Of a DNA stretch of 60,694 nt, positions 1 through 60,694 are shown one piece after another. The stretch's first letter is position 1; each line of letters begins with the position of its first letter. The stretch comes from Pseudomonadota bacterium (GTDB taxonomy: Bacteria > Pseudomonadota > Gammaproteobacteria > Burkholderiales > Burkholderiaceae_C). Position numbers and translations under genes: made by a program. The notes below the pieces were generated by a model. It ran no database searches. It was not told the origin of the DNA and saw only the letters and a program-made list of their open reading frames with translations. Where the stretch lies: the NCBI GenBank assembly GCA_020161215.1, contig JAIUOM010000008.1, positions 1 to 60,694 on the forward strand. The letters are read 5' to 3'.

Positions 1-511
1 TCTCGAACGAGGCCACGGGCTCCAGTTCGTCGCCGGACAGCGCGGCGCGGCGCACCAGCTCGCCGCCCTGCAGGCCGGCCTTCTCGGCCAGCGAACCGGC
101 CACCGGCGGCGCCAGGATGGCGCGCGGCTCGGTCACGCCGATCCAGTTGACCAGGGCGTACAGCAGCACCGCCAGCAACAGATTGGCCACCGGCCCGGCG
201 GCCACGATCAGCGCGCGCGACCGCAGGGGCTGGGTGTTGAAGGCCAGGTGCCGCTCCTCGGGCGGCACCGGCGCCTCGCGCTCGTCGAGCATGCGCACGT
301 AGCCGCCCAGTGGCAGCAGGCCGACCACGAATTCGGTGTCCTGGCCTGGGCGCTGACGCCGGGGCTTGTAGCGCAGCACCACCTTGCCAAAACCGACCGA
401 AAAGCGCAGCACCTTGACGCCACAGGCCACGGCCATGCGGTAGTGGCCCCATTCGTGCACGGCGATCAGCAGCCCCAGGGCGACCACGAAAGCGATGAGC
501 GTCATCAGCAT
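1..511 (-). CDS. rseP: RseP site-2 intramembrane zinc metalloprotease, partial (N-terminal part)
   Basis: This is the N-terminal 170 residues of the RIP protease that cuts anti-sigma factor RseA inside the inner membrane; the rest lies beyond the left edge. The first membrane helix carries the zinc motif HEWGH near residue 23. It is followed by the conserved FSVGFGK and LPLGGYVRMLDE segments and a second helix around AAGPVANLLL, then the start of the PDZ region. The start is ATG at 511; a second in-frame ATG lies at 505. It is 41 bases downstream of ispC on the same strand, the usual order in betaproteobacteria. Confidence 0.93.
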   Translation of the reverse strand, partial: MLMTLIAFVVALGLLIAVHEWGHYRMAVACGVKVLRFSVGFGKVVLRYKPRRQRPGQDTEFVVGLLPLGGYVRMLDEREAPVPPEERHLAFNTQPLRSRALIVAAGPVANLLLAVLLYALVNWIGVTEPRAILAPPVAGSLAEKAGLQGGELVRRAALSGDELEPVASFE

Positions 512-552
512 GGCGGCTATTGTCCCTGCACGGAAAGGCGGTTCACAAGCCT

Positions 553-1743
553 TCAGCCCGCCAGCCGGTCGGCCGCGCGCACCGCCGTGGCGCGCGCGCG
601 CGCATCCAACGCCAGCAGGGCCTCCAGGTTGTCTGGGGCGTCCGCGGGCACGCTGTCCAGCGTGGCGCGGTTGACCTGGTGGATCTGGTCGAAGCGGATA
701 CGGCGCTCCAGAAAGGCCGCCACCGCCACTTCATTGGCGGCGTTCAGCACCGCACAGGTGCCGGGCGCGGCGCGCAGCGACTCCCAGGCCAGCGCCAGAC
801 CCGGGTAGCGCGCACGGTGCGCGGCGCTGTCGATGGGCTCGAAGGTCAGGTCCTGCAGGGCGTGGAAATCCAGCGCCGCGGCGCCCGAGGCGATGCGTTC
901 GGGCCAAGCCAGGCCGTAGGCGATGGGCACGCGCATGTCGGGCGTGCCCAGTTGGGCCACCACCGAGGTGTCGCGGTACTGGACCATGGAATGGATCACG
1001 CTTTGCGGGTGCAGCACCACGTCGAGCTGGTCGGGCGCCACGCCGAACAGGTAGCGCGCCTCGATCACCTCCAGCGCCTTGTTCATCATGGTCGCCGAAT
1101 CGACCGAAATCTTGCGGCCCATCACCCAGTTCGGGTGCGCGCAGGCCTGCTCGGGGCTGACCTCGCCCAGCGTGGCCGGATCGCGCGTGCGAAACGGCCC
1201 GCCCGAGGCGGTGAGGATGATCTTGTCGATGCGCGCCGCCCAGGTGGCCGGGTCCTCGGGCAGCGACTGAAAAATGGCCGAATGCTCGCTGTCGATGGGC
1301 AGCAACGTGGCGCCGCCCTCGCGCACGGCGCGCAGGAACACCTCGCCGCCCACCACCAGGGCTTCCTTGTTGGCCAGCAACAGGCGCTTGCCGGCGCGCG
1401 CCGCGGCCAGGCAGGGCGCCAGGCCGGCGGCGCCGACGATGGCCGCCATGACGGTATCGACGGCGCTGTTGGATGCTATCTTTTCAAGAGCATCCTTGGA
1501 TGTATCCACGCCGACATCCAGGCCTTTTTCCTTGATTTTTCGGGCCAGTTCGGCGGCGTGCGGGGCGCTGGCCATGACCACCACGCGCGGACGAAACCGC
1601 TCGCACTGCGCCAGCATCAGATCGACCTGGGTGGCGGCGGTGAGCGCCACCACCTCGAAACGCTCCGGATGCCGTGCCACCACGTCGAGGGTGTTGGTGC
1701 CGATGGAGCCCGTGGAGCCCAGCACCGCCAGTCGCTGCTTCAT
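553..1743 (-). CDS. dxr (ispC): 1-deoxy-D-xylulose 5-phosphate reductoisomerase
   Basis: It converts DXP to MEP with NADPH, the committed step of the MEP isoprenoid pathway. The 396-residue protein starts with the NADPH-binding motif LGSTGSIG and has the catalytic-site segments LPIDSEHSA, ASGGPFR and VDSATMMNKALEVIEARYLF. The start ATG at 1743 overlaps the cdsA stop by four bases (ATGA), so translation is probably coupled. Around residues 68-90 the DNA becomes AT-rich and matches the dispersed short repeat described elsewhere here (1475-1540). That stretch encodes a lysine-rich segment containing LDVGVDTSKDALEKIAS, just before the conserved VMAAIVG. Confidence 0.96.
   Translation of the reverse strand: MKQRLAVLGSTGSIGTNTLDVVARHPERFEVVALTAATQVDLMLAQCERFRPRVVVMASAPHAAELARKIKEKGLDVGVDTSKDALEKIASNSAVDTVMAAIVGAAGLAPCLAAARAGKRLLLANKEALVVGGEVFLRAVREGGATLLPIDSEHSAIFQSLPEDPATWAARIDKIILTASGGPFRTRDPATLGEVSPEQACAHPNWVMGRKISVDSATMMNKALEVIEARYLFGVAPDQLDVVLHPQSVIHSMVQYRDTSVVAQLGTPDMRVPIAYGLAWPERIASGAAALDFHALQDLTFEPIDSAAHRARYPGLALAWESLRAAPGTCAVLNAANEVAVAAFLERRIRFDQIHQVNRATLDSVPADAPDNLEALLALDARARATAVRAADRLAG
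1475..1540 (-). repeat. AT-rich dispersed repeat (copy a), inside ispC
   Basis: Read on the minus strand, it has the core GTCGGCGTGGATACATCC followed by AGATAGC, matching copy l (GTCGGCGTGGGTACATCC) at 15 or more contiguous positions. It lies in frame in ispC in the sense orientation and is much less GC-rich than the gene around it. Confidence 0.6.
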
Positions 1744-2606
1744 GTGCCCGCCACCCCGCTCCAGCTCACCAGCGCCATGGCCAGCGGCAAGGTCGGCAGC
1801 AGCGCATCGATGCGATCCAGCACGCCGCCGTGTCCGGGCAGCAATTGGCTGGAATCCTTCATGCCGGCGCTGCGCTTGATCAGGGATTCGAACAAATCGC
1901 CCACCACGCTCATGGCGGCCAGGAACAGCGCGCCCAGCACCAGCAGCGGCCAACCGCCCTGCGCCAGGCGCGTGTACAGGCTGTCGCTGGCGGGTGCCTG
2001 GGCGCGGTCGAAGGCGATCCACAGCAGCGCCACCAGCAGCACGCCCAGCATGCCGCCCCACACACCCTCCCAGCTCTTGCCGGGGCTGATGCCCGGCGCC
2101 AGCTTGCGCCCGCCGGTCAGCTTGCCGCCCAGGGCGCGGCCGGCGAAGTACGCGAACACGTCGGCCGCCCACACCAGCACCAGCGTGGACAGCAAAAAAT
2201 TGACCCCGATGCGGCGCGCCTGGGCCATCGCCAGCCAGGCCAGCACCAACGCCACCACGCCGATCAGCCAGCGCAGCGCGCGCGGCCACAGCGGCCAGCC
2301 GGCCACGCCACGCCGCAGCATGGCGGCCCCGCCCAGCACCCACAGCAGCGCCGCCGCCAGCCACAGCCACGGCAAGGGCCGCTGCACCGCCCCACCCAGC
2401 CACAGCCCGGCGCAGAGCACGGCGCACAGCAGGCCGGTGAGCAGCGCCCCGGTGCCGGGCACGCCGTTCAGCCGTGCCCATTCCCAGGCCGCGGCGGCAA
2501 TGAACAGCAGGGTCAAGGCGATGAAGGGCGCTGGCGAGGCGGCAAACAGCGCCGGCAGCAAGATCGCCAGCAGCACCAGGGCGGTGATGACACGTTGCTT
2601 GAGCAT
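1740..2606 (-). CDS. cdsA: Phosphatidate cytidylyltransferase (CDP-diacylglycerol synthase)
   Basis: This inner-membrane enzyme makes CDP-diacylglycerol from phosphatidate and CTP, the entry to all membrane phospholipids. The 288-residue product is almost entirely hydrophobic, with about eight membrane helices. Near the C-terminus it carries the family signature SLIKRSAGMKDSSQLLPGHG followed by GVLDRIDAL, with the conserved KD and HGG-DR-D residues. It begins 15 bases after uppS and overlaps ispC by four bases, so the three look like one transcription unit. Confidence 0.96.
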   Translation of the reverse strand: MLKQRVITALVLLAILLPALFAASPAPFIALTLLFIAAAAWEWARLNGVPGTGALLTGLLCAVLCAGLWLGGAVQRPLPWLWLAAALLWVLGGAAMLRRGVAGWPLWPRALRWLIGVVALVLAWLAMAQARRIGVNFLLSTLVLVWAADVFAYFAGRALGGKLTGGRKLAPGISPGKSWEGVWGGMLGVLLVALLWIAFDRAQAPASDSLYTRLAQGGWPLLVLGALFLAAMSVVGDLFESLIKRSAGMKDSSQLLPGHGGVLDRIDALLPTLPLAMALVSWSGVAGT

Positions 2607-2621
2607 CTTGTCGGCCTCCCG

Positions 2622-3353
2622 TCAGCCCGTCGCCCGGACGAGCTGCTCGGAGGTCTGGCCAAAGCGCCGCTCGCGCGCCGCGAACGCGGCCAGGGCCTGG
2701 TCCAGCGCCGCCTCGTCAAAGTCGGGCCACAGGCGCTCGCTGAAGAACAGTTCGCTGTAGGCGCATTGCCACAGCAGGAAGTTGCTGATGCGCTGCTCGC
2801 CGCCGGTGCGAATCAGCAGATCCGGATCGGGCACGTGGGCCAGCGCCATGGCGCGGTCGAGCGCCAGCTCGGTGATCGGCTCACCGCGCGCCGCCAGGCC
2901 CGCCGCCGCCTGGGCGATATCCCAGCGGCCGCCGTAGTTGAAGCACACGTTGAGCACCAGGCGCTCGTTGTGCGCCGTGTCGGCCTCGGCCTGGGCCAGA
3001 CCCTGGCGCATGCGCTCCGACAGGCCCTGACGGTCCCCCACGAAATACAGGCGCACGCCACTTTGGCTCAGCTCGGGCACCTCGCGCGTGAGCGCCTTGC
3101 CCAGCAGCTCCATCAGGCCGCTGACTTCCTCGGGGGGGCGGTTCCAGTTCTCGGACGAGAAGGCAAACACTGTCAGCACGCGCACGCCGCGTTGCACGCA
3201 AGCGCGGATGCAGCGGCGCAGCGATTCGACGCCCTGCCGATGGCCGGCGATGCGCGGCATCAGCCGGCGCTTGGCCCAGCGGCCGTTGCCGTCCATGACG
3301 ATGGCGACGTGGTAGGGCGCCACCGGCGCCATCGGAGAAGGTGCAGAGGCCAT
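2622..3353 (-). CDS. uppS (ispU): Di-trans,poly-cis-decaprenylcistransferase (undecaprenyl diphosphate synthase)
   Basis: It condenses eight IPP units onto FPP to make the C55 lipid carrier of peptidoglycan and O-antigen synthesis. The cytosolic cis-prenyltransferase fold is shown by HVAIVMDGNGRWAKRR with catalytic Asp21, then FAFSSENWNRP, and the C-terminal DLLIRTGGEQRISNFLLWQ. The length of 243 residues is normal. An in-frame ATG seven codons in (3332) is an alternative start. It sits between frr and cdsA in the standard order. Confidence 0.96.
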   Translation of the reverse strand: MASAPSPMAPVAPYHVAIVMDGNGRWAKRRLMPRIAGHRQGVESLRRCIRACVQRGVRVLTVFAFSSENWNRPPEEVSGLMELLGKALTREVPELSQSGVRLYFVGDRQGLSERMRQGLAQAEADTAHNERLVLNVCFNYGGRWDIAQAAAGLAARGEPITELALDRAMALAHVPDPDLLIRTGGEQRISNFLLWQCAYSELFFSERLWPDFDEAALDQALAAFAARERRFGQTSEQLVRATG

Positions 3354-3397
3354 GCGCGGCGCGAGAAAGCCAGGGGTCGAGGGCGGAACGCAGCGCC

Positions 3398-3958
3398 TCA
3401 GACCTCCATGATGTCCTTTTCCTTGCCGGTCACCAGGGTGTCGATCTCGGCGATGTGCTTGTCGGTGGCTTTCTGGGTCTCGGCCTCGGCGCGTTTCTGA
3501 TCGTCCTCGGACGCTTCCTTGTCCTTGACCAACTTCTTGATGGCGTCGTTGGCGTCGCGGCGCAGGTTGCGGATGGCGACCTTGGCCTGCTCGCCCTCGT
3601 GGCGCACCAGCTTGGTCATCTCCTTGCGGCGCTCCTCGCTCATGGGCGGCATCGGCACGCGGATCAGATCGCCCATGTTGGCCGGGTTCAGCCCCAGATC
3701 GCTTTCGCGGATGGCCTTCTCGATCTTGGCGCCCATGCCCTTTTCCCAGGGCTGCACGCTGATGGTGCGGGCGTCCAGCAGCGACACGTTGGCCACCTGC
3801 GACAGGGGCACGTGGTTGCCGTAGTACTCGACGTGGATGGTGTCCAGCAGGGCCGGGTTGGCGCGGCCGGTGCGGATCTTGGTCAGGTTGTTCTTGAACG
3901 CGGCGATGGACTGGTCCATCTTGGCCTGGGCGTTCGTCTTGATGTCGGCAATGGTCAT
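3398..3958 (-). CDS. frr: Ribosome recycling factor
   Basis: It splits post-termination ribosomes together with EF-G. The 186-residue length is exact for the family. It contains the [11 protein letters not shown] segment and the C-terminal arm with [30 protein letters not shown] stretch just before the ATG supplies a Shine-Dalgarno sequence. It lies 91 bases downstream of pyrH. Confidence 0.97.
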
Positions 3959-4049
3959 GTCAATATCTCCTGCAACCCGCTATTTTGCGCCTTGCCATGC
4001 GGGGTTGGGCGGCGGGCCTTGGCGGGCGCGCTCCGGTCAACGGCGGTGC

Positions 4050-4772
4050 TCAGGCGTGGACCAGCGTGCCCTCGTCGGCACCCTGCACCACGGCCTTGAG
4101 GGCGCCGGGCTTGAAGATCGAGAACACCCGGATCGGCAGCTTCTGGTCTCGGCACAGCGCAAAAGCCGTGGCGTCCATGATGCCCAGGTTGCGCGTCATG
4201 GCCTCGTCGAAGCTGAGCTGGGTGTAGCGGGTGGCCTTGGGGTCTTTCTTGGGATCGGCCGTGTACACGCCATCGACCTTGGTGGCCTTGAGCACCAGCT
4301 CGGCACCGATCTCGGCGCCACGCAGCGCGGCGGCGGTGTCGGTGGTGAAGAAGGGGTTGCCGGTGCCGGCGGCGAACACCACCACCTTGCCCTCTTCCAG
4401 GTACTGCAGCGCCTTGGGCCGCACGTAGGGCTCGACCACCTGCTCGATGGAAATGGCCGACATCACGCGCGCCGTCAGCTTCTGCTGGTTCATGGCGTCG
4501 GCCAGGGCCAGCGCGTTCATCACGGTGGCCAGCATGCCCATGTAGTCGGCGGTGGCGCGGTCCATGCCGACCGAGCCGCCGGCCACGCCGCGAAAGATGT
4601 TGCCGCCGCCGATGACCACCGCCACCTGCACCCCCATGCGCGTGACGTCGGCGATCTCGCCCACGATGCGCTCGATGGTCGCCCGGTTGATACCGAACGC
4701 ATCGTCACCCATCAACGCCTCACCGGAGAGTTTCAGCAAAATGCGTTTGTGGGCGGGCTTGGGTTTGGTCAT
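4050..4772 (-). CDS. pyrH: UMP kinase
   Basis: This amino-acid-kinase-fold enzyme phosphorylates UMP to UDP and is the hexameric bacterial type. The 240 residues include [11 protein letters not shown] at the phosphate-binding N-terminus, [11 protein letters not shown], and the late [18 protein letters not shown] segment of the nucleotide site. It lies between tsf (77 bases upstream) and frr. Confidence 0.97.
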
Positions 4773-4850
4773 GGGCGTTGGGGTTTTCGATGAATCCTGA
4801 AAGTTTAGCGGCGCGCCGGCACGCGCGGCCGGCGCGGCGATGAAGAGGCT

Positions 4851-5744
4851 TCAGTCCTTCTTCTGCGCGGCGGCCACCTGGGCAGCCACTTCGGCGGCGA
4901 AATCGTCGGCCTTCTTCTCGATGCCCTCGCCCACCACGTACAGGGTGAACCCCGTCACCTTGGTGTTCTTTTCCTTCAGCATCTGCTCGACGGTCTGCTT
5001 GTCGTTCTTGACGAAGGGCTGATTGAACAGCGACACCTCTTTCAGGTACTTCTGCACCGAGCCTTCGATCATCTTGGCCGCGATGTCGGCCGGCTTGCCC
5101 GATTCCTGGGCCTTGGCGGTGGCGACGCTGCGCTCGCGCTCAATCAGCTCGGCGGGCACATCGGCGCTGGTCAGGGCCACCGGCTTCATGGCGGCCACGT
5201 GCATGGCGACGTCGCGGGCAGCGGCTTCGTCGCCCTCGTACTCGACCAGCACGCCGATGCGGGTGCCGTGCAGGTAGCTGGTCAGCTTGGCGCCGCCCGA
5301 CTTGCGCACGAAGCGGCGGAAGCTCATGTTCTCGCCGATCTTGCCGATCAGGCCCTTGCGCACGTCTTCCAGCGTGGGGCCGTAGCCGTCCTGCTCGTAG
5401 GCCAGCGCGGCCATGGCGGTAACGTCGGCGGGGTTATTCTCGGCCACCAGCTTGGCGGTGGCGGCGGCCAAGTTCAGGAACATTTCGTTCTTGGTCACGA
5501 AGTCGGTTTCGCAGTTGACTTCGACCACGGCGCCGACGTCGCCGGCGATGTGAGCGGTGATCACGCCTTCGGCGGTGACCCGGCTGGCGGCCTTGCCGGC
5601 CTTGGTACCCAGCTTGACGCGCAGGATTTCCTCGGCCTTGGCCATGTCGCCCTCGGCTTCGGTCAGGGCTTTCTTGCACTCCATCATGGGCGCGTCGGTC
5701 TTGGCGCGCAGTTCGGCGACCATGCTTGCGGTGATAGCTGCCAT
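4851..5744 (-). CDS. tsf: Translation elongation factor Ts
   Basis: It is the guanine nucleotide exchange factor for EF-Tu. The 297-residue protein begins [13 protein letters not shown] and has the [12 protein letters not shown] signature plus the coiled-coil and dimerisation region characteristic of EF-Ts. ATG at 5744 was chosen because GGAGAATTT is placed just before it; the reading frame also allows a TTG two codons upstream, which is less likely. It follows rpsB after a 104-base gap that contains an intrinsic terminator. Confidence 0.97.
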
Positions 5745-5800
5745 CTTCAAATTCTCCGGATTTCTGTGTTCAGTTCAGTGCCCAGATCGGGCGGTGATGG

Positions 5801-5823
5801 AAAAAAGGGGCCTTGACGCCCCC
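5801..5823 (-). terminator. Intrinsic terminator between rpsB and tsf
   Basis: Read on the minus strand, GGGGC, a six-base loop and GCCCC form a perfect GC stem followed immediately by six T. It lies after the rpsB stop and before tsf, so it probably makes part of the transcripts rpsB-only. Confidence 0.75.
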
Positions 5824-5848
5824 TTCTTTCGGATCGCGGCGAGGGCGA

Positions 5849-6598
5849 TCAGGACTCCTGGACCTCGACGAACTCGTCGTCGCCCTCGGCGGCGGCCACG
5901 GCCTTGACCACGTCATTGACGGCATTGGCCTTGCCTTCCAGCACGGCATCGGCCATGCCTTGGGCGTACAGCAGCACGGCCTTGGCCGAGTCGTCGTTGC
6001 CGGGGATCACGTAGTCGATGCCTTCCGGGTTGTGGTTGGAGTCGACCACACCGATCAGCGGAATGCCGAGCTTCTTGGCTTCGGCCACGGCGATCTTGTG
6101 GTAACCCACGTCGATCACGAAGATGGCATCGGGCAGCGCGCCCATGTCCTGGATGCCGCCGATGTCGCGCTCCAGCTTGGCCATCTCGCGGCTGAACATG
6201 AGCTGCTCTTTCTTGCTCATGCTCTCCAGGCCGGCTTCCTGCTGGGCCTTCATGTCCTTCAGGCGCTTGAGCGAGGTCTTGACGGTCTTGAAGTTGGTCA
6301 GCATGCCGCCCAGCCAGCGCTGTTCGACGAAAGGCATGCCGGCGCGGCGGGCTTCCTCGGCCACGATCTCGCGCGCCTGGCGCTTGGTGCCCACGAACAG
6401 GATGGTGCCGCGGTTGGCCGCCAATTGCTTGGCGAACTTCTGCGCGTCCTGGAACATCGGCAACGATTTTTCCAGGTTGATGATGTGGATTTTGTTGCGA
6501 TGGCCGAAGATAAAGGGGGCCATCTTGGGGTTCCAGAAGCGCGTTTGGTGGCCAAAGTGCACACCAGCTTCCAGCATTTGACGCATGGTCACGGACAT
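5849..6598 (-). CDS. rpsB: 30S ribosomal protein S2
   Basis: This small-subunit ribosomal protein is 249 residues long, starting [18 protein letters not shown]. It contains the S2 signatures [18 protein letters not shown] and, near residue 205, [23 protein letters not shown]. The start at 6598 is chosen over an upstream in-frame extension because AAGGAA lies seven bases before it and it matches the usual S2 N-terminus. The acidic tail ([12 protein letters not shown]) is usual in this group. Confidence 0.97.
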
Positions 6599-6802
6599 GG
6601 GAAGTTCCTTGTCAAGGTTGGGTCTAAAATTCGGCCCGCTGATCGCCACTCCAGGGCCTGTTGCTCAGGCTGGGGACGACACCTCGTAGGGGCCGGTTTG
6701 CGATTTGTCTTGCGCGGCAACCAGGCGCCCAATTAGCGCCCTGCCAACAGCAAAACCCAAAGATTTTAGCATGGCCCGGGTGGGCCTTTCCGTGCCTCCT
6801 TC

Positions 6803-8053
6803 ATGAACATCGCGATTCTCGGCGCCGGCATCATCGGCGTGACCACGGCCTACGAGTTGGCCGCCGACGGGCACCAGGTCACCGTGTTCGAGCGCCACGC
6901 CACCGTGGCCGAGGGCGCCAGCTTCGCCAACGCCGGCGTGGTGGCGCCCGGCTACGTCACGCCCTGGGCCGCGCCAGGCATGCCCAGCAAGGTGCTGCGC
7001 CACCTGGTGTCGCGCCACGCCCCGGTGCGCGTGAGCCGCCCGCTGGCCATGGCCGATCTGGCCTGGATGCGGCAGTGGCTGCGTGCCTGCGATCCGGCCA
7101 GCTACGCCGCCAACCGCGCGCGCATGCAGCGCCTGGCCTTCTACAGCCGCCAGCGCCTGCACGAGGTGGCCGCGCGCATGGCCTACGATTTCGAGCGCAG
7201 CGACGGCTACCTGGTGCTGTTGCGCGCCGAAAAAGACCGCCGCCTGGCCCAGCCCGGCCTGGCGCTGCTGCGCGAGCTGGGCGTGCGCTTTCACGAAGTA
7301 ACGGCCGAGGAGGCGCGCCAGATCGAGCCGGCGCTGAACCCCGACACCGCCCTGGCCGGCGCCATCCACCTGCCGCAGGACGAAGTCGGCAACTGCCGCC
7401 AGTTCGTCGTCATTGCCCGCGACGCGGCCGAGAGCCTGGGCGCACGCTTCATGTTCAATGCGCCCGTTGCCCGCATCGACACCTCTCATGGCGCTACTGT
7501 TCATATAGCAAATGAATCGCTTCCGCGGCGCTTCGACGCCCTCGTCGTGTGCGCCGGCGTGCAGTCGGCGGAGTTGCTCAAACCCCTGGGCATCGCCCTG
7601 CCGCTGCGGCCCGTGTACGGCTACTCAATCAGCGCCCACATTCCCGAGCCGACCAACGCCCCGCGCAGCGGCGTGATGGACGAGCGCTTCAAGGTCGCCA
7701 TCACGCGCATGGGCCAGCGCGTGCGCGTGGCCGGCTCGGCCGAGATCGGCGGGCGCCCGGGGCAGATCCACGAACAAGCCGTGCAGACCTTGTACAAGGT
7801 GCTGTCCGACTGGTTCCCCGCCGCCGGGCGCCTGTCCAGCGGGGTGCAGGTGTGGAAAGGCGCGCGCCCCATGCTGCCCGACGGCCCGCCCATTCTCGGC
7901 GCCAGCGGCATCCCCGGTCTGTGGTTGAACCTGGGGCATGGCTCCAGCGGCTGGGCGCTGTCCTGTGGATCGGCCCGGGTGCTGGCCGATCAAATGGCCG
8001 GTCGCCAGCCGGCCATCGACGTCGAGGGACTGGGCATCGAGCGGCTGCGCTGA
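6803..8053 (+). CDS. dadA: D-amino acid dehydrogenase (DadA-type FAD oxidoreductase)
   Basis: This membrane-associated flavoprotein deaminates D-amino acids and passes electrons to the respiratory chain. The 416-residue protein opens with the FAD Rossmann motif GAGIIG (residues 7-12). It continues with the DadA-typical ASFANAGVVAPGYVTPWAAPGMP and ends with the C-terminal flavin-site segment LWLNLGHGSSGWALSCGS. It is divergent from rpsB with a 204-base gap and has no alanine racemase gene next to it. A short AT-rich patch near 7491-7520 resembles part of the dispersed repeat but does not clearly lengthen the protein. Confidence 0.9.
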   Translation: MNIAILGAGIIGVTTAYELAADGHQVTVFERHATVAEGASFANAGVVAPGYVTPWAAPGMPSKVLRHLVSRHAPVRVSRPLAMADLAWMRQWLRACDPASYAANRARMQRLAFYSRQRLHEVAARMAYDFERSDGYLVLLRAEKDRRLAQPGLALLRELGVRFHEVTAEEARQIEPALNPDTALAGAIHLPQDEVGNCRQFVVIARDAAESLGARFMFNAPVARIDTSHGATVHIANESLPRRFDALVVCAGVQSAELLKPLGIALPLRPVYGYSISAHIPEPTNAPRSGVMDERFKVAITRMGQRVRVAGSAEIGGRPGQIHEQAVQTLYKVLSDWFPAAGRLSSGVQVWKGARPMLPDGPPILGASGIPGLWLNLGHGSSGWALSCGSARVLADQMAGRQPAIDVEGLGIERLR

Positions 8054-8080
8054 AGCCGGGCGCCCTGGGGCACCGATTAA

Positions 8081-8130
8081 TCCTGATTTGATAGCATAAA
8101 ATCGTTTACACACGCCGACAAACGGCTTAT
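8081..8130 (-). repeat. AT-rich dispersed repeat (copy c), between dadA and the NAD(P)HX repair gene
   Basis: On the minus strand it has TTGTCGGCGTG, then an AT-rich spacer and GCTATCAAATCAGGATT. The end GCTATCAAATCAGGATTTT recurs in copy d. It fills most of the gap between the two genes. Confidence 0.6.
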
Positions 8131-8177
8131 TTCTTCACTATCCCGGGATCAACGGCGGCCCGACGCACAATGTGCCC

Positions 8178-9740
8178 ATGCCACAAGCCGTCGATCTTGC
8201 CCGCGCCCTCCCGCTGTTCGGTGTGGCCGCCACGCGCGGCACCGAGCAGGCCGCCGCCGTCGCGCTGCCGCCCCACACGCTGATGCGACGCGCGGGTCTG
8301 GCCACGGCCCGGCTGGCGCTGGCCCTGGCGCCACATGCGCGCCAGGTCTGGATCGCCTGCGGCCCCGGCAACAACGGCGGCGATGGGCTCGAAGCGGCCA
8401 TGCACCTGCGGGCCTGGGGTCTGAACCCGGTCGTGACCTGGTTGGGCCAGCCGGACCGGGCGCCGGCCGATGCGCTGGCGTCCTGGAAACGCGCCGTGGC
8501 GGCCGGCGTGTGCTTTGCCGACGCCCCCCCCGAAGCGCTCGACACGCAGGACCTGTACATCGACGCCCTGCTGGGCATCGGCGCCGCCCGCGCGCCCAGC
8601 GGCCGGTTGGCCGAGTGGCTGGCGCGGCTGCGCGCCAGCCCCGCCACCCTGCTGGCGGTGGACCTGCCAAGCGGCCTGGATGCCGACACCGGCGTGCTGG
8701 CCGCGCCCGCCACGGCCAGCAAAAATCCTGATTTGATAGCAGCTCAGAAAATACCCACGCCGGCCAATGCCCATTTTTCCTCCAAATCACGCCCCACAGG
8801 ACCGCGCCACACCCTGAGCCTACTGACCCTCAAGCCCGGCCTGTTCACCGCCGACGGGCGCGACGCCTGCGGCCGGCTCTGGTTCGACGACCTGGGCGTG
8901 GCCGCCGATCTGGTGGCCGCGCCGCCGCGGGCCTGGCTGAACCCCGCGCCGATCAGCACCCACCGCGCCCACGCCAGCCACAAGGGCAGCTACGGCGACG
9001 TGGCGGTGCTCGGCGGCGAAGGTCTGCTGGCGCGCGGCCTGGGCATGACCGGCGCGGCCTTGCTGGCCGGTTCGGCCGCGCTGCATGGCGGCGCCGGTCG
9101 GGTGCTGGTCGCGCTGCTGGACGGCGGTGCGTTGGCTCAGGACACGGTGCGGCCGGAACTGATGCTGCGCCGCCCCGAGGCGCTGGCGCTGGACACGCTC
9201 ACCGTGGTCTGTGGCTGCGGCGGCGGCCAGGCCGTGCGCGCCTGGTTGCCAGCGGTGCTGGCGCAGGCGCCGTGCCTGGTGCTGGACGCCGACGCGCTGA
9301 ACGCGCTGGCCGAGGCCCCCCCCGCGCAGGCGGCGCTGCGCCAGCGCGCGGCGGCCGGTCATGGCACCGTGCTGACGCCCCATCCGCTGGAGGCCGGGCG
9401 CCTGCTGGCCACCAGCGCGGCCGAGATCCAGCAAGACCGCCTGGCCGCCGCCCACGCGCTGGCCGAGCGCTTTCAGTGCGCGGTCGTGCTCAAGGGCTCA
9501 GGCACCGTGATCGCCGCGCCCGGCATGGCGCCGCGCATCAACCCGACCGGCAACGCCCGCCTGGCCACCGCCGGCACCGGCGACGTGCTGGCCGGGCTGA
9601 TCGGGGCCCGCTTGGCCGCCGGCCTGCCGCCCTTCGAGGCCGCCTGCGCGGCGGTGTTTCAGCATGGGAGCGTCGCTGATAGATGGGCGGCATCCGGCGC
9701 GCTGACCGCCGATCAACTGGCGCGAGCGTTGAGCACGTGA
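8178..9740 (+). CDS. nnr: Bifunctional NAD(P)H-hydrate epimerase / ADP-dependent NAD(P)H-hydrate dehydratase
   Basis: It repairs hydrated NADH and NADPH. The N-terminal YjeF_N epimerase domain has CGPGNNGGDG near residue 60 and VDLPSGLDADTG. The C-terminal carbohydrate-kinase-like dehydratase has LTPHPLEAGRL and the GTGDVLAG nucleotide-binding motif. ATG 8178 is used; GTG 8172 is an equally framed option. The unusual point is a block of about 30 residues (starting SKNPDLIAAQKIPTPAN) between VDLPSGLDADTGVLAAPATA and HTLSLLTLKPGLFT, which I recall as near-contiguous in other members. It is encoded by repeat copy d. Confidence 0.93.
   Translation: MPQAVDLARALPLFGVAATRGTEQAAAVALPPHTLMRRAGLATARLALALAPHARQVWIACGPGNNGGDGLEAAMHLRAWGLNPVVTWLGQPDRAPADALASWKRAVAAGVCFADAPPEALDTQDLYIDALLGIGAARAPSGRLAEWLARLRASPATLLAVDLPSGLDADTGVLAAPATASKNPDLIAAQKIPTPANAHFSSKSRPTGPRHTLSLLTLKPGLFTADGRDACGRLWFDDLGVAADLVAAPPRAWLNPAPISTHRAHASHKGSYGDVAVLGGEGLLARGLGMTGAALLAGSAALHGGAGRVLVALLDGGALAQDTVRPELMLRRPEALALDTLTVVCGCGGGQAVRAWLPAVLAQAPCLVLDADALNALAEAPPAQAALRQRAAAGHGTVLTPHPLEAGRLLATSAAEIQQDRLAAAHALAERFQCAVVLKGSGTVIAAPGMAPRINPTGNARLATAGTGDVLAGLIGARLAAGLPPFEAACAAVFQHGSVADRWAASGALTADQLARALST
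8721..8788 (-). repeat. AT-rich dispersed repeat (copy d), in frame inside nnr
   Basis: On the minus strand it reads TTGGCCGGCGTGGGTATTTT, CTGAGCTGCTATCAAATCAGG and AAAAT ends. In the gene it is antisense and in frame, and it encodes the peptide core LIAAQKIPTPAN. Copy f in rimO encodes a related IAAQ...TPT peptide in the same frame and orientation. Confidence 0.7.
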
Positions 9741-9864
9741 GCAACTGAGCAGTACAGCGCGCGCACCGCAGACGACCTCTATCACTGCTCCGAACACTTC
9801 TCGAACGGTGGCGGGAGAGCGGCATTACCGTAAGGTCAATACGGCATCGAACCTTTGCTCCGTA

Positions 9865-10468
9865 CTACGTGCTCCGAGTAGGTCGAGTCCAGATTGGCTC
9901 TCCGGGCCCCTCACTGCCTGGAAACTGCATTCCGGCGTAAGTCACGGTATCAACGACAGCACAGATAAGCTCAGCAACGTGGCGTTGCACTTGCACCAGA
10001 AAGTGCTTGTCGATATGCGTTTCGAATTTTTCGAGCTTCCTGTTCACAAACAGCGGAAGCGTCTTGCCAGCAACATCCGGCGCGCTCCAAGACGCATGAC
10101 AAAGAACATTTCTGACGATCGCTGCTTGCTTGATTTGATCTACAAGCTCGTCAACGTTTTCAATCGTTGACCTCGGATTCGAGCGAACTGCATTTCCGTA
10201 GGATTCTGCAAGGTTAGGCAGCGTATCAGTCAGCGCTCGCTCGAGTTGCGGTAACCATGCATGAAACGCAGCGTCAACGTCTTCGGGCGCGTATTGCCGC
10301 GTGGCGGTAAACGCAAAAATGGCTTTGCCCAGGCAATTCTTCAAGACATCCGAATGTTGCAATGGCTCTCCCAAGCTCTTCCCAAAATTCACCCGAATGC
10401 AGGTGTGTCGGAAATCTCAATGGAAGGCCCTCCCTGTCGACAAGATATCGCTTGGTCGGAGCGGCCAT
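9865..10468 (-). pseudogene. Hypothetical protein gene broken by a frameshift
   Basis: Two overlapping minus-strand frames together read as one protein. The first starts at ATG 10468 and runs MAAPTKRYLVDREGLPLRF ... GEFWEELGRAIATFGCLEE. The second continues CLGKAIFAFTATRQYAPEDV and ends at 9865 after about 150 more residues. The switch falls near 10344, where one extra base would explain it. I recognise the FWEELGRAIATFG...LGKAIFAFTAT pattern only as an uncharacterised conserved protein. Its base composition is clearly less GC-rich than the neighbours, suggesting transfer. It could be a true pseudogene or a sequencing error. Confidence 0.6.
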
Positions 10469-10498
10469 TGCTCAGGAACCTCTCATCTGACGCTGAAC

Positions 10499-11260
10499 TC
10501 ACCCCCGTCCCACAAACGGCATCTTTGTCGCCATCACGGTGTGAAAGAGCACGTTCACATCCAGCGGCAGCTTGGCCATGTACAGCACCGACTGCCCGAC
10601 ATGGGCCACGTCCATCATGGGTTCGGGCGCGATGCGCCCGTCGGCCTGCGGCACGCCCTTGGCCATGCGCGCGGCCAGCTCGGTCACGGCGTTGCCGATG
10701 TCGATTTGCCCCACCGCGATGTCGTACTTGCGCCCGTCCAGCGCGGCGGCCTTGGTCAGGCCGGTGACGGCGTGCTTGGTGGCGGTGTAGGCGATGCTGT
10801 CCGGCCGTGGCGCATGCGCCGAGATCGAGCCGTTGTTGATGATGCGTCCGCCGGGCGGCGATTGCGTCTTCATGGTCCGGAAAGCCGCTTGCAGGCAATA
10901 GAACATGCCGCTCAGGTTCACGTCGACCACGGCGCGCCACTGCTCGGGCGTGGTGTCCTCCAGCGTCACGCCGGGCAGATTTCGGCCGGCGTTGTTGAAC
11001 AGCAGGTCAACCCGGCCAAAGGCCTGCACGGCGCGCTCGAACAGCGCGGCCACGGCGGCGGGATCGGTCACATCGGTGGGCACGGCCAGCACGCGGGCGC
11101 CGGCGCCGCTGGTCTGCGCCACTTCTTGCAGCGGCTCGGGCCGCCGGCCGGTCAGCACCACCTGCCAGCCGTCGGCCAGCAGGGCCAGGGCGGCGGCGCG
11201 GCCGATGCCGGTGCCGGCGCCGGTCACGACGGCGGTGCGAACGGGTGTGGTCTGTGTCAT
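10499..11260 (-). CDS. SDR-family NAD(P)-dependent oxidoreductase
   Basis: This is a classical short-chain dehydrogenase of 253 residues. It has the cofactor motif TGAGTGIG (residues 13-20), NNAG, the catalytic serine in NGSIS and the active-site pair YTATK. Substrate cannot be told from sequence. It is divergent from the TctD-type regulator 180 bases away, with no co-transcribed partner. Confidence 0.88.
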
Positions 11261-11439
11261 GGCGATTCTCCTTGCGTCAGGTCAATATTCCCACACCGAA
11301 CGGCCTTCCACCGCGTGCTCGGGGATTTTGCTCCGCCAAACAGGTCTGCGAAAATTCGCCATCGGTGATCGGCGGCCCTTTTTGGGGGCGCTGTCCGGGT
11401 CCATGCACCTGCCGGCACCTCAACCCACAGGAGGTCACC

Positions 11440-12108
11440 GTGCGCATTCTTCTGGCGGAAGACGAGCCCGAACTGGCGACCTGGCTGTCGCGGGCGCTGG
11501 AACAAACCGGGGTGCTGGCCGATTGGGTCGCCAATGGCCGCGACGTGCTGCCCAGCCTGGCCAATCGTCGCTACGACGCGCTGGTTCTTGACCTGGGCCT
11601 GCCCGGCATGGACGGCCGGCAGGTGCTGACGGCCTTGCGCGCGCGCGGCGACGTGATTCCGGTGCTGGTGCTGACGGCGCGCGACTCGCTGATGGAGCGC
11701 GTCGGCTCGCTGAACGAAGGCGCGGACGATTTCCTGTCCAAGCCGTTCGATTTGTCCGAACTGGAAGCCCGTCTGCAGGCCCTGCTGCGCCGCGCCAGCG
11801 GCAGCGTGCGTCCGCGCCAGCACTGCGGCCCGCTGGTGTACGACCCCACCAGCAAGGGCTTCACCCTGCACGGCCAGCCGCTGACGCTGACGCCGCGCGA
11901 GCACGCCCTGCTGCGGGTCTTGATCCACCACATGGGCGAACCCCTGTCAAAAACCGAGATTCTGGACCGCGTGGTGTCGGACGAGCGCGACGTCCACCCC
12001 GAGGCCATCGAGGTGATGATGTACCGCCTGCGCAAGCGCCTGGTGCGCAGCGGGGTGCGCGTCACCACGCTGCGCGGTCTGGGCTACGTGCTGGAGCCCG
12101 AGACGTGA
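11440..12108 (+). CDS. tctD: OmpR/TctD-type response regulator
   Basis: This is a two-domain DNA-binding response regulator of 222 residues. The receiver domain has phosphoacceptor Asp51 in VLDLGLPGMDG and the conserved Lys101 in LSKPF. The winged-helix output domain ends in RVTTLRGLGYVLE. GTG at 11440 is taken as start because AGGAGG lies six bases before it. It overlaps the kinase gene by four bases (GTGA). Its position directly before tctE, tctC, tctB and tctA suggests that it activates the transporter genes. Confidence 0.92.
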   Translation: MRILLAEDEPELATWLSRALEQTGVLADWVANGRDVLPSLANRRYDALVLDLGLPGMDGRQVLTALRARGDVIPVLVLTARDSLMERVGSLNEGADDFLSKPFDLSELEARLQALLRRASGSVRPRQHCGPLVYDPTSKGFTLHGQPLTLTPREHALLRVLIHHMGEPLSKTEILDRVVSDERDVHPEAIEVMMYRLRKRLVRSGVRVTTLRGLGYVLEPET

Positions 12109-13517
12109 GAGTGTGGCCCGGGGTGCGACCGACCAGCCTGCGCCGGACCTTGATCCGGGTGCTGCTGTGCGGCCTGCTCCTGGCCTCCGGCGTCGCGGTA
12201 TGGACGGCTTGGCTCACCGCCGCCGACGCCACCGATGCCGCCTACGACCGCGCCCTGGCCGGAGCCATCAAGGCCATCGACGACAACATCAGCAGCGTCA
12301 GCGGCGGCCTGAGCGTGGAACTGCCCTACGTGATGCTGGAGTTCTTCGAGTTGACCGTGAACGGCAAGGTGTACTTCCGGGTTGCCACCGAGGACGGCCT
12401 GGTGGAGATCGGCAACACCGACCTGCCCGCCCCCAACCACAGCCTGCCGAGCGAGCGACTGTGGTTTCGTGACGCGGTTTACCACGGCGAACGCATTCGC
12501 CTGGGCTCCTACGCGCGCCTGCTCAACCCCCCGCTGGCCGGCCACGAGGACAAGCCCAGGGTGGTGATCCAGGTCGCCGAATCGCTCGACGCGCGCGAGG
12601 ACTTTCTGCGCCTGCTGATGCTGCAAGCCGGCCTGCGCCATGCCGGGGTGACGGCGCTGGCGCTGGCGCTGATCGCCCTGGGCACCGGCTGGGCCTTGCG
12701 GCCGTTGATGCGCCTGAGCACCGAGGTTCGGCATCGCTCACCGACCGATCTGACCCCCATCGCCGAGGACCGGCTGCCGACCGAGGTGCAGCCCCTGGTG
12801 CGGGCCATGAACCACCACATGTGGCGCCACCAGAAAGTCACCGAGGGGCGCCGCCGCTTCATCGACGACGCTTCGCACCAACTGCGCACGCCGCTCACTA
12901 CCCTGGCCACCCAGGTCGCCTACGCTTTGCGCGAAACGCCCCCGGGCCCCGCGCACGAGGCGATGACCGCCGTGCGCCAGCAGGTCGAGACGGCGACCCG
13001 CCAACTCAACCAGATGTTGTCGCTGGCGCGCGCCGACAGCGCCGAATTGCGGGCCGAAACCTTCGATCTGGTGCCCATGGCGCGTGAGCTGACACGCCAG
13101 TGGTGGCCGCGCGCGCGCGCGGCGCGCATCGGCCTCGGCTTCGAGGCCCCGACAGCCGTGCTGCGCGTGGCGGCGCAGCCCGCGCTGCTGCAGGAGGCGC
13201 TCACCAACCTGCTGCACAACGCCCTGCGCTACGCACCGGCCGGCAGCCACGTCACCGTGCGCGTGGCCAGTGAAAACGAGCAAGCCTGCCTGTCGGTGGA
13301 AGACGACGGCCCCGGCCTGCCTCCCGAGGAGCTGGCCCACGCCGGCGAGCGTTTTTTCCGGGGCAGCCAGGCGCCGGCCGGCGGCACCGGCCTCGGGTTG
13401 GCGATCGCGCGCTCGGTGGCCGAGCACCATGGCGGCCAGATGCGGGTCCGCGCCGGGCCGAACGGCCGTGGCCTGCAGGTCAGCATTTGCCTGCCGCCAG
13501 TCCCCCCCGACGCCTGA
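12105..13517 (+). CDS. tctE: TctE-type sensor histidine kinase
   Basis: This inner-membrane kinase has 470 residues. It has an N-terminal helix (about 15-38), a periplasmic 2CSK-type sensor domain, a second helix around 175-200, and a cytoplasmic dimerisation domain with the phospho-accepting His258 in DDASHQLRTPL. The ATPase domain shows N (LTNLLHNALRYAP), G1 (VEDDGPGLP), F (GERFFRG) and G2 (GGTGLGLAIA) boxes. It starts at a GTG overlapping tctD. Its likely role is to sense an extracellular carboxylate and control the tct genes. Confidence 0.92.
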   Translation: MRVWPGVRPTSLRRTLIRVLLCGLLLASGVAVWTAWLTAADATDAAYDRALAGAIKAIDDNISSVSGGLSVELPYVMLEFFELTVNGKVYFRVATEDGLVEIGNTDLPAPNHSLPSERLWFRDAVYHGERIRLGSYARLLNPPLAGHEDKPRVVIQVAESLDAREDFLRLLMLQAGLRHAGVTALALALIALGTGWALRPLMRLSTEVRHRSPTDLTPIAEDRLPTEVQPLVRAMNHHMWRHQKVTEGRRRFIDDASHQLRTPLTTLATQVAYALRETPPGPAHEAMTAVRQQVETATRQLNQMLSLARADSAELRAETFDLVPMARELTRQWWPRARAARIGLGFEAPTAVLRVAAQPALLQEALTNLLHNALRYAPAGSHVTVRVASENEQACLSVEDDGPGLPPEELAHAGERFFRGSQAPAGGTGLGLAIARSVAEHHGGQMRVRAGPNGRGLQVSICLPPVPPDA

Positions 13518-13583
13518 CGCCAGCCACTTGCGCCCACCGCGCCGGGTGCAACAGCTGCGCGCCGCCGCGCGGCTGAAAGCCAT

Positions 13584-13619
13584 TTGACAGATCGGGATTT
13601 CTACAGTCGGTGTCAGATC
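13584..13619 (+). promoter_or_regulatory. Putative promoter/operator upstream of tctC
   Basis: The gap between tctE and tctC holds a perfect -35-like TTGACA and two copies of TG(A/T)CAGATC starting 26 bases apart. TGACA and TGTCA in them also form an inverted repeat. OmpR-family regulators often bind such direct repeats, so this may be the TctD site. No good -10 is visible. Confidence 0.35.
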
Positions 13620-13663
13620 AACCCGACCACCGCCCCCGCACGCCAACATTCCGAGACAACGCC

Positions 13664-14650
13664 ATGAAGCACCTGCAGCGTCTTCTCGGCGCACTGACCC
13701 TCTGGAGCCTGCTGGGCGCGGCGCCAGCCGCGGCCCGGGGCGGACCCGAATGCATCGCTCCGGCCAAACCCGGTGGCGGGTTCGATTTGACTTGCAAGCT
13801 GGCGCGCGCGGCGCTGAACGGCAAATACCTGGGCGGCCCGTTGCAGCTGAGTTACATGCCGGGCGGCGTGGGCGCCGTGGCCTTCAACGTGGTGGTGACC
13901 CAACGCCCGGCGGAACGCCACACCCTGGTGGCGTTCTCGGAAGGCACCCTGCTGAACCTGGCGCAAGGCAAGTTCGGGCGGCACGATGCCAGCGAGGTGC
14001 GCTGGGTGGCGGGCATCGCGCTCGACCATGGAGTCCTGATGGTGGCGCAGGACTCCCCCATCGAGTCGATCCAGGACCTGTTGACCGCCCTCAAGGCCGA
14101 CCCCGCGCAGATCGTCTTTGGCGCCGGCGGCACCATCGGCAGCCAGGACTGGATGAAGGTGGCGCTGACGGCGCGCGCCGCTGGCCTGGACCATCGGAAA
14201 ATGCGGTTCGTGGCCTTCGAGGGCGGCGGCGAAGCCATGACCGCGCTGCAGGACGGCCATGTCCAGGTCTATTCGGGCGACGCCGCCGAGGCCCTGGCAC
14301 AGATCAGGATCGGCAAAAGAATCCGCATCCTGGCGGTGATGGCCGAGCAGCGCCTGCAAGGGGTGCTGGCCGACGTGCCCACGGCCAAGGAACAGGGCCT
14401 GGACATCGTCTGGCCGATCGTCCGCGGCTTTTACATCGGCCCCCAGGTCAGCGACGGCGACTACCACCATTGGGTGGCGACCTTCACCGAGATGCTGGCC
14501 ACGCCGGAGTTCGCCCGCTTGCGTGAGCAGCGCGGCCTGGACCCCTTCGCCAAGACCGGCGCCGAGTTGGACACCTACGTCCGACAGCGTGTGGCCACCT
14601 ACCGCGAACTGGCCCGTCAGTTCGGGCTGAAAGTCGCCGCGCCGCACTGA
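13664..14650 (+). CDS. tctC: TctC-family (Bug) periplasmic solute receptor
   Basis: This is the extracytoplasmic receptor of a tripartite tricarboxylate transporter, 328 residues. It has a signal peptide (MKHLQRLLGALTLWSLLGAA, cleavage near AAA). The mature start CIAPAKPGGGFDLTCKLAR is the TctC ligand-loop region, followed by LQLSYMPGGVGAVAFN and VFGAGGTIGSQDWMKVAL. ATG 13664 was preferred to an upstream in-frame GTG because it begins the signal peptide. The ligand is unknown; carboxylates are typical of the family. Confidence 0.9.
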   Translation: MKHLQRLLGALTLWSLLGAAPAAARGGPECIAPAKPGGGFDLTCKLARAALNGKYLGGPLQLSYMPGGVGAVAFNVVVTQRPAERHTLVAFSEGTLLNLAQGKFGRHDASEVRWVAGIALDHGVLMVAQDSPIESIQDLLTALKADPAQIVFGAGGTIGSQDWMKVALTARAAGLDHRKMRFVAFEGGGEAMTALQDGHVQVYSGDAAEALAQIRIGKRIRILAVMAEQRLQGVLADVPTAKEQGLDIVWPIVRGFYIGPQVSDGDYHHWVATFTEMLATPEFARLREQRGLDPFAKTGAELDTYVRQRVATYRELARQFGLKVAAPH

Positions 14651-14667
14651 GGCCTGGAGAGCCGATC

Positions 14668-15699
14668 GTGTCCATGCGCCCCTGCCTCACCCCACCGCGC
14701 TGCACCGCACTGGCCGCCTTGCTGGCCAGCGCCTGCGCCTGGAGCGGGCCGCCCGATCCAGCGCCGGGGGGCGAGTGGGTGTACACCGTGCACCCCGACG
14801 ACGCGCCGCGCAGGCTGGCCGAGCAACAGCTGAAGCCCCCCTACTCCTGGAAGGATCTGAGCGCCTACAACCGGATCAAGGAGCCAGGCCCCCTGCTTCC
14901 CGGCCAGCAGATCCGCGTGCCCCTGGCCTGGATGACACACACCCCGCTCACGGCGCACCTGGTGTCGATCGCCGGGGCCGTGCAGGTGCAACTGCCCGAG
15001 CAGCCGGTGCGCCCGGCCCGCGCGGGCGAGCGGCTGGCGGTGGGCGCGCGGGTCATCACCGGGGGCGATCAGAGCGCGGCGCTGGTGTTTGTCGATGGCT
15101 CGCGCCTCGTCGTGGCGCCGCATTCCGAGCTGCTGCTGGACACCTTGAGTCTGCTCGGCACCCAGATGATGGTCGATACGCGGGTGCGCCTGCGATCCGG
15201 CCGTGTCGAGGCCAAGGTGCACCCCGTGCCCACGCAAGGCCCACCCACCCGCCGTTTCCGCATCAGCGCGCCCGCGGCACTGAGCACCGCGCGGGGGACG
15301 CAGTTTGGCGTTTCAGCAAGCAGCAGCGAGTTGACCTTGCGGCAGACCTGGCACGGCCTGGTCGAGTTCAGCGCCGAAGGCCTGCGGGTGCTGGTTCGTC
15401 CGGGGCTGGGCGGTGCGGGCGGAGGGGACCGGGCCGTGCAAGACGCGCAGGTCTTACCCACCCCGGCGCGGGGCCCCCAGACATGCCCGCCAAAGCACGG
15501 CACGCCCGGGTGGCTCCCCCTGCCGGAAACCTGTGGGAGCCGGTCGCGGCCGGCCGAGACCGCCCCGCCTCCCACGGGCCAGCTGGGCAGCGCGGGCACT
15601 CCTCTGGCGGCCGCGCCGCGCGTGCCGTGGTGGACCGCCGTGTCCGATGGCGGCGCGCGGGCGTGGCAGGCCAGCCGGCACCCACCCAACCAGAGCTGA
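14668..15699 (+). CDS. LysM- and FecR-domain protein inside the tct operon
   Basis: The secreted 343-residue protein has an N-terminal hydrophobic signal (ALAALLASACAWSG). A LysM-like segment lies at about 36-90 (WVYTVHPDDAPRRLAEQQL ... LLPGQQIRVPLAW), then a FecR domain at about 115-250 with ALVFVDGSRLVVAPHSELL and ISAPAALSTARGTQFGV. The last 90 residues are proline- and glycine-rich without a recognisable fold; a frameshift that hides FN3-like repeats cannot be excluded. GTG 14668 or ATG 14674 can start it. Such a gene is not a normal part of a Tct transporter, yet it sits 17 bases after tctC and 3 bases before tctB. Confidence 0.72.
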   Translation: MSMRPCLTPPRCTALAALLASACAWSGPPDPAPGGEWVYTVHPDDAPRRLAEQQLKPPYSWKDLSAYNRIKEPGPLLPGQQIRVPLAWMTHTPLTAHLVSIAGAVQVQLPEQPVRPARAGERLAVGARVITGGDQSAALVFVDGSRLVVAPHSELLLDTLSLLGTQMMVDTRVRLRSGRVEAKVHPVPTQGPPTRRFRISAPAALSTARGTQFGVSASSSELTLRQTWHGLVEFSAEGLRVLVRPGLGGAGGGDRAVQDAQVLPTPARGPQTCPPKHGTPGWLPLPETCGSRSRPAETAPPPTGQLGSAGTPLAAAPRVPWWTAVSDGGARAWQASRHPPNQS

Positions 15700-15702
15700 A
15701 CC

Positions 15703-16158
15703 ATGAACGACCAGATTCTTGGCGCCTCCTGCATCGCCACCGGGGCGTACCTGGCCTGGACGGCCGTGGATTATTCGATCCTCGCGGCGGTCGAGCCGGT
15801 CGGCCCAGGCACCTTTCCCGCCTTGCTGGGCGGATTGCTCGTCGGCGGCGGTCTGTGGCTGGTGCTGCGCCCGTGCCCCCTGCCTCCCCCCGGGGCGCAG
15901 GCCCCGCCCTGGCCTCCCGTGGCGGCAACGATGTCGGCGGTATTGGCCTATGCCCTGCTGTTCGAATGGCTCGGCTTCGTGCTGGCCACGGCGCTGATGG
16001 CGCTCGCCGTGGGCCTGGCCTTCAGCGGCCCCTGGAAGCGCGTGCTGGCCGGGGGCGCGGTGCTGGCCGGGCTGCTGTACCTGCTGTTTGATCGGCTGCT
16101 CGGCGTGAGGCTGCCGCCGGGCCTGCTGAGCCTGGTCCTGACGGGGCCCGGCGGGTGA
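15703..16158 (+). CDS. tctB: TctB-family small membrane subunit
   Basis: The product is 151 residues with four predicted membrane helices and the early VEPVGPGTFPALLGGLL segment typical of TctB, which pairs with TctA in tripartite tricarboxylate transporters. It begins three bases after the LysM/FecR gene stop and is followed 47 bases later by tctA. Confidence 0.85.
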   Translation: MNDQILGASCIATGAYLAWTAVDYSILAAVEPVGPGTFPALLGGLLVGGGLWLVLRPCPLPPPGAQAPPWPPVAATMSAVLAYALLFEWLGFVLATALMALAVGLAFSGPWKRVLAGGAVLAGLLYLLFDRLLGVRLPPGLLSLVLTGPGG

Positions 16159-16205
16159 GCCACAGGCAGGCCGCCCAGGGAATATCCGCCGCCGCCACCT
16201 GAACC

Positions 16206-17657
16206 ATGAACACCTTGCAGCACCTGGCCGCCGGCTTCGCCATCGTCGTGGCGCCGCTGAACCTGCTGGCGGCGACCCTGGGCACCCTGCTGGGCACGCT
16301 CGTCGGCACGCTGCCTGGCCTGAGCCCGACGCAGGGCGTGGCGATCCTATTACCCTTGACCCTGGCGCTGAAGCTGCCACCGGAAACCGTCCTGATTCTG
16401 CTGGCCGTGCTCTACCTGGGCTGCCAGTTGGGCGGCCGCCTCTCGGCGAGCCTGGACCCGCGGCCACGCGGAACAGCGGGCACACCGCCCGCCATCTGGC
16501 GCGGCCTGGCGGGCCTGCCCCTGTCGATCTCGGTCTGGCCGTCCTTCGCCGCGGCCCTGGTGGCCACGCTGGGCATCGCCCTGCTGGCGCCGCCGCTGGC
16601 GCGCTGGGCCCAGGGGTTCGGGCCGGCCGACTCGTTCGCGCTGGCCAGCCTGGTGTTTGCCGGCGCGATCGGCCTGGCGGGCGATGCGCCCCTGAAGGCG
16701 GCCGTGGCGGCGACCCTGGGCCTGGCGCTGTCCACCGTGGGGCTGGACGCCAGTTCGGGTGTGCACCGCTTCACCGGCCATCAGGCCTACCTGTCGGATG
16801 GCGTGCCCTTGCTGGTGGTGGTGGTCGGCGTGCTCTCGGTCAGCGAGATCCCGCTGATGCTGGAGCGGCGGCTGGAGCACCGGAGCGCCTCCGGAGCGGC
16901 CGTGTCCGGGCTGTACCAATTGCTCGTCGCGCGGTCGGCGATCCTGCGCGCGCCGGTGCGCGGCTTCCTGGTTGACGTGGGCCCGGGCCCGCGCCTGGCC
17001 GGCGCCGCGGACGCCTTGGAGCCCAGTGGTCCGCGCGACGCCCCCGCGCGGGAAGCGGCGCGCACCCTCTCGGCGGCCGGCGCCTTCGTGCCCGTGCTGA
17101 GCCTGGGCGTGCCCGGCTCGGCCGCCATGGCCGTGATGGTGGGCGCGCTGGCGCTCCACCACATCGCGGCCGGGCCGGCCCTGTTCACCGAGCACCCGGA
17201 GCTGGCCTGGAGCCTGATCGCCGCGTTGTTCGTGGCCCCGCTGCCGCTGCTGCTGTGCGCCCACCTGCCCTTGCTCGGAGCGTTCGCCGGCCTGCAGCGT
17301 ACGCCGCGCTGGCTGCTGGCGCCGGGCCTGGTGGCGGTCGGCGCGGTGGTCGTGTACTCGGTGCACGCCGCCTGGTTCGATCTGCTGCTGATGGCGGTGA
17401 TCGGCCTGGGAAGCTACCTGCTGCGCAAGCAAGGCGTGCCGATGGCGCCGCTGATCCTGGGCTTCGTGCTGGGCCACACGATGGAACAGCACCTGCGCCA
17501 CGCGCTGTCCCTGTCGGGCGGCAAGCTGGCTGTGTTCTGGGTCAGCCCGACCTCGAAAAGCCTGTGGCTCGTCGCCGCGGCCCTGCTGACGCTGCCCCCG
17601 CTGCTGAGGCACTGGGGGAGTCAGACCAGGGGCGCGGGCTCGGCCGCTCCGCGCTGA
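16206..17657 (+). CDS. tctA: TctA-family large membrane subunit (divergent)
   Basis: This is the transport subunit of a tripartite tricarboxylate transporter, 483 residues with about 11 helices. Family segments are VGTLPGLSPTQGVAILLPLT near residue 35 and PVLSLGVPGSAAMAVMVGAL near 300, the two pseudo-repeated motifs. The first-half loop that I recall as GGSTTSILLNIPGE in canonical TctA reads LGGRLSASLDPRPRGTAG here, so a normally conserved ligand region has changed. It is the last gene of the tct unit and faces rnr. Confidence 0.85.
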   Translation: MNTLQHLAAGFAIVVAPLNLLAATLGTLLGTLVGTLPGLSPTQGVAILLPLTLALKLPPETVLILLAVLYLGCQLGGRLSASLDPRPRGTAGTPPAIWRGLAGLPLSISVWPSFAAALVATLGIALLAPPLARWAQGFGPADSFALASLVFAGAIGLAGDAPLKAAVAATLGLALSTVGLDASSGVHRFTGHQAYLSDGVPLLVVVVGVLSVSEIPLMLERRLEHRSASGAAVSGLYQLLVARSAILRAPVRGFLVDVGPGPRLAGAADALEPSGPRDAPAREAARTLSAAGAFVPVLSLGVPGSAAMAVMVGALALHHIAAGPALFTEHPELAWSLIAALFVAPLPLLLCAHLPLLGAFAGLQRTPRWLLAPGLVAVGAVVVYSVHAAWFDLLLMAVIGLGSYLLRKQGVPMAPLILGFVLGHTMEQHLRHALSLSGGKLAVFWVSPTSKSLWLVAAALLTLPPLLRHWGSQTRGAGSAAPR

Positions 17658-17688
17658 GCCCAGCGCCCGCGGCCCGCGTCGCCCGGCG

Positions 17689-19941
17689 TCACTTGCGGCG
17701 GCTTTTGCGCGGCTTGGCCGCCGACCGGTTGGCGCCCCCGCCGCGCTGGCCAGGGGCGGTCTGGCGCGCGGACGAACGCTCTGGCGTCCTGGGCTCCTCG
17801 CCGTGCGCCGGCACGGCCTGGCCCCGCTGGCCCGCGCCGCCGCCGCGGCTTTTGCGCGAACCGGTGGTGGACCCGCCCTGCCCCTTGTCGGCCATGGCCC
17901 GGCCCAGCAGTTCCTCGCCCTCGCGCACCAGGCGGAAGTCGATCTTGCGGCCATCCAGGTCGACCCGGCTGACCTGCACGCGCACGCGCGTGCCCAGGGC
18001 GTAGCGGATGCCGGTGCGCTCGCCGCGCAGTTCCTGGCGCAGTTCGTCGAAACGGAAATACTCGCCGCCCAGCTCGGTGATGTGCACCAGACCCTCGACG
18101 TGCAGCTCATCCAGCGTGACGAACAGGCCGAAGCTGGTCGCCGCGCTGACGGTGCCGGCGAACTCCTCGCCCAGGTGCTCCTTCATGTACTTGCACTTGA
18201 GCCAGGCCTCGACGTCGCGGCTGGCCTCGTCGGCCCGGCGTTCGTTGGCGCTGCAATGCAGGCCGGCGGCCTGCCAGGCCTGCAGCTCGGCCGAGAGCTT
18301 TTTCGGGCGGATGTCGGCGTCGGAACTTCTTGAGGCGCTATTCTTTTGCAAGCGACGCTGGAGTTTTTCGTGCGCTTCACCGGGCGTCGGCAACTCCGGC
18401 AAGCGGTATTTGCGCTGCGCCAGGATGGCCTTGATGACGCGGTGCACCAGCAGATCGGGGTAGCGCCGGATCGGGCTGGTGAAATGCGTGTAGGCCTCGT
18501 AGGCCAGGCCGAAGTGGCCGCTGTTGACGGGGGTGTAGATGGCCTGGCTCATGGAGCGCAGCAGCATCATGTGGATTTGCTGGGCGTCGGGTCGCTCGCG
18601 CGTGGCCTCGGCGATGCGCTGGAACTCTCCCGGTGCGGGGGTCTCGCTGATCGACAGTCCCAGGCCCAGCGCCTTCAGGTAGCCGCGCAGGATGTCCTGC
18701 TTCTCGGGCGTCGGGCCCTCGTGCACGCGGTACAGGCCCGGCTGCCCGCCTTGCTGAATGAAGTCGGCGCTGCACACGTTGGCGGCCAGCATGCACTCCT
18801 CGATCAGCCGGTGCGCGTCGTTGCGCGTGCGCGGCACGATCTTTTCGATGCGGCCGGCCTCGTCGCAGACGATCTGGGTCTCGGTGGTGTCGAAATCGAC
18901 CGCGCCACGCACCGCGCGCGCCTTCAGCAGGGCGTGGTACACATCGTGCAGGTGGATCAGGTCCGGCACCCGCTCCTTGCGCCGCGCCGCCTCGGGCCCA
19001 CGCGTGTTGGCCAGGATCGCCGCCACCTCGGTGTAGGTGAAGCGCGCGTGGCTGTGCATCACGGCCGGGTAGAACTGGTAGGCCACCACCTCGCCCTTGG
19101 CCGACACCAGCATGTCGCACACCATGCACAGGCGGTCCACGTCGGGGTTGAGCGAGCACAGGCCGTTGCTGAGCTTCTCGGGCAGCATGGGGATGACGCG
19201 GCGCGGAAAGTACACGCTGGTGGCACGGTCGTAGGCGTCGATGTCGATCGAGCTGCCGGTGCGCACGTAGTGGCTGACGTCGGCGATGGCCACCAGCAGG
19301 CGCCAGCCGTTGGGCTTCTTGCCGCGGCCGTTGACCACCGAGGGCTCGCAGTACACCGCGTCGTCGAAATCGCGCGCGTCCTCGCCGTCGATGGTGACCA
19401 GGGGCACGTCGGTCAGATCGACACGGCCGGGCCGGTCTTCCGGGCGCACCTGCTCGGGCAGCGCGCGCGCCTCGCCGATGGCGGCCTCGGAAAATTCGTG
19501 CGGCACGCCGTACTTGCGCACCGCGATCTCGATCTCCATGCCGGCGTCGTCGATCTCGCCCAGCACTTCCTTCACGCGCCCGACCGGCTGGCCGTACAGC
19601 GCCGGCGGCTCGGTCAGCTCGACCACCACCACCTGGCCGGGCTTGGCGGCGCCAAAGCCGGCCTTCGGGATCAACACGTCCTGGCCGTAACGCTTGTCCT
19701 CCGGCGCCACCAACCAGACCCCGCCCTCGTTGAGCAAGCGCCCGATGATCGGGTGCGGCGGCCGCTCGACGATTTCCAACACGCGCCCCTCGGGCCGGCC
19801 ACGCCGGTCCTGGCGCACCACGCGCACCTTGACACGGTCGCGGTGCAGCACCGCGCGCATCTCGTTGGGCGGCAGGTAAATATCGGCGTCGCCGTCGTCG
19901 CGCGCCACGAAACCGTGGCCGTCGCGGTGCCCTTGCACCAC
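17689..19941 (-). CDS. rnr: Ribonuclease R
   Basis: This 3'-to-5' exoribonuclease degrades structured RNA. The roughly 750-residue product has the cold-shock-like N-terminal part (GHRDGHGFVARDD), the RNB catalytic centre TIDGEDARDFDDAVYCE near residue 190, a C-terminal S1 domain (FAGTVSAATSFGLFVTL) and a basic tail. GTG 19941 is the first usable start. The frame stays open upstream (residues NLLEEIEGV) without an ATG, GTG or TTG, so the true start is uncertain. At about residue 535 a QKNSASRSSDADIRPKK segment coincides with repeat copy e. Confidence 0.94.
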   Translation of the reverse strand: MVQGHRDGHGFVARDDGDADIYLPPNEMRAVLHRDRVKVRVVRQDRRGRPEGRVLEIVERPPHPIIGRLLNEGGVWLVAPEDKRYGQDVLIPKAGFGAAKPGQVVVVELTEPPALYGQPVGRVKEVLGEIDDAGMEIEIAVRKYGVPHEFSEAAIGEARALPEQVRPEDRPGRVDLTDVPLVTIDGEDARDFDDAVYCEPSVVNGRGKKPNGWRLLVAIADVSHYVRTGSSIDIDAYDRATSVYFPRRVIPMLPEKLSNGLCSLNPDVDRLCMVCDMLVSAKGEVVAYQFYPAVMHSHARFTYTEVAAILANTRGPEAARRKERVPDLIHLHDVYHALLKARAVRGAVDFDTTETQIVCDEAGRIEKIVPRTRNDAHRLIEECMLAANVCSADFIQQGGQPGLYRVHEGPTPEKQDILRGYLKALGLGLSISETPAPGEFQRIAEATRERPDAQQIHMMLLRSMSQAIYTPVNSGHFGLAYEAYTHFTSPIRRYPDLLVHRVIKAILAQRKYRLPELPTPGEAHEKLQRRLQKNSASRSSDADIRPKKLSAELQAWQAAGLHCSANERRADEASRDVEAWLKCKYMKEHLGEEFAGTVSAATSFGLFVTLDELHVEGLVHITELGGEYFRFDELRQELRGERTGIRYALGTRVRVQVSRVDLDGRKIDFRLVREGEELLGRAMADKGQGGSTTGSRKSRGGGAGQRGQAVPAHGEEPRTPERSSARQTAPGQRGGGANRSAAKPRKSRRK
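18310..18352 (+). repeat. AT-rich dispersed repeat (copy e), in frame inside rnr
   Basis: The plus-strand sequence has GGATGTCGGCGT, then CTTGAGGCGCTATTCTTTTG, a degenerate match to copy f (GGATGTCGGCGTGG, CTGAGCAGCTATCGTTTTTG). It lies antisense in rnr in a different frame from copies d and f, between the RNB and S1 domains. Confidence 0.5.
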
Positions 19942-19963
19942 ACCTTCAATTTCTTCCAGCAGG

Positions 19964-19996
19964 TTGCTGGTTAATCCAGAATTTTTGATATAGAAT
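19964..19996 (+). promoter_or_regulatory. Promoter of the tRNA-Leu gene
   Basis: TTGCTG and TATAGA(AT) with a 19-base spacer lie just before the tRNA, placing the start point near 20001. The segment also covers the 5' end of rnr on the other strand. Confidence 0.5.
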
Positions 19997-20010
19997 CCTT
20001 GTTTCCTGAT

Positions 20011-20095
<85 letters not shown>

Positions 20096-20144
20096 CCATA
20101 CAGCGCAAGCTTTCAGTCTATAAGACTTGAATGCCTTGGCGGAG

Positions 20145-20170
20145 AAAGCCACCTTCGGGTGGCTTTTTTC
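20145..20170 (+). terminator. Intrinsic terminator after tRNA-Leu
   Basis: GCCACC, tetraloop TTCG and GGTGGC form a perfect stem, followed by six T. It ends 30 bases before the rimO stop on the other strand. Confidence 0.85.
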
Positions 20171-20199
20171 TTGGCCGGCGCTGTCGTGGCCCATCTTCA

Positions 20200-21621
20200 T
20201 CAGATCGGCATGCCCACCAGATCGTGACCCTGCGTGCCGACGATGCGGGCCCGCGTGAACTCTCCCACTTTCAAGGTTTTGCTGAGCTTTTCCGGCGCCA
20301 GCAGCCGCACGGTGCCGTCGATCTCCGGCGCGTCTGCGTAGCTGCGTCCGACACCACCGCGCCGCCCTTGCGCGGGCGCGCTGTCGACCAGCACCTGCAT
20401 GGTGGCGCCGACGCGTTCGCGCAGCTTGGCGGTGGAAATTTCCTCGGCCAGGGCCATGAAGCGCGCGCGGCGCTCCTCGCGCAGCTCGGCCGGCAACATG
20501 CCCGGCAGATCGTTGGCCGCCGCGCCCTGCACCGGTGAGTAGGCAAAGCAGCCGGCGCGGTCGATGCGCGCCTCGCGCATGAAGTCCAGCAGGTGCTGGA
20601 ATTCCTCCTCCGTCTCGCCGGGAAAACCGGCGATGAAGGTGGAGCGAACGACCAGCTCGGGGCAGATCTCGCGCCAGCGCGCGATGCGCTCCAGGTTTTT
20701 TTCGCCGCTGGCCGGCCGCTTCATGCGACGCAGCACATCGGGGTGGCTGTGCTGAAAGGGCACGTCCAGGTACGGCAGCACCTGGCCCGAGGCCATCAGC
20801 GGAAGAATCTCGTCCACGTGCGGGTACGGGTAGACGTAATGCAGGCGCACCCAGGCGCCGTGTGGCTCGGCCAGGGCGGCCAGTTGCTGCACCAGCTCCA
20901 GCATCCGGGTCTTGACCGGGCGGCCGTCCCAAAAACCCATCCGGTACTTCTGATCGACGCCGTAGGCCGAGGTGTCCTGGCTGATGACCAGCAACTCCTT
21001 GACGCCGCCCTCGAACAGCGCGCGCGCCTCCTTCAGCACATCGCCCACCGGGCGGCTGACCAGGTCGCCGCGCATCGAGGGGATGATGCAAAAGGTGCAG
21101 CGGTGGTTGCAGCCCTCGCTGATCTTCAGGTAGGCGTAGTGGCGCGGCGTGAGCTTGAGGCCGGCCTCGCCAAAGGCGCCCGGCACCAGGTCCAGGAACG
21201 GGTCGTGCGGCTTGGGCAGGTGCTGGTGCACCGCGTCCATCACCTCCTGGGTGGCGTGCGGGCCGGTGACGGCCAACACCGAGGGATGCAGGTGCTTGAC
21301 CAGGTTTTCCGGGTCTTTTACCTCGGATGTCGGCGTGGAATTTGCCTGAGCAGCTATCGTTTTTGCACCAAGACAGCCGGTGACGATGACCTTGCCGTTC
21401 ACCGACAGGGCTTCGCCAATGGTGTCCAGGCTTTCCTTGACGGCCTCGTCGATGAAGCCGCAGGTGTTGACGATGACCAGGTCCGCCCCTTCAAAGGTCT
21501 TGCTGGTGGCGTAGCCCTCGGCCGAGAGCTGGGTCAGGATCAGTTCCGAATCGGTCAAGGCCTTGGGGCAGCCCAGGCTGACGAAGCCAATGCGTGGCGC
21601 TGGCGTGGTGGTTTCACTCAT
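20200..21621 (-). CDS. rimO: Ribosomal protein S12 methylthiotransferase RimO
   Basis: This radical-SAM enzyme adds a methylthio group to an aspartate of ribosomal protein S12. The 473-residue protein has the UPF0004 domain ([24 protein letters not shown]), the radical-SAM motif CNHRCTFC near residue 180 and a C-terminal TRAM domain. After the conserved GCLGAK it carries about 15-20 residues ([19 protein letters not shown]) before [17 protein letters not shown], where I recall a shorter link in other RimO proteins. These come from repeat copy f. Confidence 0.95.
21323..21368 (+). repeat. AT-rich dispersed repeat (copy f), in frame inside rimO
   Basis: The plus-strand core is GGATGTCGGCGTGGAATTTG followed by CCTGAGCAGCTATCGTTTTT. 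It lies antisense in rimO and encodes [11 protein letters not shown] in the same frame as copy d in nnr (IAAQKIPTPAN). Confidence 0.7.
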
Positions 21622-21681
21622 GACGGGATTGTCGCAGCCTCGGGCCGCTGCCGAGGCCGCGCACGGCGCCCGGTCGACGCC

Positions 21682-22254
21682 TCAGCGCCGCAGCCGGAAG
21701 ACGTCGAGCATCTGCTCGGTCTGCCGGCCCATTTGCTCCTGCATCTGCAGGAACAGGCTTTTGCTCTGCTCCAGGTAATTGCCCATGATGCCCTGCATCA
21801 TGGGGGACTGCATGTGCAGGAATTGCGACCACATCTCGGGCGTGACGCCCTGCGATTGCTCGGCCAGCTTGGCCTGCATCTCCATGAAGGCCTGGATGTT
21901 CTTCTCCAGGTAGCTGCCCATGAAACCCTGCATGGCGTTGCCGTAGAAACGGATGATGTTGGCCAGCACGGTTTCGCTGAACATCGGCGCGCCGCTGGCT
22001 TCTTCCTCCAGGATGATCTGCAGCAGGATGCTGCGCGTCAGCTCCTCGCCGCTCTTGGCCTCGCGCACAACGAAAGGCACGTGATCCATCACCAATTGGC
22101 GCACCTGGGCCAGGGTGATGTAGTTGGAGGTGTGGGTGTCGTAGAGACGCCGGTTCGGGTACTTCTTGATGACCCGTTGCGCCGGCTGATCGGCTTGCGA
22201 AACCGCCGCTGGCGACGGCTTCCTGGCTTGCGCCGAAGCTCGGGAACTGCTCAT
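21682..22254 (-). CDS. phaR: Polyhydroxyalkanoate synthesis repressor PhaR
   Basis: This transcriptional repressor binds PHB and phasin promoters. The 190-residue protein has the PHB-accumulation regulator domain VIKKYPNRRLYDTHTSNYIT at about 28-47, then a helical Met/Gln-rich C-terminal part repeating GSYLEKNIQ and GNYLEQSKS. No phaC, phaA or phasin gene is next to it. The upstream region holds a promoter-like site with a palindrome that could mediate autoregulation. Confidence 0.93.
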   Translation of the reverse strand: MSSSRASAQARKPSPAAVSQADQPAQRVIKKYPNRRLYDTHTSNYITLAQVRQLVMDHVPFVVREAKSGEELTRSILLQIILEEEASGAPMFSETVLANIIRFYGNAMQGFMGSYLEKNIQAFMEMQAKLAEQSQGVTPEMWSQFLHMQSPMMQGIMGNYLEQSKSLFLQMQEQMGRQTEQMLDVFRLRR

Positions 22255-22278
22255 GATGGGTCTGATTGCCTATGAAAT

Positions 22279-22300
22279 TGCTGCACCGCAGCAGATTCTA
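22279..22300 (-). promoter_or_regulatory. Putative phaR promoter with palindromic operator
   Basis: On the minus strand a TAGAAT (-10-like) box is followed by TGCTGC, three bases and GCAGCA, a perfect palindrome just upstream of phaR. PhaR is known to autoregulate in related bacteria, so the site is a reasonable operator candidate. Confidence 0.4.
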
Positions 22301-22398
22301 GAAGGCCGGGCCCTTCGCGCCGGCCATGACTTACCCTGATGGGCAGCGGCGGCCGCGAACTGCGAAGGAAAAATGCCAGCGAACGCTGACAAAGAAGT

Positions 22399-22475
22399 TG
22401 GTAGGCGCGATTGGACTCGAACCAACGACCCCCACCATGTCAAGGTGGTGCTCTAACCAGCTGAGCTACGCGCCT
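22399..22475 (-). tRNA. tRNA-Val (anticodon GAC)
   Basis: The minus-strand sequence AGGCGCG pairs with CGCGCCT, followed by discriminator A and encoded CCA. The anticodon loop CTTGACATG gives GAC. A TATACT box on the minus strand (22495-22500), just past the relA stop, is a plausible -10 element. Confidence 0.96.
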
Positions 22476-22530
22476 GCAAGATCCGAAGCCCGCAAGTATA
22501 GCATCAAAAAAGCGCGGCCCACAAAGGCGC

Positions 22531-24747
22531 TCAGCGCCGCCGCGCCGTGCGCACGCCGCCGACATCGCGCACCTGGCCCAGCACCTGGTCCAGCCGCCGC
22601 GTGTCGCTGACCTCGATGGTGAAGGTCATCCAGGCCAAACCCTTGGCGGTCTGGGTGCGCACGCCGACCACGTTCATGCGTTCGCGCGCGAACACGTCGG
22701 AGATGTCGCGCAACAGGCCCTGGCGGTCCAACGCCTCAACACCGACATCGACCGGGTAGGCCGGTGCATTGCCGGTGGCCGGCATGCCCCAGCCGACCTC
22801 GATCACGCGCTCGGGCTCGCGCGCCTGCAGATCGCGGAAACTGGCGCAATCGGTGCGGTGCACGCTGACACCGCGCCCCCGCGTGACGTACCCGGCGATT
22901 TCGTCCGGCGGTGCCGGCTTGCAACAGCGCGCGGTCTGCGTCAGCAGCGAGTCCATCCCCACCACCAGCACGCCCGCGGTGCCGTCCCGCGCGCGCGAGG
23001 GCTTGTGCAGCAGCACCTGCTCGGCCGGGTCCGCCTCGGGCTGGGGCGCCGGCGGGTTCAGCACCTGCTCGATGCTGCGCAGCGACAGCTCGTCCTTGCC
23101 CACCGTCTCGAACAGCGCGTCGGCGCTCTTGAAGCCCAGCTGGGTCGCCAGTTGCTCCAGCGACTGCGCCGTGCGGCCCTCGCGTTGCAGCAACTTCTCG
23201 ACCATCTCGCGCCCGCGCGCGATGGTCTCGCTCGTGAGCTGGGCGTTGAACCAGGCGCGCACCTTGGAGCGCGCGCGCGAGGAAGCCAGGTAGCCCAGGT
23301 CGGTGTTCAGCCAGTCGCGCGACGGGCCGCCCTCCTTGGTGGTGACGACCTCCACCGTCTGGCCGTTCTTCAGCGTCGTGTTCAGCGGCACCATGGCGCC
23401 GTCGACGCGCGCGCCGCGGCAGCGGTGCCCCAACTCGGTGTGCACGCTGTAGGCAAAGTCGACCGGCGTGGCGTGGGCCGGCAGCTCGACGATGGCCGCC
23501 TCGGGCGTCAGCACGTAGATGCGGTCGTCGAACAGCCCGAACTGGGTGGTGCTGCCGGAAAGGTCGCGCTCCCAGGCCAGCAGCTGGCGCAGCACGGCGA
23601 TCTTGGCGTCGTAGCGGCTGGCGGCGGACACGCCGGCGTAGCCCTTGGCGCCGGCTTCCTTGTAGGCCCAGTGCGCGGCCACGCCATGCTCGGCGTGTTG
23701 GTGCATCTCGGGGGTGCGGATCTGAATCTCCCAGGCCTTGTCCTCGTCGTCGCGCACCACGGTGTGCAGCGACTGGTAGCCGTTGACCTTGGGCCGCGCG
23801 ATGTAGTCGTCGAACTCGCCCGGTACCTGGGCGTAACGCTGGTGCACCCAGGACAGGGCCGCGTAGCAGTCGTCCACGGACGGCACCAGCACGCGCAAGG
23901 CGCGCACGTCGAACACCTGGTCGAAATTCAGCTGCTTGCCGCGCATCTTGCGCACGATGGAGCTGATGTGCTTGGGCCGGCCGGTGACCGCCGCGCGCAC
24001 GCCCTGCGCGCGCAGGGCCAGCTCGATCTCGGCGCGACGCTGCTCCAGCGCGGCCTCGCGCTCGGCGCGCTTTTCCTCCAGCAGGGAGGCGACCAGCCGG
24101 TAGGTTTCCGGCTCCTGGAAGCGAAAGATCAGGTCCTCCATCTCCCACTTGATCTGCCAGATGCCGAGCCGGTTGGCCAGCGGCGCGAACACGTCGTTCG
24201 ACTCGCGCAGCAGCGCCGGCGCCGGTGGCTGGCGCGCGGCGGCGCAGTAGCGCAACGTCTGCAGGCGCGAGGCCAGGCGCAGCAGCACCACGCGCAGGTC
24301 GCGGCTGAAGGCCAGCAGCATCTTGCGCACGTACTCGGTCTGCTGGCCGGCGCGGTCGGAATCGGCGGGATAGCCGTGCCGGCTGGCGCGCGAGCGCTGC
24401 TCGACGTGCTGCAGCTTGGCGGTTTCCAGCGCCAGGGCGGCGAAGTCACCACCAAACACCTTGTTCAGCACGTCCTCGGGGCGGCTCAACTGCCCGCTGG
24501 CGTAGCTGAGGTAGACGGCGGCCTGCATGGATTCGGAGCCACCGATGGCTTCCAGGATGTCGGCCACCGCCTCCGCGTGCGCCAGCGCGCTTTCGCCGGA
24601 CGTGGTGCTCTGGCCATCCAGCAGCGGCTCGGCGAACACCCGGGCACGGGCACGCAGCCCGGCCGGTTCGTTGGTGTGGGTCAGGTGGACGACCTCGGCG
24701 ACGGGCTCGGCAACCAGGCCGTCCAGCGCGGGCAACGGAGGCTTCAT
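22531..24747 (-). CDS. relA: GTP pyrophosphokinase RelA (stringent response (p)ppGpp synthetase)
   Basis: This ribosome-associated alarmone synthetase has 738 residues. The N-terminal hydrolase-like domain lacks a clear His-Asp pair (AAVYLSYAS), as in monofunctional RelA. The synthetase core is RPKHISSIVRKMRGKQLNF followed by VFDVRALRVLV, then HTVVRDDEDKAWEIQIRT. A TGS domain (RIYVLTPEAAIVELP) and a C-terminal ACT domain ending the protein follow. ATG 24747 overlaps the upstream hydrolase stop by four bases. Confidence 0.95.
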   Translation of the reverse strand: MKPPLPALDGLVAEPVAEVVHLTHTNEPAGLRARARVFAEPLLDGQSTTSGESALAHAEAVADILEAIGGSESMQAAVYLSYASGQLSRPEDVLNKVFGGDFAALALETAKLQHVEQRSRASRHGYPADSDRAGQQTEYVRKMLLAFSRDLRVVLLRLASRLQTLRYCAAARQPPAPALLRESNDVFAPLANRLGIWQIKWEMEDLIFRFQEPETYRLVASLLEEKRAEREAALEQRRAEIELALRAQGVRAAVTGRPKHISSIVRKMRGKQLNFDQVFDVRALRVLVPSVDDCYAALSWVHQRYAQVPGEFDDYIARPKVNGYQSLHTVVRDDEDKAWEIQIRTPEMHQHAEHGVAAHWAYKEAGAKGYAGVSAASRYDAKIAVLRQLLAWERDLSGSTTQFGLFDDRIYVLTPEAAIVELPAHATPVDFAYSVHTELGHRCRGARVDGAMVPLNTTLKNGQTVEVVTTKEGGPSRDWLNTDLGYLASSRARSKVRAWFNAQLTSETIARGREMVEKLLQREGRTAQSLEQLATQLGFKSADALFETVGKDELSLRSIEQVLNPPAPQPEADPAEQVLLHKPSRARDGTAGVLVVGMDSLLTQTARCCKPAPPDEIAGYVTRGRGVSVHRTDCASFRDLQAREPERVIEVGWGMPATGNAPAYPVDVGVEALDRQGLLRDISDVFARERMNVVGVRTQTAKGLAWMTFTIEVSDTRRLDQVLGQVRDVGGVRTARRR

Positions 24748-25685
24748 GATCCGGGTGCTACTTCGCCGGGGTGGGGGGGCAGCAGGAAATCCAGCACCAC
24801 GCGCAGCTGATCCTGGGCCACCAGGGTGGGCGCATGGCCGACGCCGGCGAACTCCACCACCCGTGCATGCGGCCCGCGCGCGGCCATGGCCTGCGCGGTG
24901 GCCGGGGTGAGCAGGTCGGAGTCGGCGCCACGCAGCACCAGGGTCTGGGCCTGGATCTGGTCGTACACCTGCCACAGCGCGGCCTCGCCCTGGGCCATGG
25001 CTTCGCGCGTGACGGTGGCGTAGGGCACGGCGATGGCCGGGTCGTAGTGCAGCCGGTAGCCGCCCTGCGGCAGGGGTCGCAGCATCGGGCGCGACAACGC
25101 CAGCCATTCCTCGTCGGTGTGCGGGCCAAAGCCATTGGAAATCGCCCGCATGGCGGCGGCGGCGCCCTCGACGGTGTCGAAGTGGCCGGATTTGCCCAGG
25201 TACTGGCCGATGCGCTCGATGGCCGACCACTGCACGGTCGGCCCGACGTCGTTCAACACCAGACGCCGCACCGGCGCGGGCAGCGGCAGGCCGGGAGCGC
25301 CGGCCAGGGTCATGCCGATCAAGCCACCCATGCTGGTGCCGACCCAGTCCAGGGCCTGGATCGGCGCCTGCCCCTGCAGGTGCCCCAGCAAGCCCAGCAT
25401 GTCGCCGACGTAGGTCGGAAACTGGTAGCCCATCGGGTCTTTCAGCCAGTCGCTCTCGCCGCGGCCGACCACGTCCGGGCAGACCACGCGCAGCGCCTGG
25501 CCTTGCGCCGCGGCCTGGCGCAGCAGCGCACGCGCCAGCACGTCGAAATCGCGCCCCTGGCGCGACAACCCGTGCACGCAAACCACCAGCTGCGGCGCCC
25601 TGGCGTCACCCCATTGCCACCACGCCATGCGGTGGCCCTCGGCGGTGTCGGGACAGCTCAGGTGGTGGAGTTGCGGTTCGGTCAT
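24744..25685 (-). CDS. Alpha/beta-fold hydrolase
   Basis: The 313-residue alpha/beta hydrolase has the oxyanion segment VHGLSRQGRDFD, the nucleophile elbow WVGTSMGGLIG with a serine, a downstream acid in LRGADSDLLTP and a C-terminal histidine in VGHAPTL. The substrate is unknown. ATG 25685 (MTEPQLHHLS) is preferred over an upstream start at 25718. Its stop overlaps the relA start, so the pair is probably co-transcribed. Confidence 0.85.
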   Translation of the reverse strand: MTEPQLHHLSCPDTAEGHRMAWWQWGDARAPQLVVCVHGLSRQGRDFDVLARALLRQAAAQGQALRVVCPDVVGRGESDWLKDPMGYQFPTYVGDMLGLLGHLQGQAPIQALDWVGTSMGGLIGMTLAGAPGLPLPAPVRRLVLNDVGPTVQWSAIERIGQYLGKSGHFDTVEGAAAAMRAISNGFGPHTDEEWLALSRPMLRPLPQGGYRLHYDPAIAVPYATVTREAMAQGEAALWQVYDQIQAQTLVLRGADSDLLTPATAQAMAARGPHARVVEFAGVGHAPTLVAQDQLRVVLDFLLPPHPGEVAPGS

Positions 25686-25815
25686 GGCCTGGCGGGACAA
25701 GGATGAAGAAAAAATCATTCAGTGGCCAGCGCACGCACGCCGCCGGCGCTCCGTCATCCTAATGGAAAGCGCCGGTCGACCGCGTTCACCGACACCCCAT
25801 CGGGGCCGAAGTGAC

Positions 25816-25870
25816 TTTTATTTTGATAGCAGATGAGGGTTATTCCACGCCGACCAATGGGGAAAAACCC
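25816..25870 (-). repeat. AT-rich dispersed repeat (copy g)
   Basis: The minus-strand core CATTGGTCGGCGTGGAATAA is followed by CTGCTATCAAAATAAAA. It occupies the gap between the SIMPL gene and the hydrolase gene. Confidence 0.65.
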
Positions 25871-25901
25871 TGAGCAAGGCGGCTGTGCGCCGCCCCAGCG
25901 T

Positions 25902-26642
25902 TCAGCGCGCCTGCACCGAACCCGAGACGGTGACCTGCACCAGGCTCTTGCCCGGCTCCACCGCCACCGGCGCGTCGGCCGCGGCGGCGCGCATTCCCTT
26001 GGCCATGCTGGCCACCATGCGGGGCTGAAAACCGCTGTCGGTGCTGCTCACCGTCACCTCGCGGAAGGCGTAGCCGGAAAAGCCGAAGGCCTGGGCGATT
26101 TCCCCTGCCTTGGCCTTGAAGCGCTCGATGGCCAGCGCCTGGGCCTCGGTCTCGACACGGGCGCGCTGCTCGCGGCTCAAGCCAAAGCCGACGCGCTCGA
26201 TGGTCATGCTGGTGGCGCGCGCGGCGGCCTGGGTGATGCGCGGAAAGTCGCGCCCTTCCAGCACCAGTTCGGCGCGCCCGTGCCAGCCGTTGATCTTGCC
26301 GCCCTGGGCGTAGCGGGGCTGGACGCTGAAGTCGCCGGTGCGCACATCCAGTTGCCCGGGTTGGGCGGTCTTCTTGACGGCCGTCAAGGCCACGTCGACG
26401 GCCTGGCGCAGCTCCGACTGCACGCTGGCCGCGTCGACGCCCTCTCGCGTGGTGGCGAGCGACAAGGTCAGCAAATCCTGCAGCACCTCGACCTCGCCGG
26501 CGGCGCTGAGCTGGAACACGTTGTGCGGAGCCGGCGCGGCACCCGGGGTTTGGGCCCGCGCGGCCGACCACGGCAGCAAGCCAAGGGCCAGCACGGCGGC
26601 GGCGGCCAGGGTGGCGCGGCCAGAGGGGACAAGGGAATTCAT
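25902..26642 (-). CDS. SIMPL (DUF541) domain periplasmic protein
   Basis: The secreted 246-residue protein has a signal peptide (ending AARAQ) and then a DUF541/SIMPL domain (VFQLSAAGEVEVLQDLLTL; RVGFGLSREQR; GYAFREVTVSS). Members are linked to outer-membrane or oxidative-stress functions but have no defined biochemical role. It is divergent from the OmpR-type regulator. Confidence 0.82.
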   Translation of the reverse strand: MNSLVPSGRATLAAAAVLALGLLPWSAARAQTPGAAPAPHNVFQLSAAGEVEVLQDLLTLSLATTREGVDAASVQSELRQAVDVALTAVKKTAQPGQLDVRTGDFSVQPRYAQGGKINGWHGRAELVLEGRDFPRITQAAARATSMTIERVGFGLSREQRARVETEAQALAIERFKAKAGEIAQAFGFSGYAFREVTVSSTDSGFQPRMVASMAKGMRAAAADAPVAVEPGKSLVQVTVSGSVQAR

Positions 26643-26808
26643 GCCAGGATCCTGAATAAGAGGGGCCTGTCCACGCCATGCGAACAGGCCCAGCCAGGCG
26701 CTTGCGCGCGAAGCCGCCATCCTGCCACGCCCGTCGCGGCGGGGCTGTCGGACAAGGCCCTGTCCGGCCGGCGTCCCCTGGCCCCACCTGCACCCTTTGC
26801 GCAAAAAA

Positions 26809-26882
26809 TGTAACACTGTGAAAAGCGCCCCCCTGGGGGGCCGTTTTCCGGGCGGCGCGGCGGTGACAATGGTCTTGTTACA
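26809..26882 (+). promoter_or_regulatory. Regulatory region upstream of the ompR-type gene
   Basis: In the 265-base divergent gap TGTAACA and TGTTACA are inverted and 67 bases apart, flanking a perfect GC palindrome (GCCCCCCTGGGGGGC). The role is not known; a promoter or operator is likely because regulator and SIMPL genes diverge here. Confidence 0.3.
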
Positions 26883-26907
26883 CACCGAGGACAAGGACAC
26901 TGTGCTG

Positions 26908-27642
26908 ATGAGCCAGACCCACACCAACCGCCCCGACAAGATCGTCGTGGTGGACGACGATGCCCGCATTCGCGATCTGCTGCGACGCTATCTGGCGCAG
27001 GAGGGGTTCGAGGTGATCCTGGCCGAGGACGCCAAGGCGCTGTCGCGCGTGACGCTGCGCGACAGCGTCGATCTGATCGTGCTGGATCTGATGATGCCGG
27101 GCGAGGACGGCCTGTCCGTCTGCCGCCGTCTACGCGCCGCCGGTGACCGCACGCCCATCATCATGCTCACGGCCAAGGGCGAGGACGTGGACCGTATCGT
27201 CGGTCTGGAAGTCGGCGCCGACGACTACCTGGGCAAGCCCTTCAATCCGCGCGAACTACTGGCCCGCATCCATGCCGTGCTGCGCCGCCGCCCGACGCAG
27301 GAAACCCCGGGCGCCCCCTCGTCCGAGAACGAGGTGGTGCGCTTCGGCCCCTTCGTGTTCGATCTGGGTGCGCGCAGCCTGCACAAGGACGGCACCGAGG
27401 TCTCCTTGACCACCGGTGAATTCGCCATGCTCAAGGCCCTGGTGCGGCATCCGCGCCAACCGCTGTCGCGCGAGAAGCTGGCGCAGCTGGCGCGCGGGCG
27501 CGAGTTCGAGCCCTTCGACCGCAGCCTCGACGTGCAGGTCTCGCGCCTGCGCAAGCTGATCGAGAACGACGCCGCCAATCCGCGCTACATCCAGACCGTG
27601 TGGGGCGTGGGCTACGTGTTCGTGCCCGACGGCGCGGGCTGA
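26908..27642 (+). CDS. ompR: OmpR-type response regulator
   Basis: The 244-residue winged-helix response regulator has phosphoacceptor Asp60 in IVLDLMMPGEDGLS, Lys110 in DDYLGKPFNPRELLARI and an output domain with REFEPFDRSLDVQVSRLRKL and RYIQTVWGVGYVF. These closely fit OmpR. It is followed 34 bases later by an EnvZ-like kinase. Besides ATG 26908, GTG 26902 is in frame. Confidence 0.92.
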   Translation: MSQTHTNRPDKIVVVDDDARIRDLLRRYLAQEGFEVILAEDAKALSRVTLRDSVDLIVLDLMMPGEDGLSVCRRLRAAGDRTPIIMLTAKGEDVDRIVGLEVGADDYLGKPFNPRELLARIHAVLRRRPTQETPGAPSSENEVVRFGPFVFDLGARSLHKDGTEVSLTTGEFAMLKALVRHPRQPLSREKLAQLARGREFEPFDRSLDVQVSRLRKLIENDAANPRYIQTVWGVGYVFVPDGAG

Positions 27643-27676
27643 GCCCCCGCCCGGCGCCAGCGCCCGATCCCCGCCG

Positions 27677-29155
27677 ATGAGCGAGGCCAGCGACTTCCAT
27701 CTCGATCCCCTGCCGACCAGCACCACGGCGCGGGCCGAGCTGGGCGACTCCCTGCTTGGGCAGCTGGATTTCGGGCGCCCGCGCCGCTGGGGCTTCAGCC
27801 TGTTCTGGCGCACCTTCTTCCTGCTGGCACTGCTGCTGGTGGCCATCTCGTTCGGCTGGTACCAGCTGTTTCGCAAGCTCGAATACGAACCGCGCGCCAT
27901 CGACAACGCGCGCCAGGTGGCGTCTCTCGTGAACCTGGCGCGCGCCGCCCTGGTGCACGCCGACGCGATCGCCCGCGTGTCGCTGATCAAGACCCTGGCC
28001 GACCAGGAGAAGGTGCGCATCGTGCCGCGCGAGCCGGCCGACCGCTTCGACCTGTTCCAGAACTCCCCGTTGGAGCGGCGCCTGACGAGCGAGCTGGTGA
28101 TTCGGCTGGGGCGCGACACGGTGGTGGCCGGGCAGGTCAACCAGGAACCCGGCCTGTGGATCGGCTTCTCGATCGAGGGCGATTCGTACTGGCTGCTGAT
28201 GGACCGCTCGCGCGTGAACGTGCCCCTGGGCGGCCGCACCTGGGCCTGGTGGCTGGCCACGCTGATGGTGCTGTCCATATTGGGCGCGGCCCTGCTGGCG
28301 CGGCTCATCAACCACCCGCTGAAGCGCCTGTCGGTGGCCGCCGCGCGCGTGCGCGAGGGCGACTACCTGATGTCGCGGCTGGACGAATCGGTGATGTCCA
28401 GTGAAGTGCGCGAGGTCAACATCGGCTTCAACCTGATGGCCGAGCAGCTGTCGCGCATCGAGCAGCAGCGCGCCGAGATGCTGGCCGGCATCTCGCACGA
28501 CCTGCGCACGCCGCTGGCACGCCTGCGCCTGGAAACCGAGATGAGCGTGCCCGATCCCGAGGCACGCGAGCACATGGCGGCCGACATCGCGCAGGTGGAC
28601 GCCATCATCGACAAGTTCCTCGACTACGCCCGGCCCGACCACGTCAACCTGATGCCGGTGCCCCTGGCCGAGCTGACGCGCGCCTATGTGCAGCCCTTCA
28701 CCGTGCGCGACGACATGCAGGTGCAGATCAACATGCCCCCCGACCTGATGGTGATGGCCGACGAGGTCGAGCTGGGCCGCGTCATGTCCAACCTGCTGGA
28801 AAACGCACGCCGCTACGGCAAGACGCCCGGCACCGGCAGCACCCGCGTGCGCATCGCCGCCACCGTGCGCGACGAATGGGTGACGCTGCGCGTGCGCGAC
28901 CATGGCCACGGCGTGCCCGAGCAACTGCTGCCCGAACTCACGCGTCCCTTCTTCCGCGGCGACGTGGCCCGCACCGCGGCCACCGGAGCCGGTTTGGGGC
29001 TGGCCCTGGTGGCCAAGATGGTGCAGAACATGGGCGGCACGCTGGCCCTGGGCAACAGCCCCAGCGGCGGGCTGCTGGCGGTGATCCGCCTGCGCCAGGC
29101 CACCGAACGCCAAGCCGCCGCGGGCGGATCGAAGCGCCGCGGCGGCGGTTTCTGA
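27677..29155 (+). CDS. envZ: EnvZ-type osmosensor histidine kinase
   Basis: The inner-membrane kinase has 492 residues, with membrane helices near 42-62 and 187-207 flanking a periplasmic loop, a HAMP linker (INHPLKRLSVAAARVREGDY), and the H box with His274 in AGISHDLRTPLARLR. It has N (NLLENARRYG), G1 (VRDHGHGVP) and G2 (TGAGLGLAL) boxes. It pairs with the OmpR-type gene just upstream. The exact stimulus is inferred from the family only. Confidence 0.9.
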   Translation: MSEASDFHLDPLPTSTTARAELGDSLLGQLDFGRPRRWGFSLFWRTFFLLALLLVAISFGWYQLFRKLEYEPRAIDNARQVASLVNLARAALVHADAIARVSLIKTLADQEKVRIVPREPADRFDLFQNSPLERRLTSELVIRLGRDTVVAGQVNQEPGLWIGFSIEGDSYWLLMDRSRVNVPLGGRTWAWWLATLMVLSILGAALLARLINHPLKRLSVAAARVREGDYLMSRLDESVMSSEVREVNIGFNLMAEQLSRIEQQRAEMLAGISHDLRTPLARLRLETEMSVPDPEAREHMAADIAQVDAIIDKFLDYARPDHVNLMPVPLAELTRAYVQPFTVRDDMQVQINMPPDLMVMADEVELGRVMSNLLENARRYGKTPGTGSTRVRIAATVRDEWVTLRVRDHGHGVPEQLLPELTRPFFRGDVARTAATGAGLGLALVAKMVQNMGGTLALGNSPSGGLLAVIRLRQATERQAAAGGSKRRGGGF

Positions 29156-29184
29156 AGCGCGTCACGCAAGCGGCTGGGCCGGCT

Positions 29185-29685
29185 TCAGCGCAGCAGCAGC
29201 AGCGCCGCCCGCGCCTCGATGCTGGCGCCCTGCCCTACCGGCCCCAGGCGCTCGGCCGTCTTGGCCTTGACGTTGACCTGCTCGGGCGCCACGCCCAGCA
29301 CCTGGGCAATGCGCGCCACCATGGCCCCAATGTGCGGCGCCAGCTTGGGCGCCTGGGCGATGACGGTGCTGTCCACGTTGCCGATCTGCCAGCCCGCGGC
29401 GCGCACGCGCTGCGCCGCCTCGGCCAGCAGCACCGCAGAATCGGCGCCCGCGAAGCGCGCGTCCGTGTCGGGAAAATGTCGGCCGATGTCGCCCAGGCCC
29501 GCCGCGCCCAGCAACGCGTCGGTGATGGCGTGCAGCAGCACGTCGGCGTCGGAGTGGCCCAGCAGCCCATGTGTGTGCGGCACCCGCACGCCGCCGATCA
29601 TCAGCGGCCGGCCCGGCACCAGGGCGTGCACGTCCCAGCCCTCGCCGATGCGAAACGGTGGCGTCGTGTGTGCGCCGCCGCTCAT
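29185..29685 (-). CDS. ispF: 2-C-methyl-D-erythritol 2,4-cyclodiphosphate synthase
   Basis: This MEP-pathway enzyme forms the cyclic diphosphate. The 166-residue protein has the metal site [27 protein letters not shown] and the C-terminal [14 protein letters not shown]. The start overlaps the ispD stop (ATGA), the normal ispD-ispF pairing. Confidence 0.96.
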
Positions 29686-30389
29686 GCGCTGCGGCTCCTC
29701 AAGATGGCTTCAGCCAAGGCAAAGTCCTCCGGGTAGGTCACTTTGAAATTCTGCGCGCTGCCGCGCACCAGCAGCGGCGCGTGGCCCGCCGCCTCGATGG
29801 CGCTGGCCTCGTCGGTGATGCCGGCAAAGCCCTGGGCCGCGTGCGCCGCCAGCGCATCATGCAGCAGGCCGATGCGGAACATCTGCGGTGTCTGCGCCAG
29901 CCATTTGTCAGCACGGTCGATGGTGGCCGCCACGCGGCCTTGGGCGCTGGCCGACTTCAAGGTGTCGGGCAGCGGCAGCGCCAGCAGGCCGCCCACGGCA
30001 TCGGGAAGGCAGGCGTCGATCAAGGCGTTGATCTGCTCGGGCATGATCAGGCAGCGCGCGGCGTCGTGCACCAGCACCCAGTCTTCGGGCCGGGCACCGC
30101 CTGCAAGCAGCGCCTGCAAGCCGTTGAACACGCTGGCGGCGCGCGTGGCGCCGCCGCAAGGCGCCACCTCCAGGCGCGCGCCGTCGCCGCTCAGCGTGTC
30201 ATCGCCCGGCGCCACCACCACCAGCACGCGCGCCACGCGCGGCACGGCGGCAAAAGCGGCCAGCGTGTGGCGCACCAGGGGTACGCCGGCCAGCGGCTGG
30301 TATTGCTTGGGGCTTGCCGTGCCGGCGCGCGAGCCTGTGCCGGCACTGGGGATCAGCGCAAAGCAGCGGGTATCGGTGGTCAAACCCAT
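29682..30389 (-). CDS. ispD: 2-C-methyl-D-erythritol 4-phosphate cytidylyltransferase
   Basis: It transfers CMP to MEP. The 235-residue protein has the CTP-binding loop [27 protein letters not shown] and [12 protein letters not shown], and ends with [14 protein letters not shown]. It follows the YcxB-like gene by five bases and overlaps ispF. Confidence 0.95.
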
Positions 30390-30394
30390 GACGC

Positions 30395-30895
30395 TCACAC
30401 CGCCGGGCCCACGTGCTGCGCCAGCGTGGACTTGAGGCGGTCCAGGTCGAAACCTTGCGCCGCCACCGACGCTGGAATCACGTGGTACATGTTCGGCGCC
30501 AGGTAGATCAGCACATAGTCCGGGCTGAAGCGCCACTTGAGAATCTTGTCCCAGCCAAGGTGCGATTCGCCCGCTGCGGATTTGAAGTGGATGACGTCGG
30601 GGCTCAGCGTCACGGTCTGCTCCTGCTGCATGAGCTTGTATTGGCGGTAATGCCGTCGCAACAACCAGGGGTTGAGCACGTACTGAATGGTGCACCACAC
30701 CGCCAGCCCGCCGACCAACCCGCCCGTCACGGCAGTGCCCGTGCCCGGGGGCCCTAAAAGCGCAGCCGCCAGCGCGCATGCCAGCACCACGGCCAGCACC
30801 GTCCAGGCGCGTCGGCCTGGGCGCGAGGCGACGCGGCCGACGCGCACGTAGTCACGCTCGGTCACGTGATAGCGCGCGTGCATCGGGTCGGACAT
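30395..30895 (-). CDS. YcxB-like membrane protein
   Basis: The 166-residue protein starts MSDPMHARYHVTERDYVR and has two membrane helices (about 35-75) followed by a YcxB-type C-terminal domain (VTLSPDVIHFKSAAGESHLGWDKILKWRF). The function is unknown. It is immediately upstream of ispD. An upstream frame extension runs through repeat copy i and is not used as start. Confidence 0.7.
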   Translation of the reverse strand: MSDPMHARYHVTERDYVRVGRVASRPGRRAWTVLAVVLACALAAALLGPPGTGTAVTGGLVGGLAVWCTIQYVLNPWLLRRHYRQYKLMQQEQTVTLSPDVIHFKSAAGESHLGWDKILKWRFSPDYVLIYLAPNMYHVIPASVAAQGFDLDRLKSTLAQHVGPAV

Positions 30896-30900
30896 GGTTA

Positions 30901-30962
30901 CTTCAAAAATAATAGCTATTGGCGCTGATTGCACCAGCGCAAGGGCCATATTTTGCTTGAAG
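30901..30962 (-). repeat. AT-rich dispersed repeat, variant type (copy i)
   Basis: On the minus strand AAAATATGGCCCTTGCGCTG is followed by AATAGCTATTATTTTTGAAG. The last 15 bases (AGCTATTATTTTTGAAG) are identical to copy j. The variant shares the AGCTATT end with the main family but lacks the GTCGGCGTGG core. Confidence 0.55.
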
Positions 30963-30971
30963 GCGCGGTCA

Positions 30972-33371
30972 TCAAGACTGCAGCAGCGCCCACAGCCGCC
31001 CCGGCGACAGCGGCATCTGCAACCGCGGCGCCAGCTCGGGCCGCCCCGCGCGCGCCAGCGCGTCGGCCACGGCGTTGACGACGCTGGGCGTGGCGCCGAT
31101 GGTGCCCAGTTCGCCCACGCCCTTCACCCCCAGCGGGTTGTTCGTGCAGGGGGTGGATTCGTCCATCTCGGTGACAAAGGTCGCGGCCAGGTCCAGCGCA
31201 CGCGGGGCAGCGTAGTCCATCAGGCTGCCGGTGACGAGCTGGCCAGAGCCGGCGTCGTAGACCATCTGCTCGGTCAGCGCCTGGCCGATGCCCTGCACCG
31301 CGCCGCCGTCCAGTTGGCCGCGCACGATCATCGGGTTGACCACGCGACCCACGTCGTTCATCGAGCTGTAGCGCACCACGGCCACGCTGCCGGTCTGCGG
31401 ATCAACCTCAACCTCGCTGATGTGGCAGCCGTTGGGCCAGGTGGGGCCGCTGACGGTGTGGGTGTGGTCGACCAGGATGTGACTGCCCTCTTGCTGCGCG
31501 GCCAGCTCGAACAAACCGATGGCATGGTCGGTGCCGGCCACGTTGAAGCGGCCCGCCGCGTAGCGGATGTCTTCGGGCGCGGCCTCCAGAGCCTGGGCAG
31601 CGCGTTGCTTGGCCTCGTCCAGTGTGCGATCGGCGCCGCTGCGCATGGCCGAGCCGCCGGTGAACAGCGAGCGCGAGCCCGCGCTGCCAAAGCCGTTGCC
31701 GCGGTCGGTGTCGCCCAGCACCACGCGCACCTGCTCGATGGGCACGCCAAACGCATCCACCACCAACTGCGCCAGCGTGGTTGCGATGCCCTGCCCCATC
31801 TGGTTGACAGCAGAGTAGACCTCGATGAAGCCGTCGGCCTCGAGCGGCGACGGGCCGCCCCTAGTCGCGAGGGCCCCCTCGGGGGGCAGCGCAGACGCGT
31901 CAGCGCGAAGCGTGGGGGCCTTGATTTCAATGGTCACGCGCTCTTCAAACACGTTGCCCCCAGTCCACTCCAGAAAAGTCGCAACGCCCAGCCCGCGCCA
32001 CAGCCCGCGCGCCTTGGACTCGGCCGCGCGCGCCTCAAAGCCCGCCCAGTCGGCCAGCGGCAGCGCGCCATCCAGCACGCGCTCGAAGCGGCCGACGTCG
32101 TAGGTCTGGTCCATGGGGTTTTTGTACGGCATCTGCTCGGGGCGGATGAAGTTGCGGCGGCGCAGCTGCAGGCGGTCGATGCCCGTCTGGCGCGCGGCCT
32201 CGTCCATCAAGCGTTCGATGTTGAAGATGGCCTCAGGGCGGCCAGCGCCGCGATAGGCGCCAGTGGGCGCCTGGTTCGTCAGCACGGCGCGAAAGTGAAA
32301 GTCGATCACCGGCACGTGGTACACGCTGGTCTGCACCCAGGGCCCGATCAGCAGCTGAATGAAGACGCCCGTACCCAGCGCGTAGGCGCCCACGTTGGCG
32401 TGCGAATGCACGCGCAGCCCCAGGATGGCGCCGTCGGCGGCCAGCGCCAGCTCGACGTGAGCCTGCACGTCGCGCCCGTGCGTGGTGCTGAGGAATTCTT
32501 CACTGCGCTCGCCCGTCCAGGCCACCGGGCGGCCGGTGGCGCGCGCGGCCAGGGCGACGACCACGTCCTCGGGGTAGGCGCCGGTCTTCATGCCAAAGCC
32601 GCCGCCGACGTCGGTCACGCGCACGCGCACCTGCTCGGGTTCGGTCTGCAAGGCCTCGGCCACGGCCGTGCGCACGCCGGTGGGCATCTGCGAGCTGAGG
32701 TGCACCTGCATGCGGCCATCCGCATCGGGCCAGGCGCGTACTGTGCGCGGCTCGATCGTCAGCGCAGCCAGGCGCTGGTGCGTGATGTCGAGCTGGACCA
32801 CGTGCGCCGCGCGCTCAAAGGCCGCCGCGCAGGCCGCCGCATCGCCGTGGCGCGCCTCGCAGGCCAGGTTGTCGGCTGCGTCGGGCAGCACGCGCGCCGC
32901 GCCGTCCAGCGCCGCGGCCAGAGTGGGCACCGGAGGCAGTTCTTCGTAGTCGACCCACACGGCCTCGGCGGCGTCCTTGGCCTGCTGCAAAGTGTCGGCC
33001 ACCACGGCGGCCACCGCCTCGCCGACAAAGCGCGCCACCTCGTGCGCCAGCGGCGGGCGCTGCGGCGTGGCGCAGGGGCTGCCGTCAGCGCGCGTGAAAG
33101 GCACGCCCGTGGGCATGGGCGGCACGCCCTGCGCGGCCAGCTGGGCGCCGGTCAGGATGGCGCGCACGCCGGGCAGCTTTTCGGCTTCGGCCGTATTCAC
33201 GCCGCGGATCGCCGCGTGCGCGTACGGCGAACGCACGAACACCAGACAGCCATCGCCTGGCTGGCGCAGATCGTCGGTGTAGCGGCCCTGGCCCTTGAGG
33301 AGCGCGTCGTCCTCCATGCGCAGAACGGCGTGGCCGCTACCGAAGCGGGTGACGGGGGTGTCTGCGGGCAT
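30972..33371 (-). CDS. Xanthine dehydrogenase/CO dehydrogenase family molybdopterin-binding subunit
   Basis: This is the large Moco subunit of an aldehyde/xanthine oxidoreductase, 799 residues. It has the N-terminal Ald_Xan_dh_C-like domain (GRYTDDLRQPGDGCLVFVRS), VGGGFGMKTGAYPEDV, and the GAYRGAGRPEA loop rather than the AYRCSFR loop I recall for true CO dehydrogenases. The catalytic Glu is in VKGVGELGT. No FAD or 2Fe-2S subunit gene is near, so it is an orphan here. About 24 residues around KAPTLRADASALPPEG come from the GC-rich repeat at 31850-31921. Confidence 0.85.
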   Translation of the reverse strand: MPADTPVTRFGSGHAVLRMEDDALLKGQGRYTDDLRQPGDGCLVFVRSPYAHAAIRGVNTAEAEKLPGVRAILTGAQLAAQGVPPMPTGVPFTRADGSPCATPQRPPLAHEVARFVGEAVAAVVADTLQQAKDAAEAVWVDYEELPPVPTLAAALDGAARVLPDAADNLACEARHGDAAACAAAFERAAHVVQLDITHQRLAALTIEPRTVRAWPDADGRMQVHLSSQMPTGVRTAVAEALQTEPEQVRVRVTDVGGGFGMKTGAYPEDVVVALAARATGRPVAWTGERSEEFLSTTHGRDVQAHVELALAADGAILGLRVHSHANVGAYALGTGVFIQLLIGPWVQTSVYHVPVIDFHFRAVLTNQAPTGAYRGAGRPEAIFNIERLMDEAARQTGIDRLQLRRRNFIRPEQMPYKNPMDQTYDVGRFERVLDGALPLADWAGFEARAAESKARGLWRGLGVATFLEWTGGNVFEERVTIEIKAPTLRADASALPPEGALATRGGPSPLEADGFIEVYSAVNQMGQGIATTLAQLVVDAFGVPIEQVRVVLGDTDRGNGFGSAGSRSLFTGGSAMRSGADRTLDEAKQRAAQALEAAPEDIRYAAGRFNVAGTDHAIGLFELAAQQEGSHILVDHTHTVSGPTWPNGCHISEVEVDPQTGSVAVVRYSSMNDVGRVVNPMIVRGQLDGGAVQGIGQALTEQMVYDAGSGQLVTGSLMDYAAPRALDLAATFVTEMDESTPCTNNPLGVKGVGELGTIGATPSVVNAVADALARAGRPELAPRLQMPLSPGRLWALLQS
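31850..31921 (-). repeat. GC-rich dispersed repeat (class II, copy 1), in frame in the molybdopterin subunit
   Basis: On the minus strand AAGGCCCCCACGCTTCGCGC is followed by CTGCCCCCCGAGGGGGCCCT and GGGGCGGCCC. It contains a C-block/G-block hairpin. It encodes a proline- and alanine-rich insert in the host protein. Confidence 0.55.
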
Positions 33372-33457
33372 GGGGTCTCCTTGGCTGAATGACGGGCAGC
33401 GCTTGACTATATCGGCGCGGGGGCCCGCGCGTATAGCGCCTGATCATGGGCGTGATT

Positions 33458-33519
33458 TTCAATGCCATATTGGCCGCTGACGCTCGTAAATATAGCGCGG
33501 ACAGCTATTATTTTTGAAG
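33458..33519 (+). repeat. AT-rich dispersed repeat, variant type (copy j)
   Basis: TCAATGCCATATTGGCCGC, a TATAGCGC segment and ACAGCTATTATTTTTGAAG. It resembles copy i in inverted orientation, and the two bracket the molybdopterin gene about 2.5 kb apart. Confidence 0.5.
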
Positions 33520-33659
33520 CATCCATCCAGCCAGATCCACCGCAGCGCTTGCACCCGGGCGCGCCTGCCCCCATCTCCCTAGAATTACAGGCTTTCACCC
33601 CCCGTCCTCAGCCGGCCGGGGGTTTTCGTCGTTTTTCGCGCCTGCCCGACCCCGTCACC

Positions 33660-36600
33660 ATGGACCTGCCCAAGCTCACCCCTGGCAAACGCCACGCCCT
33701 GCCGCGCCCGCCCGGCTCCAGCGACGCGCTGCTGCTGGCGCAACTGGCCGAGCGCGAAAGCGCGGCCAAGCGCCTGACGGCCATCGTCACCGCCGACGCC
33801 AGCGACGCGCAGCGGCTGCAGGACGAGCTGGCGTTTTTTGCGCCCGGTCTGCGCGTGGTGCTGTTCCCCGACTGGGAAACCCTGCCCTACGACACCTTCA
33901 GCCCGCACCAGGATTTGATCAGCGAGCGGCTGGCCACGCTGTGGGCCATCAAGCAGGGTGCGGCCGATGTGGTGCTGGTACCGGCCACCACGGCCCTGGT
34001 ACGGCTGGCGCCGCCGGCCTTCATGGCGGGCACCACCTTCCACTTCAAGCAAGGGCAAAAGCTGGACGAGGCAGCGCTCAAAGGCCAGCTCACCCTGGCC
34101 GGCTACACCCACGTCACCCAGGTGGTGAGCCCCGGTGAATACGCGGTGCGCGGCGGGCTGATCGACCTCTACCCCATGGGCAGCCCCATGCCCTACCGGG
34201 TGGATTTGTTCGACGACGAGATCGACTCGATCCGCACCTTCGACCCCGACAGCCAGCGCAGCCTCTACCCCGTGCCCGAGGTGCGCCTGCTGCCCGGGCG
34301 CGAGTTCCCGATGGACGAGGCCGGCCGCACCAAGTTCCGCCAACGCTGGCGCGAACTGCTGGAGGGCGACCCCACGCGCAGCCGCATCTACAAGGACATG
34401 GGCAACGGCGTGGCCACGGCCGGCATCGAGTACTACCTGCCGCTGTTCTTTGACGAAACCGCCACGGTGTTTGATTACGTCGGCAACGAGTCCACGCTGG
34501 TGCTGCACGGCGACCTGGAAAGCGCCTTCCAGCAGTTTGCGCAGGACACGCGCGACCGCTACCGCCTGGCCCAGGGCGACCCTGAGCGCCCGGTGCTGCC
34601 GCCCGAGGCGCTGTTTCTGGACGCCGAGCAGTTCTACGTGCTGGCCAAGCCGCACGCCCAGCTGGCGCTGCGCCCTGGCGTGGAAGACATCGCCGAAAGC
34701 GCCTTCGCTCAGAAGCTGCCCGATCTCACGGTGGTGCGCGGCGCCGACGACCCGCTGTCGCGCCTGCAGGCCCACATCCGCACCACGCCGCAGCGCGCGC
34801 TGGTGCTGGCCGAAAGCGATGGCCGGCGCGAAAGCCTGCTGGACTTTCTGCGTGCCTCGGGGCTGAACCCACCGGCGTTTGATTCGCTGGCCGAGTTTCA
34901 GGCCAGCAGCGAGAAAGCCGGCATCGCCACCGCCGCCGTGGCCCAGGGCTTTGCCTGGCTCGAAGCCGGCATCGACCTGATCACCGAGACCGAACTGTTT
35001 GCCGCCGGCACCACCACGCGCCGTCGTAAAAAGCAGGAGCAGGTGAGCGATGTCGACGCGCTGATCAAGGACCTGAGTGAGCTGAACGTGGGCGACCCGG
35101 TGGTGCACGCGCAGCACGGCATCGGCCGCTACCGGGGCCTGATCAACATGGACCTGGGCGAGAAAAACGCCGACGGCAGCCCCGCCCTGCAGGAGATGCT
35201 GCACCTGGAGTACGCGGGCGACGCCACGCTGTACGTGCCGGTGTCGCAGCTGCACCTGATTGGCCGCTACACCGGCGTCAGCGCCGACGAAGCGCCCTTG
35301 CACCGCCTGGGCAGCGGCCAGTGGGAAAAAGCCAAGCGCAAGGCCGCCGAGCAGGTGCGCGATGCCGCCGCCGAGCTGCTGAACATCTACGCCCGCCGCG
35401 CCGCGCGCGAGGGGCATGCCTTCCGCTACTCGCCGCACGATTACGAGCAGTTCTCGGCCGACTTCGGCTTTGACGAAACCGCCGATCAAAAAGCCGCCAT
35501 CCACGCCGTGGTGCAGGACATGATCAGCCCCCAGCCCATGGACCGCCTGGTGTGCGGCGACGTGGGCTTTGGCAAGACCGAAGTCGCCCTGCGTGCCGCC
35601 TTTGTGGCGGTGACGGGCGGCAAGCAGGTGGCCTTTCTGGCCCCCACCACCCTGCTGGCCGAGCAGCACTACCAGACCCTGGTGGACCGCTTTGCCAAGT
35701 GGCCGGTGAAGGTGGCCGAGATGAGCCGCTTTCGCTCCACCAAGGAGATCAACGCCGCGCTCAAGGGCATCACCGACGGCAGCGTGGACATCGTGGTGGG
35801 CACGCACAAGCTGCTGTCCGAAAAGACGCAGTTCAAGAACCTGGGCCTGCTCATCATCGACGAAGAGCACCGCTTTGGCGTGCGCCACAAGGAGGCCATG
35901 AAAGCCCTGCGCGCCGAGGTGGATGTGCTGACCCTCACCGCCACACCGATCCCCCGCACCATGGGCATGGCGCTGGAGGGCCTGCGCGACTTGAGCGTGA
36001 TCGCCACCGCGCCGCAGCGGCGCCTGGCCATCAAGACCTTTGTGCGCAACGAGGGCACGGGCGTGATCCGCGAGGCGGTGCTGCGCGAGCTGAAGCGCGG
36101 CGGGCAGGTCTACTTTTTGCACAACGAGGTCGAGACGATCGAGAACCGCCGCCAGGCGCTGGAAAAAATCCTGCCCGAGGCGCGCATCGCCATCGCCCAC
36201 GGGCAGATGCCCGAGCGCGAGCTGGAGCGCGTGATGCGCGACTTTGTGGCGCAGCGCCACAACCTGCTGCTGTGCTCCACCATCATCGAGACCGGCATCG
36301 ACGTGCCCACGGCCAACACCATCGTCATCAGCCGCGCCGACAAGTTTGGCCTGGCGCAGCTGCACCAGCTGCGCGGACGCGTGGGCCGCAGCCACCACCA
36401 AGCCTACGCCTACCTGATGGTGCCCGAGATCGATGGCCTGACCAAGCAGGCCGCCCAGCGGCTGGACGCCATTCAGCAGATGGAAGAGCTGGGTTCGGGC
36501 TTTTACCTGGCCATGCACGACCTGGAGATCCGCGGCGCCGGCGAAGTGCTGGGCGAGAACCAGAGCGGCAACATGATGGAGATCGGTTTTCAGCTCTACA

Positions 36601-37133
36601 ACGAGATGCTGGCCGAGGCCGTGCGCTCGCTCAAGGCCGGCAAAGAGCCCGATCTGCTGAGCCCCATGCAAGCCGCCACCGAGATCAACCTGCACGCCCC
36701 CGCCCTGCTGCCCAGCGACTACTGCGGCGACGTGCACCTGCGCCTGTCGTTCTACAAGAAGCTGGCCACCGCCAAGACCAACGACCAGATCGACACGCTG
36801 GTCGAGGAGATCGTTGACCGCTTCGGCAAGCTGCCCCCGCAGGCGCAGACCCTGATCGACGTGCACCGCCTGCGCGTGCTGTCGGCGCCCTACGGCGTGC
36901 AGAAGGTGGATGCGGCGCCGGGCGTGATCAACATCGGCTTCAAGCCCCAGCCGCCGATCGACCCGATGGCCATCATCCAGCTGATCCAGAAGAACAAGCA
37001 CATCAAGCTGGCCAGCAACGACAAGCTGCGCATCGAAAAAGCCCTTCCGGAGCCGAAAGACCGGGCCCAGATGGTGCGCGACGTGCTGCGCAGCCTGGGC
37101 AAGCCGGTGGCCGAGCTGGCGACCAGCCCATGA
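33660..37133 (+). CDS. mfd: Transcription-repair coupling factor
   Basis: This DNA translocase removes stalled RNA polymerase and recruits UvrA. The 1157-residue protein has the UvrB-like N-terminal region (FPDWETLPYDTFSPHQD), the RNA polymerase-interacting domain (VGDPVVHAQHGIGRYRGL near 477), and the RecG-like motor with Walker A GDVGFGKTE near 633 and DEEHRFG near 734. IIETGIDVPTANT and the TRCF C-terminal domain follow. ATG 33660 is used because it begins the canonical MDLPKL start; the frame extends further upstream without need. Confidence 0.95.
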   Translation: MDLPKLTPGKRHALPRPPGSSDALLLAQLAERESAAKRLTAIVTADASDAQRLQDELAFFAPGLRVVLFPDWETLPYDTFSPHQDLISERLATLWAIKQGAADVVLVPATTALVRLAPPAFMAGTTFHFKQGQKLDEAALKGQLTLAGYTHVTQVVSPGEYAVRGGLIDLYPMGSPMPYRVDLFDDEIDSIRTFDPDSQRSLYPVPEVRLLPGREFPMDEAGRTKFRQRWRELLEGDPTRSRIYKDMGNGVATAGIEYYLPLFFDETATVFDYVGNESTLVLHGDLESAFQQFAQDTRDRYRLAQGDPERPVLPPEALFLDAEQFYVLAKPHAQLALRPGVEDIAESAFAQKLPDLTVVRGADDPLSRLQAHIRTTPQRALVLAESDGRRESLLDFLRASGLNPPAFDSLAEFQASSEKAGIATAAVAQGFAWLEAGIDLITETELFAAGTTTRRRKKQEQVSDVDALIKDLSELNVGDPVVHAQHGIGRYRGLINMDLGEKNADGSPALQEMLHLEYAGDATLYVPVSQLHLIGRYTGVSADEAPLHRLGSGQWEKAKRKAAEQVRDAAAELLNIYARRAAREGHAFRYSPHDYEQFSADFGFDETADQKAAIHAVVQDMISPQPMDRLVCGDVGFGKTEVALRAAFVAVTGGKQVAFLAPTTLLAEQHYQTLVDRFAKWPVKVAEMSRFRSTKEINAALKGITDGSVDIVVGTHKLLSEKTQFKNLGLLIIDEEHRFGVRHKEAMKALRAEVDVLTLTATPIPRTMGMALEGLRDLSVIATAPQRRLAIKTFVRNEGTGVIREAVLRELKRGGQVYFLHNEVETIENRRQALEKILPEARIAIAHGQMPERELERVMRDFVAQRHNLLLCSTIIETGIDVPTANTIVISRADKFGLAQLHQLRGRVGRSHHQAYAYLMVPEIDGLTKQAAQRLDAIQQMEELGSGFYLAMHDLEIRGAGEVLGENQSGNMMEIGFQLYNEMLAEAVRSLKAGKEPDLLSPMQAATEINLHAPALLPSDYCGDVHLRLSFYKKLATAKTNDQIDTLVEEIVDRFGKLPPQAQTLIDVHRLRVLSAPYGVQKVDAAPGVINIGFKPQPPIDPMAIIQLIQKNKHIKLASNDKLRIEKALPEPKDRAQMVRDVLRSLGKPVAELATSP

Positions 37134-37183
37134 CCCGCTGAGCGCCGCCACCCCGCACCCGGTGAGGTGGCGGCCGGCGCCGG

Positions 37184-37852
37184 CTACCTGCGCTGGTACA
37201 CCGCCGCCCGTTCGATCAGCCGGCTCAGGTACAGCGCGTACAAGCCCCCGGCCTCGCGCTTGAACATGCGGATGCGCCCGGTGTGGTTGAGCAGCAGCAG
37301 GCCGACCGCGTAGGCGAACAAGGCCGTGATCTCCGACACGGCGTCTTCCGCCGGCATGCCCAAGGCCACCAGCGCGGCCTCGACCGGGCGCAGCGCATCG
37401 CGCAAGCGCCGGTTCAGGCGGTCGTTCAGCGCCAGCGTCAGGCCGCGCGGTTGCAGACCCTGGAACAGGTAAAAACCCAGATCCAGATCGCGCGGGTTCT
37501 CGCGGTAGAACTCGAAGAACGCGTTGGCCGTGGCGCGCAACACCTCGGCCGCCGTGTCGCCACCGCAGGCGGCGGCCGCGTCCACCTGCTCGTTCAGGCG
37601 CTCCAGCGATTCGTCCAGCAGCGCGCCGTACATCTCTTCCTTGCTGGAAAAGTAGCTGTAGATCGCCCCTGGGGTGTAGCCCGCGCGCTGCGCGATCTCG
37701 CGCATGCTGGTGCCTTCCAGGCCGTGTTCGAAAAACACCGTGCGCGCCGCGTCCAGCACCAGCGCCCGCCGGGCGTCCACCAGCGTGCGCTGGCGTTGCG
37801 CGCGCGCCGAGGCGGCGGGTGCCGATTCACGGTCCAAAAGACGAGAAGCCAT
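37184..37852 (-). CDS. TetR/AcrR-family transcriptional regulator
   Basis: The 222-residue regulator has a helix-turn-helix with LDAARTVFFEHGLEGTSMREIAQRAGYTPGAIYSYFSSKEEMY at about 30-75 and a ligand-binding C-terminal domain. It is divergent from the HpaB-family oxygenase, with 77 bases between them that contain a palindrome. The natural inference is that it controls that gene. Confidence 0.85.
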   Translation of the reverse strand: MASRLLDRESAPAASARAQRQRTLVDARRALVLDAARTVFFEHGLEGTSMREIAQRAGYTPGAIYSYFSSKEEMYGALLDESLERLNEQVDAAAACGGDTAAEVLRATANAFFEFYRENPRDLDLGFYLFQGLQPRGLTLALNDRLNRRLRDALRPVEAALVALGMPAEDAVSEITALFAYAVGLLLLNHTGRIRMFKREAGGLYALYLSRLIERAAVYQRR

Positions 37853-37882
37853 CGGCAAATTGTAAAGGCATACCCGAATGAA

Positions 37883-37897
37883 TTGAACAGTGTTTAA
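37883..37897 (+). promoter_or_regulatory. Putative TetR operator between the TetR gene and the HpaB-family gene
   Basis: TTGAACAGTGTTTAA is a palindrome with 12 of 15 positions symmetric (TT-AACA-x-TGTT-AA) in an AT-rich divergent promoter region (TTTAAAATATTG follows). Confidence 0.45.
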
Positions 37898-37929
37898 AAT
37901 ATTGCACACACTACAAGGAGACCGCCCGC

Positions 37930-39537
37930 ATGGACACCGCCACCCAGTCCCCGCCGTCCGTTCAACTGATGAGCGGCGCGCAGTACCGCGAATCGCTGCG
38001 CCGCTACAAACCGCGCGTGTACGTCGATGGGCAGCAGGTCGATTCCGTCGTCGATCACCCGGCCTTGCAGCCGGGCGTGAACGCGCTGGCCTTCACCTAC
38101 GACTTCGCGCTCGATCCGGCCGTGGCGCCGGTGGCGCTGGCCACGCAGGCCTCGCGTGGCAAGGTGGTGGCGCGCATGACGCACATCAACGAGTCCGCCG
38201 GCGATCTGCTGAACAAGCTGGAAGCGGTGCGCCTGTTGTGCCAGGAGACCGGCTGCGCCCAGCGCTACCTGGCGCACGATTCGCTGAACGGCCTGTTCCA
38301 GGCGGTGTCGGCCATCGACGACGCGCGCGGCAGCACCGAGCACCGCGCGCGCTTTGCCGCCTACATGGCCCGGGTGCAGGACGAAGACCTGTCGATCGGC
38401 ATCGCCATGACCGACGCCAAGGGCGACCGCAGCAAGAAGCCGCACCAGCAGGCCAACCCCGACAGCTACGTGCACGTGGTCGAGCGCAACGCGCGCGGCA
38501 TCGTCATCAGCGGCGCCAAGGCCATCGTCACCGGCGCGCCCTACATGCACGAGCTGATGGTCATGCCCAGCCGCAACATGGGCCAACAAGACGCCGACTT
38601 CGCCGTCTGCTGCGCGGTGCCGGTGGACGCCCCAGGCATGACCATCGTCTCGCGCCCGGCCGGCCGCCCGGGCGAGAAGGTGGAACACGGCGCGGCGCTG
38701 TTTTCGCGCAAGTACGGCCAGTGCACCGCCGTGGTCATCTTCGACCGCGTGTTCGTGCCCTGGGAGCGCGTGTTCTACGAGCGCGAGTGGGAATTCAGCC
38801 ACGTGCTGACCTACAGCTACGCCACCCACCACCGCCACAGCTGCATCGCCGCGCGCGCCGGCTTTGGCGACCTGCTGATCGGCGCCGGCGCGCTGATGTG
38901 CGAGGCCAACGGCCTGAGCCCGGACGAAAAAATCAACCTGCGCGAGCCGATGGTCGAGCTGATCAAGATCGTCGAGGGCTTTTACGCCTGCGGCGTGGCC
39001 GCCAGCGTGTACGGCACGCAAGACCCGCACAGCGGCTCCTTCATGCCCGAGCCGGTGTTCGCCAACATCGGCAAACTGCTGCTGGCCACGCAGATCTACG
39101 ACATGCACCGGCTGGCGCACCAGGTCTCGGGCGGCCTCATCGTGGCCCTGCCCGGCCCCGACGAAGACCACAACCCGGCCACCGCCGCCACCCTGGCCGA
39201 GGTGCTGCGCGCCAACCCGGAGGTGCCGTACGACAAGCGCGTCGAGGTGGCGCGCTTCATGGAAGACCTGACCGCGTCCTACCAGGGCGGCTGGTACTCG
39301 CTCATCAGCATGCACGGCGGCGGCTCGCCAGCGGCGATGAAGCAGGAGATCTGGCGCAACTACCCGGTGGGCAACAAGGTCGAGCTGGTGGAACGCCTGC
39401 TGGAGCGCGGCGCCCTGCACCAGGAGGGCCGCCCCATCACCCGCAACCGCCAACCCGGGCGCTGCTGCGACACCGGCTGCACCACCCCCGGCCAGCCGGT
39501 GATGGTGCCGTTGCCCGCGAGCACGAGGCAAGGCTGA
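37930..39537 (+). CDS. 4-hydroxyphenylacetate 3-hydroxylase (HpaB)-family flavoprotein
   Basis: The 535-residue protein belongs to the acyl-CoA-dehydrogenase-like HpaB family (SGAQYRESLRRYKPRVYVDG; ISGAKAIVTGAPYMHEL; FDRVFVPWERVFYE). Family members are FADH2-dependent aromatic hydroxylases or 4-hydroxybutyryl-CoA dehydratases. As I recall the dehydratase cluster residues, they do not match: positions equivalent to the second Cys and the last Cys read Tyr and Ala (TGCAQRYLAHD; HHRHSCIAAR). A hydroxylase-like role is therefore more likely. A reductase partner is not adjacent. It is divergent from the TetR gene. Confidence 0.8.
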   Translation: MDTATQSPPSVQLMSGAQYRESLRRYKPRVYVDGQQVDSVVDHPALQPGVNALAFTYDFALDPAVAPVALATQASRGKVVARMTHINESAGDLLNKLEAVRLLCQETGCAQRYLAHDSLNGLFQAVSAIDDARGSTEHRARFAAYMARVQDEDLSIGIAMTDAKGDRSKKPHQQANPDSYVHVVERNARGIVISGAKAIVTGAPYMHELMVMPSRNMGQQDADFAVCCAVPVDAPGMTIVSRPAGRPGEKVEHGAALFSRKYGQCTAVVIFDRVFVPWERVFYEREWEFSHVLTYSYATHHRHSCIAARAGFGDLLIGAGALMCEANGLSPDEKINLREPMVELIKIVEGFYACGVAASVYGTQDPHSGSFMPEPVFANIGKLLLATQIYDMHRLAHQVSGGLIVALPGPDEDHNPATAATLAEVLRANPEVPYDKRVEVARFMEDLTASYQGGWYSLISMHGGGSPAAMKQEIWRNYPVGNKVELVERLLERGALHQEGRPITRNRQPGRCCDTGCTTPGQPVMVPLPASTRQG

Positions 39538-39580
39538 GCGCCGAGGCGGGCCTCTGGTCGGGGTTTTGGGGTGTTTTGGG

Positions 39581-39628
39581 GCATTGGTCGGCGTGAAATA
39601 TAAGGTTTATGCTTTTATTTCGATAGCG
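39581..39628 (+). repeat. AT-rich dispersed repeat (copy k)
   Basis: GCATTGGTCGGCGTGAAATA, then TTATGCTTTTATTTCGATAGC. The first part matches copies g and d (GCATTGG(C/T)CGGCGTG). It lies just after the HpaB-family gene. Confidence 0.55.
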
Positions 39629-39677
39629 ATTGACGAACCAAAATGCCAACGCCGAGGCCCCGGCGTACCATCGCCGC

Positions 39678-40355
39678 ATGCCCCGCCCGACCTCCACGCA
39701 TCGCCTGGCGCGCCTCTTGGCGCTGGCCTGGCTGCTGGTCTGCTCGGCGGCCGCCGCCCAGGCGCTTGACGCCGCCGCGCCCGGCCAGCGCCTGCAAGGC
39801 CTGCTGGGCACCGCCGCCCAGGCCCCACCCGCCGAAGTGATCCGGCTGGCCGCCCAGGTGGTCGCCAGCGGGGATGCGCGCGGGCGCGCCTACGCGGTGA
39901 TCGACAAGCGCGCGGCGCGGCTGTGGGTGTTCGACCCCAGCGGGCAGCCGCTGGCCGACAGCCCGGTCCTCGTCGGCCAGGCCACCGGCGACGTGGCGCC
40001 GCCCGACATCGGGACGCGCCCGCTCCGCCAGGTGCGGGCGCACGAGAAGATCACCCCGGCCGGCCGCTTCGACACCGAGCCGGGCGAGAACCTGCGCGGC
40101 GAGGACATCGTCTGGCTCGACTACGACAGCGCCCTGTCGCTGCACCGCGTGCGCGACGTGCCGGGCGAGGGGCGCCCGGCCCGCATCGGCGCGAACGACG
40201 CGCGCCGCCGCCGCATCTCGTACGGCTGCGTGAACGTGCCGGCCGGTTTTTACGACCGCCACATCCAGCCCTGGTTCGCCCGGCAGGCCGGCGTGGTCTA
40301 CATCCTGCCCGAGACGCTGCCGCTGGCGCGGGTGTTTGGCTTCGCGCCCGATTAG
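39678..40355 (+). CDS. L,D-transpeptidase (YkuD family), periplasmic
   Basis: The secreted 225-residue protein has a signal peptide (ALAWLLVCSAAAAQA), then a YkuD domain with DYDSALSLHRVRDVPG and the active-site RRRRISYGCVNVPAGFYD, catalytic Cys184. It probably cross-links or modifies peptidoglycan. ATG 39678 begins the signal peptide; a longer frame starts at 39630. The stop TAG lies in the left arm of the composite palindrome that follows. Confidence 0.85.
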   Translation: MPRPTSTHRLARLLALAWLLVCSAAAAQALDAAAPGQRLQGLLGTAAQAPPAEVIRLAAQVVASGDARGRAYAVIDKRAARLWVFDPSGQPLADSPVLVGQATGDVAPPDIGTRPLRQVRAHEKITPAGRFDTEPGENLRGEDIVWLDYDSALSLHRVRDVPGEGRPARIGANDARRRRISYGCVNVPAGFYDRHIQPWFARQAGVVYILPETLPLARVFGFAPD

Positions 40356-40622
40356 GGCCTCTTAACGCTATTTTCCGGCCTGCGAACCTGCTCAAAAAAG
40401 CGTCAATCTAGGCGTGCGACGCAGTCCAGACCGAGTGTCTGGGCAAGGAGCACAACAACGAGTGACGCTTTTTTGAGCAGGTTCCCTATGGGTTGCGATC
40501 AAAAAGGCCATCGCCGGCGTTGCCAACCTTGCCAAGGCACCTACCTTGGCTGCGGCTGGCGCCTTGGCGAGTGGCCTTTTTGACTCGCAACGCACGCCGG
40601 AAAATAGCGTTAACAGGCCCTA
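40353..40622. repeat. Composite palindromic element, 270 bp, between two convergent genes
   Basis: Outer arms of 27 bases (40353-40379 and 40596-40622) are inverted repeats with one mismatch and carry CTTAACGCTATTTTCCGG on the left. Inside, a perfect 22-base inverted repeat (40384-40405 and 40463-40484, with CTCAAAAAAGCGTC) encloses a 57-base loop that has its own six-base hairpin. A second structure (GTTGCGATCAAAAAGGCCA against TGGCCTTTTTGACTCGCAAC) encloses further nested hairpins. The outer arms begin and end with the TAG stop codons of both neighbours. It could act as a bidirectional terminator or be a MITE-like element. Confidence 0.8.
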
Positions 40623-42218
40623 GGCCACCCGCTCAATCCGCGCCCGCCCGCTCTCGACCTCGAAGCGCGCCAACAGGTCCACCGGCGAGGCGGCGTCGGC
40701 CGCGTCGCGCACGGCCAGCAGCTCGGCCTGCAGCCGTTCGGGCGTGAGGGTGATCAGGCCATAGCCGCGCTTGTCGCGGTTGCCGAACACGAAATGCGGG
40801 TTTTGCCGCAGCAGCTGGTCAAAGCCCGGGTAGCTGCCGCCGTGCGAGCTGATGCTGGTGCCGCAAAACTCCACCCCGACGCTGGCGCTGTTCTCGCGTG
40901 CGTAATCGGCCTTGACGTGGCCGACCCAGTTCTCGTGGATGTCACCGCCCAGCAGCACCGGGTTGGGCGTGCCGTGCTGGCGCAGCGCGTCGGTCAGGCG
41001 CCGGCGCGCGGGCGCGTAGCCGTCCCAGGCGTCGTTCCAGACCGCGGCGCCGTTCGGCCCGGCCACCGTGCGCTGGCCAAACAGCAGGTCCTGCGCCAGC
41101 ACCGTCCAGCCCGCGCCCTCGCGCCCGGCCGCGGCCAGGCGCTGGTTCAGCCAGGCCTCCTGCGCCGCGCCCAGCATGCTGCGCGCCGGATCGTCCAGCG
41201 CCGGGCAACTGGCCACCGGCACCATGCCGCCCCCGGTGCGCCCGGGGGGCGGGCAAACCTGCGGATCGCGGTACTGCCGGCCGTCCAGCAGGGCGATGCG
41301 CGCCAACTGGCCAAAGCGCAGTTCGCCGTACAGCCGCGTCTCGGCCCCGGCCGCCAGCCCGGCCAGCGCGCGCGTCAGCACGCCACTGGGCAGCGGCATG
41401 TGCTCGTAATAGGCCTGGTAGGCGGCGGCGCGGCGCGCGGCGAAGTCGGGCACGGCCGGGCCGCGGTTGCCGTGGTGCAGGCCGGCGTAGTCGTTGCTCA
41501 CCTCGTGGTCGTCCCAGGTCAGGAGCCACGGACACAGCGCATGCGCCGCCTGCAGGTGCGCATCGCTTTTGTGCAGGGCGTGGCGCTCGCGGTAGCTGGC
41601 CAGGTCCAGCGCCCAGTCGCCCGGCACCGGGCGCACGGCGCCCCGCCCGGACGGGTATTCGTAGATGTAGTCGCCCAGAAACAGCACCAGATCCGGCGCC
41701 TCGCCCTGGGCCAGATGGCGCCAGGCCGCGTAATGCCCGTGGTCCCAGCGCTGGCAGGAGGCGTAGGCCAGCCGCAGCCGGGCCGCGGCGGCGCCCGGCT
41801 CGGGCAGGGTGCGGGCGCGGCCCACGCCGCTCACCGCATCGCCGACCATGAAGCGGTACCAGTACCAGCGGTCGGGCGCCAGGCCTTCGAGTTCCACGTG
41901 CACGGCGTGCGCCAGCTCGGGCAGGGCCTGGGCCTGGCCGGTGCGCGCGATGCGGGTGAAGGCGGCGTCGTCGGCCAGTTCCCAGCGCACCGTCACCGGG
42001 CCGGCCTGCAAGCTGCTGCTGGGCGCATCGCCCCGCGCCGGGCCGACCAGGCGCGTCCACAGCACCACCGACTGGTGCGTCGGCCAGCCACAGGCCACGC
42101 CCAGGGCAAAGGGCCGCTCGGGCAGGCGCGGCTGGCTCCAGGCGCTGCGCGGCAGCCAGAGCGTGGTGGCGCTGGCGGCGGCCAGGCGCAGCAGGTGGCG
42201 GCGGTCGAGGGCGTTCAT
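40620..42218 (-). CDS. phoD: Alkaline phosphatase D (PhoD-like) family protein
   Basis: The exported phosphodiesterase/phosphatase has 532 residues. It has a twin-arginine-like leader (DRRHLLRLAAASATTLWLP), the PhoD N-terminal beta domain and the metallophosphatase part with LRLAYASCQRWDHG, FLGDYIYEYP, TWDDHEVSNDY and LLGGDIHENW. The start ATG 42218 begins the leader; a longer frame is possible. Its TAG stop lies in the right arm of the composite palindrome. Confidence 0.88.
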   Translation of the reverse strand: MNALDRRHLLRLAAASATTLWLPRSAWSQPRLPERPFALGVACGWPTHQSVVLWTRLVGPARGDAPSSSLQAGPVTVRWELADDAAFTRIARTGQAQALPELAHAVHVELEGLAPDRWYWYRFMVGDAVSGVGRARTLPEPGAAAARLRLAYASCQRWDHGHYAAWRHLAQGEAPDLVLFLGDYIYEYPSGRGAVRPVPGDWALDLASYRERHALHKSDAHLQAAHALCPWLLTWDDHEVSNDYAGLHHGNRGPAVPDFAARRAAAYQAYYEHMPLPSGVLTRALAGLAAGAETRLYGELRFGQLARIALLDGRQYRDPQVCPPPGRTGGGMVPVASCPALDDPARSMLGAAQEAWLNQRLAAAGREGAGWTVLAQDLLFGQRTVAGPNGAAVWNDAWDGYAPARRRLTDALRQHGTPNPVLLGGDIHENWVGHVKADYARENSASVGVEFCGTSISSHGGSYPGFDQLLRQNPHFVFGNRDKRGYGLITLTPERLQAELLAVRDAADAASPVDLLARFEVESGRARIERVA

Positions 42219-42320
42219 GCGGGCGAACAGGGCAAGGAAAGGGAAGGAGCCAGTCCGCAGTGTAGAACGCGAGGCGGCTCCCACGCCACACCGGCCCTCG
42301 CGCCATCACTTTCGAGCCTT

Positions 42321-42374
42321 TCAGGCCTTCGGTCGGCGTGGGTACATCCTGAGCAGCTATCTATTTGATAGTTC
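42321..42374 (+). repeat. AT-rich dispersed repeat (copy l)
   Basis: GGTCGGCGTGGGTACATCCT, then GAGCAGCTATCTATTTGATAG. It is the best complete example of the family and lies between the two convergent-side flanks of the PhoD and oxidoreductase genes. Confidence 0.75.
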
Positions 42375-42430
42375 CAGGGCGCTGACCGGGCCCGCCCGGC
42401 GGGCCGACTGGCCGCGCGTCTTGCCCGGCA

Positions 42431-43048
42431 TCAGGCCGCGGGCAGCGCCGACGCGCCAGGCCTGCCGCCGCCCAGCGCATCCCGCGCACCCAGCGCCGCG
42501 GCCTGCGCCAGCCAGCGCCTGCGCGCTTCGGGCGTGCTGTGGTGCACCGGGCCAAAGCGCGTCACCCGCACCGGCTGGAAGCCGCAGAACTTCAGCGTGC
42601 TGCGCACCAGCTGCTTGACCGTCGGGTCGCCCTGCAGCAGGCGCAAATACCAGCCGGGCGAATCGGTGGTCAGCAGCAGCCGGGCCGAGCGCCCGGCCAG
42701 CAGGCCCAGCGGGTTGCCGTTGTCCTGGTAGCGGTAGGCCCAGCCGCGCTGCAGCGTGCGGTCGAAAAAACCCTTCAGCAAGGCCGGCACCGAGCCCCAC
42801 CACAGCGGCGTGACCAGACACAGGTGATCGCAGTCCTCGATCAGTTGCTGGGCGCGCCGCAGGTCGGGCTCCAGCGCCTGCTCGCCCCGATAGCCCTGGT
42901 GCAGCACCGGGTCGAAGCGCAGCGCGCGCAGGGCCAACACCGAAGCCGTGGCGCCACCGCGTTCGGCGGCCTCGGCGTAGTGCGCGGCCAGCGCGGCGCA
43001 CAGCGATTCGGGGTTGGGATGGGCATCGATGATCAACAGGCGAGACAT
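42431..43048 (-). CDS. NAD(P)H-dependent flavodoxin-fold oxidoreductase (quinone reductase type)
   Basis: The 205-residue protein starts RLLIIDAHPNPES, the FMN/FAD-binding loop of the NQO1/MdaB/KefF group, and has the LVTPLWWGSVPALLKGFFDR motif. It probably reduces quinones or other electrophiles. It is divergent from a TetR regulator 75 bases away. Confidence 0.85.
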   Translation of the reverse strand: MSRLLIIDAHPNPESLCAALAAHYAEAAERGGATASVLALRALRFDPVLHQGYRGEQALEPDLRRAQQLIEDCDHLCLVTPLWWGSVPALLKGFFDRTLQRGWAYRYQDNGNPLGLLAGRSARLLLTTDSPGWYLRLLQGDPTVKQLVRSTLKFCGFQPVRVTRFGPVHHSTPEARRRWLAQAAALGARDALGGGRPGASALPAA

Positions 43049-43072
43049 GAAGAGCTCCTTTTCGGCGTTAAT

Positions 43073-43093
43073 CTTGACAACGTAAAGATCAAG
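43073..43093 (+). promoter_or_regulatory. Putative operator between the oxidoreductase and TetR genes
   Basis: CTTGA, eleven bases and TCAAG form an inverted repeat inside an AT-rich divergent region that also holds TTGACA. It is a candidate TetR site controlling both genes. Confidence 0.4.
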
Positions 43094-43123
43094 ACAGGCG
43101 CAGTCTCGGCTAGAATCTTTCTG

Positions 43124-43729
43124 GTGTCAAGTTCAACCGATTCCGAACGCCCCTACCACCACGGCAACCTGCGCCAGGCCTTGCTGGACGCCGCCTTCGA
43201 GCTGCTGGCCACGCGGCCCGCGGCCCAGCTCAGCCTGCGCGAGGTGGCCCGCGCCGCGGGCGTCAGCCACGCCGCGCCCTACCATTACTTCGCCGACCGC
43301 GACAGCTTGCTGAAGGCCGTCAGCACCGAGTGCCTGCGGCGCTTTCTGGGCGCGCAGCAAGACGCCGTGGCGCGCGCCACGGCGCCGCGCGAGCGGCTGC
43401 TGGCGCTGGGCCTGGCCTACGTGGGCTTTGCGCACCAGCAGCCGAACGCCTTTGCCCTGGTGTTCGACGCCCAGCTCTGCCCGCCCGGCCAGCCCAACGC
43501 CGAATCGGCGCCGCTGATCGCCGCCAACGAGGCGCTGCTGCGCGACTGCGTGACGGCGCTGCGGCCCACCGACGGCCCGCCCGACGCAAGCGGCGACGCG
43601 CTGGGCGCCGCGCTGTGGGGCACGGTGCACGGCCTGGCGCAACTGGTGATGGGCGGCCACCTGCCCATGGACGGCGTGGCGCCAGCGCTGCGCGCGCTGC
43701 TCGGCCAAGGTACTTTGGATAGGGCTTGA
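43124..43729 (+). CDS. TetR-family transcriptional regulator
   Basis: The 201-residue regulator has the helix-turn-helix LSLREVARAAGVSHAAPYHYF at about 35-55 and a WHG-type C-terminal domain (ALWGTVHGLAQLVMGG). It begins with GTG at 43124 (TAGAAT lies eight bases upstream as a -10 candidate). It is divergent from the quinone-type oxidoreductase, which it likely represses. Its stop is followed one base later by repeat copy m. Confidence 0.82.
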   Translation: MSSSTDSERPYHHGNLRQALLDAAFELLATRPAAQLSLREVARAAGVSHAAPYHYFADRDSLLKAVSTECLRRFLGAQQDAVARATAPRERLLALGLAYVGFAHQQPNAFALVFDAQLCPPGQPNAESAPLIAANEALLRDCVTALRPTDGPPDASGDALGAALWGTVHGLAQLVMGGHLPMDGVAPALRALLGQGTLDRA

Positions 43730-43730
43730 T

Positions 43731-43783
43731 TCAGGCACTGGCCGGCGTGGGGCAATCCTGAGCAGCTATTTTATTGAGAGCAT
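43731..43783 (+). repeat. AT-rich dispersed repeat (copy m)
   Basis: TGGCCGGCGTGGGGCAATCC, then TGAGCAGCTATTTTATTGAG. It follows the TetR stop directly and precedes the serine hydrolase gene. Confidence 0.75.
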
Positions 43784-43855
43784 TTCATGCCGCTTGGCTG
43801 GCGCCCACACCTCCTGTAGGTTCGGCGCAGGGCTCGGTCCCGCTGGAGTTCCACC

Positions 43856-44935
43856 ATGCCTTCTCGACGACACCTCGTCCTCGGCGCGACCGCCTCGCTT
43901 TTGGCGGCGGCCGCCGGTCCGGCCAGGGCCCAGGGCGCGGCCATCCCGCCGGACTGGCAACTGGCCCCGCCAGACAGCCCAGGCGTCTCGGCATCCGCGC
44001 TGGACGCCGCACTGACCGCCGGCGCCAGCGTGCCGGCCTTGCGCAGCCTGCTGGTGGCGCGCCACGACGTGCTGATCGGCGAGCGCTACTACGGCGGCAC
44101 CAGCGCCGCCGATCTGCTGGCCGTCAATTCGGTGACCAAGAGCGTATGTTCGATGCTGGTCGGCCAAGCGCTGCACCAGGGCAAGCTGCACAGCCTGTCG
44201 CAGACCGTGGGCGCACTGCTGCCGGAACGGGTGGGCGACGTGCCCGACACGCCGGTCGCCGCCGTCACGCTGGGCCAAATCCTCACCGGCACCACCGGCA
44301 TCGACTACCACTTCATGACGCAGATGCGCGCCCTGGCCAGCGCGGCCGACCCCGTGCGCTACGTGCTGGGCCTGCCGCGCCAGGCGCCCGCCCTGCCCGC
44401 CTGGTCGTACAACGACGCCGCCGTGTCGCTGCTCACCCCTATCCTGGAGCGCGCCCAGGGCCTGCCGCTGGAGGCGCTGGCCCAGCGCGATCTGTTTGCG
44501 CCGCTGGGCATCGACGCCTTCACCTGGCAGCGCGACCAGACCGGCCACGCCATGGCCTACATGGGCCTGAAGCTGCGCACGCGCGATGCGCTCAAGCTGG
44601 CCTGGCTGATGGCCGATGCGGGCCGCTGGCAAGGCCACGAAGTGTTGCCTTCCACCTGGGTCAGCGACAGCGCGCAGCCGCACGGGGCCACCGACTGGCG
44701 CGTGTCCCCCATCACCGATACCGCCTACGGCCACCTGTGGTTCAACGGCCGCCTGAACGGCCGCCCGGTGGTGTGGGCCTGGGGCTATGGCGCCCAGTTC
44801 GCGCTCGGCGTGCCCTCGCTGCAACTGGCGGTGGCCACCGCCGCCACCGACCCGCACCCGCGCGACCTGCGCGCCCAGAACACGGCCGTGATGGCGGTGG
44901 TGGCGCAGGTGGTGGCCGCCGTGGGCCAGGCTTGA
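43856..44935 (+). CDS. Serine hydrolase of the beta-lactamase/esterase (class C-like) family, periplasmic
   Basis: The 359-residue protein has a twin-arginine-type start (MPSRRHLVLGATASLLAAAA) and the penicillin-binding motifs: SxxK in NSVTKS (Ser92, Lys95), YxN in WSYNDAAV and a late WGYG. The substrate could be a beta-lactam, an ester or a peptide; the sequence does not decide. It lies upstream of serB, separated by repeat copy n. Confidence 0.83.
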   Translation: MPSRRHLVLGATASLLAAAAGPARAQGAAIPPDWQLAPPDSPGVSASALDAALTAGASVPALRSLLVARHDVLIGERYYGGTSAADLLAVNSVTKSVCSMLVGQALHQGKLHSLSQTVGALLPERVGDVPDTPVAAVTLGQILTGTTGIDYHFMTQMRALASAADPVRYVLGLPRQAPALPAWSYNDAAVSLLTPILERAQGLPLEALAQRDLFAPLGIDAFTWQRDQTGHAMAYMGLKLRTRDALKLAWLMADAGRWQGHEVLPSTWVSDSAQPHGATDWRVSPITDTAYGHLWFNGRLNGRPVVWAWGYGAQFALGVPSLQLAVATAATDPHPRDLRAQNTAVMAVVAQVVAAVGQA

Positions 44936-44980
44936 GGCCGCCCCGCCCATCCGTGGATAATGCTCGAATCGGCTTCCGAT

Positions 44981-45020
44981 GCCAGTCAATCAAGCCTGAA
45001 CAGCTCCCATATCAATAGCA
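44981..45020 (+). repeat. AT-rich dispersed repeat (copy n), touching the serB start
   Basis: AAGCCTGAACAGCTCCCATATCAATAGC is a degenerate copy of the CCTGAGCAGCTAT ... TGATAGC part. It ends one base before the ATG of serB, so it forms the gene's leader. Confidence 0.45.
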
Positions 45021-45021
45021 A

Positions 45022-45753
45022 ATGACCTCTTTCGACACCGTCCGCGAGATCAGCCCCGGCCTCACCGTGCGTGGCGTCACGCCGCCGCTGAACCTGCGCG
45101 ACTTCAAGCTGATCGCGTTCGACATGGACTCCACGCTGATCAACATCGAGTGCGTGGACGAGATCGCCGACGCCGCCGGCCGCAAGGCCGAGGTGGCCGC
45201 CATCACCGAGGCCGCCATGCGCGGCGAGATCACCGACTACCGCGACAGCCTGCTGCGCCGCCTGGCCCTGCTCAAAGGCGTGGACGAGGAACACCTGGCC
45301 CACGTCTACCGCGCCCGCCTGCGCCTGAACCCCGGCGCCGCCGAGCTGGTGCTGGCCTGCAAGGCGGCCGGGCTGAAGGTGCTGCTGGTCTCAGGCGGCT
45401 TCACCTACTTTGCCGACCGCCTGCGCGACCGGCTGGCGCTGGACTTTGCGCGCAGCAACAAGCTGGAGATTGAAAACGGCCAGCTCACCGGCCGCGTGCT
45501 GCCGCAAAGCTGGGGCGACATCGTCGACGGCGCCATGAAGCGCCAGACCCTGCTGCGCACCTGCAGCCTGATCGGCTGCGAACCGGCCCAGGCGATTGCC
45601 ATGGGCGACGGCGCCAACGACCTGGAGATGATGGACGCCGCCGGCCTGTCGGTGGCCTACCGCGCCAAACCCAAGGTGCGCGAGCAGGCCAAGGTGGCCA
45701 TCGACATGGGCGGGCTGGACCGGCTGCTGGAAGTGTTCGGGGCCCAGGTGTAA
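45022..45753 (+). CDS. serB: Phosphoserine phosphatase
   Basis: This HAD-type phosphatase performs the last step of serine synthesis. The 243-residue protein has the motif FDMDSTL (Asp34, Asp36), VSGG, and GDGANDLEMM, as in SerB. No ACT domain is present. There is no clear Shine-Dalgarno because the leader is repeat copy n. Confidence 0.94.
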   Translation: MTSFDTVREISPGLTVRGVTPPLNLRDFKLIAFDMDSTLINIECVDEIADAAGRKAEVAAITEAAMRGEITDYRDSLLRRLALLKGVDEEHLAHVYRARLRLNPGAAELVLACKAAGLKVLLVSGGFTYFADRLRDRLALDFARSNKLEIENGQLTGRVLPQSWGDIVDGAMKRQTLLRTCSLIGCEPAQAIAMGDGANDLEMMDAAGLSVAYRAKPKVREQAKVAIDMGGLDRLLEVFGAQV

Positions 45754-45775
45754 CGGCCGGTTTGGCGGCTTTTTC

Positions 45776-47148
45776 GGCTCTCTTCCGTTTCGTGTGGAAC
45801 GCTACAGTTCAAGAGATTGAATTGACAGCGAGCCAACAGGAGAGTGCCAAATGCAAGAAGCACTGTTTTGTCAGGCCCTTGGGCTGAGCGCGCCCTGGGC
45901 GGTGGAACGTGTTGCGCTGGATGTACAGCGCAGCCGCATAGACCTGTACGTTGCCTGGCACGGCAGCAGCGCACCATGCCCGGCCTGTACGGCTGCCGAG
46001 CAAAAGCTGCATGACCACCGCCAGCGCAGCTGGCGGCATCTGGACTTCTTTCAGTTCGAGGCCTACGTGCATTGCTCGCTGCCGCGTGTGGCCTGCAGCG
46101 TGTGTGGCCACACAAGCCAGCTGAGCGTGCCCTGGGCGCGCGAGGGCAGCCGCTTCACACTCATGTTCGAGGCACTGGCCCTGACGCTTGCGCGCGAGAT
46201 GCCAGTGGCCGCCTGTGCACGCATTCTGCGCTGTGCGGACAACGCCTTGTGGCGCCAGATCGATGCCCATGTCGGCTTGGCACGCGAACAGGAAAGCTAC
46301 GCGGATGTCACCTGCATCGGCATGGATGAGACCCGCTGCGCCAAAGGTCACAGCTACCTCACGGTGGTGCACGATCTGGCGCGCTCGCGTCTGATCCATG
46401 CCACGGCAGGCAAGGATGCCAGCACCGTGCAGCGCTTTGCGGCCGACTTCAAGAGCCATCAAGGCAGGCCTGAGGCCATCGAGGTGGTGTGCATGGACAT
46501 GTCCAAGGCCTTCATCGCAGGAGTCGGCCAGCACCTGCCCCAGGCGGCCATCGCCTTTGACGGCTTTCATGTGGTGCAGTTGGCCAACAAGGCGGTGGAT
46601 GCTGTGCGCCGTGAAGAGGTCAGGAGCGAGCGTTGGCTCAAGAACACCCGCTGATGCTGGCTCAAGGACCAGGGGCGGTGGACGCACAAGGAGCGGGGCA
46701 AGATGGACTGGCTGCCCCACAGCAGGCTCAAGACGGCCAAGGCGTGGCGCTTGAAGGAAGCGTTGCGGGACATCTACCGCAGTGCGGGCGCTCCGGCTCA
46801 GACCGCCCAAAGCAGTTTGGCACTCAAGAAGTGGCTGCAATGGGCGCAGCGCTGTCGCCTGCCGCCCTTCAGGGAGCTGGCCAAGACCATCAAGCAGCAC
46901 TGGGTCGGAATACTCAAGGCGTTCGAGGCATCCCACTGGCACACCGGTTACGTCGAAGCGGTCAATTCACTGCTGCAAGCGGCCAAGGCCAAGGCGCGTG
47001 GCTATGGGAGTGTGCAGCACTTCATTGCCATGGCCTTTCTGATTGCCGGCAAGCTCACTCACCTGCCGCGCAATCCTTTGCAGCACGCAAGGCCCTAACC
47101 AAAACATCTGTGGGCTATGTCGGTTTCCACACGAAACGGAAGAGAGCC
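45776..47148 (+). mobile_element. ISL3-family insertion sequence, 1373 bp
   Basis: Perfect 24-base inverted ends (45776-45799 and 47125-47148, beginning GGCTCTCTTCCGTTTCG) bound one transposase gene. The flanking eight bases (GCTTTTTC and ATTAATTC) do not match, so no target duplication is seen although ISL3 elements usually make one of 8 bp. Confidence 0.9.
45851..47098 (+). pseudogene. tnp: ISL3-family transposase interrupted by an in-frame TGA
   Basis: The full-length transposase reading frame (about 415 codons) has a single internal stop TGA at 46652-46654 between KNTR and CWLKDQGRWTH. Both halves are in the same frame. The N-terminal half has a zinc ribbon (CPACTAAE ... CSVCGH) and the first DDE residues (GMDETRCAKG; VVCMDMSKAF; FDGFHVVQLAN). 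The second half has the late acid in WHTGYVEAVNSLLQ and ends LTHLPRNPL. The stop replaces what I expect to be a tryptophan (TGG to TGA), so the copy is probably inactive unless read through. Confidence 0.85.
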
Positions 47149-47175
47149 ATTAATTCACCCAAGAAGCTTGCAGGT

Positions 47176-47296
47176 CTCCCATCCCCCTCAAAAGGCCGCG
47201 GAGCAGGCCAAGCCAGGAGCCGCTGCGCACGGCCGCCCGAAGCGGCCGGCTCGCCCCCCAGTGGGGGGAGGCGCCGCAGGCGCTTCGGGGGGCGTC
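47176..47296 (-). repeat. GC-rich dispersed repeat (class II, copy 2)
   Basis: On the plus strand GGCCGCGGAGCAGGCCAAGC is followed by GCGGCCGGCTCG, CCCCCCAGTGGGGGG and GCGCTTCGGGGGG. The part AGCAGGCCAAGCCAG is shared with copy 3. It lies directly downstream of the livK-type gene and its strong hairpin could stop transcription or protect RNA ends. Confidence 0.6.
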
Positions 47297-48460
47297 CTAT
47301 TTCAAATAATCAGAAACCACCTTCCACTTGCCATCCTGCAACTGCGATAGGCGCGAGGAGTCGCTGCCCAGGCGCTTGGTGGCGCTGAAGGTCATTTCGG
47401 CCGAGCCGAAAACGTCGGGCGGGATGGTCATGCTGTCCATGGCCTTGATGAAGCTGTCGGTGGTGAGGTTGGGGCCAGCCTTCTGGGCGCCCCTGATGAA
47501 GCTGTCGATGATCTCGTAGCCATAGACCGAGAACACCGCCGGGTCTTCGTTGAACTTGGTCTTGTACTTGTTGGCCCAGAAACGGATCGGTTGGGACGGG
47601 TCGTCCACATAGGGATTTTGCACCGTCATGGCGGCGTACATGCCGTCCATGGCCTTGCCGCCCAGTTTGTGGATCAGGTCGGTGTAGGCGGCGCTGGAGC
47701 CGACAAACGTGGGGCTGAAGCCGGTTTTGCGCGACTCGCCAATGGTGCCGATGGTCTCGCGGATGATGGTGCCCAGCGCCACGAAGTCGCAACCGGCGGC
47801 CTTCATGCGGGCCACCTGTGAGGAGAAATCGGTGGCGCCGCGCTTGAAGCTGGTCTTCTCGGCCAGTTCCATGCCGATCGACTTGGCGCCGGCCTCGGCG
47901 CCGCGCAGCACCTCCAGGCCGAACTCGTCGTCCTGGTAGATGGCGCACAGCTTCTTGGCGCCTTTTTCCTTGGCCAGCTTGGGCACGGCCAGACGCATCT
48001 GGTCGTAGTAGGTGGCGGCAAACGAGTACTTCAGGCGGTTCAGCGGCTCGTACATCTCGCGTGCGGCCGTCAGCGGGAAGAAGCTGATGACGTTCTTGTC
48101 GAACAGCACCGGAAAGGTGGCCACGTTCTGCGCCGTGCCGATGTGGCCGACCATGGCGAAAATCTTGTCCTGGTTGACGAGCTTTTGCGCGGCCAGCACG
48201 GCGCGCTTGGGGTCGTAGCCCGAGTCCTCGACCTTCAGGCTGAGCTTGCGACCGTTGATGCCGCCCTGCTCGTTGATCTCATCCACGCGCAGCATCATGC
48301 CCAGGCGCACCTGCTTGCCAAAGCCGGCCAGCGGGCCCGACAGATCCTGGATGGAGCCGAGCGAAATCTGGTCCTTGGACACTCCCTGAGACTGTGCAAG
48401 CGCGGGGCTGGCGGCGGCCAGGGTGCAGGCCAGGGCGGCGAGAGCGTACTTCGGTTGCAT
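47297..48460 (-). CDS. livK-like: Branched-chain-amino-acid-type ABC transporter substrate-binding protein
   Basis: The periplasmic receptor has 387 residues, with a signal peptide (ALAALACTLAAASPALAQ) and the Peripla_BP_6 fold (GVSKDQISLGSIQDLSGPL; GINGRKLSLKVEDSGYDP). Family members bind leucine-type amino acids, amides, urea or aromatic and aliphatic acids. ATG 48460 begins the signal peptide. It is the distal gene of the liv-type cluster. Confidence 0.9.
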   Translation of the reverse strand: MQPKYALAALACTLAAASPALAQSQGVSKDQISLGSIQDLSGPLAGFGKQVRLGMMLRVDEINEQGGINGRKLSLKVEDSGYDPKRAVLAAQKLVNQDKIFAMVGHIGTAQNVATFPVLFDKNVISFFPLTAAREMYEPLNRLKYSFAATYYDQMRLAVPKLAKEKGAKKLCAIYQDDEFGLEVLRGAEAGAKSIGMELAEKTSFKRGATDFSSQVARMKAAGCDFVALGTIIRETIGTIGESRKTGFSPTFVGSSAAYTDLIHKLGGKAMDGMYAAMTVQNPYVDDPSQPIRFWANKYKTKFNEDPAVFSVYGYEIIDSFIRGAQKAGPNLTTDSFIKAMDSMTIPPDVFGSAEMTFSATKRLGSDSSRLSQLQDGKWKVVSDYLK

Positions 48461-48575
48461 GGAGACTCCTTCTGGTTTCAAGGGGCGTGCGGACCGCGCC
48501 ACACGGGGGTTTGACAGGAATTCTGCGCCGGGGGTTCGCGCCTGGTCCGCAGTGATAACCCTGACGCATCGGGCT

Positions 48576-50435
48576 TCATGTGCGGTACATGGCCTCGATC
48601 TGTGGCGCGTACTTGGTCTGCACCAGCTTGCGCTTGAGCTTCATGGTGGGGGTCAGCTCTTCGTCCTCGGCGGTGAGCTGGGTGTCGAGCAGGAAGAAGC
48701 GTTTGATCTGCTCGACCCGGGCGAACTTCTTGTTCACCTCGTCGATCACGCCCTGGATCAGGGCCTGCACCTCGGGCGCGCGGGTCAGGCTGGCGTAGTT
48801 GGAGAAGGGTACGTCGTGGTCCTGCGCGTACTTCTCGACGTTTTCCTGGTCGATCATGATGATGACCGTGAGGTAGGGCTTCTGGTCGCCGATCACCACC
48901 GCATCGGTGACGTAGGGGCTGAATTTGAGTTCGTTCTCCAGCTCGCTGGGCGTGATGTTCTTGCCGCCGGCCGTGATGATGATGTCCTTCATCCGGTCGG
49001 TGATGCGAAAGAAGCCATCGCCATCCACCGAGCCGACGTCGCCGGTGCGCAGCCAACCGTCGGCAGTAAAGGTCTCGGCCGTCTTCTCCGGCTGGTTCAG
49101 GTAGCCGGCGAACACGTTCGGGCCCTTGACCTGGATCTCGCCCGTGGCGGCGTCAATGCGCACCTGGTTGAAGCTGGCGGCCGGGCCGATGGAGCCGGGC
49201 TTGATGCGGTCTACCGGCACGCCGGTGGAGGCGCCGCAGGTCTCGGTCATGCCCCAGACTTCGAGCATGGGCACGCCCAGGGCCAGGTACCACTTGACCA
49301 GCTCAGGCGAGATGGGCGCGGCGCCCGTGACCAGAAAGCGCGCGCGGTGGATGCCGATGAGTTTGCGCACGTTGTCCAGCGCCAGCCAGCGCGCCACGCG
49401 GAACTGCGCCTTCAAGCTGGCTGGCACCGGTTGACCGGCCAGTACGCGCTCTGCGATGCGCTGGCCCACGCCGATGCCCCAGGCGTACACGCCTTGCTGT
49501 AGCCGGGTGCCTTCTTTCAGCGCGATCATCACGCCGGAGTAGAACTTCTCCCACACGCGCGGCACGGCGGTGAACACCGTGGGCGCGATCTCGCGCACGT
49601 TCTCGGGCACGGTGTCGGGGTTCTCGACAAAGTTAAGCTTGGCGCCGGTGTACAGCGAAAAATACTCGCCGCCCATGCGCTCAGCAATGTGGCACAGCGG
49701 CAGAAAGCACATGCATTCGTCTGCCTCGCTGCGGGCAATCAGCGTGTTGTAGCCGCGCACCGTGACGGTGAGACCGGCGTGCGTGTGCATCGCGCCCTTG
49801 GGCTTGCCCGTGGTGCCGGAGGTGTAGACCAGGATGGCCAGGTCTTCAGGGCGGCAGGTCTGCACCAGCTGCTGCAGCTCGCCCGGATGGGTGGTGTTGT
49901 AGGTGCGGCCCAACGCGCGCAGCGCATCCAGGCTGATGACGCCGGGGTCATCAAGATCACGCAAGCCCTTCATGTCGAAGACGACGATCTTTTTGAGCCC
50001 CGGTAACTGCGCGCGCACTTCGAGCGCCTTGTCGAGCTGCTCGTCGTTCTCGACAAACAGGACGCTGGTGCGCGAGTCTTCGCACAGGTAGTGCACCTGC
50101 GCCGGTGCGTCGGTGGGGTAGATGCCGTTGGCCACGCCGCGGCAGGACAGCACGGCCAGGTCCGACAGCACCCATTCGACCACCGTGTTTGATAGGATCG
50201 AGGCCGTGTCGCCGGGCGCAAAGCCCAGGCTCCGCAGGCCGCCGGCCACTTCGCTCACCGCCTCGCCCACCTGCGCCCAGCTCCAGCTGCGCCAGATGCC
50301 CAGGTCCTTGGTGCGCAGCCACACCGTGTCACCGCGCTCGCGCACGGCGTTCCAGAACATCGCGGGGATGGTGTCGCCGTCCAGCACGCTTTGGGTTTGC
50401 GGCTGGATGTGTTGAAGGTCCCAAAGATTGGTCAT
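48576..50435 (-). CDS. AMP-forming acyl-CoA synthetase (long-chain-type fatty acid CoA ligase family)
   Basis: This ATP-dependent ligase converts a carboxylic acid to its CoA thioester via an acyl-adenylate. The 619-residue protein has the P-loop LVYTSGTTGKPKGAMHTH, VWGMTETCGAST, and the hinge DGWLRTGDVGSVDGDGF with DRMKDIIITAGGKNI. It lies within the transporter cluster, so it likely activates the imported acid. ATG 50435 is used; the frame could begin at 50447. Confidence 0.9.
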   Translation of the reverse strand: MTNLWDLQHIQPQTQSVLDGDTIPAMFWNAVRERGDTVWLRTKDLGIWRSWSWAQVGEAVSEVAGGLRSLGFAPGDTASILSNTVVEWVLSDLAVLSCRGVANGIYPTDAPAQVHYLCEDSRTSVLFVENDEQLDKALEVRAQLPGLKKIVVFDMKGLRDLDDPGVISLDALRALGRTYNTTHPGELQQLVQTCRPEDLAILVYTSGTTGKPKGAMHTHAGLTVTVRGYNTLIARSEADECMCFLPLCHIAERMGGEYFSLYTGAKLNFVENPDTVPENVREIAPTVFTAVPRVWEKFYSGVMIALKEGTRLQQGVYAWGIGVGQRIAERVLAGQPVPASLKAQFRVARWLALDNVRKLIGIHRARFLVTGAAPISPELVKWYLALGVPMLEVWGMTETCGASTGVPVDRIKPGSIGPAASFNQVRIDAATGEIQVKGPNVFAGYLNQPEKTAETFTADGWLRTGDVGSVDGDGFFRITDRMKDIIITAGGKNITPSELENELKFSPYVTDAVVIGDQKPYLTVIIMIDQENVEKYAQDHDVPFSNYASLTRAPEVQALIQGVIDEVNKKFARVEQIKRFFLLDTQLTAEDEELTPTMKLKRKLVQTKYAPQIEAMYRT

Positions 50436-50437
50436 GC

Positions 50438-51262
50438 CTATCGCCACGTCTTTTTTTTCTTCCAGCGCCGCTCGCCCCGCACCCCGTCGTCCTTCATGCC
50501 GAGGTAGAACTCCTGAATGTCTTCCTTCTCACGCAGGCGGGCGCAGCTGTCTTCCATCACGATGCGGCCGTTTTCCAGCACATAGCCGTAGTCGGCGGCG
50601 TTCAAGGCCATGTTGGCGTTCTGCTCGACCAGCAGGATGGTGGTGCCGCGTTCGCGGTTGATGCGCACCACGATCTCGAAGATTTCCTTGGTCAGCTTGG
50701 GAGACAGGCCCAGGCTGGGCTCGTCCAGCAGGATCAGCTGGGGCGCCGCCATCAGGGCGCGGCTGATGGCCAGCATCTGCTGCTGGCCGCCCGAGAGCAG
50801 GCCGGCGTCCTGCGCGGCACGCTCTTTCAGGATGGGGAAGTAGGCGTAGACCTGCTCCATGTCGCGCGCCACGCCGTCGCGGTCGGCACGGGTGTAGGCG
50901 CCCATCAGCAGGTTGTCGCGCACAGAGAGCAGCGGGAACACCTCGCGCCCCTCGGGCACATGCGACAAACCCTGCTGCACGATGAAAGCCGGGTCCTTGG
51001 CGGTGATGTCGGCGCCCTTGAACTCGACCGTGCCCTTGCGCGGATCGATGATGCCGGAGATGGTCTTGAGGATGGTGCTCTTGCCTGCGCCGTTGCTGCC
51101 CAGCACGGTGGCGATCTGCCCTTGCAGCACCTGCAGGCTAACCCCGCGGATCGCCTTGATGGGACCGTAGGCGCTCTCGACATTGAGCAGCTTTAGAACC
51201 ACGGGACCTGCGCTGGCGTCGCTCATCGCAGCCTGGGGCGTGGTGCTGGCGGTGACGCTCAT
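50438..51262 (-). CDS. livF-like: ABC transporter ATP-binding protein, LivF type
   Basis: The 274-residue ATPase has Walker A GSNGAGKST, the signature LSGGQQQMLAISRAL and Walker B LILLDEPSLGLSP. The LivF-like length fits a branched-chain-amino-acid-type transporter. It follows the LivG-like gene with a four-base overlap and precedes the acyl-CoA ligase by two bases. Confidence 0.92.
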   Translation of the reverse strand: MSVTASTTPQAAMSDASAGPVVLKLLNVESAYGPIKAIRGVSLQVLQGQIATVLGSNGAGKSTILKTISGIIDPRKGTVEFKGADITAKDPAFIVQQGLSHVPEGREVFPLLSVRDNLLMGAYTRADRDGVARDMEQVYAYFPILKERAAQDAGLLSGGQQQMLAISRALMAAPQLILLDEPSLGLSPKLTKEIFEIVVRINRERGTTILLVEQNANMALNAADYGYVLENGRIVMEDSCARLREKEDIQEFYLGMKDDGVRGERRWKKKKTWR

Positions 51263-52071
51263 GCGGGTCTCCGCAGCGAGGCCACGTCATCGACCGAGCC
51301 CAGATAGGCCTCGATCACCGCCGGGTCGGTCTGCACCTCGCGTGGCGTGCCCATGGCCAGCACCTGGCCCTGGTTCATGGCCACCACGCGGTCGGACACG
51401 CGCGAGACCAGCGACATGTCGTGCTCGACCATCAGCACGGTGACGCCCAGCTCCTGCACGATGTCCTGGATCCAGAAGGCCATGTCGTCGGTTTCTTCCA
51501 CGTTCAGGCCGGACGAAGGCTCGTCCAGCAGCAGCAACTGCGGCTCGGCGCACAGCGCGCGCGCCAGCTCCACCACCTTGCGCACGCCGTAGGGCAGGCC
51601 GGCCACCATCGATTCGCGGTGGTGTTGCAGGTCCAGCAGGTCGATCACGCGCTCGACCCGATCGCGCGCCGCCACCTCGGCCGCGCGCGTGGCGGAGGTG
51701 AAGAACAGCTCGCTCCAGAACCCCGTCTGCCGGTGCGTGTGGCGGCCGATCAGCAGGTTGTGCAGCACCGTGGCGTGCTCGAACAGCTCGATGTTCTGGA
51801 AGGTGCGTGCAATGCCGAGCGACGCCACCTGATGCGCCGGCTGGCTGGTCAGCCGCAGCATGCCGCTCGGCCCCGCAAAGTCGATCTCGCCGCTGGTCGG
51901 CGTGTAAATGCGGCTGATCAGGTTGAACACCGTCGTCTTGCCCGCGCCATTGGGCCCGATCAGCGTGAACACCTCACCCCGCCGCACGTCAAAGCTGACG
52001 TCGTTGACCGCCAGCACCCCGCCAAAGCGCACGCTCAGGTGGCGGGCCGAGAGCAGCACGTCATCAGCCAC
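51259..52071 (-). CDS. livG-like: ABC transporter ATP-binding protein, LivG type
   Basis: The 270-residue ATPase has Walker A GPNGAGKTT, a LPYGVRKVVELARAL signature region and Walker B LLLDEPSSGLN, with the longer insert typical of LivG. It overlaps the LivF-like gene by four bases. The permease gene upstream is separated by a class II repeat. Confidence 0.92.
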   Translation of the reverse strand: MADDVLLSARHLSVRFGGVLAVNDVSFDVRRGEVFTLIGPNGAGKTTVFNLISRIYTPTSGEIDFAGPSGMLRLTSQPAHQVASLGIARTFQNIELFEHATVLHNLLIGRHTHRQTGFWSELFFTSATRAAEVAARDRVERVIDLLDLQHHRESMVAGLPYGVRKVVELARALCAEPQLLLLDEPSSGLNVEETDDMAFWIQDIVQELGVTVLMVEHDMSLVSRVSDRVVAMNQGQVLAMGTPREVQTDPAVIEAYLGSVDDVASLRRPA

Positions 52072-52080
52072 CGCAGTGCC

Positions 52081-52207
52081 TCCAGTCCCTCAGACGGCCG
52101 CGAAGCAGGCCAAGCCAGCAAACGCCGTGGCCGGACCTGCGCCGGCCACTGGCGTTGTCCCCCCTCCCATCGGAGAGGGGGGAAGGCGCGAAGCGACTCA
52201 GGGGGGT
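52081..52207 (-). repeat. GC-rich dispersed repeat (class II, copy 3)
   Basis: CGGCCGCGAAGCAGGCCAAG, AACGCCGTGGCCGGAC, then CCCCCCTCCCATCGGAGAGG and GAAGCGACTCAGGGGGG on the plus strand. It has a strong hairpin and sits inside the liv-type operon, between the LivM-like and LivG-like genes. Confidence 0.6.
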
Positions 52208-52221
52208 GTTACACGCTCCGG

Positions 52222-53298
52222 TCATTTCAGTCTGTCGGATTTCTGAAACGTCTTCTGCCGCTTGAACATGCCCTTGCGGTAGAACGGAAACAGCTGCAGC
52301 CAGGTGCGCACCTTCAACCAGCGGCCGTACAGGCCCAGGGGCTCGAACAGCACAAAGGCAATCAGCACCGCGCCATAGACCACCGCCTGCAGACCCGGCG
52401 CCTGGCCGATGCTGTCGGGCAGGTAGTCCTTGGTCATGGAGATCAACTGCGGCATGGCGATCAGGAACATCGCGCCCAGGAACGCGCCATGCACCGAGCC
52501 CAGCCCGCCGATGACCACCAGCAGCAGCAGGTCGATCGACTGGATGATGCTGAACTGGTCGGGCGACAGAAAACGCAGCTTGTGCGCGTACAGCGCGCCA
52601 CCCAGCCCGGCCAGCGCGGCCGACAGCGCAAAGGCCAGGGTCTTGTAGCGCGCCAGGTGGATGCCCATGCTCTGGGCCGAAATCTCCGAGTCGCGGATGG
52701 CGACAAAGGCGCGGCCGGTAGAACTGCGCAGCAGGTTCAGCACGCCGAAGGTCACCAGCACCACGGTGACCAGGCAGATGAAGTAAAAGCCCTCGGACGA
52801 GTCGATCTTCCAGCCAAAGATGGCGGGTGACTTGACATGCATGCCGGCGTTGCCGCCGGTCAGGCTCTCCCAGCGGGCAAACACTTCTTCGACGATGAAG
52901 CCGAAGGCCAGTGTGGCAATGCCCAGGTAGATGCCCTTCACGCGCAACGCCGGCAGGCCCACCACCACACCCACCGCGGCGGCCAGCAGCGCGGCGCACA
53001 CCATGGCCAGCGGAAACGGCAGGCCCAGGTTGGTGAGCACGCCCTGCGCGTAGGCCCCCACGCCCAGGAAGGCGGCGTGGCCCATCGAGAACTGCCCGGT
53101 AAACCCCGCCAGCAGCATCAGCCCCAGACCAACAATGCTGTAGATCAGTACAAACGTCAGCTGTGCCAGCCAATATTCGGGCACCAGCCAGGGGGCGGCC
53201 AGCAGCATCAGCACCAGCAGCCCGTACCAGAACACCTGGCCGCCGTGCTGGGCCAGGCGGATGTCCTGGGCGTAGTCGGTCTTGAAGATGAAGCGCAT
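52222..53298 (-). CDS. livM-like: Branched-chain-type ABC transporter permease, LivM type
   Basis: The 358-residue permease has about ten membrane helices. It contains LMLLAGFTGQFSMGHAAFLGVGAYAQG, RVKGIYLGIATLAFGFIVEE and GGLGSVHGAFLGAMFLI, as in LivM. A basic C-terminal tail follows. It starts nine bases after the LivH-like gene stop. Confidence 0.92.
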   Translation of the reverse strand: MRFIFKTDYAQDIRLAQHGGQVFWYGLLVLMLLAAPWLVPEYWLAQLTFVLIYSIVGLGLMLLAGFTGQFSMGHAAFLGVGAYAQGVLTNLGLPFPLAMVCAALLAAAVGVVVGLPALRVKGIYLGIATLAFGFIVEEVFARWESLTGGNAGMHVKSPAIFGWKIDSSEGFYFICLVTVVLVTFGVLNLLRSSTGRAFVAIRDSEISAQSMGIHLARYKTLAFALSAALAGLGGALYAHKLRFLSPDQFSIIQSIDLLLLVVIGGLGSVHGAFLGAMFLIAMPQLISMTKDYLPDSIGQAPGLQAVVYGAVLIAFVLFEPLGLYGRWLKVRTWLQLFPFYRKGMFKRQKTFQKSDRLK

Positions 53299-53307
53299 GT
53301 CGGGGCC

Positions 53308-54243
53308 TTAAACCTTCTTGCGCAGCTTTTCGCCGAACAGACCGTTGGGTTTGACCATCAGCATGAGCAGCACCACGATGTAGGCCGCAATGTCCTTGAA
53401 GCCCTCGGGCAGGTAAAAGCCCGACAACGACTCGACGATGCCGATGATCAGCCCGCCGACGATGGCGCCCGGCAGGCTGCCAAAGCCGCCCACCACCGCC
53501 GCTGGAAAAGCCTTGAGCCCGATGAAGCCCATGTTGGCGTGCACGAAGGTAATGGGCGCCAGCAACAGGCCAGCGATGGCCGCGACCGCCGCCGCCAGGC
53601 CCCAGACCAGGCCGTTCAGGCGCTTGACGGGAATGCCCATGTAATACGCCGCCAGCTGGTTCTGCGACGAGGCCTGCATGGCAATACCCAGCTTGCTGTA
53701 CTTGAACACGGCGTACAGGCCGATGCACAGCAGTGTGGTGACGGCAATCACCACGACCTGCTCGGCGCTCAGCACCAGGCCACCGGCGTTCCAGGTCAGG
53801 TTGCGGTAGGGCACGGGCAAGGTGTGCGTCTCGGTGCCGATGCCGGGGATCATGGTGATCAGTCCGCGCGCCACGTAGCCGATGCCGATGGTCAGCATGA
53901 CGATGGAAAACGCCGGCTGACCCAGGATGGGGCGGATGACGATGCGCTCCAGCAGCACGCCGAACAGCGCCATCGCCGCGATGGCCGACAGCACGGCCAG
54001 CCAGAACGGAAAGCCCAGCATGGTCATGCCCGCCAGGCCGCAGAAGGCGCCCAGCATCATCAGGTCACCCTGGGCAAAGCTGACGGTCTCGGTGGCTTTG
54101 TAGATCAGCACAAAGCCCAGCGCGATCAGGCCGTAGATGCAGCCCTGGGCGGCGCCGCTGATCACCAACTGCAGAAACTGCAAACTTGCCCCCCAGTGGT
54201 TGTGCGCTGGTTGAATGGCAGAAACTGTAGCGAGAGCGTCCAA
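53308..54243 (-). CDS. livH-like: Branched-chain-type ABC transporter permease, LivH type
   Basis: The 311-residue permease has GAAQGCIYGLIALGFVLIYKATETVSFAQGDLMMLGAF, VVIRPILGQP-type segments and the late AFPAAVVGGFGSLPGAIVGG of LivH. The start is TTG at 54243, because no ATG precedes the first helix; GTGGGGA lies just upstream. It is the first gene of the cluster, divergent from the crotonase. Confidence 0.88.
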   Translation of the reverse strand: MDALATVSAIQPAHNHWGASLQFLQLVISGAAQGCIYGLIALGFVLIYKATETVSFAQGDLMMLGAFCGLAGMTMLGFPFWLAVLSAIAAMALFGVLLERIVIRPILGQPAFSIVMLTIGIGYVARGLITMIPGIGTETHTLPVPYRNLTWNAGGLVLSAEQVVVIAVTTLLCIGLYAVFKYSKLGIAMQASSQNQLAAYYMGIPVKRLNGLVWGLAAAVAAIAGLLLAPITFVHANMGFIGLKAFPAAVVGGFGSLPGAIVGGLIIGIVESLSGFYLPEGFKDIAAYIVVLLMLMVKPNGLFGEKLRKKV

Positions 54244-54321
54244 TCCCCACAGCCCCGAATAACCCTAAGCTGCGGCACTGACATTCCCTGGGCCTAACCC
54301 CAGCCCGATCAAGCAAAGGAC

Positions 54322-55128
54322 ATGACCATGAGCGTGCACACCGAGCGCCGAGGCCCCATCACCCTGGTCACGTTGACGCGGCCCGATGTGCGCAACGCCG
54401 TCGACGCAGCAACGGCGCAAGCGCTGTACCAGGCCTTTCTGGACTTTGACGCCGACCCCGAGGCGCGCGTGGCGGTGTTTCACGGAGCGCACGGTCACTT
54501 CTGTGCCGGCTGGGATCTGAAATCCGGCGCCGCCCTGACCGGCAACGCCGAGCAAGCGCTGCCGCGCCTGCTGGCCGAGCTGGACTACCCACCGGACGAC
54601 CCGCGGCCGCCCGGGCCGATGGGTCCCTCGCGCCTGCTGCTCGGCAAGCCAGTCATCGCCGCGGTCGAGGGCGCGGCCGTGGCCGGCGGGATGGAGTTGG
54701 CCCTGTGGTGCGACCTGCGCGTGATGGCCGAGGACGCGTACTTCGGCATCTACTGCCGGCGCTTTGGTGTGCCGCTGATCGACGGCGGCACGGTGCGCCT
54801 GCCGCGCCTGATCGGCCAGAGCCGCGCGCTGGACTTGATCCTGACCGGCCGCCAGGTCAAGGCCGACGAGGCCTTGACCATGGGCCTGGCCAACCGCGTG
54901 GTCGCGCCTGGGCTGGCACTGGCGGCTGCGCTGGGGTTGGCCGAGCAGATCGCCGGCTTTCCGCAGGCCACGCTGCGCGCCGACCGGCTGAGTGCGCTCA
55001 CGCAATGGGACTGGCCGGGGCGCGAGGCCATGCAACGCGAATGGCAGGGCGGGCGGACATGTCTTGCCGATGCGCTGGCGGGCGCCGCACGCTTTGCCGA
55101 CGGCGCTGGCCGGCACGGCAAATTTTGA
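54322..55128 (+). CDS. Enoyl-CoA hydratase/isomerase (crotonase) family protein
   Basis: The 268-residue crotonase has the oxyanion-hole segments HFCAGWDLKSG and AAVAGGMELALWCDLRV, then a second catalytic region (RRFGVPLIDGGTVRLP). The exact reaction is not decidable. It is divergent from the transporter cluster, 78 bases away, and is followed by the thiolase. Confidence 0.88.
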   Translation: MTMSVHTERRGPITLVTLTRPDVRNAVDAATAQALYQAFLDFDADPEARVAVFHGAHGHFCAGWDLKSGAALTGNAEQALPRLLAELDYPPDDPRPPGPMGPSRLLLGKPVIAAVEGAAVAGGMELALWCDLRVMAEDAYFGIYCRRFGVPLIDGGTVRLPRLIGQSRALDLILTGRQVKADEALTMGLANRVVAPGLALAAALGLAEQIAGFPQATLRADRLSALTQWDWPGREAMQREWQGGRTCLADALAGAARFADGAGRHGKF

Positions 55129-55171
55129 GCCTGGACACGGTTGTTGTTCCACGCGGGTCAGTGTCGCTTTA

Positions 55172-55199
55172 ATTTCACCAAGCAAACACTTGGTGAAAT
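55172..55199 (+). promoter_or_regulatory. Palindromic operator upstream of the thiolase gene
   Basis: ATTTCACCAAG and CTTGGTGAAAT are a perfect 11-base inverted repeat with a six-base spacer, close before a TATACT (-10-like, 55203-55208) and 55 bases before the thiolase ATG. There is no T-run, so a regulator site is more likely than a terminator. Confidence 0.55.
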
Positions 55200-55253
55200 C
55201 CCTATACTTGAAACCCAGTGTCACGCGGCCACGGGTGCCGCCAGGAGAGCACC

Positions 55254-56459
55254 ATGACCGAAGCCTATGTGTTTGACGCCGTGCGCACCCCGCGCGGCAA
55301 GGGCAAGAAAGACGGCAGCCTGCACGAGGTCAAGCCCGTCGATCTGCTGGCCGGCACGCTGGAGGCCCTGCGCCAGCGCAACGACTTCGACACCGCCACC
55401 GTGGACGACGTGGTGATGGGCGTGGTCTCGCCCATCGGCGAGCAGGGCTCGGTGATTGCCAAGGTGGCGGCGCTCAAGGCCGGCGGGGACTGGCAGTGCG
55501 CGGGTGTGCAACTCAACCGCTTTTGCGCCTCGGGCCTGGAGGCGGTGAACATGGCGGCGCAGAAGGTGCGCTCCGGCTGGGAGGATCTGGTGGTTGCCGG
55601 CGGGGTGGAGAGCATGAGCCGCGTGCCCATTGGCAGCGACGGTGGCGCCTGGGCGCAGGACCCGGCCACCAACAGCGCCACCGACTTCGTGCCCCAGGGC
55701 ATCGGCGCGGACCTGATCGCCACGCTGGAGGGCTTTACGCGCGCCGATGTGGATGGTTTTGCCGTCGAGTCGCAAAAGCGCGCGGCGCGAGCGCGTGAGG
55801 GCGGCTTTTTTGCCGGCTCGGTGGTGCCGGTGAAGGACATGCTGGGCCAGACCATCCTGGATGAAGACGAGTTCATCAAGCCGCGCACCACGGTGGAGGC
55901 GCTGGCGGGCCTGCGCCCTTCGTTCGAGCAGCTGGGCGCGATGGGCTTTGATCAGGTCGCCATCGGCCGCTACCCGCAGGTGGAGCGCATCGTGCACGTG
56001 CACCACGCGGGTAACTCATCGGGCATTGTCGATGGCGCGGCGGCGGTGCTGGTTGGCAACGAGGCGGCGGCCAAGGCGCATGGCTTCAAGCCGCGGGCGC
56101 GCATCGTGGCCGCGGCGCTGTCGGGCGCCGACCCGACCATCATGCTCACCGGCCCCATGCCGGCCACGCGCAAGGCGCTGGCCAAGGCGGGCATGACGAT
56201 CGACCAGATCGATCTGTTCGAGGTCAACGAGGCCTTTGCCGCCGTGCCGATGAAGTTCATGAAGGCGTTTGGCGTGCCGCACGACAAGGTCAACGTCAAC
56301 GGTGGCGCCATCGCCATGGGCCACCCGCTGGGCGCCACCGGCGCCATGATTCTGAGCACGCTGATCGACGAGCTGCACCGCCGCCAGCTGCGCTACGGCC
56401 TGGCCACGCTGTGCGTGGGCGGGGGGATGGGGATTGCCACCATCGTCGAGCGGGTGTAG
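55254..56459 (+). CDS. Acetyl-CoA C-acyltransferase (thiolase)
   Basis: The 401-residue thiolase has the acyl-accepting Cys91 in [31 protein letters not shown] with the catalytic His, and the second catalytic Cys in [10 protein letters not shown]. It cleaves beta-ketoacyl-CoA, or forms acetoacetyl-CoA. ATG 55254 is preceded by AGGAGAG. No FadB-type dehydrogenase is next to it. Confidence 0.94.
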
Positions 56460-56817
56460 GGCCACGGCATTGCCCCGGCGCGACCGTTGATTTTGGATTA
56501 ATACCAGTAATCGTTCAAAAGGATCGAACCGTCCGCGTTGAGCTGGTCGAAACGCTGTGCCGGCTTCGACCGGCGAAACGGTTCCTGGAGATGGCGCGTC
56601 AATCGACTTGAGTCGGTGGAAATTCCCGTCTTCTAATAGGCTTGGGCAGCTCTTGAAGGTGCTGCACTTGGCTCCCATGCCTTGATGGATTGGTCCGTGA
56701 GAAGTCGTGTATCTTCGACCTTATCCCGTGTTGGAGTGAGCCAATACGCCGAGAGCCCCGACTGCATGGAACCATTGCAAGCGTGGCGTTACTCATTCAA
56801 CCGAATGGAACCGCTTT
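56460..56817. other. Intergenic region without a supported gene
   Basis: The 358 bases between thiolase and lipoprotein are less GC-rich. They hold an imperfect hairpin (TTGAGCTGGTCGAAACGC against GGCTTCGACCGGC, about 56543-56577) of REP-like appearance. Short open frames on both strands look non-coding. The lipoprotein promoter should lie near the right end. Confidence 0.5.
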
Positions 56818-57600
56818 ATGACCACCTCTGCCCGCACCGCCTCAACCCGGCTTTCACGCCTGGCCCTTCTCACCCGCGCCTGTAGCCTGACCTTGGCCCT
56901 TGGCCTGGCCGCCTGCGGCGGCGGTGGCGACAACACCGACACCCCGGTCAACCCACCGCCGCCACCGCCACCGCCGCCGCCCGTAGCCCAGGTCACCGCC
57001 CCGGCGCTGCAAGGCGCTTGGCGTGATGCCAGCTCCTCGGCCCTGCTGATTGCCGGTGCCAGCCCCAGTCAGGCCAGCGTTTGGTGGTTGGAGGCCCAGC
57101 GCCTGACCAAGCTGGCGCTGAGCGTGGCCACCGACGGCACGCTGCAGGCCCAGGGCCGGGCCTTCCCGCTGACCGGCGGCCCCGCCCAGAACGTCACCTA
57201 CGGCGGCAGCGCCAGCCTGAACCCGGCCAGCCTGAGTCTGAACAGCCAGCCACTGACCCCCGCCAGCCTGCCGACGAGCATCGATGTCGGCGCTCTGGCT
57301 GGCGCCTGGCATTCCTTGAGCGGCAACGGCGCCATCCGGGTCAACTGGAGCTTGGCGACCAGCGGCGCGCTGGCCGGCAGCGCCAGCACCGGCTGCACCT
57401 ACGCCGGCCAGCTCGGCGCCCACCCCGGCCTGGGCGTGCTCGACGCCACGCTCAGCGAAACCTGCCCCGGCAGCCCAAGCCAGATGCTCAGCGGCGTGGG
57501 CAGCGTGCAGGGCAGCGGCGCCGCGGCGCGCCTGAACCTGCTGCTGACCACCACCGGCGACGCCGCCGCCCTGGTGCTGGCGCTGCAGCCGGGGGCTTGA
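56818..57600 (+). CDS. Putative lipoprotein with a polyproline linker
   Basis: The 260-residue protein has a lipoprotein signal with lipobox LAAC (Cys33), then GGGG and ten consecutive prolines, then a Ser/Gly/Ala-rich domain with no family I recognise (LQGAWRDASSSALLIAGASP). Two Cys (TGCTYAG; SETCPG) could form a disulfide. It is likely anchored in the outer membrane. It precedes the large DUF4347 protein, but 274 bases with a repeat separate them. Confidence 0.7.
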   Translation: MTTSARTASTRLSRLALLTRACSLTLALGLAACGGGGDNTDTPVNPPPPPPPPPPVAQVTAPALQGAWRDASSSALLIAGASPSQASVWWLEAQRLTKLALSVATDGTLQAQGRAFPLTGGPAQNVTYGGSASLNPASLSLNSQPLTPASLPTSIDVGALAGAWHSLSGNGAIRVNWSLATSGALAGSASTGCTYAGQLGAHPGLGVLDATLSETCPGSPSQMLSGVGSVQGSGAAARLNLLLTTTGDAAALVLALQPGA

Positions 57601-57625
57601 GTCGGCGCCCTCGTTGGGCGCCATG

Positions 57626-57690
57626 GATTGCGATCAAAACAGGCCTTGGCCGGCGCCCAATCATCCTGGGTAGCTCTCAAAACAGAAGCA
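57626..57690 (+). repeat. AT-rich dispersed repeat (copy o), degenerate
   Basis: TTGCGATCAAAACAGGCCTT, then GGCCGGCGCCCAATCATCCT and GTAGCTCTCAAAAC. The start TTGCGATCAAAA also occurs in the composite palindrome at about 40493-40504. Confidence 0.45.
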
Positions 57691-57874
57691 AAAAAAAGCG
57701 CAAAACCGGGGCTGCCGAAGCGCCAGCGCGGCGCGCTGCAGGCTTTTACCTGGGGTTTTAGTTCGATCCAAAATGGCGCCGCGCGTCATTTTATCGTGAT
57801 TCAGCTACGATCATTTGCGATTTAGCATGCCAATGGCGTGCGCCACCCAGATCAATTCGCAGGAATTTTGCACC

Positions 57875-60694
57875 GTGAGCACCATTTTTACCCCCCGCCA
57901 ACTGGTCTTCGTCGATGCCCGCGTGGGCGAGCTGCCCAGCGTCCTCAGCCACCTGTCGGCCGACGTGCAGGTGCTGCGCATCGACCCCGGCCAGGACGGC
58001 CTGGCCCAGGTGCAAAGCGCCTTGGCCGACCATTCGGGCGACCTGAGCGCCATCCACATCGTCTCGCACGGCAGCAGTGGTCAGCTGTGGCTGGGCCAGA
58101 GTTTGCTGACCAGCGCCAATTTGCAAAGCCACCAGGGCCAGTTGGCCAGCATTGGCCAGTCGCTCACCGGCTCGGGCGACCTGCTGCTGTACGCCTGCAA
58201 CCTGGGCGAAGGCCAGCCAGGCCAGGCCTTCGTGGCGCAGTTGGCCCAGCTCACCGGCGCCGACGTCGCCGCCAGCAACAACGACACCGGCGGCGCGCAC
58301 GGCGATGCGCGGCTGGAAGTGGCCAGCGGCCCGATCCAAGCGCATGTCCTGGGCAGCCCGGCGCAGTGGGCGCAGGCGCCGCGCCTGGCCGCGATCAGCA
58401 TCGAGGTGAACACCGAAGGCGAGGACAACGACCCCAACAACGGCGTGGTCTCGCTGCGCGAGGCGCTGGCGCAGGCCGCGGCCAACCCGGGTGCCGACAC
58501 CATCACTTTTGCCGCCAACGTCACCCACATCCTGCTGGACAGCCAACTGACCATCGGCAGCGACGTGACCATTGATGGGGATCTGTACGACGACGGCACG
58601 CCGGACGTGACCCTGGACGGCCAGCTCAAGGACCGGGTGCTGGAGGTGACCAGCGGCGGCACCGTCACGCTGGAGGGGCTGACGATTCAGCACGGCCTGC
58701 TGGCGGGCGATGGGGGCAATGGCGGGCCATCGCCCAACGACCCCAACGCCCCGGATTCGCTGGGCGCGGGCATTTACAACGCCGGCCAGCTGACGCTGCA
58801 CAACGTGAACGTCACCTACAACTTCGCCACCGGCGGCGGCGGCGGTGGGCATGGCTCGAACAACTTGTCCGACGGCGGCGGCGGCGGTGGCGGTGGCGCG
58901 CGGGTGCTGGGCAGTGGCAACCTGTATGGCGCCGGGGGCCATGGCGGCAGCGGCTATAACAGCCAGGGCACCGATGGTCACACCGCCGCTGGCGGCCACG
59001 GGGACACCAACAACCCGACCGGGGGAGAAGGCGGGCGCTACGGCACAAACATAAGCCCCAACGGCGGCAACGGCAGCAACGGCGGCGGAGCCGGCGGCGG
59101 CAGCGGGTTTTACGACAACGCGGGCGGCGGCGGCGGCGGCTGGGCGGGCGGCGGCGGCAGCGGCGGCGGCTGGGCGGGCGCCAGCGGCGGCGGCGGCGGC
59201 TACGGGGGCGGCGGCGGCGGCAGCGGCACCGGCAGCGGCAGCGGCAGCGACGGCAGCGGTGGCGGTGGCGGCGGCAGCGGCAGCGGCGGCGGCGGCGGCG
59301 GGGGCAGCGGCAGCAGCGGCAGCAGCAGCTACGGCGGCGGCGGCGGATACGCCAGCGTGGACAGCAATCTGTGGGTCGGCGGTGGTGGTGGTGGTCCCGG
59401 CAACAGCGGCGGCACAGGCGGCGCTGTGGCCGCCGGTCTGTACAACGCCGCCGGGGCCACGCTCACGCTGCTGAACGGCGTCGCCTTTTCGTACAACCTG
59501 GCCGCCGGCGGTGGCGGCGCCGGCTGGCGTGCTGGCGGTCAGGCCGTGGGCGCGCTGTGGAACGACGGTGCACTCGACCTGCAGGGCGGCACACCGACCT
59601 TCGCACACAACGCCGCCGGCAGCGGCCTGAGCGGGATCAACGTTGCCACTCCCGCGTCCTACAACGACATCCTGACCTGGCCACCCACGATCACTCAGGT
59701 CAGCGCCAGCACCGCCGACGGCAGCTACGGCGTGGGCGTGCTCATTCCCATTCAGCTGACGTTCTCCGAGTCGGTCACGGTCACCGGCACACCGCAATTG
59801 ACGCTGGAAACCGGCACCACCGACCGCGTCGCCACCTACGCCAGCGGCTCGGGCACCGACACCCTGGTGTTCAACTACACCGTGCAAGCCGGCGACACCA
59901 GCGCCGACCTGGACTACGCCAGCACCAGCGCACTGGCCCTGAACAGCGGCACGATCGTGAGCGAGTTCAGCACGCAGAACGCCGTACTGACCCTGCCCGC
60001 GCCGGGCACCACCGGCTCGCTGGGCGACAGTAAGGCGCTGGTGATTGAGGCAGTGGCCCCGACCCTGGTCGGCAGCAGCCCGGCCGACAACGGCAGCGGT
60101 GTGCCGGTGGCCAACAACCTGACGCTGAACTTCAGCGAAACCGTGCAGGCCGCCACCGGCTTCGTGCGCATCGTCAACGCCAACAACCCCGCCGACACGC
60201 GCACACTCGACATCACCGACGCCAGCCAGGTCACGCTCAGCGGCAGCACCCTCACGCTGAACCCCAGCCAGGACCTGCTGATGGATGGGCTCTACCACCT
60301 GGAGATCGACGCCGGCGCCCTGACCGATGGGCTGGGCAACCCCTTCGCCGGCCTCAGCGACCCCACGGCGCTGAACTTCAGCACGGTCGCGGCGCCCCCG
60401 CCGCCCCCGCCCCCGCCGCCACCACCACCCAATCAGGCCCCCACGCTGCAAGGCGTGGCCCAGCTGGCCGACAGCACCTACGTGGACGTGCCCGCCGCCC
60501 TGTCGGCGCTGCAAGTGACCGATGCCGAGGGCGATGCGCTGACGCTCAGCCTGAGTGCGCCAGGGGCCAGCTTCGTGGCCGGCACCGACGCCGATCTGGG
60601 CACGCCGGGCTTTCAGCTGATCGGCTCGGCCAGCCAGATCAACGCCGCGCTGCAGGCGCTTGGCCTGGTCTCGGACAGCGTCGGCGTGCTGAGC
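57875..60694 (+). CDS. Large glycine-rich DUF4347 surface protein, partial (3' end beyond the window)
   Basis: An open frame of 940 codons runs off the right edge. It starts with a DUF4347 domain (LVFVDARVGELPSVLSHL; AIHIVSHGSSGQLWLGQ; DLLLYACNLGEGQPGQAF). A right-handed beta-helix-like part with VVSLREALAQAA follows. Residues about 318-509 are a very glycine-rich tract. Bacterial Ig-like/SwmB and SbsA-like domains (FSESVTVTGTPQLTLETG; SSPADNGSGVPVANNLTL) come next, then twelve prolines near residue 840. GTG 57875 is taken as start (AGGA upstream); ATG 57827 is in frame. Such proteins are usually secreted adhesins or RTX-type giants. Confidence 0.85.
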   Translation, partial: MSTIFTPRQLVFVDARVGELPSVLSHLSADVQVLRIDPGQDGLAQVQSALADHSGDLSAIHIVSHGSSGQLWLGQSLLTSANLQSHQGQLASIGQSLTGSGDLLLYACNLGEGQPGQAFVAQLAQLTGADVAASNNDTGGAHGDARLEVASGPIQAHVLGSPAQWAQAPRLAAISIEVNTEGEDNDPNNGVVSLREALAQAAANPGADTITFAANVTHILLDSQLTIGSDVTIDGDLYDDGTPDVTLDGQLKDRVLEVTSGGTVTLEGLTIQHGLLAGDGGNGGPSPNDPNAPDSLGAGIYNAGQLTLHNVNVTYNFATGGGGGGHGSNNLSDGGGGGGGGARVLGSGNLYGAGGHGGSGYNSQGTDGHTAAGGHGDTNNPTGGEGGRYGTNISPNGGNGSNGGGAGGGSGFYDNAGGGGGGWAGGGGSGGGWAGASGGGGGYGGGGGGSGTGSGSGSDGSGGGGGGSGSGGGGGGGSGSSGSSSYGGGGGYASVDSNLWVGGGGGGPGNSGGTGGAVAAGLYNAAGATLTLLNGVAFSYNLAAGGGGAGWRAGGQAVGALWNDGALDLQGGTPTFAHNAAGSGLSGINVATPASYNDILTWPPTITQVSASTADGSYGVGVLIPIQLTFSESVTVTGTPQLTLETGTTDRVATYASGSGTDTLVFNYTVQAGDTSADLDYASTSALALNSGTIVSEFSTQNAVLTLPAPGTTGSLGDSKALVIEAVAPTLVGSSPADNGSGVPVANNLTLNFSETVQAATGFVRIVNANNPADTRTLDITDASQVTLSGSTLTLNPSQDLLMDGLYHLEIDAGALTDGLGNPFAGLSDPTALNFSTVAAPPPPPPPPPPPPNQAPTLQGVAQLADSTYVDVPAALSALQVTDAEGDALTLSLSAPGASFVAGTDADLGTPGFQLIGSASQINAALQALGLVSDSVGVLS

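What the first reader, a model, noticed from the sequence alone, without database searches (positions are those of the whole stretch)
1475..57690. A dense family of 45-70 bp AT-rich repeats that also inserts in frame into conserved genes
About a dozen copies (1475, 8081, 8721, 18310, 21323, 25816, 39581, 42321, 43731, 44981, 57626 and the variants 30901 and 33458) share a core of GTCGGCGTGG, then CCTGAGCAGCTAT, then TTGATAGC, in both orientations, at about one per 4-5 kb. At least four lie in frame in housekeeping genes and add or replace peptide loops. This resembles Rickettsia palindromic elements, which spread into coding sequence. I recall similar short repeats scattered in Comamonadaceae, but not a description of them as peptide-coding insertions.
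Basis: partly seen in the sequence, partly recalled or inferred. Interest (0 to 1): 0.75.

Follow-up and report, generated by a model that had tools for sequence, protein, structure and literature searches.

The report
Genome-wide repeats rewritten in local dialects
Hundreds of copies of a 63-letter DNA element sit in this bacterium's genome, some inside essential genes, and the middle part of the copies has been rewritten on the spot into a version that its sister species do not use, as if a species-specific protein reads them.

Summary
The repeat family is real: a 31-base pattern finds 58 genome copies and 0 in its control; the unit is 63 bp, two arms around a core. All 13 listed sites hold members, some weak; four lie in frame in dxr, the NAD(P)HX repair gene, rnr and rimO. 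They are not fresh insertions. At 12 loci, same-genus orthologues carry an element at the same place with matching locus-specific arms but another core. Each species compared has its own core "dialect". At these loci the core has lost detectable locus ancestry (0.347 identity, background 0.346) while the arms keep it (0.635, background 0.457). Element-free relatives have shorter sites, so insertion came first, though boundaries are not clean. Copies look like nearly independent draws from a motif: hardly any arm-core linkage, no stem covariation, few shared blocks. Best reading: an old inserted element whose core is kept matched to a species-specific DNA-reading partner, as in DNA-uptake-sequence dialects. 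The partner is unidentified; a RAYT transposase is the main rival. A relative of the element lies inside a DUF1010 cassette of a resistance integron.

The parts
1476..1538 (-). Element in frame in dxr (gene 553-1743, minus): this species' core, right half weaker
   Evidence: R1 weak match over positions 5-42; Pfam DXP reductoisomerase; congeners G013, G010, G023 have an element here with another core
8106..8136 (-). Half copy (left arm and left core) between genes ending 8053 and starting 8178
   Evidence: R1 E=0.012 over positions 8-38 only; not in the genus-wide profile's list
8725..8787 (-). Element in frame in the NAD(P)HX epimerase/dehydratase gene (8178-9740, plus)
   Evidence: R1 54.6 bits; Pfam YjeF_N and Carb_kinase; congeners carry other cores; G007 lacks most of it
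18290..18352 (+). Element in frame in rnr, RNase R (17689-19941, minus)
   Evidence: R1 18 bits; Pfam RNB; congener cores differ and are themselves weak here
21306..21368 (+). Element in frame in rimO (20200-21621, minus); peptide [18 protein letters not shown]
   Evidence: R1 42.5 bits; Pfam Radical_SAM, UPF0004, TRAM_2; 24 genus loci compared, own included
25814..25869 (-). Intergenic element
   Evidence: R1 31.9 bits
30901..30963 (-). Intergenic element with the sister-species core type (GGCGCT..AGCGC)
   Evidence: genus-wide profile, site list; sequence; 63-bp extent inferred
33458..33520 (+). Intergenic element with the sister-species core type
   Evidence: genus-wide profile; sequence; 63-bp extent inferred
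39564..39626 (+). Half copy: left arm and left core match; intergenic
   Evidence: R1 17.3 bits over positions 2-37; full extent inferred
42310..42373 (+). Intergenic element, best in the window
   Evidence: R1 55.7 bits; exact pattern match
43721..43782 (+). Element overlapping the end of an ORF called to 43729
   Evidence: R1 48.9 bits
44965..45027 (+). Diverged intergenic element
   Evidence: genus-wide profile only; not found by R1; 63-bp extent inferred
57627..57690 (+). Intergenic element
   Evidence: R1 39.1 bits

Best explanation
The sites are one family of 63-bp elements with this layout: left arm (TT..GAGnCAAAAnnGGC), 25-base core, right arm (AGCTATCaattn.gAG). SHOWN at 12 loci: the element sits at the same place in same-genus orthologues; the core matches a dialect shared by the copies of one species, while the arms keep their locus-specific history. 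SUPPORTED: the elements were inserted, in intergenic and in tolerated in-frame genic sites, before the species of this clade diverged, because related genomes that lack the family have shorter sites. INFERRED: the core is read by a sequence-specific DNA-binding partner that changes between species, and copies that fit the current partner are favoured base by base through a drive linked to recombination. The most likely form is an uptake or self-recognition signal that spreads as DNA uptake sequences are thought to do: fragments carrying better-matching sites are preferentially taken up or recombined. In genes the same process overwrites protein loops that tolerate it.
For: Dialects: leave-one-out species assignment is right for 145 of 191 cores and 63 of 191 arms; balanced samples give 0.64 (core) against 0.16 shuffled, and 0.19 (arms) against 0.15. 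In-place rewriting: 12 loci; own versus congener at the same locus, core 0.347 and arms 0.635; own versus own at different loci, 0.576 and 0.50; own versus congener at different loci, 0.346 and 0.457. G019, whose dialect was not used to pick sites, points the same way over 10 loci: core 0.505 same locus, 0.574 within G019, 0.458 unrelated; arms 0.64, 0.484, 0.453. Started from the congener side, 30 placeable congener elements meet in this genome 17 A-type cores (nine loci), 1 B-type, 5 absent, 7 neither. Insertion: G011, G004 and G002 have 103-106 nt against 133 in an acyl-CoA dehydrogenase gene; G022 has 98 against 143 at L081:3262. Motif rather than recent copies: mean linkage z between core and arms 0.13 and 0.04; shared runs close to an order-2 Markov null (146 observed, 108 expected at 16 nt or more); no base-pair covariation in the congeners' GCGC..GCGC dyad (0.773 against 0.781 shuffled, 97 copies) or in this species' GGATnnATCC (0.371 against 0.379); A-tract or T-tract either way at columns 10-13.
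Against: No partner protein was found, and competence genes were not looked for. Known uptake signals are shorter and not known to arise by insertion (recalled). The shorter sites differ by 27-45 nt, not 63, so deletion at some sites is not excluded. All 12 loci were chosen from own elements; one search is the control for that, and it also has 5 absent and 7 neither (at least one 'neither', G010 L127:18769, is a misalignment of an A-type site, and one 'absent', G010 L276:4057, prints an A-type core). At rnr the congener cores fit no dialect well, and over 40 cores at 8 loci 26 are assigned to the right species. There is a small excess of long shared blocks (4 pairs at 26 nt or more against 1.1, maximum 3 in 20 simulations), mostly the trio L022, L005, L070, which looks like block copying, and linkage inside the core is slightly above that inside arms (mean z 0.72 against 0.35 and 0.30). 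One pairing axis in own copies has z 2.7 over four pairs. Drive on hundreds of sites would need many substitutions.
Confidence: 0.45

Rival explanations
1. REP/RAYT system: the elements are the non-autonomous partners of a REP-associated tyrosine transposase, whose changing specificity drives core exchange by cleavage and strand transfer.
For: A RAYT-like gene (Y1_Tnp 3.4e-10; NCBIfam REP_Tyr_transpos 49.1 bits, below its cut-off of 80, for the fragment scanned) is in this genome. Matches to it occur in 23 of 29 genomes, own included; the 19 closest congener matches are 51-71% identical, RimO 70-91%, so it evolves faster. An element-like sequence lies directly after its stop codon in this genome and in G018, G019, G009, G013, G010, strong in G018, G019 and G010, weak by profile in own (E 0.25) and G013 (E 0.21). 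Of 15 element-rich congeners, 12 have the close orthologue. GTGG, a known REP head, is at core columns 29-32 in 45 of 103 own copies.
Against: That RAYT sits at one inherited locus in at least 13 genomes (shared downstream gene), so the adjacency counts once, and 66 of 941 genes have an element at their 3' end. RAYT is present but elements are lacking in samples of G011, G004, G001, G012, G008, G006 (1 hit in 186 kb together). It was not found in element-rich G015 (86% complete) and is only distant (38-40%) in G016 and G020. The congener dyad and the own GGATnnATCC do not covary; GTGG or GTAG is rare in congener cores (11 of 114); near-identical copies are almost absent, unlike REPs.
Confidence: 0.25
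2. Plain gene conversion between copies, without a dedicated partner, homogenises cores because the arms give short homology.
For: Arms conserved, core replaced; the trio L022, L005, L070 shares 27-36 nt blocks with different arms.
Against: Arms of about 20 imperfect bases are short for RecA recombination (recalled); core positions show little long-range linkage; conversion alone does not explain why some core positions are nearly invariant and neighbours free (though those copies were picked by a pattern fixing these positions).
Confidence: 0.13
3. Rickettsia-palindromic-element-like spread: recent insertion of this species' own repeat into coding sequence.
For: 19 of 76 copies in the sample lie inside called genes, and 39 of 48 in-gene copies over four genomes use two frames.
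Against: Orthologues of the same genes already carry an element at the same position at 12 loci.
Confidence: 0.05
4. Artefact: chance similarity, contamination or misalignment.
For: Some single copies are weak (8106, 39564, 44965).
Against: 58 to 0 against control; the same dialect signal in several genomes and at the compared loci.
Confidence: 0.01

Closest known systems
DNA uptake sequence dialects of Neisseriaceae (PMC3630211; title, start of abstract and passages seen)
   Same: Species-specific variants of a genome-wide motif; a cognate receptor is the proposed reader there
   Different: Here 63 bp, apparently inserted rather than arising in place, and no uptake function shown
REP/REPIN and RAYT systems (PMC2817692, PMC8049555, PMC8266576; passages seen)
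   Same: Hundreds of short dispersed copies, mostly intergenic; a fast-evolving RAYT-like gene exists; GTGG in 45 of 103 own cores
   Different: No covarying hairpin, few near-identical copies, one degenerate element at one RAYT flank in this genome
Rickettsia palindromic elements (described in passages of PMC3733652)
   Same: In-frame presence in protein genes
   Different: Old shared sites with rewritten cores; no sequence comparison made
Beta-proteobacterial repeat element BRE (PMC3110155; section on BRE and passages read)
   Same: Short repeat, also in Comamonadaceae, some copies in coding sequence
   Different: BRE is 75-91 bp, 69% GC, at some loci tandem; this is 63 bp, 47.7% GC in a 68.5% GC window, dispersed

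Membership tests
REP/REPIN-RAYT | Palindromic hairpin with a conserved GT(A/G)G head | tested here: not met
   RNAalifold on 30 copies gives 3 pairs, no covariation; congener dyad and own GGATnnATCC without covariation; GTGG in 45 of 103 own and GTGG/GTAG in 11 of 114 congener cores
REP/REPIN-RAYT | RAYT gene flanked by two copies in inverted orientation | tested here: inconclusive
   One weak element-like sequence at the 3' end in this genome; elements on both sides in G018 and G010, inverted only in G018; one inherited locus
REP/REPIN-RAYT | Many identical copies per genome (37-427 perfect copies in the Stenotrophomonas cases) | tested here: not met
   Best pair among 103 own copies 0.83 identical; one identical pair in G013
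DNA uptake sequence / USS | Genome-wide motif with species dialects | tested here: met
DNA uptake sequence / USS | Sites arise by substitution, without inserted length (recalled) | tested here: not met
   Sites without the element shorter by 27-45 nt
DNA uptake sequence / USS | Raises DNA binding, uptake or transformation | not testable with these tools
   needs cells
Rickettsia palindromic element | In-frame presence in ORFs | tested here: met
Rickettsia palindromic element | Sequence homology to RPE families | not tested
   no RPE sequence was compared
BRE | 75-91 bp, about 69% GC, tandem at some loci | tested here: not met
   63 bp ungapped, mean GC 47.7% over 103 copies; BRE features; sequences not compared

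The most novel reading that the evidence does not exclude
Comamonadaceae carry a genome-wide self-recognition code: inserted 63-bp sites whose core is rewritten in place at hundreds of loci, including inside essential enzymes, each time a species changes the protein that reads it, so that the repeat records partner switches and drives concerted protein change at many unlinked genes.
Probability: 0.35. Interest if true: 0.9.

Novelty: new variant of a known kind. Interest (0 to 1): 0.77.

Why it matters
Concerted evolution is normally seen in long or clustered repeats (recalled). Here short single copies scattered over a genome change together while their flanks do not, and the change passes through coding sequence. 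It is a natural experiment on how a genome-wide recognition motif switches dialect, with many related genomes, with and without each site, to test it. It also links a widespread chromosomal repeat of this family to a common resistance integron cassette.

Tried and rejected
Pattern with a 7-base spacer found nothing because the spacing was wrong. Rfam at gathering scores found only two tRNAs in the window. Hairpin structure: rejected. BRE: rejected on described features. Fresh insertion into genes: rejected for 12 loci. A close genome pair for clean insertion boundaries: G016 and G020 share only a 12.7-kb stretch at 97% in what I fetched and gave no indel of 15 nt or more there; target-site duplications therefore remain unknown. 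RAYT's own flank motif GGGGTCAGA is not a dispersed repeat (2 in 580.7 kb). Named genomes: the RimO loci of 80 GTDB records gave 5 elements in 3 loci, L141, L151, L152. Phage records: one match to the repeat. Rows dropped: profile hits above E 0.01 or not a full 63 bases (196 of 237 kept); locus L081:19430, aligned but not alignable in the spacer, dropped before counting; rows with more than 4 gaps in the element; one fetched G010 stretch (L274) was not used. My gene caller is home-made; starts are approximate. Searches for print; none of the listed titles and abstract starts describes this family or its dialects, but the library is open-access only and word searching is blunt.
Full report
Observation. 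The window belongs to a draft genome of 4.52 Mb in 250 contigs (98.1% complete, 2.95% contamination); the named records with the nearest RimO are Comamonadaceae and other Burkholderiales. A pattern from the window copies finds 58 genome sites at up to 3 mismatches and none in the reversed control. Thirty of them, set ungapped on the pattern, show a 63-bp element: conservation starts sharply at TT and stops after AGC (positions fixed by the pattern are conserved by selection of the copies). A sequence-only model of these 30 matches all 150 candidates that were scored (capped) and 77 places in 580.7 kb of the genome at E<=1. In the six stretches taken blind there are 10 in 120 kb. All 13 listed sites hold members; 8106, 39564 and 44965 are the weakest.

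Distribution. With the same pattern, 1 of 28 congeners and 0 of 31 more distant relatives has a match, a single 3-mismatch site in G018. But congeners carry the same 63-bp frame with another core. The exact signature GCGCNNGCAGCTAT occurs 81 to 500 times in 15 of 28 congeners, 38 times or fewer in 13, and 8 times here; reversed controls are 0 to 2 per genome. In 250 family genomes (four from this genus, the own one included), 174 have at least one match and, by my count of the printed table, 38 have 30 or more; in several genera a rich genome stands beside a near-empty one, in others all sampled members are rich. The control reaches 8 in one genome, so small counts mean nothing.

Anatomy. Aligned on AGCTAT, the species consensus cores differ while the arms agree: this species GGcCGGCGTggA.a.AtCCtGAg; G013 GCGCTTG.C.G.CAAGCGCgAG; G019 GGCCCTAgagCag.cTGCGCgG; G010 AGCGC.cGc.g.ACCAGCGCtGG. 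Leave-one-out assignment to one of six species succeeds for 145 of 191 cores but 63 of 191 arms; with 11 copies per species, 0.64 against 0.16 shuffled for cores and 0.19 against 0.15 for arms. The congener core is a dyad, GCGC..GCGC, yet paired columns do not covary (97 copies, 0.773 paired against 0.781 after shuffling). In this species the dyad is lost; a loose GGATnnATCC does not covary either (0.371 against 0.379), though one other axis reaches z 2.7 over four pairs. RNAalifold finds only three invariant pairs in own copies.

The decisive comparison. RimO: a 21-residue loop is read from the element here ([23 protein letters not shown]). Of 23 congener loci, 13 have the same length with GAKTIA at one end but a different middle, whose DNA is mostly of the congener core type; nine lack 5 to 12 residues and one is longer. 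The same comparison at dxr, the NAD(P)HX gene, rnr, L081:132, L081:3262, L078:408 and L078:14802, and in an acyl-CoA dehydrogenase, another acyl-CoA dehydrogenase-like gene's 3' end, selB and L072:14982 (gene names of these from reading the translations, not from a family search), gives 12 loci. Over them the own core is no more like the congener core at the same locus (0.347, 86 pairs) than at other loci (0.346, 946 pairs), and much more like other own cores (0.576, 66 pairs). The arms are the reverse: 0.635 same locus, 0.457 other loci, 0.50 within own. G019 repeats this over 10 loci with a weaker contrast (core 0.505 same locus, 0.458 other loci, 0.574 within; arms 0.64, 0.453, 0.484). At eight loci, profiles trained on other sites assign 26 of 40 cores and 11 of 40 arms to the right species; the own cores are 8 of 8 but were chosen. 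All 12 loci were found from own elements, so I also started from congener copies: 30 could be placed in the own sample; own state A-type 17, B-type 1, absent 5, neither 7; the 17 fall at nine loci and the B-type at one (my count of loci). At least one 'neither' and one 'absent' there are alignment errors on A-type sites.

Insertion. In the acyl-CoA dehydrogenase gene, G011 and G004 (no elements in samples of 80 and 20 kb) have 103 nt where the own gene has 133, and G002 106; the other nine congeners have 133 or 142, some of them with a degenerate element. At L081:3262 G022 has 98 against 140-143. At the NAD(P)HX site G007 lacks it. The differences are 27-45 nt rather than 63, so exact junctions could not be read and deletion at some sites is not excluded.

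Coding. By a home-made gene caller, 19 of 76 own copies lie inside genes, 7 overlap an end and 50 are intergenic, while a random 43-mer is inside a gene with probability 0.83. Over four genomes 48 copies are inside genes, 39 of them in two of the six frames (26 antisense phase 1, 13 sense phase 1). Stop codons explain this only in part: sense phase 2 is stop-free in 56 of 99 intergenic copies but holds 2 of 48. The counts include orthologous sites in several genomes, so they are not independent. The encoded peptides change dialect too, for example IAAGAGATSAGG in G010 against IAIQDDSTPADG here.

How copies relate to each other. Among 103 own copies, linkage between columns is mostly local; arm-core and arm-arm means are near zero (0.13, 0.04, 0.00), within-core pairs further than 2 apart 0.72. 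A/T tracts are either A or T runs, as a shape preference in duplex DNA would give. Longest shared blocks are close to an order-2 Markov null (146 against 108 at 16 nt or more, 18 against 15 at 20 or more); four pairs at 26 nt or more exceed it (1.1 expected, maximum 3), largely one trio. Whole-element identity shows a small excess: 20 pairs at 0.75 or more against 4.7 (first-order null). So most copies behave as independent draws from a motif, with perhaps some block copying.

Mechanism. An inserted element alone would diverge independently at each site. Rewriting of the core in the copies of a species, with arms left, needs something that reads the core. I favour drive by a DNA-reading partner coupled to recombination, as proposed for DNA uptake sequences, whose dialects vary between species (PMC3630211, abstract start and passages). 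The partner is not identified. A RAYT-like gene is the obvious other candidate: it is present, evolves fast and has an element-like sequence after its stop codon in six genomes, own included, weak in own and G013; 45 of 103 own cores hold GTGG. But it is one inherited locus, such adjacency is common (66 of 941 genes), it occurs where samples show no elements and elements occur where it was not found, and RAYT-associated REPs are described as palindromic with tens to hundreds of identical copies (PMC2817692 passages), which is not seen. In the literature searches named in Tried and rejected I saw no description of this family. A 1988 review asked in its title whether REPs evolve by gene conversion (seen in a reference list).

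A side result. A consensus of the congener-type element matches 1750 of 72,556 plasmid records; 12 of the 15 rows shown match over query positions 14-53, 11 of them in an ORF annotated DUF1010 and one in a hypothetical protein; the other three are from Comamonadaceae plasmids. In pCTX-M3 this ORF lies between dfrA12 and aadA2. The genus-wide profile matches it over model positions 2-63 (E 8e-11), and its protein scores 109.7 bits to PF06231 from residue 31 on, where the element begins. Of eight translated element copies, one gave a sub-threshold DUF1010 match (15.5 bits, E 0.024) and seven none. So the cassette contains a Comamonadaceae-type element; that the cassette came from such a host is my inference.

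Noticed in passing
L382 699-989 (pCTX-M3): The DUF1010 ORF between dfrA12 and aadA2 contains a full-length congener-type element; the repeat consensus matches 1750 plasmid records, 15 of them shown, suggesting a Comamonadaceae source for that cassette.
   Followed up: partly
L032 / L239 (contig C137): A fast-evolving RAYT-like gene at a conserved locus with a degenerate element directly after its stop codon; in many congeners its flanks hold GGGGTCAGA and TGTCCCC motifs.
   Followed up: partly
L031 1501-1863 (contig C35): A second Y1_Tnp gene (E 7.6e-38, 150-aa frame) with a partial element near it (L031 1945-1995).
   Followed up: no
L268 12287-12348 and L272 13329-13390 (G005): Two copies in G005 share yet another core (AAGTCCTAGTG), a possible further dialect in a genome with no RAYT hit.
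   Followed up: no
L120 (G013), about positions 1393-7550: Several near-identical copies within about 6 kb, one pair identical over 63 bp, look like a local duplication.
   Followed up: no
window 59041-59421: A long low-complexity GC-rich coding-like repeat near the window's end.
   Followed up: no
window 40353-40622: A 49-nt inverted repeat, 82% complementary, with a 172-nt spacer.
   Followed up: no
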